Of a DNA stretch of 64,000 nucleotides, positions 1-64,000 are shown piece after piece. Positions within the stretch are counted from its first letter, which is position 1. The number at the start of each line of letters is the position of its first letter. The notes beneath the pieces were generated by a model. It saw only the letters and a program-made list of their open reading frames with translations. It was not told the origin of the DNA and searched no databases. This DNA is from Membranipora membranacea (taxonomy: Eukaryota; Bryozoa; Gymnolaemata; Cheilostomatida; Membraniporidae): assembly GCA_914767715.1 (NCBI GenBank), contig OU612073.1:3286001-3350000 (forward strand), given 5' to 3'. Position numbers and translations under genes: made by a program.

Positions 1-1205
1 TGCATGCTTGTCTAGATGTAGGTAGCCAAGCTCATCTTAGCATTGACCACATCTTATGACAACCACTATTCACCAGGGTACTTATCTTATAGGGTGATGC
101 CAAGACTAACCACTTTGGTGTGGTATTTTTACTATAGGGTGTGTTTTTAATGGAAATGTGGGCATATTTTAACAGCTTATGGAAGTGCTTTATCCGTGCA
201 AAAGATGAGCTTTGTCAATGTGTAGTTTGCAAAGTTGTATGCATGCAGAGGGTCTGGGAACTTTCATTTGAAGAATTTAAAAAAAAGGTGCAACCTATGA
301 AAATTCCAGGTCAGATTGTAAAAGTGGTTACAGAGCTGATTTTTATGTATTTGTACCTAAAACAGATGGCCATTGAGTCATCCTTCCATGTGTGCATGTT
401 TTCCTCATTTTACCCATGGCACCTGCTTCAAATATTTCATAATCGGTCCAACCCACAAAGTTATCCCAACCAGCTGTGTGCAAACAGGATTTGGCAATAC
501 TTACCGTAGTGCTGCCAAACTTTTTTGTAGTCGCCTCGTGACATGGCTAGTCAAATCCGACTAAGTGCATCGGGTGAGGTGAGGCTTCCCAAAAGGCTCG
601 AAATTTGAGGGTCACATAGTCATATGATATTTGTTACTTAAAATTTGTTTCCTGTTGATTCCATAATTGTAACAAAAGATTTCAATTTTAAGTCCCAATC
701 AGAAAAATAGTAGCATGTGACTGCCAAAATGGAGGGTCTCATCCTTCCTTGCTCACATACCACCTCCCTCTGCAGTGCATCCTTCTTCAAGGTTGAATTA
801 CAATATCCAGGAAGTAGGATGTGGAAACAAGTGCTTCCTGCGAATTCATGCAGCTTCACTGCCAAATCTTTGACAGCCCACTTAGATGCAGCTTGAGAGG
901 TGTTCTTCTAGTGCTAGTGACACAATATTGCATAAAAATGCCTCAATCTAATCATATTCTATATTAGCCTGTCCCTACAACCTTTGTTGTTGGAGAAGGG
1001 GGGGGGCAAACCCCCTCCTCCAACCAAGCTTGTCAAGGGCAGATTAATTCTTTATCTGCTATAAAGTATCAAACCAAATCTCAGCGCATATTGCAGCCAT
1101 TTTGCAGCCATTTTGCAGTAATCTATTACTTCATCGCCATGATTATACAATTCGTATAGTAATTGAACTTTCTTTCTAATAAATAGAATATGAATTGTTT
1201 TCTAG
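1..1205. other. No supported gene; left-flank DNA
   Basis: Non-coding by inspection. Open frames here are short and lack plausible splice context. A run of eight G lies near 998 and a GCAGCCATTTT duplication near 1094-1115. The + strand gene that follows enters at 1206 from an upstream exon, so this stretch is probably intron or 5' flank of that gene. I could not identify the preceding exon. Confidence 0.4.
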
Positions 1206-4200
1206 GTGAGAGAATCTATGAATACATATGTCAGGTTCGTTGCGGACGTCAACGTTACAAGTTTGGATTCGTGTTCTGACGATGTTCTTTCCATGCTCAC
1301 CGTGGATAAATGTCTACATTTACTCCCGCTTTCCAGGGATGTCTCGCATCAACCTAAAGTCATAAGTATGTCAATAATAGTTTTATCTAAGAAACTTCAC
1401 CTTCCTACTCGATAAAATATTTACTCGAAGTTAAAATTGTAAACTCATAATTATAGAATTTCGACCTATTTTTAATATTTTAAAACCCCTAATCTGAACT
1501 GCCTTGTTACTTGGATAGTTTTCACCTGGGTAAAAGGTTGTCCAATTGCTGAGTTTCTGGGTAGCTAACTAACATTTTTAATTCTTGGTTAGATGAAAAT
1601 ATGCTTCTGATTTATTTATTTATTTATTTATTGAGGTTTTCTAAAAGTTTATAATTAAAGCAAATTAAAAATAACTTGTTGACCTCATACACATTAACAT
1701 AGATACAAAAAATGACTTGAATAAAAAGATATAAGTGGTAGGGTGTTACATACTATAATAAGCCTTACTACGCATTCATCCTGCCTCAATGGTAAAAAAC
1801 GAATCTTCTTAGTACAAAGTCCTCAGCTCACTGTTGAAGATACAAATATATCTACATCTTCTGTCAATTTTGACCATTCTCAAAAAATTATTATGACCTC
1901 TTCAGAGAGGGCACAACTTCTAAAAACAACCCAGCACATTTAGCACATAATCTAGGAGTTGCTGTTTGTTTATTTTATGATGTTTTAAGCACGTCCCAAT
2001 TTTGTTGTTGCTTAAACATAAAGAGATCAATCCTTTTTGGCTTGCAAATTATTTTTGAAAGCAATTTCAAAACTGTGATTCTCAAAAGATGATCAATATT
2101 GACATTGAGTTTGTTTATAACGTTTTGTCTTTGCTTGTTATGATGATGTTGGAGATCAACATGCAGTACAGTTTCTTTTGAAATCAGCTGATGACGTTTG
2201 TTGGGTCATTGTACAGCATTACACATCTTCTGTAGATTTCTGGAAGCTATGATTACCAATGACAATAAGTTTGTTGTCTTGAACCATCTGAAACTTAATC
2301 ACTGACAGTAATTACTACTTCACCTAGTTTCATTATGCATCCACTACCTTTTGTTGATATATTATTTTCAGATTCCTCTTTCAATGGCGTTATGTGCAGA
2401 GACAGGACCACATACATTTCAAAAGTCATACCACTGGAAGGAAAACCTAACTACGTAACTATGCAAATATCATCGGTGGATGTTCGGGCTGCAGTAGGAT
2501 TGGAGCCTACAACGATTCCTCCCTCAACAACATCAACAACGACACCAGCGCTAAGCACTACACCATCAGTAACAACAGTTACTATCAATACTTCATCACC
2601 ATCACCTGAAACACCTCCTCCAGTGTCACCAACACCGTCTCCACCCTCCACTACTGTGTTCAACCATTTCGCAGTGCATCCAACAACCAGGACAGCTCCA
2701 TTAATGAGAACACCATTAACTGTAGCAGCCCAAATACCTGTTGTGCCTGGGAACAACAACCTGACATACCTTGAGCGACAAGCGAATACCAGTAAACTTG
2801 TTGTGACATCACAGCCTAAAGAGACAACTGACTCTAAGCTTTCTCAGTCTTCCACTCAACTTTTCGGGTAAGAGTACTCGATAGCTACTGATTGGTTCTG
2901 TGCTGTTTCTATTCAGGGTTTTTGCTCATTGCATATGCCGTTATTTGGGGTGGGAATGGGGTATAACCAGAGACTATAGATAATATCTATAGTCTCTGGT
3001 ATAACCATAGACTTAATATAGTATATAGTATATTAGGTCTATGGGTATAAAAAACCCTCATATCGGCAGAATTTTTTTGACGATACTATTTATTTCTGAG
3101 GGAAAGAGTTTTTGTTAAGATGTTTGGTTTAGTATCATACACAATATGATTTAGCTACCGAATTAATCAAAATTGAGGCCCAGAAAATTCAGTAGTCTGA
3201 GGGAAGTTGGGATATCTCTGGAGATATTTGATTGAGAGACCCCCTGAAAACCAGATTCAGTGTTCTGTGAAATTGGCAATTGCATCACTCAATTGTCTCA
3301 TCAAAGCAACACTTTTCCAAAAGTCCATTACCAATCCTTGAGGTATGCACGCCGAAACCTTCATCACCTTATGTTGATATTGCCTTGACTTAGTTACAAA
3401 CGCTTTACTCTAGCTCAAATATCTGACATGGTCAAGATTTGTTTTACAGTTCGTCAACACGGCCGAATATTATACCTTTACATAACCACGCTCACAAGCA
3501 GTTTCCACACCTTCCAGAGGGCTACACTGAGCACAATGGTGAATGGAATGTGATATTACCAGTCACCCTCGCAGTATTCACAGTCGTTTTGGTGCTAATC
3601 GTATTTGCCTGCATAGTCTACAAAAGGTGAGCGTCACATAATGATAGGACAACTTCCGAGTGAAGTTTTGATTTCATGACCTTTCAGACTTGATTCACAG
3701 TCCAGGCTTTTGATATAAAAACTATCACGAAACATGCATCATTGCTGGCCCAGAACGGTAGACGCAAAAAAGGAGTATAAAATTAGAGAATAATTAAAAG
3801 CTATAGGAAAATCTAGTTTTTCACACTGACCCTGACACTGAGTTTCTGGTGGTAGCGGCATACCATTTTCCGCTATGTATAATTGAATGCCACTAACAGC
3901 AACCAGGTCTAAGTTCAATCTTTCAAGCTATCTGGGTCCAGCTTAATGCGGCAGGCATCAGGAATCGGTTTCACTTGAATTCTTGTTTTCCAAATGAAGG
4001 GGTTTTAAAAGTATTTGATAAAAAGCTGTGTTAGTGCTAGTTTAGCCCTTGCTTAGTTTTACAACTCGGACCTCCAATATAGATATCTATCAGAAAAATA
4101 GTATTAACTTTCTCACATCTATATTAATTATTGTTTCATGTAATAGTGATGTGCCTATGCTGAGAGAGGGGCATATGTCATACATCAAAGTTGAAAGTCC

Positions 4201-6643
4201 TTTTGATCCTGAAAGCTAATGGTAACTTTCGATGTTTAGAAGCAGTTAATCCATAGGACTCCTGCATTCCCCAGCTCTGGGCTTTGTGCTGAGAGGGGTG
4301 GCCGCGTCCCCAACCCTCACAAAGCCCAAAGTTAGGAAATGCGGTAATCATATGAGCTTATCAGTAAAATAATGATTGACAAAGTGATAATTTGTTTCCT
4401 ACTTTTCTACACTGTTGATTTCACCAATTTAGAACAAAAAGTTTTGATAAGGCATATTGATGAGTATCCCACAATGCAATTTTATGGAATTTCCAGAGAG
4501 TCAGTCATAGTAGTTTTATAGATCAAGTTTGATTTGCCTGCATTTAAAGTTGCCCCCTCGAGCCACCTGAGGCATTCCAGTAGAATGGGAGTTAGTCTAA
4601 ATACAAGCAGTATGAATCGAACTTGATCTAGAAGATATTTATGTGACTTACTTGATCTTCATGGATATGTTGGGTGTTGCATTGTGGGTATCATGTTAAC
4701 ATGCCCTATTCCTTCACAGTATACACCAAGTTGTTGGTCTCACTTTAAGATACTGATGATAGGCACATAGTCTGCATGCCTCAAACGTTTTGATTGAAGT
4801 ACTCCACTAACACCAAACCCAAACAAGCTGATTTACAATACATAGTGTGACTCAGGAGTGAAAACCCTTCGGTGAAAAAAGTCAGATTAATGGGTGAACA
4901 AAATTATTTGAAACCAGCATCTACATGGCACAATATCTAAAATAAGATTTTCATCAATATGAAAAGCTTGTGAAAACGAAAGCTTGATATACAGTTCCAA
5001 TGTCCTTTGTAAATTTGAAGAGTTCTTGGTCATCTAGCACCCAGCCGGTTAGGCCAAGAATTTGAGTACCTGTACTAACAACTTTTGATTTGAGAGACTT
5101 AGAGTGTTTCAACTGATATTCTCTGTGTTTCACCTTTAGCTTCAAAGAAGAATTTGGGTTAGTCGATATCTAGGTAATTCCGTATCACTTCACTGCTTGT
5201 ATGATAGTAACCTATCTAGTCTTAGTGCTCAGATTTCAAACTGAGTAGCGCACAGGAGGGGTGTCAGTATCTCGACCCGACGTGAAGTCTGAGCACTGAG
5301 GCTATAGCCTGTCCTGCATTGTCAGTAGTTCTCACTCCGTTGGATTGCCGAGTTTTAATTTACCTTTGTATTGTTACTTCCCCCCCCTTTATATCTGTTG
5401 CTTGGTAGGATGTGTTGTGCGCTAAACCAAAATGCAAGTCCTTTTATGGACAACCATCGGTGCTATTTTGCCAATAATATAAGAGTTGTTTTATGTTTAT
5501 GATTTTGCTTCTATAATGTTATTGCTTATGCTTGCCTTAATAGCAAGAAAAGTGAAGTTAGTATCTATAATTGATAGTGAATTACACACAATTGGCGGAT
5601 TTGTAAGTAAAATATACACTGAGTTGTCCTCATTTGTGAACAGATCAAAAACGTGTGTGGTTCATTCAAACTCTCACACACAATAAGCTGTCTGAAACTT
5701 GCATTGTGGGAAATTTGTAAACATGTTGCCCCTGGATGTAGGCTCAGCAATTAGTAGTGGTCATCAGAATAAGCAGGATAAATCAGTTAACTGACCGACT
5801 TGTGTTCAATATGGGAAAACGAAATTGCCTACAGTTAGACATAGATGCCCTACCCACTGGACATAACTAAATTATGATGAGAATTATGTCTGCCATTATT
5901 ATAAGCGGAGACAACTTCTATGCACTGCTTGTACTTCCTGCTTCTGTACAACACCAGGCCTAGCTGCATTGTCAATGCAGTGCAGAGAAAGGCAGCACTG
6001 TAAACATAGAGCAACATTAGACTCATATGCATGTATGCAGGAGAATCTCTCTTGTAAAGAAATGAAGGCCCAAGTGCCCAAGTTAAATCTGTCATTGTGG
6101 CAGGTCTTGTCCGATTAGCCTGTTTGGAGTTGCTCCCCCTTGAGCCCTGAAATCTTGTTCTACTGTAACAGTGAGTTTTTCTTCGGCTGTACAGACTTCA
6201 GTCCATGAGACATAAATAATTTGAATGTTTTCTGTTTTGAACTCGAAGCTAAACAAATTCATTTTTCCTTTAGATCTAAGAAAAGGCAGAGGCATAAGTT
6301 GCAGGAAGAGGATGCAGAGGAGTTATGCAATTACGGAGAACTAACAGAAAATCTGATATCAGATCACAACTCTAGCAGCTGCTGTAGTGATAGCGATTAT
6401 AGGTCATCATCTCCTAACTCCAGCCATATTATACCTCCAAACATAAGAGTTGTGGACATTGTGACCAAAGATCAACCAGCATTGCGCAATGGTGATGTTT
6501 ATTCGACTAACAGAAATATACATGTGAAAGGAAATTCGTACCCTGACTGTAATGGTAGGGTCAATGATCAAATATTTTCCCACCCAAAGGGAATTTCCCG
6601 ACCATCCTCACGACAAAATAATAATGTGGATCAACCAGTGTAA
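1206..6643 (+). CDS. Single-pass membrane glycoprotein with mucin-like stalk (3' part of gene)
   Basis: Four phase-consistent exons: 1206-1369, 2372-2869, 3451-3627 and 6274-6643 (stop TAA). Junction phases are 1, 2 and 2. Upstream exons and the start codon are outside the window or unrecognised. The extracellular part has four Cys (DSCSD, DKCLH, VMCRD region) and NVT/NSS glycosylation sites. It is followed by a stalk of about 90 residues rich in Thr, Ser and Pro (repeated TTT, TTP, PSP). A hydrophobic helix then appears (VILPVTLAVFTVVLVLIVFA), stopped by YKRSKKRQRHK, so the protein is type I. The cytoplasmic tail is about 115 residues, acidic near the membrane (EEDAEELCNYGEL) and then Ser-rich. 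I do not recognise the family. A cell-surface receptor or adhesion role is inference from topology only. Two further small exons downstream (7316-7345 and 7420-7494) could provide an alternative C-terminus. Confidence 0.72.
2960..3052. repeat. Two adjacent palindromes separated by 9-bp direct repeats
   Basis: GGTATAACC occurs at 2960-2968 and again at 2998-3006, and a related GGGTATAAA starts at 3043. Between the first two lies a palindrome (arms AGAGACTATAGAT, loop AAT). Between the second and third lies another (CCATAGACTTAATATA against TATATTAGGTCTATGG, 15 of 16 paired). The arrangement resembles short palindromic insertions into one target. It lies in the intron between the stalk exon and the membrane-helix exon. 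Confidence 0.7.
4264..4341. repeat. Short imperfect inverted repeat
   Basis: CTGGGCTTTGTG near 4276 pairs with CACAAAGCCCAAAG near 4319, and weaker pairing extends outwards (CATTCCCC against GGAAATG). It is probably a small MITE or its remnant. I see no convincing target duplication. Confidence 0.35.
4519..4630. mobile_element. MITE, TAGATCAAG family (old copy)
   Basis: It begins TAGATCAAGTTTGATTTGCC and ends CGAACTTGATCTA, the inverted ends shared with the copies at 18517, 24707, 25043 and 30810. The 9-bp flanks (GTAGTTTTA and GAAGATATT) no longer match well, so this copy looks older. It is intronic in the stalk-glycoprotein gene. Confidence 0.65.
5221..5300. repeat. 80-bp inverted repeat (MITE-like)
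   Basis: CTTAGTGCTCAGATTTCA at 5221-5238 pairs with TGAAGTCTGAGCACTGAG at 5283-5300, about 16 of 18 positions. No clear target duplication is visible. Confidence 0.5.
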
Positions 6644-7315
6644 CTAGAGCTATGCATAATATTATGTATTATTAGTCCATTTTCAGTTTCGGAGTAGTAC
6701 TCTTTGAGAAAGAGATGACAACTACCAACTAGTTGAATATTTTTATATTTTGCAGACATTCATATATTATGATAGAAGCACATACTTTTTATCATTCATG
6801 ATGCACTTTATGAGCATGGTCTTGAATAATCTATTTTATAATACAAAACACCAATGATGAAAATATCCTACACAATCAGGTAATGCAAGCAGAGTTGGAC
6901 CTTTTCCCATGAGAATTGTATATAATGTCAGTTTCAGATGTATCAGTTTCAGCTCCATAAGTGTCCACTTGTTTGTTTATGTTGAGTTGTCCGCAGATAC
7001 AATATCATTGACAAACTAAGAACTTGTGCTTTAAATGTTTCTCAAAGTAGCCGACTGAAAACTTTGGATCAGGTGATGGGCGCAAACACAATACAACCAC
7101 AAGATTAAGATCTTCAACTCATAGGGCATATATCTGGTAAAAAAAAAGAATGCAGGGAAGAGTCTTGTGATTTTTGTGTTACAGTTATGGATCATTATTA
7201 TTACAGAACGAATGGCTTTCTCATATATATCAAATCATTTTACATACATTGTCTACCATTAACATTGCCAAAAATTTACAAATTGTTGATTGACTAACAT
7301 CCAATATCCATTCAG

Positions 7316-7494
7316 GAGGATTACGAGAAGAATTTACAGCATGAGGTATTTTTAAAAAGTATTTTTCAATATCGCACAATGAATGATACTAGTGGTTAAT
7401 TTCGTTATTCTATGTATAGAAGAATCCGACAAGTCGATATGTTGAGTCGAGCTATTCAGCAAACAGACGATCCGAAGGACTCAACCACTTATAA
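7316..7494 (+). CDS. Possible alternative C-terminal exons of the stalk glycoprotein
   Basis: Two short, phase-0 exon candidates: 7316-7345 (after ATTCAG, before GTATTT; reads EDYEKNLQHE) and 7420-7494 (after GTATAG; reads KNPTSRYVESSYSANRRSEG, then LNHL and a TAA stop). If the exon ending near 6643 used the weak donor GTGTAA just before its stop codon, the frame would continue into these. The rest of 6644-7723 shows no coding signal. This is inference from splice signals alone. Confidence 0.3.
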
Positions 7495-7723
7495 TACGAA
7501 GCCTGACAATCCATCCATGCGCAAATTATTGATACACCATGAAACCAAACCCCAGTAATGCTACCCAGTTACAAGCTTTGGTTGACATGCTTTGGGGAGT
7601 GGTTTGGTGACATACTAATAATGCAAGCTATTTACATTCAAAACGGATTTTAGCAGGAGGTCTCCAATCCATAAATACCTGGTGAGGTATTTAATGCAGT
7701 AGTAGCACACATCAATCTTCACA

Positions 7724-10700
7724 TTAATTAACCAGCATCTCAGTATGACCGTTGTGTACTTGTTGTTGTGGAGGAGGTGTCAATGTGTCACACTGTGTAG
7801 TCATTTTCTCGCTGACGATCGTCTCTGCAGATTCCACCTGCTGTTCATCAGTCTGAGTATCTAAACTATCCGTCACAGGTAGGTTTCCATCTCCAGCGCC
7901 GCTGCCCAGCTGCTCAGTCAATTCCTGATCTGCGAGTGCAGGATTGTTGTTTTCCGAATGATCTGCCTCATTTTCATCAGCGGTCGGAGTCATTGCTCTA
8001 CTGCAGACATCTTCTGTCAATGCTTCACCATCTGTTGTCAATTCATTAGAAAGCAAATGACCATTTGTAGGCGAGCCATTACTGCTAGGCTCATCTTGCT
8101 GTTGGCAATGATCAGTCCTTTCTGTCTCCATTTCCTCTTCAGTCATTTTTGAAGCTTCGTGTTGAGTCAATTCTGCACCGGTGTTTGCCGCTTGGCTGAT
8201 GTTATCGCTGTGGTTCTCAGAACGAGGCGAATTAGAAGGCAGTTCTTCAGAGTTTGGCATGATTTGGTTTGATTCTAGGACGGTTACTCTATCTGTAGCT
8301 TCTTTCAGTTGCTGTTGGAGAAGATATACGGTAGCCTGTAAGCCCTCTGTGTCATCGTCTAACTCCATAACAAACTGCTCCGTCTCTATAAGATTCATAA
8401 TTATTGTAGGTTCTCAAAAGAGTACAGCAACACTTAAACATGCAGTATTTTCATGCAATATTTTCTGAGGCCAATGCCCTCAAGAGGTTAGTTGAAAAGG
8501 GATTTACTTACACAGACAAAGCAAGAGTAAGATACTACGGTTCTCAAATGCACTAAAGCCTTCTAAGCAAGCATTCCCAAAAGTTTGAATTTTATAAATG
8601 CTGTCAATCATTATCCTGTTAAACTGAATTGCAGCATCAATGATTGGCAAGGGGATGGGTGGTTTCCCAACCTCTACTCCCCTCCACAAATAACCAAACA
8701 TCGTGCTTTGTCCAAGCTACAAAGACAAAATAGTCGCTTTGCCATGCTAGATCTGCAATGCCATGACAACTGTTGTAAAATATCCACATCATAGCCACTA
8801 GCCCCTCACCGTTTTGGGCAACTCGCATTTCCTCTACAAGTTTTTTCTCCAAAGCGATTTCACCCTCGAGTTTGGCAATGCGTCCCTGGGATATCTGTTT
8901 ACCAAGTTCTTCATTTTCTTTGAGCAAAGTTCTACATCTAGCCATCAGCTGCTTGCCTGTTTGACTGTTATGATATAAGAATAAAACAAGGCATGGTTAG
9001 ACAGCACAGCAGTCACATCCCACCATTCACCTTGCTGCCCCTCTCCCATCTTCCCTTTCAACCGACCATTTCAATATCGAACAAATCAGCTAAGGGTTTC
9101 GATTTTGTCATCCCTACCAAAGTATCACTTCTCTCTCCCAATCATGAACAATGATCGCTAGCAACGGGCCCAAAATGTACCAATTTTGAGCGTCCCCTCA
9201 AAAATTCTACCACAGTAGATCTTAATTCTGTTCGGTCTAGTTAATGAATAAGTTTCATAATATCAATTAAAGGAGTGAGAAAGGATCCAACACTTGGTTT
9301 GAACATTAACAAGGGTTTGTTTGGATTTGTTGACAACATGAGGATGGGATAAAAATTCACAGCTCAGCAAATACCCGCTTATCATTCCTCTGAACCCTCT
9401 GAACGAACATTATCGCCAACAAGAATAATCAATTTCTAATGTGCCTATTGCGCAATTCCAGGAAGCGAATTTTGTAACACTGAACTCAAAAGCTTTAATA
9501 CCAAGCAAGTACGCCTCTGCAACAAATATAATTTGAGTTTGACAACCTTGTTAGAAAGAACATACTGATATAAATTTTGACAAAGCCATCAGTAGCAGAT
9601 AAAGTGTAACATCTTTTGAGTTCAGTCTTACTCAACAAGCCAGCACAGTTGGAAATACTGTTGCAAATCATCAATAAACAATTTGTCTAGGAAGTATTCT
9701 TACATTTTGACAAGCAAATAAGTTCAATAATACACCAGTATAAGCCGCTGACAGTCAAATATAAAGAGCACTGTCTACAGAAACGGATATGATGTCCAAT
9801 CCTGTGCGCCTATCCCACAGTTAACTGTCATAACTACACTGTACTTTGGGCTGGCGCTATTAGAGCGTCAGTCTTTTTAGTTACTCGTATTTAAATAAGG
9901 TTCAAACTATGGCAAATTATTTGTTCCGTGTTTAATATAATTATGAAGAAGGGAGCAGCATTGATATACATGTAGTTGGTAAGAGCGATATCATTTCCAT
10001 GGCTGATGATCAATGATCCCTTATTGATTTGATAAGACAGGGATTATTGTGCCCTGCTTCGCCGCCGTACCTCACACAAACACCACATTCTCTGGCGTTG
10101 ATGACAACAGGATCATAATCAGCAAGAAATGGCCGTTAGTTATTGAGTTCCACCAGTATTCAAGAGAGGAATCATAGGGCAAGCTGGCATACACTGCCAT
10201 CTGCACAGGCCCTAACTAATAGAATGACCATGATTTATCAGGTTACATAATAGGCTCAGCTTTCAATAGCATATAGACTAGATTGAAGTCTTGCTTGCTT
10301 TATCCAGCTTGGTGGCAAGGCAATGTGGAGAATATTGTACAGTTGGTTTGTTACCGTGATACAGTTGAGAGCGTGTGACGCAATGAGAAGATAGATTTAC
10401 AATACTGTGTATTACTGTGGTGGTACTATCCGCGGGCAGTAGGATAGTAGGAGGGCGGGGTCAGGTAGGCTGTAAGCCAATCAGGTGTCAGTCAGCACTC
10501 AGTCGATGGACAGCGCAGAGCTGCTATCATCACTTGTGAGTCTCGGCTTGGCATACTCATTGCTAGCTGACGAATCCACACTGTTGAGTGTATGAGTTGT
10601 CTAAAAATCACCTGTCTTGTGTGAATTTCCAAGCGCTAAGTTCACTCTGGGATTCTTCGAGTCTTGTTTTTGTTGTTTCCAGTTCCTTAGTCAATTTGTT

Positions 10701-12071
10701 TATAACGACGTTAACTGTCGGCTCGAGTAGCATAGATCTAAGTTGTCCGGTACTCGGCTGCTGGTATTGTCTCAGTTCCTCCAACTGGGCCTTCAAAAAA
10801 TGAAAACAACATTTCATTAACAGCATATCAGACTAACAATCCCATTCATTAGCTAAGACCAAGGGGATTTTCCCTAAAAGTTTTAATTTGCACAAAAACT
10901 GAATAGTGTTCTCAGGATAAAGTCATCATATTATGGCTTATAGCCAACATAAGAAGTGGCAATGAAAGCTGCATAATAACAGTAATAAATGTTCCATGCA
11001 CTTTGGTTGGTTGGTTTATTTTGTCACACGTTTATCAGTATTACCATTCAAGATGGTGTCAGACAGACCAAATCGGCTCAGATACTATTGTCCATTGTGG
11101 GAGGCTTTTTATCTGTCAAAAACTCTCAGAATCGCCTAAGAATCACACACAGCGAAATGGGTATAAACTTCCCACTTAATAATAATTATGGTATAAACTT
11201 ACGGCCAGATCAGATATCTCCTGTTCTTTCTCAGTCAGTGTCTTTAGACATATTACCTCCCTTCTGTTGACATCGCTGAGCTTCTGTCTCAGCTTTTCAT
11301 CTGATTCTCTCAGTGTTGTTATATCTGCAACCACAAAAAAACTTAATAAGATTCATAAAAAAAAGTGATCAATGCTAAGCGCTACAGGATAGGGTTTGTA
11401 ATTGTATGCTCTTGACAACTTGTAATTTATTACAAATTGAATGATAGGCCTACTAATTAAATTGCCCTCGCATTCCGCTATAGTATAAAAAAAAGATCAA
11501 CATAACAACAACCGTCAACTCTACATATATAATTTGTTCTCCGCTATAATGAATTAACAGAAACCAATCTTAGTCTATGGGAGTTCATAATAGCGGAGTT
11601 TGTATCCACTTACCATCTAGTTTTATATCCGTCATGTAATCCTGTAGCTCAGTTAGTTTCCTTATGAGGTCTGGTTTATCTAACTGCTCCATACTTTCCT
11701 GGGACAGCATCTCCTAAAATTAGTATCGTATAGCCCGTGTAATAATTATTAAGCATAGATGACTCTGATCATTCAATGCTGCCAATTACCATAACGTGTC
11801 CGATGTGGTGAAATATTGCAAAATTATAAAAACTTCTGCACCGTGAATACATGCAGAGATATTAAATATGAATTAAAAAAAGCTGCACAGATACTAACTA
11901 TTGGCAAAGCCTGATAACAATTAATATAGAATATCATTTCCCAAGCATTTAACTTACATAGCACTCTGAATGCATGATAAATTGTTAGATATGGCCTGGC
12001 ATAGATTACATAAGAGTTCTACTTACCGGCTTTTGGATACTGCACGCTGGAGTTACTTCACTCTCAGTCAT
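7724..12071 (-). CDS. WTAP: WTAP, m6A methyltransferase complex scaffold
   Basis: Complete six-exon gene on the minus strand: 12071-12027 (MTESEVTPACSIQKP), 11713-11614, 11324-11203, 10790-10612, 8964-8810 and 8385-7724. Junction phases are 0, 1, 0, 2 and 1, and the total is 420 residues (vertebrate WTAP is about 396). Diagnostic stretches are TLRESDEKL, QYQQPSTGQLRS, ELSAWKFTQDSQTGKQLMAR, ENEELGKQISQGRIAKLEGE and LQATVYLLQQQLKEATDR. Residues from about 50 to 215 form the long coiled coil. The last about 200 residues are Ser, Glu and Gln-rich and poorly conserved, as is usual for the family. WTAP is known to bridge METTL3/METTL14 with VIRMA and other cofactors in nuclear speckles, and it affects splicing. 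The start has a reasonable context (GCCATGA). Introns are 0.3-1.8 kb. Confidence 0.95.
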
Positions 12072-13203
12072 GGCTGCCTCCAGTAGGCTGAGGATATGTA
12101 AGAGGTAGTATATGTTATGTTTCTGTGTATGATTGATAAAAAGCCTCAGAATCCTGTAATGATATGGGAAGAAATAGTTGGCATTCTCATCACTCTTCTT
12201 CTTACTGCTTGCATAGGCCTACCGTTACGTATGTATTTGTTGTATTTACACAGAGTACTGAATGAATAAATCACTGGAATTGATTCAATCATTCATATAG
12301 ATAGCAGTGAAAATGATCAAGACGTGGTGATTGATTGCAAAAGCGAACCTCACTCCACTTCCTCTGGTAGTCAGTCAACACTGAAGCAAGACTATTATTC
12401 CTTGACTTAAACATACATATATAACATATAGTAGGTTGCATGCATTGGTTGCAAAAGATACCCAAGCATCAATTATTATCCAAGCAGGAACTCATTGATT
12501 AGAGATATATTCCATGAGAGTGAGTGAGTCTCACTCTAAGTCTGACTATCACTGATCAGTTCAGTAGTATGTATGTATTGTAAATGTATCATCTCCTCTC
12601 AGTCCAGACCAGTGCATTGCATTAATTTATTAGTAGTGTGATGTTACACTGTTTGTAGCAACAGTGTTGATGAATCAATGGAATAAACAAAATCTAGGCC
12701 TGCTGAGTTACATCAAGTCCATGAAGTCAAATTGAAACTTCTTGTCTGTTGGATTTTCCAATTCAATTCATTTAGTTTTCATAAAATATAAATCAATTCG
12801 AACTTCTACCATTAATGCCATGAAGTGGCAATTCATTGTCTCCTCACCTCCTATTTCAAGACTGCTGAATCAACAATATCGGCCCACTATCCCGCAACAG
12901 AATGCAAGTGACATTTGCAATAGAAGCTACAGTTAGAGATTGTCACATTCTGTTCATTTCTTCTCTCAGCATTCCATAACCTTTGCAAATGGCTGTGATT
13001 GGTGCATTGTGGGATGTAACCGGAAACAAGCCTTTATTCTGTACACAGAAAATGCACAATGATGTCAAGAGAAGACAATAAGCTAAAACAGGAATCTCGG
13101 GCCCAGCACACCAGGGAGCACACAGCTCCTGAGATCATTCATATACATCATGTATATGCTTTTTTTAGGGCAACTAATGAATTGTAACATCAACGAATAA
13201 CAG
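12072..13203. promoter_or_regulatory. WTAP 5' flank / probable promoter region
   Basis: No coding exon is seen. This is the only place for the WTAP promoter, since the translation start is at 12071. An ACCGGAAAC ETS-like motif lies near 13019. No TATA box or CpG cluster is obvious. Assignment as promoter is by position only. Confidence 0.3.
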
Positions 13204-13212
13204 TTTTCAGTG

Positions 13213-14683
13213 GAAAACCGCAAGAGTAATTCCTATTCATAAGGGTGGAGATATCAAAGATCCATCTAATTATCGCCCTATATCAATACTTCCTGTGCTA
13301 TCTAAGATTTTTGAGAAACATGTGAATTACCAAATTCAAAAATATCTCACCACAAACAAACTTCTTCACAAATTACAATGCGGATTTAGAGAAGGTTATT
13401 CCTGTGTTGATTCCCTACACAAACTCATTTCTGACTGTTTGTCAGCCAGATCAGATGGTCACTTTGTTGCTATGATGTTTTTGGATTTCAAAAAAGCTTT
13501 TGACTGCGTCAACCATAAAATTCTTCTGAAAAAATTGACAATGTATGGTATAACGGGCAAACTGCACTCTCTCATAAAATCTTTCCTAACAGATAGGACA
13601 CAATTTGTAGCTATACAACAAGGTGCAAAAAGTTCAAAAATTCTTCCAATAGACATTGGTGTCCCCCAAGGCTCAATTCTGGCACCAAGTTTATTCCTCA
13701 TATACGTCAATGATCTTTTATCCTACACATTACATTCCAAGGCATTTGCCTACGCTGATGATACAGTTTTCGTATCAAAATCTGATAACTTTGATACACT
13801 TAATGATTTATGTGATACTGATCTACACTTGATAGAAAGTTGGTGTAGGAATAATAGGATGTTGATAAACATAAAAAAATCTCACTATATGCTTGTACAA
13901 CCCTCTCATAGAGCAACATCTCTAGATTTAGATCTAAAAATTAACCATAAAAAACTAAACCGAAATGCCAATACCAAACTCCTTGGTTTTACTTTGAATG
14001 ACTCATTGACATGGGACGATCATGTAGACCAGATTTGCATCAAAATAAACAAAAGTTTGGCATTATTCCAGAAATGCAGGGCATTCCTAGATAGTAAATC
14101 ATCTCGTAACTTTTATTTCCAGTATGTCTTTTGTCATATGATATATGGCATCCGCATATATGGCAACCTATCACCACAATATATTCTTGAAAGAATATAC
14201 TTGCTCCAAAAGAGGGCTTTCCGCCTAATAGCAAATGTCAGCCACATACCATATCATCTAATACATACAAGAGATTTACATACATCTCTTGGTCTGATTC
14301 CTTTTCCTCTCCTTGCTGGTCATTTCACCTGTATTTTTGGTTTCCAAATTTTGCATTTGATTGCACCTGACTTTCTTTTGGAAGGCTTTATTCCAGCTAG
14401 CTCTAAAACCTTTTTTAGAGACAGATTCCTATTACATTATCACACTGATCAATTAAGACAAAAAATCACTACAACTTTTAACTCTTTACCAATTCAGATA
14501 CGCTCAGCAACCAAACTCACTCATTTTAAACAACAACTATCAAAGCACTTTATATCCTATTAATTCTTGTTACTTGAGTATTTTTTCTCTCCGCTTAAGT
14601 TTTTTCTTTTTTGTTCTGTCACTGCATGAAAAACATTCCTAAAGATGATGTAGAATGACAATAAAAGTATATATATAAGTCAT
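13213..14683 (+). mobile_element. 5'-truncated non-LTR retrotransposon (Jockey/CR1-like RT)
   Basis: The open frame runs from the truncated edge to a stop at 14563; the part from the first Met at 13295 is 422 residues. Reverse-transcriptase motifs occur in order: ARVIPIHKGGD, PSNYRPISILPVLSKIFEK, FLDFKKAFDCVNH (catalytic Asp), GVPQGSILAPSLFLIYVNDL and YADDTVF (catalytic Asp pair). The C-terminus ends TFNSLPIQIRSATKLTHFKQ. The endonuclease domain is missing. The 3' end is a short UTR ending GACAATAAAAGTATATATAT. The 9-mer TTTTCAGTG lies immediately before the element (13204-13212) and after it (14684-14692), with a longer 11 of 12 match, so it is a good target-site duplication candidate. The frame is undamaged, so the insertion is fairly recent. 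Confidence 0.88.
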
Positions 14684-15161
14684 TTTTCAGTGTTAACAAC
14701 CACAAAAAGTCTCCAGTTATTTTGGTGAGGGGCGGTACTCTTAGTAGGTTTTATCAAGGAGTAAAGGTATTTTACTCTTTAATTTTACCTCAGACTTAAT
14801 TTTCAGTCAGGGACAGAAAGTGATAGGGATAGTGGTATCCAAAAGCATATTGTGATGTGTACAAAGACCCCTTCCATGACTCTGCTTGGTCATTGTTCGG
14901 GAAGTAATCTGAGGATTTGGGACATTTGATTTAAACTATCAGTGTTGGATGTTGTTTGGTGATTGTTGAATGTATCACTTCAAATAAAAAATGGGTTTCT
15001 CCAAATATAGTATTGATCTAATAAAAATGTGGCTGTACCATTGTTTTCACTATTTGAGAAAAAACATTCAATCTTTGCGCCGTCATTATGTGAAATTTAT
15101 TATTTTAAAATTTTTATTGTCATAGCAAATATTAATTTTCTTAGATGTGTGTAAGCTGTCC

Positions 15162-18100
15162 TTATCTGCCGCCGAGAGCCTGATTCACCTCTTCTCTGCT
15201 CATACAACCTCTACAACCACAAATAACATGTTAATACGTTAACAAAATGTCAAAAAACAAGAAGTGTTTGGGATATGAATATAAAAACGAGGTAATTAGG
15301 CTACCAGCAAGCTGTAAGATTCCAGAAGTGTTGATTTTACATTACGGCCATTGATTGGAATAAGCATCAAACATGATACTTATTATTTCACACTCCATGA
15401 TTTAAGTTAATCAAAAGTTGATAATTTTTTGTTTGACTTCTCACACCAATGAACTAAACCTAGTTCATTGCTCACACATGGCTTCACAAATACTCCAATT
15501 TTCAAGTCATTTACATCAAACTGTTTTTTCCCTGCACAACGCAGAGACAACTCCTAAAAGCCTGAAATTCAGAAAAGAAACTGTTAGGGCGGATCTACAA
15601 ACCCGCAAGTCTTGTAGCAGTTCTCATGGATCCAGTTGAAGAATCTGTTGCTCGGGTCACAGTGCCCCAGTCCTAGATGTGTGTCACATTTCCTTTGTGA
15701 GAAGTTATCTGCACAATCTCTCGCAACTGTAAAAGTGACAGCAAAGAGTTATAAAGTGAGTGGGTGCAGTTTACGGCCAAGACCAGGATTGGATTCAGGT
15801 CAGACTCTAGGGGCATACGGTTAGTTCTAGCTATCTATATTGGGCAATGTACATTTAAGGAATAAAAAATTCTCCCTGGATGGGGCGTGAATTATTTTTT
15901 GTCCTTTTAGTCTCGGAACGAGCAGTTTTAAAATGTAATGACAAATTAGGTTTTGATTCTAAGTCAGTGAAATAACTGAAAGTCATTTAGAAAACCAAAC
16001 ATTTCATAGCCATCAAGTCATTTAGCCATTGACATGTTTGCGCCTCGAACTCTTTAACTGTAAAACCTGGAACAAGTTTGTTTTTTCTCAATGGTTGCAG
16101 AGAGATATATTTACCCTCATTATCTGACTTGTTGCAGTATCACTTGCCACCACAGAGGAAAAAAACTTGTTCTTAATTAAATAACCGAATAATATCAATG
16201 GAGGTTGTAGCTTACCTGGTTTTGGGGCTGTTGGTTTGAGACCGATATCATCATAAGACATCTGACCGAGCTTTATAAGTAGGGTAACAAGCTCATTGGT
16301 GGCTTCCTGAGTTGACAGCTAATAGAAACAAAGTTTTATAAAGGGATTAAAGGTGAAAGGTTATTTCAGTGTTAAACATTATTTATTGCACAGAAACTCT
16401 CTGATTTTATTGTACTCATATTTGAATTGCTAGAAGTCTGAGAAGTGGTCAGGTAACTTGAAAGTGTGACCACTTTTGACCACTCCCAACCACATCCGTC
16501 TTTTTGAGGTGTTTCGAATGCAATGTCAAATAATACTTAGTGCATAGAAAGAAAAGAAAGAAAGAAAAAAATATATATGTGCGTAGTTACGCAAATTAAA
16601 ATTTGCGGTCTATTTTATAGCTATACTATCTTGTTACGGGGAGGAGGGGGTTTAAACTAAATGCTTGCTTTCATCCTATTATTCCTCAAACTTCTAGTCT
16701 TTCAGTTAGACCTGAACATTTGCTATGGAAACAAGTACCATCACTCAACAATTTTGTCGTACTTGGATTTAATAACTCTGCTATGCACCTACCACGGCTG
16801 TATCAGCACATTTGGAACTTTTGAAGCCTGTGTTCCGATCCTGTACTGTGACGCAGGTACCATCTGTCTCAGTGATTCTCATTGCTCTGCCATAGATCAC
16901 AGTCTGAAATATTTCAAATATGAACAAATACATGCAGGTAGGCACTAAAGACGATCAGAAGTGCAGTTTACCACCAAAATATGTGTTGATATTTGTTATA
17001 TTCGCACCCAATTGATGCACCAAAGCTGACAATGACATTATAGCAATCGAGACTTGAGATTCCTTAGGGGTGGGCTTTTTGATGTAAGAGGTTTTGCATA
17101 TCTTCATCTCAAAAAACCATCTTCAATGTTGTCGTAAAAATAACAACAAGACAAAGGATTAGCGATGGATCAAGTTTAATCCATATGCGTACATTTGGAG
17201 TTACTCCCCCTATACTGATCCACTCTGCGCATGTACGAACTGTTGAGGCATACGTTCGTCTCTGCAGCATAGGGCTTGAACTAATTAACCTAGTCTGAGT
17301 ACCAAAATTGGGAAAACAATGGAAACCCATGCATTATTTAGAAATATTTGGGCCTAAGTGGAACACTGGCTTTGACATCTCTTAACCTTGAACACTGGGA
17401 GTTGCCTTTCTTGATGGAAGGCAGCGCCACTATTGCTGTGCTGCAGAGATAGACTATGTCACAAGGCTATCCTGCAGGTAGAGTGATACTGATCAGCATT
17501 CTGCGCATGCTCAGCTCTGGGCATGAGCTGATCTCTGCAAAATTGAGTCTCGGAATTCCGAAGCCATCTGATTGGCTACCTGCTCTGGTGATGATGTAAC
17601 TGAAAAGATGTCTTTTGTTTGATGCCGTGATATTTACATCTTTGTGTCTGATAATGTCCTGTATTTATGCTGCGTGTAATGATTTAGTGATGTGTCTCGA
17701 TGGTGAGTTATATTGGGAGAATTCTTATGAGTTGGATAGTGTGAGATGTTAATAAGGAAAGAGTGAGCTGATAGAATTGCTACTTTTATTCTCGATCCCA
17801 ATATCAAAACTCACGATAGTTAGGGGAACATTACATTATATATGATACTTATTAGTGATGCACAGCATTAAAAGGAAACATTGTTAACATACCAGGGAAA
17901 TTAATTGCTCATTATTCTTAATTAACACAATCTACTTATAAATCAATCATGAGGATCGGACATTCCTCTGGTAATAAAACCTTAATTAAAATGTCAATAT
18001 CCAGATATAACAGTGACATACTCCCCAAAGCGTGTGGATTTGTTATTAATAGTTATCCTCTCTTGTCATTATTAGCTGATTTTGATTGACAGTTTATGCA

Positions 18101-19098
18101 GGGGATATCCCATTTCCCCTTTCCAAAGTTGCAATCAGAACCCAAACTAAACTCATTGTTCTTGCACATGCGCAAATTCAAGTCACGCATGATGCATACT
18201 TAGCCTTACGACACCTGCTTTGTGGTAATGATAGCCTAGTTTATCAGTGATCTACATGCCCAGTCAGATCACGAGAGTCAGTAGGACTGATCAGTGGGAG
18301 AAGCGATACCGAATGTAGGTAAACTAGATCAAACTAAGTCTAGCTTTACACTCACGTCTTTGATATGATCAGGTCCATTGAAAGCGTTGGCAATGTTAGC
18401 TAGAGCACTGAGTAGATCTGCATTTAGATTGCCTCCTCCGACTACTTCTGAGGCAGCGGAGCTGATGGCTAAAGCTGGAATATGAGTAGATGAAAAGTAA
18501 CTGTTCACACAATGAATAGAAAAAGTTTGATTCGATTTGCCTGCATTCCAGTTGCTCCCCTTCCACTAGTTACTTCTGCTTGACCAGTCGAGGGGAGCAA
18601 CTCCAAATGCAAGCAAATGGATCAAAATTGTCCCACACAATAAGATATTGCCTAAAACGTTATTCTACTGGCTGGGTTGCTTTGGGATTTTGCAGCAGCC
18701 AGCTGTATTTCAATGCTGGAGTATTTTTAATTGAGTAGTATAATTTCAGTGATTGCCCATATACAATTGCTGTTTAGTGTCATACTCAACCAGATGGGTA
18801 GCCAAGATAAATGAGAGTCACTGAGCCGTTTACACCTATTGCTTCCTTCCACTGGTCACGCCACAGGCAAAGGCTGCGTGATCATTGGAGGGGGAGCAGC
18901 TCCGGATGCAGGCAAATGGACCAAACTTGGTCTAAGTCATAACTCAACAAGATGGTTATCCTCCAGATAAGTGAGAGTTACTGAGTCGTTCACACCAGAC
19001 GATATACAAACTTTTAGCAAGGATCCGTGTTTGTGAAAATAATTGTTAACAAAGTTAGAATACTAACCCAAGATTAATGCTGATATAGCTCCCTTCAT
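15162..19098 (-). CDS. Small secreted protein of unknown family
   Basis: Three firm exons plus a terminal one on the minus strand: 19098-19068 (MKGAISALIL, then one base), 18474-18356, 16318-16216 and a last exon near 15210-15162. Junction phases are 1, 0 and 1. The first two exons join to give a signal peptide (MKGAISALILALAISSAAS). The mature part, about 70-80 residues, contains LNADLLSALANIANAFNGPD, then LSTQEATNELVTLLIKLGQM and YDDIGLKPTAPKP. It looks helical, has no Cys after the signal, and matches no family I know. Two or three acceptors are possible for the last exon, giving either a three-residue end (EVV) or EEVNQALGGR. The long introns carry a MULE-like element, two MITE copies and a 24-bp footprint. 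Confidence 0.6.
15440..15477. mobile_element. 24-bp palindromic footprint with 7-bp duplication
   Basis: CTCACAC at 15440-15446 and 15471-15477 flanks 15447-15470, which reads CAATGAACTAAACC then TAGTTCATTG. Those are the first 14 and last 10 bases of the 1,249-bp element at 44197-45445, with no interior. See the finding on excision footprints. Confidence 0.85.
16549..16579. repeat. GAAA microsatellite with AT tail
   Basis: AAAG repeats run into an A run and then ATATATAT. It is intronic and low-complexity. Confidence 0.7.
17497..18285. mobile_element. MULE-like DNA element, 789-bp copy with 9-bp duplication
   Basis: The element is flanked by ACTGATCAG at 17488-17496 and 18286-18294. It starts CATTCTGCGCATGCTCAG and ends GATCACGAGAGTCAGTAGG. 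Imperfect inverted ends share CAT.CTG and CTGGGCATG blocks. No transposase frame is visible, so it is non-autonomous. A shorter relative lies at 40301-40664. It is intronic in the small secreted-protein gene. Confidence 0.82.
18517..18635. mobile_element. MITE, TAGATCAAG family
   Basis: Left end TAGAAAAAGTTTGATTCG and right end GGATCAAAATTGTCCCA are decayed versions of the family ends. Inner TTTGCCTGCATTCC and AAATGCAAGCAAATGG still pair. The flanks CACAATGAA and CACAATAAG match at 7 of 9 positions. Confidence 0.7.
18776..18996. repeat. 60-bp direct repeat bracketing a half MITE
   Basis: A stretch of about 60 bp at 18779-18837 (TCATACTCAACCAGATGGG to CGTTTACACC) recurs diverged at 18936-18996 (TCATAACTCAACAAGATGG to CGTTCACACC). 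Between them lies a TAGATCAAG-family MITE missing its left end; the right end GGACCAAACTTGGTCTA is intact at about 18916-18932. Confidence 0.65.
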
Positions 19099-20828
19099 TC
19101 TGATCTTGAGTGAAAATGACAGGACACTAGTGAACAGAGTTAGTTCTAGTAGGCCAATCCGGATATCAGCTCAAAACTTAACAACTTCCAGATAAGTGAA
19201 TAGAAGTGGTATGGCGAGGCCCGAAACCTTGAGCATTAAGCTTGATGTAGGAACGTCTTCTACATTGTGCCATATGTTATTTCCCACCAAATTTTCGTCA
19301 CACACTTTGTATTACGATGTCGTGCATTATTCTGATTCAATGATAGGCATCTGGTTAAAAGCAAAGCAAGCTGGGTTGGAAGGCGCTCCAAATTGTGTAG
19401 GGATGTCACGAGGTACCTAAGATATATAAATCCTCAACATGGGAAATCATATTATAAAGCATAAAGTTGTCTTCCCCGGCCTGTTTTGAGTGGCTGCAAG
19501 CTAGCTGGCACTTTAAATACTAGTTTAAGAAAAAACTAAATCAGATTACATTGCACAACAAAATTCAAGCTATTTTCCATATTGATGCATTATAGAGTAC
19601 ATTGGCTTTACTGAGCGGCAGCCGGCAATACAAGTATGAATTTATGTGGGTCATCCTCATCAAAAATCAAAGTAGGTCGGCCATAAAATATTGCCATCAA
19701 CTATGATTAAACATCAAGGATTGATTAAATAAATTGACATTATGGCTGTACAGCGCTCTTGACAACAGATGCAATCAACTGTTAATTTAGAGTTGACAGG
19801 TATCCCCTGTTAGTCCATGTCAGGATTAAAGGAATAGAATGGAGACAATAGATACGATAACTCCCGAGGGGTTAAACTTGTTTCTAGACAAGTAGAACAC
19901 TGAAATGACTACAATACAGAAAGCTGTAATCTACAATTTGAATTTGAATAATTTATAGTTTTATGCTTTAAATGTAATTGTGAAACCTGATCCGGTTTTT
20001 TCCAAGGTTCCCACAGGTCGGGTCGGTCGTTGTTTATCTTCATGATTAAATCTAAACAGTGTTGGACAAGAAACCCAGAGCTGAGTCAATGTAAACACAT
20101 ACTCATCTGATAAATGCACAACACAGGTGACTAATAATGATTTGTTGTCGAAATTATTTGCAGTATTTGTGTATTTTATATTTTGTATTGTATCGTTGTT
20201 ATGATAATTCAATTCACCCTTATGCTCCATGCTTACTCATATGCCTACTCTGAATACATTTGATGTTTGCCAATTTTTGTATAGCTTTGGTTTTAAAAAG
20301 CGTTTGTATGACTAGGTTTTGAACCTGATCATGTTATCACAGAGTAAGGATATATCCTTACTCTGTTATCCAACTAGCATAAATACATAAATATGGAGAT
20401 AGATTAGCCAACACATTGGCTGTCAATAGATTAGATAATTTTTTTATTATGACTTATTAACAATTTTATTCTAAATATACATTCTAAAGTTCATCACACA
20501 GTACATAAAATGTCATGTAAGAGTCTAAACAACAATAACGAATAATGTAAACCTACAGGAAATTATCACATAATTATACTTTCATCAGCAGTAAGAATGT
20601 CATGTATTGCATTTATTGCTGTGCAGATAGATAGATTGTGGTTTCTCTTTTCTATATCCCACTAGGAAAGGTGGGCGGTATATCCCACCCGACTCTAGCT
20701 TTGTTCTAACTCGAGACTAAGACACTTATGACAAGCAGGTTGATGTCTGTTACCACGATTATGTAATATTGATTATACAGGCGTTACAGTTATATTTGCG
20801 GATGTAGGCTGTGCAAAGTACCAACTCC
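19099..20828. other. Intergenic; no gene seen
   Basis: This is the stretch between the small secreted-protein start and the 3' end of the first Ly6/uPAR gene. Open frames are short and unsupported. It contains a 28-bp perfect palindrome at 20339-20366. It should include the promoter of the gene starting at 19098, but no motif stands out. Confidence 0.4.
20339..20366. repeat. 28-bp perfect palindrome
   Basis: ACAGAGTAAGGATA followed directly by its reverse complement TATCCTTACTCTGT, with TTATC just outside each end. It may be a footprint-like remnant, as at 15447, but of another element. Confidence 0.6.
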
Positions 20829-23785
20829 TTACAGCAGGAGCTTAGCAGCGAATACTGAAAAAAGAAAAAATATGAATCAATAGAAAAATCCAATATGTAC
20901 CGAAAAAGTGGCCCACGCAACCTGCGTTTTATGCAACCTGTTAAGAGTTGAAGGAAGGAAGGAAGAATGAGGAGGGTGGGGGTATTGGTGCATCAAACTA
21001 AATAATTGTTTGGACAGTCAAAAGGTCATGAGCAACATTATATTCTAACGTTGGAATTCAAATCTCAACAAAAACAGCAGGCAGTTTTCTGTAATAGTAA
21101 TAGTAGGGGGGATATGGGAATATCGGATGGGGGGGGAGCTAGGTTGGTATAGGGGGGGGATATAGGGGGGATATAGGGGGGATATGTGGGGATATGTGGG
21201 GATATGTGGGGATATGTGGGAAATATGTGGGCATATATGGGGGATATAGGAAGTTACGACTCACCAGCAGCAAAGAGAGATAAGCCAAGAGTGACGCTGT
21301 TTCCACCGTTGCATGAATCGCCCTCACATGAGCAGGACCAAACTTCAGACTTGGCTCCGAGCAGACTAGCCTTGGCGCGGTCGGCCTGCGCACACTGGGT
21401 GTTATCGTACAGGGTTCCGCAGGTTCTAACTACAGATGTAGCTGTAATGCCGAGTATCTTGCCGGAACTTTTAAGTTTGGAACATCCTGTTTCGCTGCTG
21501 TCACAGGCGGTCTTGTGATCTGCTGGCTTGCTGTACATGTCAGAGCATGTGGTATCTGTAGAATCACAAACGTAGCAGTCCAACGCAGTGCAAACAGCTA
21601 CCAGACCTGTAAAATAAAGAGATGAAATACAGGTTACACTCGGCATTCATAATTATGATGCAAGGTCATCTATAAGAGGTCAGTGTAATGCTTCTTGGTT
21701 TTGAAGTAGAATTAAAAAATTTACCATCTTTGCCTCGATTAAATAAACTTCAATAGTCACTCGAAGATTTAAACGAAGTTTCGGGTTATTTCGTGACCAC
21801 GCAATTTGTAGATGATTGACCGATTGGTATGGAAATAGTATAACAGAGAGTTTTCATGTGATGTTGTGAGTGGGAGACAACTCCTAATACTGTCAATTGC
21901 TCTTTCTCGAATCTTGCCAAACACAGGATAATGCCTTGCAAGCGATTAAGATAATCTCATATCACATTATTTAGGGCGTGGGTCTAGCAAACACTAAACA
22001 CTTCCACCACAAACCAGTTTTTGAACAAGCATTCAACTGATTGAGAACTTTGTGATACCTCAAAGAAATCAGTGACCTCGTTTGTACGGTTCATGCAATA
22101 TCAATGACAAAATCAAGAAAAGAGACAAAATGAGAAACAAACAAACGCCCTAGATGAGAACCCGTCCTGTGTGCATTCCAGATTAATGTTTGTTAAGAAT
22201 CAATGAAATGTTAACAAAAACTAGGCCAAGTTAAAAAGTCAAGAGGGGAAAATGCTGCAGTATATTATCAAAATTGTTTGAAGTTGCGTTGAAGCTGTGG
22301 AGCATTTTCGAGGCCATCACTTTTCAACTAATCTGGCTCAGACTTCTTTTATTTTATTTTCCATTGATGTGCCGTACATTCGATGCTATCAACCTATCAC
22401 AGGCTGAATATCAGAATTTTTAGGCAATAAACAAACTTTATACTTCAAATCACAACTTTTCAGCAATGGATATCATGACTGTTCAGTAGTTTCTTGATTA
22501 CTAAATACTAAATCCAGTCATTTCCATAACAGCACTGAAACAGATCCCAAAGTAGGTCATCAGATGAGTAAATTTTGAAAGGATTCATGTAGGGGCTATT
22601 TATATTATTACATAATTTTATTTCAATAGCATCTTTATATCACTATGTTCACTAACATAATCGGATTTCTCAACACGCAATTTACAGCTGCAAGCCAGTA
22701 TGGCCAATGACTTTTTCAGTATGGCCAAACTTCAAAGTATTTATAATCTTTGGTATGGCAGTTGGCTGGTAACACAGTTAGCCCTGGCTAGGTCAGTTAA
22801 TATCGTAGCCACTTGCATACTGGTCAATACTGGCTAACTAGAATAAGGTCGACAATCGGCGGCTTAGTAAGTATTGATTGAGCTAAAATCTGCTGGTATA
22901 GTTTCTAAAATTCACTGCAAAATGGCAGCTTCTACTAACTAGAATACCATTCAGACATTATACAAAAATAATCCATCATAGCCGACCCAATTATAAAAGC
23001 TGCAATGAATTGTAATACTTTAGTTGACCAGAAGCTGAGAAGTTGTACAAAGTTGTACAAAGTTGTTACTCGTAAGACAAGCCGAGATAATACAATGAAG
23101 GAGATACGAAACTTCTTGGCTAATAAATATGAACTTTTTGACAGGGACAGGGTATTCCTAATCATCGGAGGACTCTTTACTCATTAACATTGAAGACCCC
23201 TTGTGTTTTTGGAGTATTTTCACACAGCTACAGAAAGAGTAGCGGTATATCGAACAAACAAAACAAACAAACAAAGTTCTATCATGGTGAGCAGGGTCGT
23301 TGTTTATAGAAGATGACATGGGAGACAAAAATCTAAGGCAGGTCTAAAGTATCACTAGGAGGGGTGCTGCAACCTCCCCGAAGTTGGGTTGTATAAATTT
23401 GAGTTATATAAAAAGCATAAAAAATCCGAAAAAATGTTTATGACATAGGTTATTCAATTAATTTGTTTTTAGGCCACTCTTATTGTGCCTCCATGCCTCC
23501 CCTAAAACTATGGGCTGGAGAGGAAATTAAATATCCAAATTACAACAACGTTTGAACATTTTTCTGATTGCACCTGGAGGCAATTGGGTGAAGAATACGA
23601 TTGCCAAATTGAATAATTACACAGGAAATGAACATTTCCCACCTTCTGCTGCTAAAATATCAGCAAATTAAAAGTTTATGAAAACCTAATACACATTCCC
23701 TCAATTCAGATGAAAAGTGTATGAAAATAAACGATTATTGTTTGATAGGCTTACCTAACAAAAGAGTAACAGCGAGAGCGTTCAT
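20829..23785 (-). CDS. GPI-anchored Ly6/uPAR (three-finger) protein
   Basis: Complete three-exon gene: 23785-23755, 21606-21265 and 20854-20829 (stop TAA). Both junctions are phase 1; the product is 132 residues. Signal peptide MNALAVTLLLGLVAVCTA is followed by a Cys-rich domain with ten Cys, opening LDCYVCDSTDTTC and closing VWSCSCEGDSCNGG, the Cys-Asn ending typical of Ly6/uPAR domains. The tail is hydrophobic (VTLGLSLFAAVFAAKLLL) with no residues beyond, as in a GPI-attachment signal; the likely site is near NGGNS. Family members sit on the outer membrane leaflet as receptor modulators or adhesion molecules. The ligand here is unknown. The 27.8-28.8 kb gene is a paralogue with the same exon plan. 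A G-rich array lies next to the second exon's donor. Confidence 0.88.
21113..21250. repeat. G-rich GGGGATAT minisatellite beside a splice donor
   Basis: Tandem variants of GGGGGGATATA and GGGGATATGT run from about 21113 to 21250 and end within 15 bp of the donor of the Ly6/uPAR main exon. On the transcribed (minus) strand they read CCCC-ATATC runs. Confidence 0.85.
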
Positions 23786-24489
23786 TTTGGAAGGAGATAG
23801 GTGTCTGAACGGGAGAGGTAAATGTTGATGTGTGCAGTTCTAAGTTGCAAGCTTACAATGACTTGTTCAGTAGCGCACAGGAGCTGCTGACCAGTGACCT
23901 AGTAGCCTGGTTTCCAATCTGGTTCACGCCCTATAAATTGTAGGAGCGATTGTTATAGCCCCCTAATGTTATTTCTACTGCTGCTAGATTTATATGAGAG
24001 ACAATCAAAAATTTGCACAGCTATTGGCTAGAAGGCTCTAGACAACTCCTGCATACTGTGTTATATAACTTTCTCGTGGAAATCTATAATCATTGTGCAC
24101 ACTGTTAAATGTGTTGTGTTCACTAAAGCTCAAGCCTCACAATTCTGCTTCACAAACTAAACTAAAAGCCGATTTACAGCGGCAGCAAAGTTTATTATAA
24201 ATACTCATTAGTCATGAATAGTTATTGGTGGCAGTAAATCAGAAAAGAAATAGCCATTCTTTTCCGACAGAAATATTAGTGGACAGTGATAATTGACATA
24301 GCAGTGGCGGCAGCTTCAAAGTGACTCAATAATAGGAGGGAAAGGTAGAAAAGTATCAGGAAGTGGCTATGGAGATGACAATTAAAAAAATGGAACATGA
24401 TGAATAAAGTGGTCATTGGTGGTAGCTAGCAGGTTTGGCGTGTTGTGCATATTCAAAAACACTGGCTAGCGCTTTTATAGAAATAGAAA

Positions 24490-24513
24490 ATGATATATAT
24501 ATATATATATATA
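24490..24513. repeat. AT microsatellite
   Basis: TATATATA run in the flank upstream of the first Ly6/uPAR gene. Confidence 0.8.
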
Positions 24514-24706
24514 AAATTGTTGTTCTTGTGACGATTATTATCAAAAGTATTAGTTAAAAGATAGTAGACTGTCAGCCGTTTTGCATTTCAGTCTGAAATT
24601 GTGCAGCAGATTTAAGAGAGCTGTTTTGCCAAAATGTGTCCTAAAAGAAGGTTTTATTACTGAACATTTACTTCTAAGGGAGCGTTGGTGTGTATTAGGA
24701 GGAATG

Positions 24707-24806
24707 TAGAACAAATTTAATCCAATTGCCTGCATTCCTATTGCTCCCTTCCACCAGTGGATCGGGAGCGACTCGGAATGCAGGCAAATGGATCAAACTT
24801 GGTCTA
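24707..24806. mobile_element. MITE, TAGATCAAG family, perfect 9-bp duplication
   Basis: A 100-bp element between GGAGGAATG at 24698-24706 and 24807-24815. Ends are TAGAACAAATTTAATCC and GGATCAAACTTGGTCTA, and the inner arms TTGCCTGCATTCC and GGAATGCAGGCAA pair perfectly. Confidence 0.9.
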
Positions 24807-25042
24807 GGAGGAATGAACAAACCATCGATCTATGTATACAGTCCATCCAAGTCTAGTGATCGATAATTCAAAGACAACAAAGTTATACAGACAATGGTAA
24901 CACCGAAGTCTGGGCAGTGCCCAGGCCCTCTTCTGCAGTGGGATGAAAACAAAATTAGATAAATTAAATATGATAAGTAATGCACAACAAATTAATTGTA
25001 ATGAGATCTTTTAATATATTAATTTTCAACGTCGGCCTACAT

Positions 25043-25153
25043 TAGACCAAGCGTGATCCAATTTGCCTGCAATTAGGTATGGAGCCGCTGCGGACGGTCA
25101 CCAGTAGAATGGCAATGACCGGACTGCGGGCAAATTAGATCAAACTTGATCTA
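25043..25153. mobile_element. MITE, TAGATCAAG family, perfect 9-bp duplication
   Basis: A 111-bp element between GGCCTACAT at 25034-25042 and 25154-25162. Ends are TAGACCAAGCGTGATCC and AGATCAAACTTGATCTA. It lies 237 bp from the copy at 24707. Confidence 0.9.
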
Positions 25154-26570
25154 GGCCTACATCATTCTAACTTTTTATACGATCTTGCTGCAATGACCCT
25201 GACTAGCTTGTTTGTTATGCAATCTCAGCTATAACAAAGATTAGTGAATACTTGGCTTGAGAAGGGATAACTACTTAGTGATGATATATCTTCACTCTGC
25301 GTTTTCCTGTATTACCAATACATGTTTTAGTGATAATCAGAATTTTTAGGTGGCTTTATTGCGCAATATCTCACAGCAGGCTAGGTACTTCTCGCTATCC
25401 CAACAATCCTGCCATGCTAAGTTATGAATATATTATCCAGCGTCTGGTTCTTTGTTTGTGAACTTTTCTTACACTTTTAACACTGAATTCATCACAAGAG
25501 TGCACTTCTCCATAACAACATCAGATAATTTGCAAACATCTGAGCAGAAAGGTTAGATGAATGATATGAATTTAATATATATCAGTGAGTTAGATCAAAC
25601 TTTACAATCAAGCTTTACTGTGTGTGATAATGCGCTGAGAGAGATGTGAATAGGGCAACCCCTGGCCACTGCCTGTTGTCGGTTTTTGGGGTGTCAGCAG
25701 TAGACGGTTGTTCTAATGGGATATTGTCAGCGTCATCGAGAGAATTTTATTGCTGCCAAGCTATGGAACATGACAAGCTAGGAAAAACATTTTATTTAAT
25801 TACATCATTTCGAGGTTATGAGGTAGAAAACACAGTTGAGGTCCAAGTAGTATAGTATAGTATAGTAGTATAGTCCAATATGTATTCATAGAGATTAACA
25901 ACATCTAATTATATGATATAAATGTATTATTATGTTTGAGAATAATGTAAAAAGAATATAGTGATATTTCATGTCTTCCAAAATATCTATGCTTTTATAG
26001 AAGTGATGAAAATTCTTTAGTTATTAGTTATATGGAGAAAAATTTGGAATTAAAAGCTCGAACAGTATTATATCACTAACTGGCCATTGAAAGCCAAACC
26101 TGCTGCATCAGTTTCTTTGTGGTGAGGTGAAAAGTCCAATTGTTGTAGAATTTAATTGTTAGTAATAAGTGCAAACTTCTGTCAGATTTTGCCCTAATCT
26201 AGTGATAAAAAATACATACAAAAAGATAAAGGAGATATTCAGCATTAAAAACCTCAGTACTTAACTCGTCTTGAGAAGCTTTTTCGGATGGGAGGGGGGT
26301 GAAGAGGGGGGAAGGGGTCCACGAAACTCGGCAAGCTAAGGAATTTTGAGCTGCGCCATATTATTCAGAGCCAGGGCGGTTATAATAGAGCAGCTTCCGT
26401 GGATACATGTGACTGAGAGAGAATAATCCTGATTAGAAAACAGGAGAGGAAGGTTCTATAATTATCAAGGTATACAAGTTGTTGATTTTACCACAGAGCT
26501 GTTTTTTAAATTCCAACCGCTGTTTTGATATGCACCGGAGGGGGCCATTTGACAGTGGGCAAGAGTCTGC

Positions 26571-26585
26571 GGGGGGGGGGGGGGG
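26571..26585. repeat. Poly-G run (15)
   Basis: Fifteen consecutive G residues. The length is likely unreliable in sequencing. Confidence 0.8.
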
Positions 26586-26680
26586 CTCTGACTAGATACC
26601 ATCCACCAGGAAGTGTAGCTAAGAGAAAATAAGCTATGCTAAATTCCAGGACTATCGTCTAAGAACCTGAGCTACACGGC

Positions 26681-26723
26681 GTACGTATGTATGTACGTAT
26701 GTATGTACGTATGTATGTATGTA
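26681..26723. repeat. GTAT/GTAC microsatellite
   Basis: Tetranucleotide repeats of GTAT with interspersed GTAC. Between 25154 and 26997 I see no supported gene. Confidence 0.8.
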
Positions 26724-26996
26724 GGCATGTATATTGGTAAGATGGAGAGCCAACTCTTCAGCAGAGGTTAACTTTTTGACCTCCGTTGGTTTAGAGAAGA
26801 AATTTCTCCACACAAGCTGCAAAATATAAACAATTACCCGTCAGCATTGACATGAAGCGACCACCTTTAGATAAGAGAGTACATGACGTTGTGCGCAAGG
26901 TCACTGACTAGTTAGATGTTGCCATAGGTAAAAACAGTTTCTATATCTTTGGATGTTGCAAGGGACATATCATAGAGGGTTAATATAAAGTATGAA

Positions 26997-27335
26997 TACC
27001 CTATAGGAGTTTAATTTAGCTAGAGTTTAATTTCGCTATCTGGACCTGGTATTAAATTTCACTAGTACTAAATTTCGCTAGTAAGCTTACTAGTGAAAAT
27101 TAAAAAAAAAGGTCCCAGGGCATAAATCCTCATCTGATTGCAATGCAAGGCAGACACTTAGTCCACTACACCACGCTAGCTTGCATGGTTAGGGTAGGTG
27201 TATTCCTGTATAATTGTACATTGTTTATGAAACTATGGTGAGTGAGTTTAATTTAAGATACACTAAATTTCGCAACCTAGGCAACAACGCTAAAAGCGAA
27301 TCCTAAATGCCCGAAAACTAAACTCCTATAGGGTA
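26997..27335. mobile_element. TIR element containing a tRNA-like segment
   Basis: The left end TACCCTATAGGAGTTTAATT is matched inverted by AAACTAAACTCCTATAGGGTA at the right. Inside, on the minus strand at about 27115-27178, is a tRNA-like stretch (GTGGTGTAGTGGACTAAG, an A-box look-alike, then a decayed B-box GAGGATTTATGCC). Repeated AAATTTCGCTA motifs lie between. The 8-bp flanks are only partly similar. Confidence 0.6.
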
Positions 27336-27823
27336 AGTCTGTGTACGCATTACTGAAAATGATCAAATTTGTCTCTCTGAACAGAACGTCATTGATGGAG
27401 TGAATTTATCTGGCTGACCTTATTTGCTCACAATGAGAAAATCGAAGAATACATGGGTGAAGGATTGGCTTGAGATTCAAGTCTGATTGATAAATATTTT
27501 GAACACGTTTTTTGTGAGGCATTGTTACCACTGCCAACAAAGCTACATCATTATAATAATGATCTAGTGAGTGAGCCCTTGGGACACTGGATTGCTCTCC
27601 TTCCAAAGACAGATAATCTTAAAAAGTTCAATTTTGTTGATATCAATGTAGTAAGCACCACAATCGATAGACCTACAAGTTAATGGAATTGCGATATAAA
27701 TCAAAGAAAACTTTGGCTCAACAGAGATTTTTTTGTAACACAATAAAATCACTTCCTAGCCCAAGATCTTAAATTCTCGTTAAAAAGAATATTTGCAAGT
27801 ACACTTTAGAGCACCCCACTCAC

Positions 27824-28769
27824 CGGCAATCAGCAGTTGTAGACTCAAGGTCAGATAATTTCCACTGTTACATAAATCATTCATACACTGACAGCTCCAT
27901 ACTTCTCGTTTAGTTCCCAGCAAGCTGGATTTGATCCTATCACTTTGAAGGCAGTTTATATTGATGAAATCGGTGCCTGCACAAGTCCCCTCAACAGTCG
28001 TAGCCTTAATTCCAAACACAGTGCCTCTGGTTTTCACTTTACTACACCATTTGTTTGAGTCATCGCAGCCGGCTTTGTGTTCTACCGGCATCAGATAGAA
28101 GTCATCACATGTAGGATCATCAGCTGTCGAACACTCATAGCACTCTAATGCATCTCCAATAGTTACAAGACCTGCGAATGATATGGTGAGATATACAGAA
28201 AAGGCGACACTCTCTCTCTGGTTTTAGTGACCCCCAAAGACATAATTAAAATGGAAAGTGGTATCATGCAATTTTGTCATTTGTTACAACTTGATGTAAA
28301 TGTTGATAAGTCCACTGAACGATATGTGAGAATACAGGATTACGACCTACTACATCAAGCGTAGCCTACCAGGTTTGACAGGGTAACGTCACGTATATCT
28401 CTACAAAGGTGGTATTATGGTTATATGGTAGGACAGTAAGCTCACCCCTGCCCTTGGTTGGGGTCTCCCAACTTGACAACAACTGTCCGTCTGTCAGCAG
28501 AGAGGGTGGTATGCCCCTCTCCACTTTTCAGGATGTCAGGACATTGAATCGTAAAGTGAATGCAGCTCCCTTCCCAATCACTTGAACACACAAACCGGGG
28601 GAGGGGGTGTGGGTGTCAAGAAAATAGAGAGCTGCTAGGGGTGTATGAGTTGAACCATGAAAAACCTTTGTGACAGCAGTCTGAAGCTACCACTGAACAA
28701 CACTACGTAACCTCAACAATAAACAGTTGTATACTTACCGAGAAGCAGTGCGACAGCGAGCAGGCTCAT
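27824..28769 (-). CDS. Ly6/uPAR (three-finger) protein, paralogue 2
   Basis: Two clear exons: 28769-28739 (MSLLAVALLL, then one base) and 28171-27824. The phase-1 junction gives the signal peptide MSLLAVALLLGLVTIGDA. The domain opens LECYECSTADDPTC, and includes GTVFGIKATTVEGTC and VWSCQCMNDLCNSGN, ten Cys in the same layout as the 20.8-23.8 kb gene. The main exon ends NYLTLSLQLLIA at a GTGAGT donor in phase 1, the same position as in the paralogue. The terminal anchor exon is uncertain. One candidate begins near 27672 after the acceptor AACTTGTAG and reads GLSIVVLTTLISTKLNFL, extending to a stop near 27540. Read-through at 27823 would give a short EWGALK tail instead. The domain is firm; the C-terminus is not. 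Confidence 0.75.
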
Positions 28770-29416
28770 GGTTAAATAAGTTGCTGGGTTTCTGGTAGAG
28801 AGCAGGGATTAAATGGTCTGCGTCAGAAAGGAAGTCAGCGTAATAACTTTCAGTCAGACTTGCCAGACTAAAACTTGCATGCTCTATGCCTCTTGAAGTT
28901 CATTGCTCAGTTAGGCTGTATTCCAAACTCATTTTCCTCACAGCAGAAAAAGGAACCTAATATTGTTATCAGATGTTAGTACAGTTTTCTATAATCTACT
29001 AATAAAGCTTGTTGGCAGGTCGATAGGCGTCTCAATCCAATCTTTTACTTTTCTTTGAACGGGTAAAACTCAGTACAATTCATCTTCTAGATGAGAGAGC
29101 ATTGTCCTTTGGGCACTGGTAGTTTATGTAACAGCAGTAGTTGATCGTTATGGAATTACATGTCAGGCCAGTCAAATTAAATGCTTTCCAAGACGCCTTA
29201 TGTCTATGATTATATAATACAAGCGTACTCTTATATAACATATATAAAGTACAGCTCGCTATAGACCATGGTGTGGCCTTTACAAGGACTGGATATATGA
29301 AGCCGTTGATGCTGTACATATCACGAAGAGTTGTTCATGAGAGGAATAAGGGGAGTAGATAACCTAGAGACAATCAGGCTCAACCACGCTCCCTAACTTT
29401 ACTATTTTTGTCGAAT

Positions 29417-29790
29417 AAAGTGTCGCCTTTTCTGTATATCTCACCATGTCATTCGCAGGTCTTGTAACCATTGGAGATGCATTAGAGTGCTATGAATCTT
29501 CGACAGCTGATGATCCTACATGCGATGACTTTTATCTGATGCCGACAGAACACAAAGCCAGCTGTGATGACACATACAAATGGTGTAGTAACGTAAAAAC
29601 CAGAGGCACCGTGTTTGGAATTAAGGCTACGTCTGTTGAGCGGACTTGTGCAGGCACCGATTTCATCAATACTAACTGCCTTCAAAATGATAGGTCAAAT
29701 CCAGCTTGCTGGGAATTAAACGAGAAGCATGGAGCTGCCAGTGTATGGATGATTTGTGTAACAGTGTTACTCTGTGACCTCAATGATGTT
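29417..29790 (+). pseudogene. Inverted, frameshifted copy of the Ly6/uPAR main exon
   Basis: This is a close copy, on the opposite strand, of the exon at 27824-28171, including about 40 bp of upstream intron (GTGTCGCCTTTTCTGTATAT and the CATTCGCAG acceptor). One Cys codon of the first CxxC is now Ser (ECYESSTAD instead of ECYECSTAD). One base is lost in ATAGGTCAAATCC (paralogue ATAGGATCAAATCC), which shifts the frame so that the last Cys block is lost. No first exon with a signal peptide is found upstream on the + strand. Similarity fades after about 29780. Confidence 0.8.
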
Positions 29791-29910
29791 TGCCTCCCCT
29801 CCTTTTTGTACACAATACGCCCTTGAAGTTGATATGAAATCATTACAAAGGCTAAAGCTGGTCGCATATGCTGTTTGCTGTTTTACACAAAATTTATTGC
29901 CTATCGGCAA

Positions 29911-30437
29911 CATTAATAATAATAATAATAATAATAAAGTATATTTGTGAAACGCTAAATAAAATTGCAGAGCAAAAATTTCTAAGCGTTTTTACATTAA
30001 AACCAATAAAATAAAGGTGAAATAAAATGGATAAAATATGTGCATGAGGATAAAATTAAAACATAATTCTGATACTGCAATATCAATCTATAAAATAAAA
30101 TCTAATTACTTAAAGTACAACCTAAATAAATACGTTTTAGTAGCGGACTTAAAACCGGTAAGGCTCGGCAGCAGCTGCAAGTCAGGGGGCAGGGAATTCC
30201 AGAGGGTTACGAGTGATGATGGTAGGGATTTTCCACCGACTGTGGCCAAGCGAGAGGTGTGATGGGATGCGAGGATGATTTTTGAGCTGCTTCTAGTGAC
30301 ACGGCGAGGTTCAGGAATGTAGAATTGATTGATGAAATAAGATGGCGTATCAGGAAAGTTATGATAGATCTTGTACGCAAAAAGTAGAATTTTAAATTGA
30401 GTTCTGGCTTTGATAGGAAGCCAGTGGAGTGACTTTA
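29911..30437 (-). mobile_element. 3' fragment of an L2/CR1-like LINE
   Basis: Read on the minus strand from about 30437 it encodes the C-terminal segment typical of these elements: SLHWLPIKARTQFKILLFAY, then INQFYIPEPRRVTRSSS and PSSLVTLWNSLPPDLQLLPS, ending in a stop near 30112. It is followed by an A/T-rich 3' region and an (ATT)n tail (AAT repeats on + at 29911-29937), the usual 3' simple-repeat end. Reverse transcriptase and endonuclease are missing, so it is a 5'-truncated copy. Its 5' edge lies in the GH10-like remnant. Confidence 0.8.
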
Positions 30438-30800
30438 GTTAGCTGTCCAGAAGCTTTCCTGAGGCTGACAGTTTGTTCGGCTAGAGTAACTCCGCTACTG
30501 CTCTCTACTGATATCTTATAGTCACCATAGAACACTCTCTCACTTCTGGTCTGAGTTGCTCCATCAGATATTGTTCCAATAATCACATTTTTGTTACTTC
30601 TCCAGTCTGTGTGATACAGTCGCTGCCACATCTGTCCGGCAGCATTGGGTGTCATGTTTGGACCATCAACAAGGGAAGCGTCTCCTATCCACTGCTGACC
30701 ATCCCTGAATCCCCAGAACATAACTCCCTCCACGGCAGAATGACTAAAGTATACAGTAAGTGCGTCCTCCAGTGTCTGTGCTCGCATCCCGACATATGTA
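30438..30800 (-). pseudogene. GH10 xylanase-like C-terminal exon (remnant)
   Basis: The open stretch MRAQTLEDALTVYFSHSAVE, GVMFWGFRDGQQWIGDASLV, NAAGQMWQRLYHTDWRSNKN and ERVFYGDYKISVESSSGVTL has the features of the C-terminal part of glycoside hydrolase family 10 proteins: the barrel-end WGF.DG motif, the NAAG...Y...WR block and the beta-rich tail. The catalytic glutamates lie upstream in the family and are not present. Below 30438 the frame runs into LINE sequence. Just above, a MITE (30810-30955) interrupts the likely exon edge, and no further GH10 exon is seen up to 34 kb. It is called a remnant; a live gene with distant exons cannot be fully excluded. Confidence 0.65.
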
Positions 30801-30809
30801 TATAGCTTC

Positions 30810-30955
30810 TAGATCAAATTTGATCCATTTTTCGCTCATTGGAATTGACCCCCCTCTACTGACGGCGTGTCAGTAGAGGAGAGGCAATTCCAATGAGGAA
30901 AAAATGGAACAAACTTGATCTATACAGGGAGGGTGATCTATCTATCCCTGATCTA
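30810..30955. mobile_element. MITE, TAGATCAAG family, perfect 9-bp duplication
   Basis: TATAGCTTC at 30801-30809 and 30956-30964 flanks the element. Ends are TAGATCAAATTTGATCC and CCCTGATCTA. A full internal right end (GGAACAAACTTGATCTA) occurs at about 30909-30922, followed by about 30 bp of extra end-like sequence, so the right end seems partly duplicated. It is inserted at the edge of the GH10-like remnant. Confidence 0.85.
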
Positions 30956-30964
30956 TATAGCTTC

Positions 30965-32061
30965 TAGCCTCCTATGACTTGATTCAGCATCAAGACTTAT
31001 CTCCCTTTTTATGTTGAGCAGACAATCTATAATTGCATTAATATGGGTAATGAATAGGACATTGCCTTATACGTTAAGAGTTTTATCGACTATGAGATAC
31101 CATCTGATAGGACTAAGCTGTTAGCCCTGTTTATGACAAAACAGAGGGTAGGCTGCCCTAAAGAGGGACACAAGTTGCCCGAAATCCTCTTACTGAGAGT
31201 TTGATACATGCTAGTAAACTATAATGCATCCTAGAGGTGAGGCCAATGGCCATGGGGACTTCCTAATCGAGAGTGTGCAACAAGCTGCCAGAAACTGACC
31301 CGGCCCAGATAGGATTGCGCCGGCATAGATGGCTGCGGCTATACGCATCGATATCTCCATTATTGCACTCATCGAGCGTCTTAAATAGAATATAACATAA
31401 TTGTCAGCTGCTCTGTATAGGTTACGATAATTGCGTTAGTGTTCTCGGTTGAAGTATCATGGCATAAATTGGTAGAGAGTATGAGATCAAGAGAAACAAC
31501 TGCCCCAATATTGACATGCCACAGTATGAGTTTGTCATTAAAGCCGTCCAATTAGTCTAATTAGGCGTTAAGTGACTTTTGGAGTTGGAGTTGGAGTTGT
31601 GCTCCTTCTTTCCGGGAAACAGGGGAGATAACATCATTCAATAATGTCCTTGTGCGAAAAACTTCACTTTTTTTGTTCATTGCAATGGCAAAGCTTTGAT
31701 ATGAACAGTGGTTTTTTTGCTTTCCTACTTTAACAGCACATTGTATATGACTTTTATAAATAAATTACTCTACATTGGAAATGTAAATGTGACGTATTAA
31801 AACACTGAGTAAAGTTAGCCAAATCCCATTCTGCAATTGATGCTTATGTCATCTTGACAAGTCCAGAGGTGTACAACTTTAGGCTAGCGTATGATTATGT
31901 GGATATGATACTTCATATCCCCTCATAATACCATAAAACGAATTGCTTGATTTATATGGCATTTGAACGAAAACAGTTCAAGGTAAAGTTAAAACAGCCA
32001 AAGCCAATATGTTTGGAACCTTGTACTTCGCCAAGTAGAGTTTTCAAATAATCTTAGTAGT
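30965..32061. other. No gene seen
   Basis: No phase-consistent exons on either strand. It includes a short GGAGTTGGAGTTGGAGTTG triplication near 31581. Confidence 0.4.
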
Positions 32062-32276
32062 AGGAGGCGGCTCAGTTGTTAGAGTGCCGTTCCTTCAGCA
32101 TGCCAATGTTGAAGGTCTTGGGTTCGAATCCCACTGCTGTCAATCGACCGACCGACCTGCCTGCAAACAGAGAGCAACTTATATTTCGTCGCTCATACTT
32201 TTGGATGTTGCGTTTGATATGACAACTTGACTTTAATCAACCAACCTCAACTGTGTCACAAATAAAAAGGCATCCC
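32062..32276 (+). mobile_element. tRNA-derived SINE-like element
   Basis: The head contains an A-box-like GGCTCAGTTGTTAGAGTG at about 32068 and a near-perfect B-box GGTTCGAATCC at 32121-32131, in tRNA spacing. A non-tRNA body follows (GACCGACCGACCTGCCTGC) and then an A/T-rich end near ACAAATAAAAAGG. The acceptor stem does not close, so it is not a functional tRNA. Confidence 0.65.
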
Positions 32277-32717
32277 AAATTGATCATCCAGCATTCTAAC
32301 TATTTTCAGATAAACCAGTTTTAGGTGGTAGTGAGGCAGTGGCAGCTGACACCTTGCAGACACCTTCACTCAAAGTTGTAGACTATCATGTCTCTCCCTC
32401 AGCAGTGCCCAGTGAGGCGTCATAACACCAGGAGGGACAAAAAATGAGATCAACAATGGAAAGACTCGAATAAACATGCTGAATATGCGATCCAGTTTCG
32501 AATGTAAGAAAAATTTCCAGCTCTATATAAACGACTAAGAAATGAAATATATGTGTTGGTCCCAATTGATCCTGCATTCTCCAAACATTTTGACAGTTTT
32601 GATGCTTTGCAGTCTGCTCTACTTTTTTGGAGTCAGGATTGAATTTAAAACCGCCTGAGGGTTCAGATTATAGACAAAACACATATATGTATGTATGTAT
32701 GTGTTTTGGACTTGTTT

Positions 32718-32756
32718 GTGGTACCAATGAACTAAAGTTTAGTTCATTGGTGGTAC
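32718..32756. mobile_element. 25-bp palindromic footprint with 7-bp duplication
   Basis: GTGGTAC at 32718-32724 and 32750-32756 flanks 32725-32749, a perfect palindrome (CAATGAACTAAA, central G, TTTAGTTCATTG). Both halves are the 12 terminal bases of the 44197-45445 element. Confidence 0.88.
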
Positions 32757-34181
32757 TTGTGGTACAATTAATTAATTAGGAGTTGTGCTACCATCGTTGA
32801 GGCATTTATACGATCAATACTCACTCGGTATGTTAATCTGCCGAGGAATTTTAATGATAATAGTATACATGTTGTAGCATATATCTCTATCGGGAATGAG
32901 AACAGTGTATCTCTCTTTATATGCACACTTGTGACTACATTATACAAACACGCCTGTCATAGGGATATGTGGAGTCTGTTTGAAATCGTAAGTTCTGTCA
33001 ATTGTGGATTTTAGAGATAATGGTAGCTAATATGTCTGTGATCATATGCTGATATATTGGCGGCAGCATCTTATTGCTTCCATTATGAGTCATAATTTTC
33101 AAACCCAAGGTGGAGCAGTGTTGGTTGTTTGCCCGGCTTTTATTCCATTTTATCCAATCAAGCACTGTTCTGAGTTTTTCATAGGATGCAGTAATTCTAT
33201 GTTGTCTTCTCAAATGTTGATGGTTCTGTATTTTAGGTTCAAGAGAGAAATAGGAGAGAAAGCATAGCGATCGCTGAGAGACACCCAGGAGTTGGGTTCG
33301 GTCAAACAGTAATAGCCAACAAAACATTCACCAAGAGAAGAAAACTATATTTGTTCCCAGGATGCTCCGCTCCAAGAGACTGATTCGGGTAGATTAGCCA
33401 ATATATTGGTTCTGATCTGATTAACTAGCATTAAAACTTGACTCATTTTATTCAGAACATTCTGGACAATTATAATTACCCTTCAACGGCATTTCTACTA
33501 GTCAAATTGTGTTGAGGTATCAGTCAGAAGATTTCTCAATTCATTGCATTGATAACAATAATAAGCTTTTCTATTTCCAAATGCTGTCATACACTACATT
33601 CTTCTCATTTCTAGCATGCTTATCGTGCTTTTTTAAACTATCTCCTAATAACTTCTGCCTCTAATCTCCTGTTTCCCAGGATCTTGATTCAATAACCAAT
33701 ATTATGGATTTCTGAAGCTAAAGTTCATTTTGAGTAGTGAGTGTATATAACTTATAAGATGTATGTTGAAATACTGCTGAAGGAGGAAGTGGTCAAGAGA
33801 TGAGTTTTAGGAGACTAGTTGGTCCTCCTTCACAAACAGACTTCTCAACTGATATCAGGTGTAGCAACAGACAATTCAATGGTGAAACAATAAGGTGGGA
33901 TTTGATGGAATGAGATACTAAGTATCCGGAATAACTATGATAACAAATTAGAAACTATTGATATTGTCTGTGGCTTGAGAGATTTCGGTGAAATTATAAG
34001 AACAAAAATATTAGACCGGCGTTCAACGCTATTTATGTCATTGCTCTGCGGCTTTTCTTCACATACGAAGATTGTTTGCCGAAATTAGCGATGGAGATTC
34101 GATGATATTCTTTGGTTATCACCAGATAATCTACTTTTTCTTTTTCTTTTCCTTTGAGGTTGATCAGTTTGTCCAGAAAAT
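32757..34181. other. No gene seen
   Basis: Short open frames only. This is the 3' flank of the receptor-like gene ending at 34182. Confidence 0.4.
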
Positions 34182-37100
34182 TTAGTGGTATGAACTGGAC
34201 TTTCCTTTTTGATTGTCAGATGTTCTACTCTTTCGTTTCCTCTTGGGTTCAACATCAGGTGTTGTGACCGGTCCTGTCTTGCCTGGACCTACATTAGCCT
34301 TATCTGATCTATATTTTACTGCCAAAAGGACAGCTGCCCCTGACACCAGGGCAATGAGCACCAGTATGATGACTATAATCGCAGCAGTGCTCAATGGATG
34401 CTTTTCATGTTCAGGCATTTTGTGTGTGGAATCATTACTCATGTTGTTTAGGTCACCTAAAAAAATAGAACAATTCTAGTTGATTAAGTGGAATTATACT
34501 AAAGCTCCACAAATTGATTCTTTTTATAGACCAGGGCTGCCAAACCAGTGGCCCTGGGGCTTCATGAGGCCCCCCGGCCCAATTTTATGCGGCCCCTGAC
34601 CCGTAGTCGCAAAAACAATTTTCACCCCTATATTTATTATATTCCTCATTTTTACAGTAATAAGAAACGCTCTACATCTAGTCACAGTATTTTTGAATTC
34701 CCCAACGATTGCATTTGAGTGAGCTCCAATAAATAGATTTCCCAATGCAGAGGTGAAAATACTGCACACCCATATATGAATGTATGATTTATGGCGAGGT
34801 TGCAGCCCCCAGGGACATTGCAATATGTGGATGCGGCCCCCCTCAATGAAAAGGTTGGGCACCTCTGATTTAGACAATGGACAAGAAATTCCACACATTC
34901 TCATGTTGCTTTAGGAATAATTATAGAGCACATTACCGCCATTACCGGTTGAGATTGGTTCTAATCCGGCAAACTTGACTTTCCCTCTGACGCAATTGAG
35001 GCTTTCTTTTCTCGACTCCAAACAGTACAGAATTTGGGTCTCCTTCACGCTATTATTTGGTGTGTCAAATGAAAGTGAGCTTCCTGAATATAAATTGATC
35101 AGAAGAAGATCTTAATTATAACTTTAGCCAATTAACTTGAATTATAGACATTGTTTGACCTCAACAAATGCTCAAATTTGAGGTACTTTCAATGACCGAT
35201 CCGTGCACCTGATATTTTTATTATTCATTTTCATTTATTGATTGTTGTGAATTGATGTGAAATCTTAATAAACCATCAGTTACCAATCACTGTTAACATC
35301 CGAAATGCTGCCTTAAGGACTTTTTTTAAACCACAAAATTGTTTTTGATCAGCTCACATGCAAAATATGTGATTGGAATAAGGGTTAGGTTTGCTATCAG
35401 CCAATGATATTTCATAGACAATGCCTTTTACTGATTCCCGTCATAAACATCAGGTAACATCATGTCAGTACTGTTAATTAACCAATGAGACATTTTCTAG
35501 CTGGTCAAAGATTGGCTTTTAATATCATCAGCTGCGTGTAACAAGTAGCGAGTGATTATAGCAGCTCGTATAAAAAATGGGTGGAACTTAGACCACTAGT
35601 TAAACAACTTCTCTCATGATAGGATAATCACTCGTATGTGTGCAGTGGCTCTAAGTTTTGCTTTAGCTTGCCAACAATAATTGTGTAAAATGTGGATATC
35701 ATTGAAAATAGGACATTTTAAAAAAGTCGGTTTTCACTCACCAATTAGATGGTATGGTTGGCCAGACTCAGTATAAAACCAATGGCTTTTGGCTCTACTA
35801 TAATTAACTGCAGGCTGAATATCTGTGTCATTGACAACATATTCTCCAGGCTCAAGGGTTACCGAACACTCCTCATAAATTATATCTGGAACTGCAACAG
35901 AACATTGAATCCTGAACCGTTTTGTGAAGCAAGAGTTTGAGTGCTAAACAATGTTTCCAAGGTTATTTCAGTTATTATATGTCGAGGTGACTTTAGTTTT
36001 AGGCCCAATCGACACATGGGACTAGCATTTATGTCAACTTTCCCCTGCATCGATAGGCATTTCCCCATGGCGAAGGCAGATACCATTTTGCGTGGATGAA
36101 TGGAAAGCACGCATGCACACAATGACTTCAATGGTCATCGATGCGGGAGGCCCGGTTCAAATGCTGGCTGCGGCAGATGTTAATTCATGTTTTTTTCATC
36201 ATGGAAATTGTAAGCATTCATCATTCGAAATGGGAGTGGACCACTCATTCGAAGCATGGAAACGTAGTGATTATGGTGGCAGAAAAGGGTAAGATAAATG
36301 ATGGTTTGATTTGATACAGTCAAGGACAATATGAATAGGTGGAGTCCTCCAGTTGATAATATGATTTGATAAGACGAAAATAAGATTAGATTGAAATTGC
36401 TGATCGAGCTTGCTGCCACGCAATCTCTAATATTTTCATTTATTAATATTTATTAATATTTGTACATCTCAGGGACATCTAATCACACTTAATCATCCTG
36501 TCTACACTTAAGCAGAAAAGCTCAGCATGATTCATCTGCCAAAACACTCTTTATACTCTAACAATGAAAGTTTGAAATAAAAGCAGTAAAGCTACACAAA
36601 GCTACAACAAGCACAAATTTAAGGATGCAAGGAATATATCAGCGCAGTTCATCATAACCTTTGTTACAAGAAGGATGTGAGAAAATACTGAGCACTCGGG
36701 ACTGCCAGCTCATCAAAAATATTCTAATACACCATACAATCTGCTGCTGTCATCTACGGACAACAAACAATCAGAGGAATGGAGGTCATTGGTACAATTG
36801 ATCGTGCACTTACAATCCACTCATGCTATCCAGAGAGCTGAAAAGTTAATTGTACAAAAATACAACCAACCTTCTGTGAGTTCATTGGCAGAATTCGGTT
36901 GCTACAATTACAATTTGATCGTCCGCTTACAATCCACTCATGCTGTCCCGACAGCCGAACAATAATTGTTCACATTTCCGTCTTGGCAGATCAGACGTTG
37001 TACATGTGGCAGCACTGACATCACGTAAAGTACCACCTTTCCCATTGATGTGTACACACGGCTACTGTGAGGAAACCTGATGACACAAATACAACTGACT

Positions 37101-40100
37101 CTCTGTAAGTCCATCGGCAGAAATTAAATTACAGTCTGATCGTCAAATTACATGCCACTCTTATCCTGAGAGCAAAAAATTAATTGAACACAATTCTGTT
37201 ATTTGCCAGCTCAGACGGTGTACGGTTTAACAGCACGGACGGCTCACCAGTAGTATCACATACAAAGTTGGGAGTAGTCTCCTCTTCAAACCCACAACTA
37301 ACTCTCTGTAAGTTCATCGGCAGAAATGAAATTACAGTCTGATCGTCATATTACACGCCATTCTTATCCTGAGAGCAAACAATTAATTGAACACAATTCT
37401 ATTACTTGCCAGCTCAGACGGTGTACTGTTTGACAGCACGGACAGCTCACCAGAAGTATCACATACAAAGTTGGGAGAAGTCTCCTCTTCAAACCCACAA
37501 CTAACTCTCTCAGACGATGTACTGTTTGACAGCACGGACGGCTCACCAGAAGTATCACATACAAAGTTGGGAGTAGTCTCCTCTTCAAACCCACAACTAA
37601 CTCTCTCAGACGATGTACTGTTTGACAGCACGGACAGCTCACCAGAAGTATCACATACAAAGTTGGGAGAAGTCTCCTCTTCAAACCCACAACTAACTCT
37701 CTCAGACGATGTACTGTTTGACAGCACGGACAGCTCACCAGAAGTATCACATACAAAGTTGGGAGAAGTCTCCTCTTCAAACCCACAACTAACTCTCTCA
37801 GACGGTGTACTGTTTGACAGCACGGACGGCTCACCAGAAGTATCACATACAAAGGTAGGAGTAGATTCCTCTTCAAACACAGCTGATTAATCAACTCACT
37901 CCTCTATAAATAGAATGTAAGTCTACTGAGCACATCACACAGATTGAAAACTCGTCCAATAACGACTCGGTCCACATTTGTACACCTGACAGCTATTCTG
38001 GCAGATGATAATGTTGCAGCTTTAATCTCCACTATTGTTATCCTCGCAGCCCTCGGCTTGTTTAATCATTCCGTTTATTCACATATTCTTCTCACATATC
38101 ACAATGCATCGTAAAATCCTATATCATATCATTGTAGTGATCAGATACCTATGATAGGATAACTCATTTATTATTGGAAGCAAAATGGACCCATTATAAT
38201 GTGTGAGTTTTTCTTTACCATCAACCGCATTTATTATCATTCATTGTTTAAGAAAAGATCATAATAATCATCATTTTCTATCAGAATCGTTGCATAGTCA
38301 AATTTGTCATATTTTCACATTACATGATGAAAATTGAAGTTTGTGATAATTTCCTAAAATGAAATGTTTTTTTCAACTGATTGTTAACTCCTTTTCAATT
38401 CTTGTTAACAGGATTACCAGCAAATAAAGATAATATGAACACAATAAGCTGCGTCGAATCACGGGTTAATGCTGGCCAATACAATATTCATATTAATATA
38501 ATGCTAACAGCTTCATTTATTAATATTGATATTAATTTTAATATTCATATTCAATAAATTAATATTTAATTAATTAATATTAATAAATATTAATATTAAT
38601 ATTCATTAATATAAATTTATAGATATTAGTTAAAATGAATATTAAGCTGGTCAAAGCTTTAGATGTCGAATATATTGGAATTTTCGAAATAAAACCTTTA
38701 CTGGATTCATAAACAATAAAAATTCGAAAAGTGAGATATTTCAGTCAAGGAAAATATGAATAGGTGGAGTCCTCCAGTTGATAATAGGATTTGATAAGTC
38801 GAAAATAAGATTAGATTGAAATTGCTGATCGAGCTTGCTGCCACGCAATCTCTAACATTTCCATTCATTAATATTTATTAATATTCATATTAATATAATG
38901 CTAACAGCTTCATTTATTAATATTTAATAATATCAATATTTATTAATATTGATATTAATTTTAATATTTATATTCAATAAATTGATATTTAACTAATTAA
39001 TATTAATAAATATTAATATTAATATTAATTAATATAAATTTATAGATATTAGTTAAAATGAATATTAAGCTGGTCAAAGCTTTAGATGTTGAATATATTG
39101 GAATTTTCGAAATAAAACCTTTACTGGATTCATAAACAATAAAAATTCAAAATGTGAGATATTTCAGTCCGATTTCACCGAAAAGTATGCTCAACTCTCA
39201 GCTGCCCATCATCAGCTGGAAACAATTGGACATGACAGTAACATGAATCCCTCTTAACCACCACACGCACACGACTCACTTCTTCATCAAACTATAGAGT
39301 TTTTGTTGTTGTGGTCGGTTAGCTTCAAAAGAATTGGGAAAAAAGGCACACACACCTGTATTTCCTTTGTTATTATCTTTTCTTATTGTTCATTGTGAAA
39401 AAGGGTTTCATTCTTGCGATATATTTCGGCATGTTTATGTAGCATGTTATGTTGACCACCTACCTTTCATAGTTGGAATATCTGACTCCTGAGTTTTATT
39501 AGAACAGCCTCTTTCTTTGATGCTACCGGATCCAGCAGACTCCACATTAATCAAGCCCCCTTCTTTTCGGACACTTGTATAGAGTTTATTACTAGCACGC
39601 AAGTTGCATCTCACTGAGAACCAGCACTTTTCAAAAGCACTATAGTTATGGCACAAATTGAAACCTGAAATTACAATACATTGGTGAATCAGTCAAAATT
39701 TAGCGATGTAATTGTGAGCTTGAGTTTTACGACTGACTTATATCACTGTAGAAGTAATGACAGTCTGACAGCTGCTCAAATATGTTATGAAGGGTCATGA
39801 ATGGAAACTTTAAAAGAAATTGTCGAAATGTCATTAGGTTAAGTAAGCCTATCTTAATAGCCCCGTTTAAATTTTGTTTTTTTTTGGTCTCATAAGACTG
39901 GGTTAGCTACCATTATTGTCTCCTGTTTTTCAAGCTTGTTTAGAATTTACCCGTTGAAATATCACTGCTCACTGGTTACATTTGGACACATTAACTTTAA
40001 CTACCGTTGGTTTGATGGAGATTTCTGGATTTTTTCATATTTGAAGACCAATTTTTTATATTCTGGCAGCTAGTTCTGCAGTAGTTAAGCAGTATAAGTA

Positions 40101-43100
40101 ACAAAAAAATTAAGCATTTCTGGGTAAAATTTATGTAGGCCGTATCTATAGTGTTAGAAATTGTCCCCATTCTCATTTATGGTAACAATGCATAGTGCTA
40201 TACCAGCCCAATAAGCTACAAACTCCAAATACTTTTGAGTACTTATTTTTCAACATAAGTTAAAGGGCAACCAAGGTTTCGCAGCGATGCATTAATGGGT
40301 CATTCTGCGCATGCTCAGCTCTGGGCATGAGCTGATCTCTGCAAAATTGAGTCTCGGAATTCCGAAGCCATCTGATTGGCTACCTGCTCTGGTGACATAC
40401 TCCCCAAAGCGTGCGGATTTGTTATTAATAGTTATCCTCTCTTGTCATTATTAGCTGATTTTGATTGACAGTTTATGCAGGGGATATCCCATTTCCCCTT
40501 TCCAAAGTTGCATTCAGAACCCAAACTAAACTCATTGCTCTTGCACATGCACAAAATCAAGTCACGCATGATGCATACTTAGCCTTACGACACCTGCTTT
40601 GTGGTAATGATAACCTAGTTTATCAGTGATCTACATGCCCAGTCAGATCACGAGAGTCAGTATGTTAATGGGTAGTAAATTATGTGTTAAGCAGCATCAG
40701 CTTTTGTGCATTACGCGACGCAAAACTGAAAGTAGTTGCTGACTCTAAACTGGGTAACACTTCAATTTAGAGGAGGTTCCAAGACATTGCTGTTATAATG
40801 ATTGAGTACAGGCTAAATAATAACAGGAGCAGGAAACTGCTCTGTGGTATTCTATTTTAGCAGAGTTTGAGTACCTGATGGATGAAATGTTTCCCAATAA
40901 CTCTGGCTGAATAATCATCCGAATTAGATTTGGTCTTTTTCCCTATTTCCCTATATGCAGAAGGTGCAACCTGCTATCAATCAATGAGAACATGTTTGAA
41001 ACCTTGGTTGCCCTTTAAAGTTAAATTTTCATTGAGAGGGACATGGTACAAAAGTAGATAACTTAAATATTGAACACATGTGTAAAAGGCCCAGTCAGCG
41101 TATAGCGATCACCCAGCTGTCTCGAGTTCAAATTCAAATTCTTCCTGCTTTTTTGGGAATAAGAGTGTAGTGATTTTTGAGAATGGGATTTGCTGATGTG
41201 GAATTGTGTGATAAGCATGCCCGATCAATTTTGATCCCAATAATCACATTACGAAAAAGTGAAAATATATCTGCTGTAATACTAAATTGCCCAGTTCCAA
41301 TGATTTCAAATCATCTGCTTCAAATTATTTGGCCTCTTACTACTCTGACCTTTAAGATTTATGGTTTTAGAGGTTGTCTGGATATCGTTGTCAAGATTGA
41401 GATTGGACGTGACCAATATACCATAGAATAAAATCAGACAGCTCCTATTTTACTCTGAATTCTGAACTATTGCAATTTATTTTCGAGTTGTCTTCTCTTG
41501 TCAAATGGATTTACCTAGGCTGTCCTTTCCCTGCCCTTTCGAGAACAGTTGAGCAGGGCTGTTATTGGGTTAAGTTCAAAGATTATACCTTAAATACCCA
41601 TGTTCCTCCTATAGCGCCAATCGCTTGACAGTGAATAACAAGTGCGCTATCTAATTGTGCCATCTCACCACCCCCAAAAGAAAAGGGTTGATGGTACTGA
41701 TAAGCAAGCCCACCGGTCAGTACTCTGTGCTGCACACACCCTCACCAAACAAGCTCCCTCCATCCCACAGTTGCCACCCTAATAACACAGTATATGTGTT
41801 ATGGTTAATGGCCCTAGGTATGACTCATCGCTAGGACCCCTTTTAGTGGTTTAGCTCTCAAGAAACTCCCTTAGTTGACAAAATATTATTTAGATGTTTT
41901 CTTGACACAGATAGCAGTAAGATGAAGTCACATAGCAATACTGCAGGTCTGTTTACCTTCTTCGATTTCTTTTTTTGTCTTAATACCAATATACATCTCT
42001 CTTTGGTAGTAATTCACGAGGTGCACAGGGCTGTCTGAAACATTGATGACAGCACATCCCTACATTACTCCACCTGTAGTAGTGGTCCTCAGAGGCAAGG
42101 CGGCAAACTTAAAAAAAGAGATGCAATTATGATTAGCAGCTGATATGGCAACTAAGTCACTATACTAACAATCACATATCAATCATGTATCAATCACGTA
42201 TCAATCATGTATCAATAACATATCAATAGTCGTGTTTAGCAGTAAGCCTGGTGTTTAACCTGTCTTAGTTGAGTCAGGTTTTATCTCATAATCTACCATC
42301 TATGGTGATGTTTAACTGTATAAATGCAACAGTCATTTAATATCAATATTTTGCAAACTCGACCCTGGGGGGAGGCACATACTCTTAACTCACCAGGATA
42401 TCGGATAGGAACCACATGTGATATGTACAGGTTCCCTGCTGTGTTCTCCCAGGCAAGACATTTGACAAAACCAGAGTGCAATTATCATCTGATTCTTCAT
42501 CAATGTGGCCAGGTACAATATTCAACTTTAATGATCCTTTATCTCTAGTTGCCCATACGTCAGACCCTATTTCTTTCAATTTTTCATGTTGTCCCCATCT
42601 GAGCCAGGTGAATGTGTCTCCAGGCCCTGTTAAATATATATTAGAAGATAACACAGTCAATGATATGCCCAACTATATCTTAAAAAATACAATGAAAATG
42701 ATGATGAACAATAATACAATAATAATAAGACAATTTAATTTACAGAAAAAATCAGTTGGCTGATTATACCAGGCTATCAAGCTAAATCATTCCCACAAAT
42801 AATTGCTTTCACAATTTATCCAGTCGCAGTGTCAGTTACACCAACTATTTACTGGGAAAAAAATAAATATATATAGGTATATATGCTATCAATGTATCAA
42901 CTATAAGAGAAAAGAATATTCACCTTCACATGACAACCTTATACCGTCACTGTAGGCCCAAATCTCACCGTCGATTCTCGCTTTTGGATCACTTTCGTTC
43001 TTGATGTTTAGAGTTGGGTATATTCGTCTTTTCTCAGAACATGTGCTGCTAAGTGTCAGTGCTAGAACTAACAAATATAGTATAATATTTATATACAGTA

Positions 43101-43645
43101 TTTCCCATCACAACAAATTACATCACATCAAATAAACTGTAAAAACATTCAATGCATATGCCAGGGAAAAATTAACGAAACGTCGATTATTTTAAATGGT
43201 CTGAGTCAGCCACTCCATTGCGAGTTGATCCTCCGGTTTGTAGATAACTCCAGTTATCCTTAAAACTTGTTACTCTATCAGAATTACCCTTTTCAACAAG
43301 TTGATTGTCAGACAACAATTTTGAACGGTGAATGTTTGAGAAGAAAAAGGTCAATCAAACTTTAAAGTTTTGTAGAGCAATCGATAACTTATCATATAAG
43401 ACTAACACAAAAGAATGTACAGACTGAACAAATCTGTGATACTGATATGATATAATATCATTTAAACTGAATTAACAAAGTAATTTTTTATAAATAGTAC
43501 AATATGTAATAATGGAAAAATCAAACAAGCAGTTTGACATGCGTGCATGATACTGTTTCGTCACAAAGGTGTCCAAATATAACGAAAAAACATCTTTTAC
43601 CTCACCAGTAAATCCCAAAACTAGCACCAGTTTGAGAACCTGCAT
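34182..43645 (-). CDS. Type I membrane protein with Ig-like N-terminal part
   Basis: Complete eight-exon gene: 43645-43606, 43061-42924, 42626-42394, 42059-41957, 39664-39464, 35891-35742, 35083-34937 and 34456-34182. It encodes 428 residues with continuous phase; all introns are phase 1 except the third (phase 0). The signal peptide is MQVLKLVLVLGFTALT. Exons 2-3 look Ig-like (GIRLSCEGPGDTFTWLRWG, then DDNCTLVLSNVLPGRTQQGT, the latter with a Cys shift). Exons 4-7 form a Cys-containing ectodomain I do not recognise (NLCHNYSAFEKCWFSVRCNL; IIYEECSVTLEPGEYVV; TQILYCLESRKESLNCVRGK). Exon 8 carries one membrane helix (STAAIIVIILVLIALVSGAA) and a basic tail (EPKRKRKSRTSDNQKGK). Exon 4 has the weakest acceptor. 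Exon 7 has two in-frame donors nine bases apart. A surface receptor or adhesion role is inference. Confidence 0.78.
34532..34867. mobile_element. hAT-type non-autonomous element
   Basis: The left end CAGGGCTGCCAAACCAGTGG and right end AGGTTGGGCACCTCTG are inverted relatives of the widespread hAT end CAGGGGTGCCCAACC. The flanking 8-mers TTATAGAC and ATTTAGAC match at 6 of 8 positions. The GC content (GGCCCC blocks) stands out from the AT-rich intron it occupies. Confidence 0.78.
36318..36470. repeat. Copy of the 38.7-kb dispersed repeat
   Basis: AATATGAATAGGTGGAGTCC through TGCTGCCACGCAATCTCTAA recurs nearly unchanged at about 38750-38860, followed in both places by TTTATTAATATT runs. Confidence 0.8.
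37200..37890. repeat. 96-bp tandem repeat, open in several frames
   Basis: Five units start at 37414, 37510, 37606, 37702 and 37798 (TCAGACGATGTACTG, period exactly 96 bp), with a degenerate longer-period unit from about 37200. Because 96 is divisible by three, open frames of 165-176 residues exist on both strands. The plus-strand frame reads SPEVSHTKLGEVSSSNPQLT per unit. It sits in an intron of the receptor-like gene with no splice support, so I treat it as a minisatellite, not a gene. Confidence 0.85.
38483..39169. repeat. Tandem AT-rich duplication
   Basis: Two copies (about 38483-38744 and 38881-39169) share ATGCTAACAGCTTCATTTAT, a long AATATTAATATT stretch, AGCTGGTCAAAGCTTTAGAT and GTGAGATATTTCAGTC. 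The spacer at 38745-38880 is the same sequence as 36318-36460. Confidence 0.8.
40301..40664. mobile_element. MULE-like element, internally deleted copy, 9-bp duplication
   Basis: Flanked by TTAATGGGT at 40292-40300 and 40665-40673. The first about 93 bases match 17497-17590 and the rest matches 18012-18283 nearly perfectly, so about 420 bp are missing relative to the longer copy. Terminal CATTCTG and CAGTATG are inverted (6 of 7). Confidence 0.85.
42178..42230. repeat. ATCAATCATGT tandem repeat
   Basis: About five variants of an 11-12-bp unit (ATCAATCATGT, ATCAATCACGT, ATCAATAACAT), intronic. Confidence 0.8.
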
Positions 43646-44637
43646 CCTAGTTGACTACCAGCTTCGTCACTACTTACAACTAATAGTTAATGGCGCAACA
43701 GCAGGAATGCCTGTTGTTGGGAATTCAGTTAGACCTTACTTGCGCAGAAAACGAATGTGTTACTATGATATGAGTCATGTAATTCTTATAAAGTCTGATA
43801 TCGTCAGCAACAACAAATAAGTCAATTGAAAAAAAAACAGGTTTGCTATGATAATTTAAAAATATATCATTTGATAGATAAAAATAGGAAAGTGCTGATG
43901 ACTTATAATGATAAGATTTAAAATTAAGAGGATAGTTCCAAATGACATAAGAGTGGAACTGATAATTTGCACAGACACTTTGGTCACGAACATGTTGTTT
44001 GCAAATCTTTGCAGTTGCACGTCTTCAGGTACATATCATATCCATCGCACAAGCACCAATACTACCTTCTTGCACCATATTACTCTTTTATATTTCATCT
44101 TACCACTCTCTGATTCTTCTTTTCTTTTTTTCTTTTTATCCATTTAATTTATGCTACCATGCTCTCATTAGCCTACTCACAATGTGTATCTAACACCAAT
44201 GAACTAAACCTCCAGGAAGAACAACTGCAGTCACATGACCAATTGAGGTGTGTGCAGTTGGTTCAGAGTTTTCCTCTCAAAAACACACTAAATTGGAAAC
44301 ATAACTCCATGATAGCCCAAGTTCTTTTGTAGCAATTAGGGGTGGGTTACACTGAATACACTGACTCACTAGAATATAACCGCAATTCTGTGAATATGCT
44401 TAGTGATGAGGCTTGATGGCCATGGTGTTGACACCAAATATTCTCATAACTGATGGTTTATTTCACTAAACTGAGACATGGAACTATAGAGAAGATGCTC
44501 ATTGACAGTTGAGGTGCCATCCTTTGCAGATATACAATGCTTAAACCTCAAAAATAATGCAGAGAAAAGTCATTAAAATGTTAATTTTTCACTCTATAAA
44601 TCCTGGAATCTCTATGCAGAACCCATAATTGATCAAT

Positions 44638-45052
44638 CAGGGGCGTATATTCTAAAAAATTTCACTCACTGACTTTTCAGAGATGAGCATAATAATCGAG
44701 CGCAGCCCGATCCACACGCTGCAGGCGTGGCGGGGAGGGTGTGGGAGGGGCGCTTAAGCGCCCTCCCACCACGGAAATTTTTGCATATCGGTAGCAAAAT
44801 AGTGCAAGCAAAGAGGTATTTCAATAGCTCACTGAGCTGTTGGGTACTTTCAGAAAACAACTCAATAGCAGTAGAAGATTACAGTAAAAATGCTCCAGTT
44901 ATAAAGCACCCATTTGAAAAAAAACTGACCCCGATGGGATTCGAACCCACAACAATCTCATTAACAATGATTATAAAGCGAATGCTCTACACACTGAGCT
45001 ATTCAGCCACTCACGGAAATCCGTGGGCCGTGAGTGCTAATATACGCCACTG
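44638..45052. mobile_element. hAT-type element carrying tRNA-like sequence, 8-bp duplication
   Basis: TGATCAAT at 44630-44637 and 45053-45060 flanks a 415-bp element with ends CAGGGGCGTATATT and AATATACGCCACTG, inverted at 13 of 14 positions. It contains a GC-rich hairpin (GGGAGGGGCGCTTAAGCGCC then CTCCC near 44734) and a tRNA-like segment on the minus strand. Confidence 0.88.
44927..45010 (-). other. tRNA-like segment (not a functional tRNA)
   Basis: On the minus strand it has an A-box-like TAGCTCAGTGTGTAGAGCAT, an anticodon-arm region TCGCTTTATAATCATTG and a B-box GGGTTCGAATCCC in tRNA order. The acceptor strands (GTGGCTG and CGGGGTC) do not pair, so I call it tRNA-derived. It probably supplies a polymerase III promoter relic within the hAT element. 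Confidence 0.65.
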
Positions 45053-45458
45053 TGATCAATCTAAAAACATGTGGCTATGGGCTATATTGCAAAGAACATA
45101 TACCTTGCAGGTAAATACATTGAACATACACATTTTGATTGTAAAATGATGAAAAACCCATTAAAATCAGCATATACAAGCAAGATATGCTGAGGAATGT
45201 GTCATCTGACTCTAAATCATGGAATGTTGGAGAGGCAGTTGAAGGTATGAGTCCTGTTATCCCTCATAACCATGTTTCATCATAAACAATTACTCCTAGT
45301 GATTGCAATTTCATTTTTTACTGATCACTCTCTAATTTCAAGTGACCATTATTTATGCATGCACATCATTTTTCAATTTTTCGGAATTAGCCAATCAGCA
45401 GCCAGCTTAACTATGAGTTGTTCTTCCTGGAGGTTTAGTTCATTGCTAACACCCTACA

Positions 45459-45497
45459 CTTATATCAATGAACTAAACCTTAGGTCATTGCTTATAT
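45459..45497. mobile_element. 25-bp palindromic footprint with 7-bp duplication
   Basis: CTTATAT at 45459-45465 and 45491-45497 flanks 45466-45490 (CAATGAACTAAACCT then TAGGTCATTG). These are the terminal 15 and 10 bases of the neighbouring 1,249-bp element, with one mismatch. It lies 20 bp from that element's right end. Confidence 0.85.
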
Positions 45498-45753
45498 ATA
45501 TTAATCATATTTTTATTCAAGTAATTTTACTATATCTATGTTAATGTATGTGAGTTCAACAAGTTCTTTTTAATTTACTTTAATTATTAACTTTTAGAAA
45601 ACCTCAATAAATAAATAAATGAATAAATCTAAACTATGTACATATAAACTGTCAGCATGACTAAGCTGTCTTGTCCGGCTAACCCTACCTTAAAACTTCA
45701 CTCTACCCCAGCTATTATACATCCATTTGTGACAAATGCATGTTTCTTTGCAG

Positions 45754-45867
45754 AGAAGAAAAGCAAGTGTAAAGCTTACAGTGAAACGTCCGATGAAGAT
45801 GATGCTGATGCCAATCTTGATAAACATGTGGTGAAGGCTCCTGCAAGACTGAAGAGATTTCTTTCAG
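45754..45867 (+). CDS. Candidate internal exon, unknown protein
   Basis: After the acceptor TTTCTTTGCAG and before GTAGGA, one frame is open (phase 1 to phase 1): EKKSKCKAYSETSDEDDADA then NLDKHVVKAPARLKRFLS, basic-acidic-basic in character. Phase is compatible with the + strand candidate exon at 53696. If both are real, this gene runs antisense to the 3' half of the GluN1-like gene. No start exon was found. Confidence 0.3.
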
Positions 45868-46138
45868 GTAGGATTTTTTAGTAGTAAAATTGCAAATATG
45901 TTTCAATGTGTTTTAATCAATATAAATCATATTAATCACTGTTTATGCTTGTGCTCATCATCCCAGCAAACATGCAAGATTCCCAATATTGTTACCATAT
46001 TGGGAGTCAGTTTACTAGAGTCAAAATATTTATTGAATGTTGTAAGAAAGATTATTAAACTTTGCAATCAAGTTGATCACCAATATCTGGTTAAATATTT
46101 AGCAAATATTCAGGAAATATTTATCAACAGTAAGGAAT

Positions 46139-47345
46139 GGTTTTTGCATTTCAATACAATCATGAATATTTGTGCAATATTAAGGTAATAGTGGCGCATC
46201 GCCTCTGCAAAACCTTCACTTGCAACATTGGGAGAAAATTAACTTGCAGTATTGAACGTATATTGCACAACGATATAACCATATTAATTGCGAAAACTTG
46301 TCTCACAATATTGGGACAATATTGTTTCACAATATTGTATGTAAGGCTGGAACGGGTTCACAAAACTAGACTTATTACCACGACTGTCTAAATTAAGTAC
46401 AACGACTGTCAATCCTATCAGCTGAGTAGTCCGTAGCTGACACTGAAACTTATTCTAGAGAAATTGCATTTTAATACAATCATGAATATTTGTGCAATAT
46501 TAAGGTAATAGCGGCGCATCGCCTCTGCAAAACCTTCACCCGCGACATTGGGAGAATATCAACTTGCAGTATTGAATGTATATTGCACCACGATATAACC
46601 ATATTAATTGCGAAAACTTGTCTCACAATATTGGGACAATATTGTTTCACAATATTGTATGTATATTGCATCATGATCTAACCATGATATTCGCGAAAAC
46701 TTGTCTCACAATATTGGGACAATATTGTTTCACAATATTGTATGTAAGGCTAGAACGGGTTCACAAAACTAGACTTAGTACCACGACTGTCTAAACTAAG
46801 TACAACGACTGTCAATCCTATCAGCTGAGTAGTCCGTAGCTGACACTGAAACTTATTCTAGAGAAATTGCATTTTAATACAATCATGAATATTTGTGCAA
46901 TATTAAGGTAATAGCGGCGCATCGCCTCTGCTAAACCTTCACCTGCAACATTGGGAGAATATTAACTTGCAGTATTGAATGTATATTGCACCACGATATA
47001 ACCATATTAATTGCGAAAACTTGTCTCACAATATTGGGGCAATATTGTTTCACAATATTGTATGTATATTGCATCATGATCTAACCATGATATTCGCGAA
47101 AACTTGTCTCACAATATTGGGACAATATTGTTTCACAATATTGTATGTATATTGCATCATGATCTAACCATGATATTCGCGAAAACTTGTCTCACAATAT
47201 TGGGACAATATTGTTTCACAATATTGTATGTAAGGCTAGAACGGGTTCACAAAACTAGACTTAGTACCACGACTGTCTAAACTAAGTACAACGACTGTCA
47301 ATCCTCTCAGCTGAGTAGTCCGTAGCTGACACTGAAACTTATTCT
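46139..47345. repeat. Three tandem long repeats containing 1, 2 and 3 inner units
   Basis: Long units begin at about 46139, 46458 and 46861 (TTTTAATACAATCATGAATA) and end near GCTGACACTGAAACTTATTC. Lengths are about 319, 403 and 480 bp. The inner module of about 80 bp (GTATATTGCATCATGATC to ACAATATTG) occurs once, twice and three times respectively. The inner module is rich in CAATATTG palindromes. Confidence 0.9.
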
Positions 47346-47374
47346 GGAGAAAGTGAAACTGAATTACTTTTACA

Positions 47375-47585
47375 CACAGGCCTTCTGTAGTTGGTGCAAG
47401 TCCAGTGGATGAGTGCCCCAGTGGTCGAGTGCCCCAGTGGTCGAGTGCCCCAGTGGTCGAGTGCCCCAGTGATCGAGTGCCCCAGTGGTCGGGTGCCCCA
47501 GTGGTCGAGTGCCCCAGTGGTCGAGGCCTCGACCACCACTGGGGCACTCGACCACTGGACTTGCACCAACTACAGAAGGCCTGTG
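47375..47585. mobile_element. 211-bp foldback element enclosing a 16-bp minisatellite, 8-bp duplication
   Basis: CTTTTACA at 47367-47374 and 47586-47593 flanks the element. The arms CACAGGCCTTCTGTAGTTGG plus TGCAAGTCCAGTGG (47375-47408) are perfectly inverted at 47552-47585. Between them are seven units of GAGTGCCCCAGTGGTC (47411-47522) and one inverted unit. The 8-bp duplication suggests hAT-type insertion. Confidence 0.88.
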
Positions 47586-47593
47586 CTTTTACA

Positions 47594-48879
47594 TTCACTA
47601 TATATAGGCCTACAGGACAGGATAGTTCCATCAGAATTGGTTTTCACTCTCTGTCTCCCACCTACAAATTGGCTACGGGTACGTATGACTGTCTACAGAT
47701 ATTTTTTGTGGAAATCCGCCGATCTAAAATTTGGTAAGGTAATATTACTGAGAATTACTTTCCCTCTCTTATACCGGATGGTTTTTCAATTATTCTGAAA
47801 TTTCAATATATTTGCGATGGTCGCAGCAGTGTGTGCTTTGCTCTAATATTCTCCATATTTATGAATGAGAATCTTTACGACTTCCCTCTTGTTATATTAT
47901 ACCCACTGAGGTATATATAAATTCCATTTATTCATACATATAAATTCCATTTATTCATACATATAAATTATATATATATTTATATATATATGTATAAAAG
48001 ATTATACCACTACAATTTTCTTATGCTGAGATAACAAAACCTATATGCCAGTATGTGCACATATCGATGGTAATTTCCTGGCAGTGGTTGAAATAAAGAA
48101 CCGTCAGTATAGTATGGTCAATATATTTACAAAGAAATAAAAATAACTCATTCACAATAATGTGTGACAATTTTTAGTCACTTATGTAACACACCATGAC
48201 ATATTATAGAAAGCAGTCTGTCTGTTTCGCACATATAGAGTAGATTGCAAGTGTACTGGTAGCTTGAGTTCCTGAGCTGTTCTGAAGGATAGCGGTCAGC
48301 GGAGGATAGCATTAACGCCCCTTTAACTAGCAGCTTCAAGATGATGGGGACAAAGTAACTTAAAAATAGCAGCATGCTAGATATTTCAAATAAAGTGAGC
48401 TTAGACGTCGGAAAGTGCGCATTAATATGAAAATTAGCAAAAAAATATAAAATGAATTCTCATGAAACAAAAGTTTATCAAATCTTGTAATATTTTGAGG
48501 CCTTAATGAGTATTTACATAACACTTATTGTTTTGATGATATTAATTGAATTGCGAAAAAAGAACTTAGATTATTAGTAATAACATGTAACATTACATAT
48601 AAGGTGATGGTTCCAGCCTTCAGAATTGCACCTGGCAGTCAGTCTTAATAGTACATTACCAACTCTATTTAATCAAGTGACACAACTATGGAGTGAAAGC
48701 ATTCGGATCAGAGGAGTATACAGCTAGCTAACATTTATTCAACCTCATGGATGCTAGCCAGCAATGAATAGCTAAACAAAGCTCTGGCTAATCTCTACGC
48801 CTCTCAGGTATTGACCGACAAGGCTGTACTCAGAATACATTGGAAGTATATTGATTAATCGTATCAATTGACATAAAGT
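47594..48879. other. 3' flank of the GluN1-like gene; no gene seen
   Basis: This includes a duplicated AAATTCCATTTATTCATACA at about 47922-47962 followed by TATATATA. No coding exon is supported. The receptor 3' UTR should lie directly below 48880. Confidence 0.4.
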
Positions 48880-51800
48880 CTAGCTGTCAATGAATATAGG
48901 ATTGTGTCTCACTTCTCCATCTCTTGTTGAGTAAGGTGACGAGGCTTCTTTGTCTACAGGAGGCACGATGGAGATTGTTGGAGTTACACTACCGCTACTA
49001 GAACGGTTATATGGCAAAGACTCTACTGTATTATTTGGAGCAATAAACTCATTCGGAGTTGTCACATCATGAGGAGTTGTTAGCCCTTGTTTCTTGCCAC
49101 CATCAGGATGAATGAATGAGTCATTTATGGTTACTGTACAATCTGATGGATTAGCAGAGTATTTTTGAGCACCAGCGGAGGATGGTCTACAGAAAACAGA
49201 AAGTATGCAAAATAGTAAAAATCACGGCCAATAATAGAGGGGGGAGAAGACCATGCACAGTTGTGATCTAACTTTTCCTAATGTTTAAGACCAAAACATC
49301 AACAAGTCACTACAAAATCTGAATACTTTAAATAAAATTAAGATTATTTATTATTGGGGAGCACAGACAGATAAACCACTTCACTATATTCAAGGCAAGA
49401 GGCTATTTCCCTCTTTGGACTTATATGTGACTGATAATTTTACGTTGATGACAATCCTGGTCATGTAAATCTGAAAATCATGGAAATCAAGGCTATACAA
49501 AGTTACACATCTTGTAGAGTAGTCTTTGAAGTATGTATGACTCACTGTAGAAGTATGGGCAAAGGAGAAGGCGGTAATCCATTGCTTGCAGTTCTACTCC
49601 CATTAGGAAGGTCACTCATTTCTAGACTTGTTTCCCCCAGTTGTATGTTATTTTGAAAGGATGCGACACTTGGAGTTCGGGAGGGTGGCTGCTCCAAGTA
49701 TTCTCGTATTCTATGCCGTGCCTGAAAGCAGAGTATCAGTATTACAAGCATCATGTGACAAAACGTTGACTGCGTAAGGCTGAGGGCTGGTAATAACTGA
49801 TTGATGTTTCTCACCCCTTTATTTTTATATCGCTGTTTCTCCTTATGGAAGGGAGAACAACTCCCAATTTGAATACACATCGAAGCATTTTTTATTCAAT
49901 GAACGGTTCAATTTCTGTTATGAAAGAGCTACTGCTGCTTAGTTCTAGATCTTTTTTTTAAATACGTGTCAATGTGTGGCGATAACGATGTTAGTAGATT
50001 AGGAAGACACATGGGGTATGGCACATCTTGTATGAGGAGTTTGATAGTTCATTCAAAAAACGTTTCTACGCGAATAAGCCATCTTAGGTGCCTTATCATT
50101 TAGAAGCCAATCCAATTAGATAAAATAAATCTGAAATAAACTATGTGCCGAAATGTTGTATGCATCTATAACTCAGTCTCTCACTAGAAAACTTGAGTAG
50201 GTATTTAGGAGAGGGTTATGATTACAGGGATTGTTAGTTGTGAGTCAGGATTGTGTTAGAACTTAGTACTCTGCAAGCTTACCACCTCCTAGATTTTTAA
50301 AAAACATATATGGTGTACAATAGGTAATGTAAGACATCTTAGTTGAGTTTCTACACAACTTTAGCAGTTTTAAGGGCTAGAATGCGCTGCTCCTTCCAGC
50401 TCAGGGTGGAAACAGTATGTCAAAGCCTGCACTGAGCACATAAAGAAGAGCTTGGGAGACTGGTATTCACCGCTAACCCTGTTTACTTGGTTACGGGGAA
50501 AAGACATTGCTATTGTAGATAAATTCAACTTTTTGGAAAAGATGGGAAAATAATACAAATACGACTGAGACAAGAAATAAATTTGGGTAAAGCAAGCAAT
50601 ATGGACAACATAGAAAATGTTCACATAGTTAAAATGAGAGCAAAGTACACAGGGCGGATAACGCGGAAAAGAACTAAATGGCCAGCGTACACCGATCATG
50701 TGATCTACTATTGCGTGTTTATCTCTGATTGATAGAGCATAAATTAAAACTTGTGGCCCAAGTGTCTACTAGAATAAGGGGTGGGCACATGTTAGGTATT
50801 AAGACTAAATTCCCTCTAAGGATCAGAGATACACATCATAATAGTGTTATGTTGATGTCAGTTTGTCACCGGCATAGATAAAGTCTCAAAAGGAGATAAA
50901 TCCTTACCTCCTCTTCGCTGACTGAATCTGTCTCATTGATGTCTTTAATTAGAGCCCAGGTCTTCCTCAAAGCTTTCCTTCTCTACAAATAGGAAGACAT
51001 CAATGTATATATATCCTATTCCATCATCTGTATCCTGTACCCTGTATCTATATATTGTCTCTCTTAATCCAGAAATCAAACCATACATCTAACAACAAGC
51101 CACCCATTGATCTTTATATAGCATTTATATTATATCGCTTCATTTATTATATATCATTATTTTTATTTTTTTTATTTATTTTCACATTTATGTTTCTAGA
51201 TTACATTTATTTTTATATTCTATTTTATCATTATATTATATTATACATCATATTATATATTATATTATCCCATTTTATACAGATAATTTTATATGCCAAT
51301 TAAACTTGACAGAGAACTCAATATGAATTACCTGCACATATCGCTTCCATCTGGCTACAGCCTTTTTAGCTATATTATTTTGTTTCTCTTTCATATTCTC
51401 ATATTTGCTATATCCAATCTCTATGAGCAGAATAACAAATCCTATTCCGATTCCAATGGCTACCATGATGAATACACCTGCAAAAAAAGAAGAAAATAAA
51501 TACACAACATGTTTTATGCAAGTAGTTCTCTACATTTGACCCGAAACCACTGAAACTAAATTCTAAAACAAGACAGTTGCAACAATCTGTTTTAGCTATT
51601 GGATGATCTGAGCTTTGGAAGATACCAACTTTGTACGCTATTGCTTTTTTTTCTATGATTAAAGAGTATGAATAGATTTTTGTTACCAGAAAGTAAAATC
51701 TGGGGCTAGGCACAAGTAAGGTACCCAAACTAACTTGACTGCAACGATCAGATATATACACATGCTTATAGTGTAGGTATACCAGTGTGTCTTGTCTTTG

Positions 51801-54800
51801 AGAAGGGCTGGCCGATGTAACTCGGATCAACCTGGGTTCAGGTCTCAGGGACCCATTGAACTGAAGCAGTGTGACAATTCACACTGACATCGAGACAATA
51901 CTATTATGTGTATCTCTGATCGTTGTAGCCAATTTAATATCAGTACCTATCATGTTACCCGCCCCTAATTTATAATTTTGATCACAGGTTGTCGCAACGA
52001 ATTCCTTGTGATGGCACTCATATTAAATGAATTAATTCACTCTCTTTCGATCAGAGATCTACATGCTATCAGTGATCAGTGTGGTGACAAATTACAAACT
52101 GACCGGCCATGTTGGATAATCCGAGTGTAGCTGGAGAAGAGGCTCCCTGCTCACATGTAGTCGAGCTGTTCATAATCCATTTATTATCATACTTCTCCAT
52201 TCTCCCGACTGTATAAAATAATCAGGCCACATGATGAGTAATGTCCATATATATATGAGCGGATTAAAGCCTGATGGCAGCTTTCAACTTATTGAAGCTC
52301 TAGTTTAGGAAAAATCAAGATAAGGTGTAAAAAGTTTGATTAACTTTTAGTTTGTATTTGAACTGGTCAGCCATCCGCAAAAACTTGTAGGCTGGCAAGA
52401 AAAGGGGAACTCACTCCACATGCAGAAAAAAAGCTGGAAGATCAATATAGTATTGGGTCAATCTATTAAATCATCGATTCAGTTGAGGGTGCAAGACTTT
52501 GGTATAACCATAAAAACCGGTCTTAGGCAACGAGTGACAACTCACACCGATGCACACTCCTCAACGCCAACCCAAGGCATCATCAGCAAAAGGACAAGTT
52601 AAAAACATACCCACAGTGCACTTTAAGATGGCAATTTGGAGTTAGTTAAAACATGTCAAGGTCGTTTGATATAACTACTCTCATTGGTGATTTGAAAAAT
52701 ATGCGTCACGGGATACTTGTTAAAATTGTATTTTTCATGACTTAACAAAAATCTGCAAAGTTTCTTATGGTGTAAACACACCGACAGCGGTTGCAACCTC
52801 AGCTGATCCTGAATTAGTTTTTATATCACATCAATCACCTGAGGACCCGCTGAGGCTAATGTGTTAGTAATGTGATGTCATGCAAACCGCTCTGCAAACG
52901 CTAATCATGCTGCTGAAGATCAGCTGGGGCTGCCGTCAGCATATATGGTGATGTTGTGCAAACCTCTGAGGTTACAACCGCTAAGTGTGTTTAGACCATT
53001 CAGTTAACCGAGCATGCTGTCTCAATTACTCAATGTGTGTGAGAATATGATGGTCCCCCCCCCCTTCATCCCTCGCAATTCCAGAAATAGTATGGCAGAA
53101 AAACAGCAAAATGTTTATGAAAGCCATGGAGTGGTTAGTTCTGAATTTTGAGCCACATGTGAATATATGTAATGAAGATTTGACCCCCTAGGCTTCTTTC
53201 ACATTCTGATGCCATTTCTTGCTTCAAACTTTGCCCAAACACTTAAAATTTACCAATATGGTGAGGAGGCAACTTTAAAATCAAAAGTTTTGAGCTGGGG
53301 CGCTCTCAGTAGCATTTAATTATCAACCAATGATAAAGTTACTGTACCATTTGAATTATTCAGTAGTAATTCTATAAATGTATTTAATTCAACAATCAAA
53401 TATGCTGTAAGAATAAGAATACATGCAGGGCATTTCATGTTGACAGTGAAAGAGAGAAAATCACTGTGCAGCTAAGATGTAGTGTTACTTGCCTAACTGT
53501 TTTCTAGGGTATATTGATTCTAAAACAATACGTCATTTTGGTTTTCCTTTTTGGCAAACTAAGATTTAAGCTCGGCTTTTAGGCAAGCTCAGGAAACCAA
53601 AGGTCATATTTCAAAACCAACAGGTATGGTGAATGGGATGGGTGTAATATGACATTCTAACCCATAAACCTAAACTTTATGATTTTTTTAAACAGTACCT
53701 GAAGAATTGAAAATCGCATCTACAGAATCAACAATGTGTAAAAAATGTTATGCAATGAATAAGGATTTAACAAGCTTGTTCAAGCAATACATTGATCGCA
53801 ATGACGAGTGCTGCGTGTCAACAACAGTCCAACAATGCACCTTTTGGCCCGGAATTCTTCAAAAGATAATGAGTCAAACTATGCCTGTATATTAATTATA
53901 TTCTTGATATCATTTGAAGGGAATTGCATCATGGGATATTGTCACACGGCTCAATAAAACAAGTCCTGTTAGAGTTATTGTTAGCATTACAGGACTGTTA
54001 TGTTTATGTTGAGGGCATCAGGTGTTTTATAGGATTTATTATCAAATCATGCCCCGAGCAATCCAGCGGTAGCAAGAACTCCGCCAGGTCAAGTTTGAGA
54101 GAGCAACTCTGACTTCCACTCGTACTGTTAATTAATGTTGCAATGTGTATTTCTTCTCAGTCAAAGCTTTGACAGGTAGTTATTAAGGCTAAAGGAGCAA
54201 ACTGACAAAATTCTTGGTCGAAAATTCAGTTTGTTTTAAATACTTTAAATGCATAACTTTCATTCTCAAAGAATGTTTGACAATATTAGCCCTTAAAAGA
54301 AGAACATAATACCTTCTACTAAATTGACAGAATAAATATCATCATGTTATCATGTTTACAGCTAGAGAAATATTTTATGATTACAGGGTCATAATGGAAG
54401 GAGTTTTAATTCTCTCTCAAAGTGTAACATTAACAACTGTCCCTATGATTTTACACAGATGTATAACACCTCAATACCCACCTTCGTGGTATGAGAGGAT
54501 CTGCAGAGAGAACTCATCAGTCCAGTGGCTGTTCTTTTTAAAAGCTATTCCATAACTAGACCTGCCGAATAATTCACCAGCTGTCACAAGGTTACATTTC
54601 TTAGTGGCTTCGTATATAAGACGGGGGCTGTCCCAGATAAAAGCCTGTAAACTCCTGGAATCGAAGAGACACAGGCTTGGTAACAAACCACAATGCAATA
54701 TTATAGAGAGGATAGGTAGGACATAAAAAACTTTCAAAACATTTATTGTTAATACCGCCACTTATTTAAAAGTATGAGGAACCAAATCACTGTTGTAGAT

Positions 54801-57800
54801 CAATATATAAGCATCTAATGTTAGGGTCATATGACACAAAAAGCATCCTCAGCCCAAAGCATTTCTGTACTTGATTGTCCAGTGACATGCAGATGGGTTG
54901 TATCTATGAAGTCATAGATATAGCGATTTTGTTGTGTATTTATCTTAGAGACAGGGTATAAGTTTGAATGGCGATCAAAGTTGCTTGGTCTCAGCAAAAG
55001 AAATTGATATCATTGAGATAATGTTTACTCAACAAGGGCTCTCCACCCAATATTTTCCTTGTATTTGGTTAAAACTTTAATTGCGTTCATGATTGACTGG
55101 AATCATCAGAACAGATTGAAAGCCAATGTTGGGTCAATGGAAAGATTATTGTATATCTTGTGAATATACAAGCCAGTCTGTTGTTGAAAACAACAAGCTA
55201 TCAACGCAGTTTCTCTTGTACTGATATCCCGCATTCACATTTGCAACACAAATCTGTCAAAAAATGCCAATTGGACAGTAGCCTAATTTCTATTCTCATG
55301 CACATAACCTAATAGTGCTGTTGTAACAACCTACCCGTTCTCTACAGCAAATATAGCCTCCTCTACTGTATTTAGATTCTGATTTTCCATAGTTCTATAC
55401 ATTGTAGTAAACTCGACCTGTCTCTTAAAGTATTCCTCTATAGCGCTGTTCTTCACTGTGGCAAACTTAAATGTGTCTGTGGGATTTCTCAACTAAAACA
55501 GAAACCAAGTCACAATTACCCTAGAGGAGTAATGCATTCGCATTAGGATAAGGTCCCTATCTCTTGCAGGCTGGAAATAGTGGAATTGGTGGTGTGCTAA
55601 CATTTCATTCAACCTCATTATTTTATATAATACTCCAAACACTGATGCTAGCTAATAATAAGTCACTGATGCTAGCTAATAATAAGTCACCCACATAACT
55701 ATCTAGAATTGTTTAACATTTTGGAGCCTGACATTTAGCTATCATTTGAAAAAATTCGGCTACTGAAATGAAATAGACTGCCAATAAAACTGTTAAAAAA
55801 AACATGAATGAGACAGATCACCAATGTTGTCTTAAACGGAGGTCAAGCCGAATATATTATACATCTAAAACATATGCACAAATAATACACGGTTAGGTGA
55901 CATATATATCTGTATAAAAATAATTACTGTGACCTTAACTCACCCTTGGATCGTCGATGCCGGAGATTGAGGCCTCAGGTTTATCCAGCACAAGAAAAGC
56001 AGCTAAGTTAGCTGTGTACGAAGCTACGATGATCATAGCAAACCCTGCCCACACCATTCCCAAAACTCGAGCGCTGAAACTCTTCGGCGTTCCTAAAAAA
56101 CAATACATGATCCTATGCGATTGATTTTACTGCACTAGCCTGTCTTGACAAGCTAGACTATTTAGGGAGAGGGAACCAAGAAAACAAATACAACAGAGCT
56201 TGTCAAAAAAGACAGATATCTCATGCGTAAATTTGCTTAATATTTTTTATCATATTCAATGTTGTCAAATTTTAATCTTCCATGAAACATTTATTTGCCG
56301 AGATTTATTTCCGTGGATATTTGGTAAGCCTGTAAAATTCATTTTGATGTGTTTTTTGTTTTTTTTTCCGGTTTCTGTTTGTGTTTATTTGTAATAAAAG
56401 GTTCTTCTAAAAAAAAAATGATGACAGCGGAGCAATCAGGTAGTCAGAGACTAGAATGGCGACCGCCCGATTAACAGTATGACCAAGAACTATGTGGCCG
56501 AAGACAGCCAAAGGAACCCCGCCCGCCGCGCCTGCTGACTATGCACCACACCCCCACAGGGCCCTGGTCAGCCGACCACGCAGACCAAGGGGCTCACAAA
56601 CCCGTTCACCAGGAAGGTACCTGTTGAGCAGGTTTACACCTGTCGTCAACAGGGACCTTGCCCCCCTGCAGTTGTTGGCTCTTTGAGGGACAACTCCAAG
56701 TTTACTTCTTGTGAAACTAACATTTGGTGAGCTCACACAGATCTCACAATTTGCAATTGTTTTTGAATATAATATTAAAAAGCGATATTTAAATAGCATT
56801 GTGTGTATATGTATACTGTACAGTAGTTAAATCCTGTAACTTTGTTTCACATCGTACTCCTACTTACCTTCTCCAATACCACTGTTGAGTAGTACTCCCC
56901 ACGCAAACCAGATCGCTGTGGATAGACTGAGAGCATCTTCAGAGTCTGTTTCTCGGGCTAACTGTAGTTGCCCAAACGGACTGAACCTGCAAGGAAAAAT
57001 TAAAATACATCCGAAGGTAAGACCATTATAGCAAAGTTCACCTGCTGTTGATGGCATGTGAGATATTAGGGAACAATTTTATTGCGCAATATATCTCACA
57101 CCAAGTCAGGGACATTTTAATGACTTCTGTATATCTCGCATCACTCATGGCTATTATTCAGAACGATTTAAGGCCCTTATTGTTCTTGAGAGCACAAAAC
57201 ACTGCTAGCTCAACACAGATGTGATGAACCTGCATAACTCAAATATTTTGGTACAAACCCGTCACATGCAGCAGTGGTTTCAAACGGGAAGAAACCGTGG
57301 ATTAAATTGTTGTTAGAACATAAAATCAAAGACCTGTTCTTTTCTGATGTGAGATATAAAATGTCTTCTCATACTCTAGAACTTGGGTTAGCTAGTTGGG
57401 GTGATCTTATTTTAGTTAGAACTAATTTTCACTAGCAAGGTGGGAGTTTGTGTAATGCTATGAAGGTCAGTAATGGTAGGACGTATAGTTCACTAATTGG
57501 CAAAATTTTCCTCAAGTGAAGCTTCGCTCCTCCAGGGTATAAACCATAATAATGCTAATATTCTAATAAAAATTAATTAACAGATAATAATAATAATAAT
57601 ATTGATGAAATGATCATATTTACCTGTCGAGTAGATATAGTACCAAGGCTATGACGTGTACAGATACAACAACTAGAAACCATAACGTCTTCTGAAAAGG
57701 CTGCAGAAACGATCCCAGACTAGACTTCTTTGGGTTCTATAAATTATAGGAAGATAAAGTCTATTACATTCCCATGCAGAGAACCTTGGTACTGTGTTAA

Positions 57801-60800
57801 CCTTGCAGTGTGTAAAAATAACACAGAACCCTTTATTTTGATTTTGTGTTCATATTATTTTGCAGAGTTGTCCTCTCACAAAACCAGATGGGGAATATTT
57901 ATTTGATTATTGAGGTTTTCTGACAGTTTACAGCTCACAGCAATTGTTGACCTCTATTATGAGAAGTCATAAGAAAATACACCATTATCGATGTCTGTTA
58001 GATTTGGGAGAATTCATGGACTTTGAAATATATTTGGAATCATTCCATCATTTTTACATAAGTCAATGTGGTAAGCATGCCTGCAAAACGTAAGGAGAAA
58101 CACCAGCAATATCACTGACATTAATTTCTGACTTTTCTATTTAATCCAGATCAATAATATAACATTTTGTCTTGTTTTTGAGAAGGACTTTGCTGAGGTT
58201 ACTCAAATCAGCCTGGGTTCAGGTCTAAGGGACCCAGAGAACTCAATCTATAACACTTATTAAAGGGAAAATCATGGCATTCAGTGATATTTTACCTTTT
58301 TTACTAATATGGTAATCCCAAGGAATTTAAATGGTTTGGTAAACTCCACATATTTGGCTCGCTCAGGGTTGATGACAAATGGTGCCACAATCATGTCAGC
58401 TTTCCCTGCTAGCAGCTCCCCCATCATCCCATTCCACTGCGTCTTTCCAGATATGTTGGACTAACAAATAAAATTGAATCGTGAATAAAGTTAGTGACGT
58501 ATCCGTTTCTCAACTGATATAATGAAGGGCAACAATTTGTATATATTTGACATGTGTTGGCGGCCCTATATATAATTTTCAACATCACTCATGATAGAGC
58601 ATATTATATGTGCTTGGTGTGAAGTGTAATTTGCAACTTTATTGGTCAGATTTATTGAACAGATTTTCTGGAATGATTTTTCGGGATGCATTTGTTGAAT
58701 CCAAAATAATTAGTTGAGAAAATCTGTGCTACGTGACAAGTTTTGTCCAGAAAATCTGCTTTGTCTAAAACCTGTCCATTTGATTTAGCTTTATTATTTA
58801 ATTGCTTGATTTCTTACCGAGACTTGGGTACCGTAGTCATTATCTTCTACAAGGTGGAGGGAGAAAGTCACAGACATGTTGATTCGCAGCATATCCAGCA
58901 TGTCTATGAGATACCCATAACAGCAGTACTCAGCTGTACCTGTAAAAATAGGCAGGAGTAAAACATTTTGTGAAAAAATGGATATTTGGGATTGAAACGG
59001 ATGTACATCTTGGAGCTATCCTCTCCTGATTTGTGTGAAGTATTTAGGGTTGATTTTAGTGAAGTGTTGTATGCATTGATATGAATGCATGGATTAGTAG
59101 GAAAATACACAGTATGGCTATTGGTTGAGAAATTTCATCAGTCTATAGATTCGTTTCAGTTAATGGTTCTAGCCAAAATTTTGGCAGCTTTAATGTTTTG
59201 TAATGAATGACGTCCCAGTAACCACCTTTAAAAACTCAGGCAAGCTACTTGACAAATGCTTTCAAGGGGTCAGCTGTAGCATTTCTGAACTTTCGGACTA
59301 ATCAAAGATGAGAAATTATTTCCAGCAATCATACATAAATTGTCATGCTCCCCAAATCCATGAATATATATCAGTGGTTGTATTGTATCCCGCCTACCAT
59401 TAGGGAGGTGTTTAGGACATCTCATTCTGGCGATAGAACTAGGGTCATCTCGCTGTGAGGCGTTACATCCTGCTATGGGATCGTAGGGCTCTGTATAGAT
59501 AAATGGAGTCTCTTCTATAGTGACAACCCGTAAATGCTTGGACACGTTCACTCCTACTGGCTTGTCAAACTGATTTCCAGGCCATATTATCTGGTCTTCA
59601 TAAACATTCATGATATCATCTTCCTGCAAGAGGAAATGTATTCCAGCTACAGAACCATTCTGGATTACAGATCAAAGATAAAATCTTATTTTATCTGTTT
59701 ACCAATTCCACAAACAGTTAAATATTAATGGTCAAACTTTTTGTCTAGGTGCGGTGTCAAAAGGCAGAGGAATACATTTGTGAGGATTGCAACATTAACC
59801 ATTATCAATTTGGATCCACATTGCCTTTTTACGGAGCTGTTTTTCTATAAATGGTCAGCAGCAAACAAAAGCAAATCTAGCATAGATCAAGTACCTTAGA
59901 TATTGTGACATTGTATTGTGTGCTGAAATTGCCAACTGTTAACTTGGTGTTATTCTGTCTTTGGTTTATCAGTATATAATTGATAGACATGCGGTCACCA
60001 CTGTCACTGAATTTGACAATCCCCGTCTCGCCGTCACGAAAACTAACATCTGTGTAGAGCCTGCATAATAATTCAGATAGTTAGGAAGACAGACAGACAG
60101 ACAGCAAGAAAAGCCAATATGGATGATTTGTAAGATAGGCTGCATTACACATCCGATTGTGTCACTTTTGTGTATAATTTGGAATTAAGTGCTGGAATCA
60201 AGTACAGTGATTTGATTGTCATACTTTCACCAATAATTTGATATCATACATCCTTTTCTAATAGTACTTTAATAAGTGGTATTAACAATAAATACACAAC
60301 ATCTCCTGCACACAAAACAGACTTAGACTCAGAATCAAAATCGGAGTGAGAATTGAAATCAGAATCCTAAAATGAGAGGATGGCACAAATTAAGACCAAT
60401 CTATAAGCGGATATAAATCTTCGATTTTTTTATATGCTTACAATTACAATCTAATAATAAGCTATGTGAGCATTTTGCTTATTTCTAGGTTTACACAATA
60501 TACAATATATAAATACATAATAAAGTCACTCACTCATAAAGGTCTATACCGGGCTGCCACCACTTCAGGGACGGCCTGTCCCATATTTTAATATTTTCTT
60601 TCTGTACTTCCAGGGAGCATGAATTTGGTACTGTGCCTAGGCCAGTATTTGAGGATAGATAACTCCTAATGCCTGTATCGACAACACGTAATGCATCCTC
60701 CATATGTGATGTAGGCGATAAGACATCAGGGGACGTCTCCCAACTTAGTACACCTAGAAGAGAACTATCAGAGTTAATCATGTTGTGGTGTTTGAAATTT

Positions 60801-62708
60801 GGGATAGTCATTTAACTATGGTACCTCCATTCAATTCCAGTGGAAGTTCTCACACTGGCTTCAGAATTAGCGGTGTATCTCTGATAGATGGTATGTTCAA
60901 CTGAAGCACCTAAGGCATCCTGGCCCTTAATAAAAACGCCAACTTGTAAGATACTTGCCATATGCTCCTATTAATCAATTCAAAAAAGTTTTACAGATTC
61001 ATCTCAAAAGGGCATGTTTACAATATTAGTTTAGAGTGTTTCAACTTCAATCTTGAAATCAGTCGAAGAGAATGCAGACAAGTTAAAGTTCAAACTGATT
61101 ACCTTGTGGTATGTTAGGAACACTGGCAGCCTGTTCACTGACTAACCAAACCCAGCTTGGTCCTAAAATGCCAAGCGGTGCCGCTGCGTCATATACATAA
61201 CTCGCTATTTCGGATCTGCAAAAAAAAAGACACAAATTTGTCAGCTTTTTGTATGCGGATGTAGCTTCTGCAAGGAGAATAGTTTCAAAAGAATTCTAAA
61301 ATAAAGTTCCAGTGCACATTGTTGCTGAATTTCCTTAATTTGAGTAGGGATAGACCCGGACAACATTTAGCCTAAATGATATGTCGCCCTGACTTTGATT
61401 TGCCTCAGTTGTACAAGGTTGCCCATTGCAGCTACTCACCCAACAGCTAATAATATGACTCTTGCATCTTCTGAGAGTATAGGCTGAAGGTCTGCTGTGA
61501 AATTTGTCTCGTAAGGTTGAAGCATAACAAGCTTCGATATCTGTAAAAAAAAATCAAAACAATGACACTTCAACTTGTTCCTAATGAGCTCTAATGAAGA
61601 AAACAGGGACAGGTTTAGCCTGTCAAGTTCGGCTGTCCGGATTCATACCTGATAAGTAAAAAGCAGATGTTTCAATCAAAAGAACACTTCCATGTAAATA
61701 ATTCCTGTAAAAATATTGCCCTGGAAAGGAGTTTCTTGGTCCGAGATCTGAGGGAATATAATATCTTACCACAGAGTATGGGGAGTTGTCCACCTAATTA
61801 AAAGGGCAATCAAGTCACAAGAACACATAATCATTTAGCCAACATATTGGGTAATAATCATTGCGCCTGATGAGATAAGTACAATATCGCTGTCATTATT
61901 TAGAACAGAAATTGGTAGATTCTAGGGGTGGAAGGTCCGAAAGACTACTGCTAAGGATATTAAACTGATATGTAATAGTAACTATTAGCTGCTGTATAAC
62001 ATTAAGGTTATTGAGACATTAAATTTAGTTTTTACCTCCACATATCTCCTTGAGGACTTAATAAAAAGACAGCATCTGGATGAAATGGTGAGTTAACGCA
62101 ACACTGCCTAATCTAATATTCCATTGAGCCTTAGACGATGTTAGGGATATTAGACAGTACATGCGATGACATGGTCAACCGAACCTGCAGTGGTAACCTA
62201 CCAGTAAGAGTAAGTGAGACCCTGCTTTGTTAGTACTCAGGTGATGCTAATTAGGAATACAAAGCAAATGCTTGCCACAGGAAGTGAGCATGTAATGCAA
62301 TGAGAAGATGACTCCAATTTGAGCCAAATTCAAGTCAGGGAGTTTGGGCAATATGTCCCAAATATCCTGTTTGAACGTTTACATCATGCAATGATAACGC
62401 GTTTAAAATTCTTGAAATCTTGATAAGGCTAGAGAGATAAAGAGGGTGCTGAAATTTCACAGTTCTCTCAAGTCAATAACTTGTCAAGCAGTCTTGTAGG
62501 AACTCACTTCAAAACTCTTTTCCCCGTAGGCTGTCTCCGTTCGAAGTATCAAGTTCCGGAAAACATTCAGAGTTGTGATTCCCTCCACATCATTACTATA
62601 CAAGAAGATCACTTTGTTGTATTTGAATTCTTTACGCAGAGTATTAAACCACAGTTCAGCTTCAAAGGACCTGGCTGGTAGCGTCCTCAGAAAGTACGGG
62701 TGCGCATA
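48880..62708 (-). CDS. GRIN1: NMDA receptor subunit, GluN1-like (5' end outside window)
   Basis: Nineteen phase-continuous exons: 62708-62508, 61793-61770, 61540-61440, 61215-61103, 60753-60534, 60060-59895, 59623-59335, 58939-58818, 58460-58296, 57736-57624, 56986-56868, 56092-55944, 55492-55335, 54654-54482, 52208-52104, 51477-51332, 50982-50908, 49721-49546 and 49186-48880 (stop TAG). They encode 973 residues, lacking the N-terminal part of the amino-terminal domain. GluN1 marks: [12 protein letters not shown]; ligand-domain S1 [20 protein letters not shown] and [12 protein letters not shown]1 [19 protein letters not shown]; pore [15 protein letters not shown] with the NMDA asparagine; M3 [14 protein letters not shown]2 with [19 protein letters not shown]4 in [20 protein letters not shown]. 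The C-tail of about 190 residues is unlike vertebrate GluN1. Known role: obligatory subunit of Ca-permeable glutamate-gated channels at the plasma membrane. Two ligand-site residues differ (see findings). Confidence 0.95.
51110..51290. repeat. AT-rich low-complexity tract
   Basis: Runs of TTTATTTTTATT and TATTATATTATA lie in the intron between the M4 exon and the next one. The open frame across it is compositional. Confidence 0.7.
51796..51860 (+). repeat. Dispersed repeat, copy 1
   Basis: TTTGAGAAGGGCTGG through CCTGGGTTCAGGTCTCAGGG and ACCCA resembles 58179-58245 (TTTTGAGAAGGACTTTG to GGGTTCAGGTCTAAGGGACC) in the same orientation. Family unknown. Confidence 0.6.
52768..52998. mobile_element. 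231-bp MITE with about 35-bp inverted ends
   Basis: The left end TGGTGTAAACACACCGACAG then CGGTTGCAACCTCAG is matched inverted by CTGAGGTTACAACCGC then TAAGTGTGTTTAGACCA. No clear target duplication is seen. Intronic in the GluN1-like gene. Confidence 0.7.
53696..53895 (+). CDS. Candidate terminal exon, unknown protein
   Basis: After the acceptor TTTTTTTAAACAG the phase-1 frame reads [48 protein letters not shown] and then a stop. The Cys/Lys-rich segment could be a short coiled coil. It follows in phase from the candidate exon at 45754-45867. It lies antisense within a GluN1-like intron; family unknown. Confidence 0.25.
55635..55690. repeat. Short tandem duplication
   Basis: ACTGATGCTAGCTAATAATA followed by AGTC occurs twice in tandem (about 24-bp period). 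Confidence 0.8.
57580..57603. repeat. AAT microsatellite
   Basis: ATAATAATAATAATAAT run about 20 bp from the M1 exon's donor. Confidence 0.8.
58179..58245 (+). repeat. Dispersed repeat, copy 2
   Basis: Counterpart of 51796-51860; shares CTGGGTTCAGGTCT and AGGGACCCA. Confidence 0.6.
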
Positions 62709-64000
62709 CTGTAACCGAAATAGAAATGAATGATTGGAAAGAAATCATAAAAATTTTGCACTGCTGAAGACTTGCGATAAAAAATGAAGCAGCTATTGCC
62801 AGCAGCTCCATTATTTTTAGCCCAAGTTGTGCAGTGATTGCTGCAAAGTGCTTAGTGGGGCTCAACATTCATGCCTCAACTGAAAATTTACTAAGCTGCT
62901 GGTGTAAAGGCAAAAAATACTGTCTCAAACTTGATTGACAACCATCACCTTGAAAATTAAGAGACCATAACTTCCTCAATATTAGGATTCCAAAGCTGCA
63001 ATTTGCTCACATGATTGAATAGCATTGGATAATAAGACGTGATACAAAATAGCAGCTTCAAAGTAAGTCTTTAAATGGGAAAGGGATGTGCAAACTTTAT
63101 CAGGTATCTGATCCTGTAAAAGACTGAAAATGTTATTTTAAAACTGGTAATTATAATTAGTTGGGTTAATATGATTTCTCAGTTCATTGTTACTATCAAT
63201 TACCAATAGTCATGGGTTTAGTTTAAATATTAGTTTTACATCTGACCCAGTAACAGCTTTTTTGTCCGATGCTGTTTTATTTGACACTGCTTACTATATA
63301 TAGCAGTGATATTCCGGCTATATCGCTGACGTATTCAAACAATGTAAAAGATACCACCGAAACAATTTATTGATTTTCGGACAGTATCATCGACTTAAAT
63401 ACACAACACACAAGTTCAGATCGTGCGTTATGCGACATGACACCATAGAAGGACAAGCTGATCAATGGCTAAACACTTCGTGCCCTTCATTGTGTGGTGT
63501 TTTCATCTATTTAATATTTAACTCAGTCAATATTAAATTAATTCTGTTATAGAAGCCTCTCCATTGCACTTCTGTTTGTGCTCTCCTGATTTACAAGTCT
63601 GTCATTTAATATTTCTGACACCACTTCGGATCTCGTCAACAAGGCTATTGAGAAATTTAATTCCATAACGTCAAGAATAAAAACTTCAAAGACATATTTG
63701 TCGGTTATCGGATACTGTCCGCTGTAGCACATTGACCGACACAGTTGGTTGGTATCATCTGTTGCAGTTGAGTTGATTTCACAGAAAATATGACCGCACA
63801 TAGTAAAGAGTTATGACAGAGATATTAAACTTTCCTGAGGGAATACCAAAGTTCTATCAGGATTTTTATGTGGTAAGTCTTGTGTTATTCAATTTTCATA
63901 AATTACTGTAGATGAGATTTACTTAGTTGATGAAGACTTTTGGACCTGCACTTGGTAAAATTTACCATTCCTTTTTTTCTTCTCTCTTTTTTTGGGGGTT
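62709..64000. other. Probable intron of the GluN1-like gene
   Basis: The exon starting at 62708 begins within the amino-terminal domain, so at least one more upstream exon must exist. I found none with correct phase up to 64000. The 84-codon minus-strand frame at 63547-63801 does not resemble that domain. Confidence 0.45.

Follow-up and report, generated by a model that had tools for sequence, protein, structure and literature searches.

Excision of the P element in Drosophila leaves 17-nt 3' overhangs, and in Rad51-deficient flies the repaired junctions read target site duplication (TSD), tip, tip, TSD, with short overlaps or filler, according to passages of two published studies (PMC2895639; PMC7776569). 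These reports bear out the first-pass annotation of the locus described here, which held that P elements cut about 17 bases inside their ends and leave such footprints. End joining is nevertheless described as the lesser route for these overhangs in wild-type flies (passages of PMC2895639), so a genome rich in scars is not the default prediction of the fly model.

Other described systems share one or another feature with the present locus. Galileo, a P-superfamily element of Drosophila, has the 7-bp palindromic TSD GTANTAC (passages of PMC4168063), near the RTNNNAY found here, and unusually long TIRs (abstract of PMC3688188), unlike the 30-bp TIRs here, which come from one filled copy. P-MITEs of Anopheles gambiae combine P-type ends and a TSD with a non-P interior, as here, but their TSDs are 8 bp rather than 7 bp (passages of PMC1562414). 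Zebrafish Pdre2, a P-type element excised by THAP9 transposase, differs in its 8-bp TSD and 13-bp TIR, and zfTHAP9 excision in fly cells comes with larger flanking deletions (passages of PMC10983969). The word "footprint" is absent from the main text of both the Galileo paper PMC4168063 and the Anopheles P-MITE paper PMC1562414. Genome-scale excision junctions with filler, like those below, have been reported in rice, where comparison of two species yielded 94 putative excisions, of which 43 had lost flanking sequence and 58 carried filler; these are plant transposons, and retained tips like those here are not described in the relevant passages (PMC4423477). A literature search, with most subscription journals outside its reach, found no genome-wide survey of P footprints among the titles listed.

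Palindromes and a filled element in the window

We analysed a 64,000-nucleotide stretch of Membranipora membranacea DNA (the window). Read directly, it contains three palindromes made only of a tip and its inverted partner, each between perfect 7-bp direct repeats, exactly where the first-pass annotation had placed them (no strand is assigned to palindromes or elements; TSDs are given on the + strand). The first, at 15447-15470, is the 24-bp CAATGAACTAAACCTAGTTCATTG between copies of CTCACAC (15440-15446 and 15471-15477), and its core is present at 2 of 47 listed genome sites. The second, at 32725-32749, is the 25-bp CAATGAACTAAAGTTTAGTTCATTG between copies of GTGGTAC (32718-32724 and 32750-32756). 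The third, at 45466-45490, is the 25-bp CAATGAACTAAACCTTAGGTCATTG between copies of CTTATAT (45459-45465 and 45491-45497); its right tip is TAGGTCATTG, one base off.

Only 20 bp separate this third palindrome from a filled element of 1,249 bp at 44197-45445. The element has perfect 30-bp TIRs (44197-44226 and 45416-45445) and a 7-bp duplication, CTAACAC (44190-44196 and 45446-45452), confirming the earlier description. TIRs of this length, here from one filled copy only, fit the roughly 30 bp of the P superfamily. No transposase was seen in the element, whose sole frame of at least 150 aa (44673-45149) matched no Pfam family at E<=0.001. A 415-bp element, which we take to be hAT-like, is nested within it at 44638-45052, with the 8-bp repeat TGATCAAT and tips CAGGGGCGTATATT and CAGTGGCGTATATT; without this insertion, by hand arithmetic, about 826 bp of the filled element's own sequence remain. 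The window held no tRNAs (ARAGORN, bacterial code) and no Rfam matches at gathering score.

By itself, the 10-mer tip is not clearly above chance in the window: with at most one mismatch it matched 14 times, whereas shuffled sequence gave 8.3 matches on average and 14 or more in 6 of 100 shuffles. The arrangement of tip and inverted tip, unlike the lone tip, is rare. Across the 339-Mb genome, CAATGAACTA followed by TAGTTCATTG after a spacer of 0-30 bases, the only spacers searched, matched 958 times, and the reversed-pattern control matched 0 times. The genome seems to hold hundreds of scars of P-type excision.

Target site duplications and P-type transposases

On the footprint reading of the first-pass annotation, most such palindromes would carry 7-bp flanking repeats, and in a sample of the 958 matches they do: an exact 7-bp TSD flanks 53 of 75 flank-distinct sites, with three more if an outer tip is allowed. 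Another eight have a one-mismatch repeat, and the remaining 11 have none, which counts against the reading. Exact flanking repeats of 5, 6, 8, 9 or 10 bp occurred at 0/41 and 0/40 sites in two samples. Among lengths of 5 to 10 bp, exact TSDs at the sampled sites are 7 bp only, within the 7-8 bp of the P superfamily. All 29 exact TSDs in the 41-site sample differ from one another, so the palindromes that carry them represent separate insertions, as do most of the sampled scars. Their consensus is RTNNNAY, like that of Galileo; of the 29, 25 have T at position 2 and 27 have A at position 6.

The genome encodes P-type transposases, with an RNase H domain and GTP-binding insertion. PF21787 had at least 134 matches (150 of 211 candidates scored), a single 526-aa frame combines THAP, HTH, RNaseH_N and GBD, and the THAP domain is present in frames L060, L056 and L051. 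One transposase lies within a 4,986-bp element on contig C8 (16710746-16715731), which has ends CAATGAACTA and CAATGACCTG and the exact 7-bp TSD ATTATAT. Its P-transposase RNase H N, GTP-binding and RNase H C domains all score above Pfam cut-offs. Exact CAATGAACTA was absent within about 1.5 kb on each side of 20 transposase loci and occurred once, at this C8 element, in 11 further transposase 5' flanks. By rough arithmetic, 0.2-0.4 exact tips would be expected by chance somewhere in the flanking DNA examined; the tip alone is not very unlikely by chance, and it is the exact TSD at the far end that gives the match its weight.

The first-pass annotation had called for a longer element with the same ends and for an autonomous THAP/P-type relative, and the C8 element answers each in part. 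Its outer tip and TSD length match, but the 30-bp TIR does not: only the outer 6-9 nt are common, and the ends diverge after about 9 nt. Its three frames, taken as open frames rather than as resolved exons, yielded P-type domains but no THAP domain. A PDB sequence search with its transposase frame returned 0 matches at E<=0.001, and alignment breaks between transposase copies were uninformative about element ends.

These data bear on whether the palindromes could be footprints of a cut-and-paste transposon with 7-bp TSDs from outside the P superfamily. Such an origin would be compatible with the lack of any autonomous copy combining the full 30-bp TIR with its own transposase among the 20 loci and 11 further 5' flanks. 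We consider it unlikely, given the long retained tips described below, the Galileo-like RTNNNAY of the TSDs, and the C8 element, which encodes a P-type transposase and matches in outer tip and TSD length. The very long TIRs of the Galileo group are absent from the one filled copy.

Junctions and retained tips

Among 47 listed sites we distinguished 25 kinds of junction core, 20 of which occur once. Two recur, a 26-bp core (13 times) and a 25-bp core (five times), and both are those that arise from a 1-nt T overlap. Fillers and deletions vary from site to site. At 41 sites the longer retained tip measured 15 nt in 27 cases, 16 nt in six, 17 nt and 18 nt in one each, and less in six; a longer tip of 15-18 nt thus remains at 35 of 41, in keeping with P-superfamily excision, which leaves well over 10 nt. 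A 1-nt overlap is present at 20 of these 41 junctions.

Because the junctions are diverse and the length of retained tip clusters at 15 nt, we favour cleavage inside the element ends followed by end joining. The earlier proposal of cleavage that leaves both tips behind stands, with its position better put at about 15 than at 10-15 bases inside. We consider it very probable that the short palindromes are excision scars of P-type elements, cleaved about 15 nt inside and then end-joined; the TSDs, the 958 matches against none in the control, the varied junctions and the 15-nt pile-up support this footprint reading well. On this model, a P-type transposase would insert the element through a 7-bp staggered target cut, preferring RTNNNAY. 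At excision, one strand would be cut at the outer edge of the element and its complement about 15 nt further in, leaving about 15 nt of transposon tip on each chromosome end. The host would then join the tip-bearing ends, often with a 1-nt overlap and sometimes with short filler, to give TSD, tip, inverted tip and TSD. The acting transposase, the polarity of the overhang and the repair pathway are what we infer in this scheme.

Could the 24-31 bp palindromes instead be mobile themselves, as ultra-short MITEs moved by a transposase? The two recurrent cores would fit, as would the 25-bp class: among 40 of its sites on seven other contigs, 25 carry exact 7-bp TSDs, and 23 of these are distinct. 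Such an element should, however, recur as one unchanging sequence at many unrelated sites, whereas 20 of 25 core kinds were found once, fillers and deletions vary, and the recurrent cores are the products of the T overlap. Mobility would also leave the 15-nt pile-up unexplained, and Drosophila P elements reportedly require no less than 138 bp and 216 bp of terminal sequence for transposition (passages of PMC1562414). We rejected this explanation, on junction diversity, as very improbable.

Internal deletion during interrupted gap repair, in which the ends cut by transposase are not simply joined, offers another route to the same outline. The KP elements of Drosophila arise by such deletions, which likewise retain both tips and the TSD. 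Their endpoints should scatter widely, whereas the longer tip here piles up at 15 nt and never exceeds 18 nt in 41 sites; on that pile-up, seen in cores with 0-30-base spacers only, we set this origin aside as highly improbable. Chance or assembly artefact, to which the unremarkable count of lone tips in the window might point, can be dismissed as practically negligible given the empty reversed control against 958 matches and exact TSDs at a single length only.

A probable record of break repair, and other tips

The junctions of these probable scars resemble published Drosophila P repair products. Footprints in Drosophila melanogaster likewise combine a TSD and partial tips with varied junctions and short overlaps or filler (passages of PMC2895639). 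The fly element differs in having an 8-bp TSD and a 17-nt overhang; here the TSD is 7 bp and the stagger we infer is about 15 nt. Fly footprints are, moreover, known from laboratory assays, whereas a single assembled genome here appears to hold hundreds.

More tentatively, and as a suggestion that may well prove wrong, P-type excisions of several families in this genome could be mended mainly by germline end joining, with a stagger of about 15 rather than 17 nt and scars, hundreds for one tip alone, that may outnumber resident copies. If so, the genome would amount to a natural library of junctions from break repair in the germline. The scars would in themselves allow the position of cleavage, and the spectrum of heritable end joining, to be read without experiment. 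The genome seems, in any case, to keep a natural record of DNA break repair. For annotators there is a caution, that short TSD-flanked palindromes may be scars and not MITEs.

The structure extends beyond one tip. At 2968-2998 in the window, a palindrome with another tip, CAGAGACTATAGATAATATCTATAGTCTCTG, lies between 7-bp repeats GTATAAC and is probably a footprint left by a second, similar family. Scans independent of the CAATGAACTA tip recovered the same structure with other tips, and the commonest repeat length was again 7 bp.

Palindromes and a filled element in the window

Three palindromes in the window, at 15447-15470, 32725-32749 and 45466-45490, each fuse a 10-mer transposon tip to its inverted partner, and a filled element of 1,249 bp lies at 44197-45445; all four structures are present as the first-pass annotation placed them. 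Read directly, the filled element carries perfect TIRs of 30 bp and the target site duplication (TSD) CTAACAC. Each palindrome sits within its own perfect 7-bp repeat, and one base differs in the right tip at 45481-45490. The tip by itself is not clearly above chance within the window, so our argument is based on the combination of tip, inverted tip and TSD. The window, at C9:3286001-3350000 in the genome, has a higher palindrome density (3 in 64 kb) than the genome average, but it was chosen by a reader. Inside the filled element, a nested 415-bp element (44638-45052) has near-perfect tips CAGGGGCGTATATT and the 8-bp repeat TGATCAAT; a similar tip, CATGGGCGTATATT, occurs at another locus (L049:3077-3311), also with an 8-bp repeat.

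Abundance and target sites across the genome

Across 339 Mb in 18 contigs, the 25-bp form CAATGAACTAAACCNTAGTTCATTG is found 120 times, 69 on one strand and 51 on the other, and its reversed control not once. Tip to inverted tip with a spacer of 0-30 bases yielded 958 matches (control, 0), a figure that includes nested matches and copies in amplified repeats or duplications, so independent events are fewer. Merging overlaps among the 100 matches listed, all on contig C1, gave 47 sites. Two scars recur with identical near flanks ~390 kb apart (G000, the whole genome, C1:1831223/1839868 and C1:2221964/2232568), suggesting a segmental duplication later than both excisions. Another scar with extra filler keeps the same flanks at L092, L109, L117, L118, L120, L121 and L122, on four contigs and in two filler variants: it is carried along by an amplified repeat.

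The first-pass annotation had proposed counting 7-bp flanking repeats genome-wide, and they proved exact at 53 of the 75 flank-distinct sites sampled. These 75 derive from 81 sites in two merged sets. The first, 41 sites on C1, comprises 36 of the 38 first tip-to-tip sites among the matches listed (the two omitted being copies of a duplicated segment) plus five 25-bp sites, so the 25-bp class is over-represented there. The repeat is exact at 29 of the 41; the other 12 carry one (4 sites), two (1), three (3), four (2) or five (2) mismatches. The second set, 40 more 25-bp sites picked from seven other contigs, has an exact repeat in 25 and not in 15. Exact directly flanking repeats of 5, 6, 8, 9 or 10 bp occur at 0/41 and 0/40 sites, respectively. 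Among the 75, eight more have one mismatch, three are exact if a second outer tip is permitted (one judged on 5 visible bases) and 11 have none, some of which (L115, L029) by eye show a TSD beyond short filler, outside the exact counts. The exact TSDs are mutually different in 29/29 cases on C1 and 23/25 in the second set. Their consensus is RTNNNAY, position 2 being T in 25/29 and 18/25 and position 6 being A in 27/29 and 22/25.

The C1 scars listed also cluster: 5 of 46 gaps are ≤1.2 kb, where uniform placement would give 0.28, and none of 5000 simulations reached that number. Local reinsertion would fit this pattern, as would a common target preference.

Junctions and probable excision

The 47 sites listed show 25 kinds of junction core, 20 of them occurring once. 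Commonest is the 26-bp core CAATGAACTAAACCTTTAGTTCATTG (13/47), followed by the 25-bp form (5/47), a 29-bp core (4/47) and a 31-bp core (3/47), the last two counts each including one duplicated-segment pair. In both the 26-bp and the 25-bp core, one tip is retained to 15 nt and the two tips overlap by a single T. At the 41 C1 sites, the longer retained tip measures 15 nt in 27, 16 nt in 6, 17 nt in 1, 18 nt in 1 and less in 6; scars that keep less of either tip escape a search that demanded 10 nt from both. The tips join with a 1-nt overlap (20 sites), bluntly (3) or with 1-24 extra nt (18). Two of these 18, CAATGAACTACC... and CAATGAACTACA..., differ in their inner part; sister families are their probable source, which makes the apparent insert not a real one. 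In a few cases (L038, L073, L088), inserts by eye resemble copies of tip or flank.

If a transposase cut inside each end and the remaining tails were joined, a pile-up at 15 nt, TSDs on both sides and junctions differing site by site would be expected. The pile-up, the TSDs kept on both sides and the junction diversity support the earlier reading of the palindromes as excision footprints. Both a stagger of ~15 nt and its polarity are inferred from the scars; Drosophila P transposase is described as leaving 17-nt 3' tails (PMC7776569). In Rad51-deficient flies, P junctions are reported as TSD-tip-tip-TSD; they may be blunt, overlap over a short or long stretch or carry templated filler, and they depend partly on polymerase theta (PMC2895639). 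The same source has wild-type flies initially favouring sister-chromatid repair after P excision; a scar-rich genome may therefore repair differently, or may merely have had many excisions. Scars of this kind are already known; unusual here are their scale and an apparent stagger unlike the Drosophila value.

Transposases and palindromes with other tips

RNase H domains of P-type transposases occur at no fewer than 134 places in the genome, with 150 of 211 candidates scored, and one 526-aa frame unites THAP, HTH, RNaseH_N and GTP-binding domains. The exact tip was found within ~1.5 kb of 0/20 loci from the transposase-domain search, and in 1 of 11 further 5' flanks. Locating the right end that belongs to this one flank delimited a 4,986-bp element (C8:16710746-16715731) that has ends CAATGAACTA and CAATGACCTG, the exact TSD ATTATAT, and RNaseH_N, GBD and RNaseH_C matches spread over three frames. 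Because its ends diverge from the 30-bp TIR past ~9 nt and THAP was not detected in the three frames, it reads as a relative and not the autonomous partner. Of the autonomous P-type relative sought by the first-pass annotation, this element shows the P-type domains with the outer tip, but neither full TIR nor THAP. Galileo, of the P superfamily, is likewise described with 7-bp TSDs, of consensus GTANTAC (PMC4168063), which RTNNNAY resembles. Our family likely belongs to this superfamily.

Tip-independent scans covered 219 kb, the window and 30 loci, for inverted tips enclosed by direct repeats. Many of the loci had been selected for a palindrome or transposase, which makes hits in them partly a product of that choice. 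With short cores, repeats of 4/5/6/7/8/9 bp gave 4/2/0/8/0/1 hits. Looser arms with a CA start gave 0/0/11/4/0 for 5/6/7/8/9 bp, three of the four 8-bp hits sitting in a single tandem array. A longer-range scan adding L001-L023 gave 0/3/25/16/1 for the same lengths; among the 25 are the filled element and some sites represented twice, and most of the 16 come from other, longer elements or the tandem array. Repeats of 7 bp also accompany the tips CAGAGACTATAG, CAGGGAGGGTGG, CAGGGAGAAT and CAAGGAGTTA, the first at window 2968-2998, where the palindrome CAGAGACTATAGAT...ATCTATAGTCTCTG lies between GTATAAC repeats. At L071:8338-8683, a 56-bp near-palindrome, CATTGCTGCGAAACC..., occurs three times, spaced 145 bp, between CATTAATG repeats.

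Elsewhere in the window, a 460-aa reverse transcriptase frame (13181-14563) matches PF00078. At 37364-37903, both strands carry open frames with a repeated peptide unit, which suggests a tandem repeat with a unit of ~100 bp.
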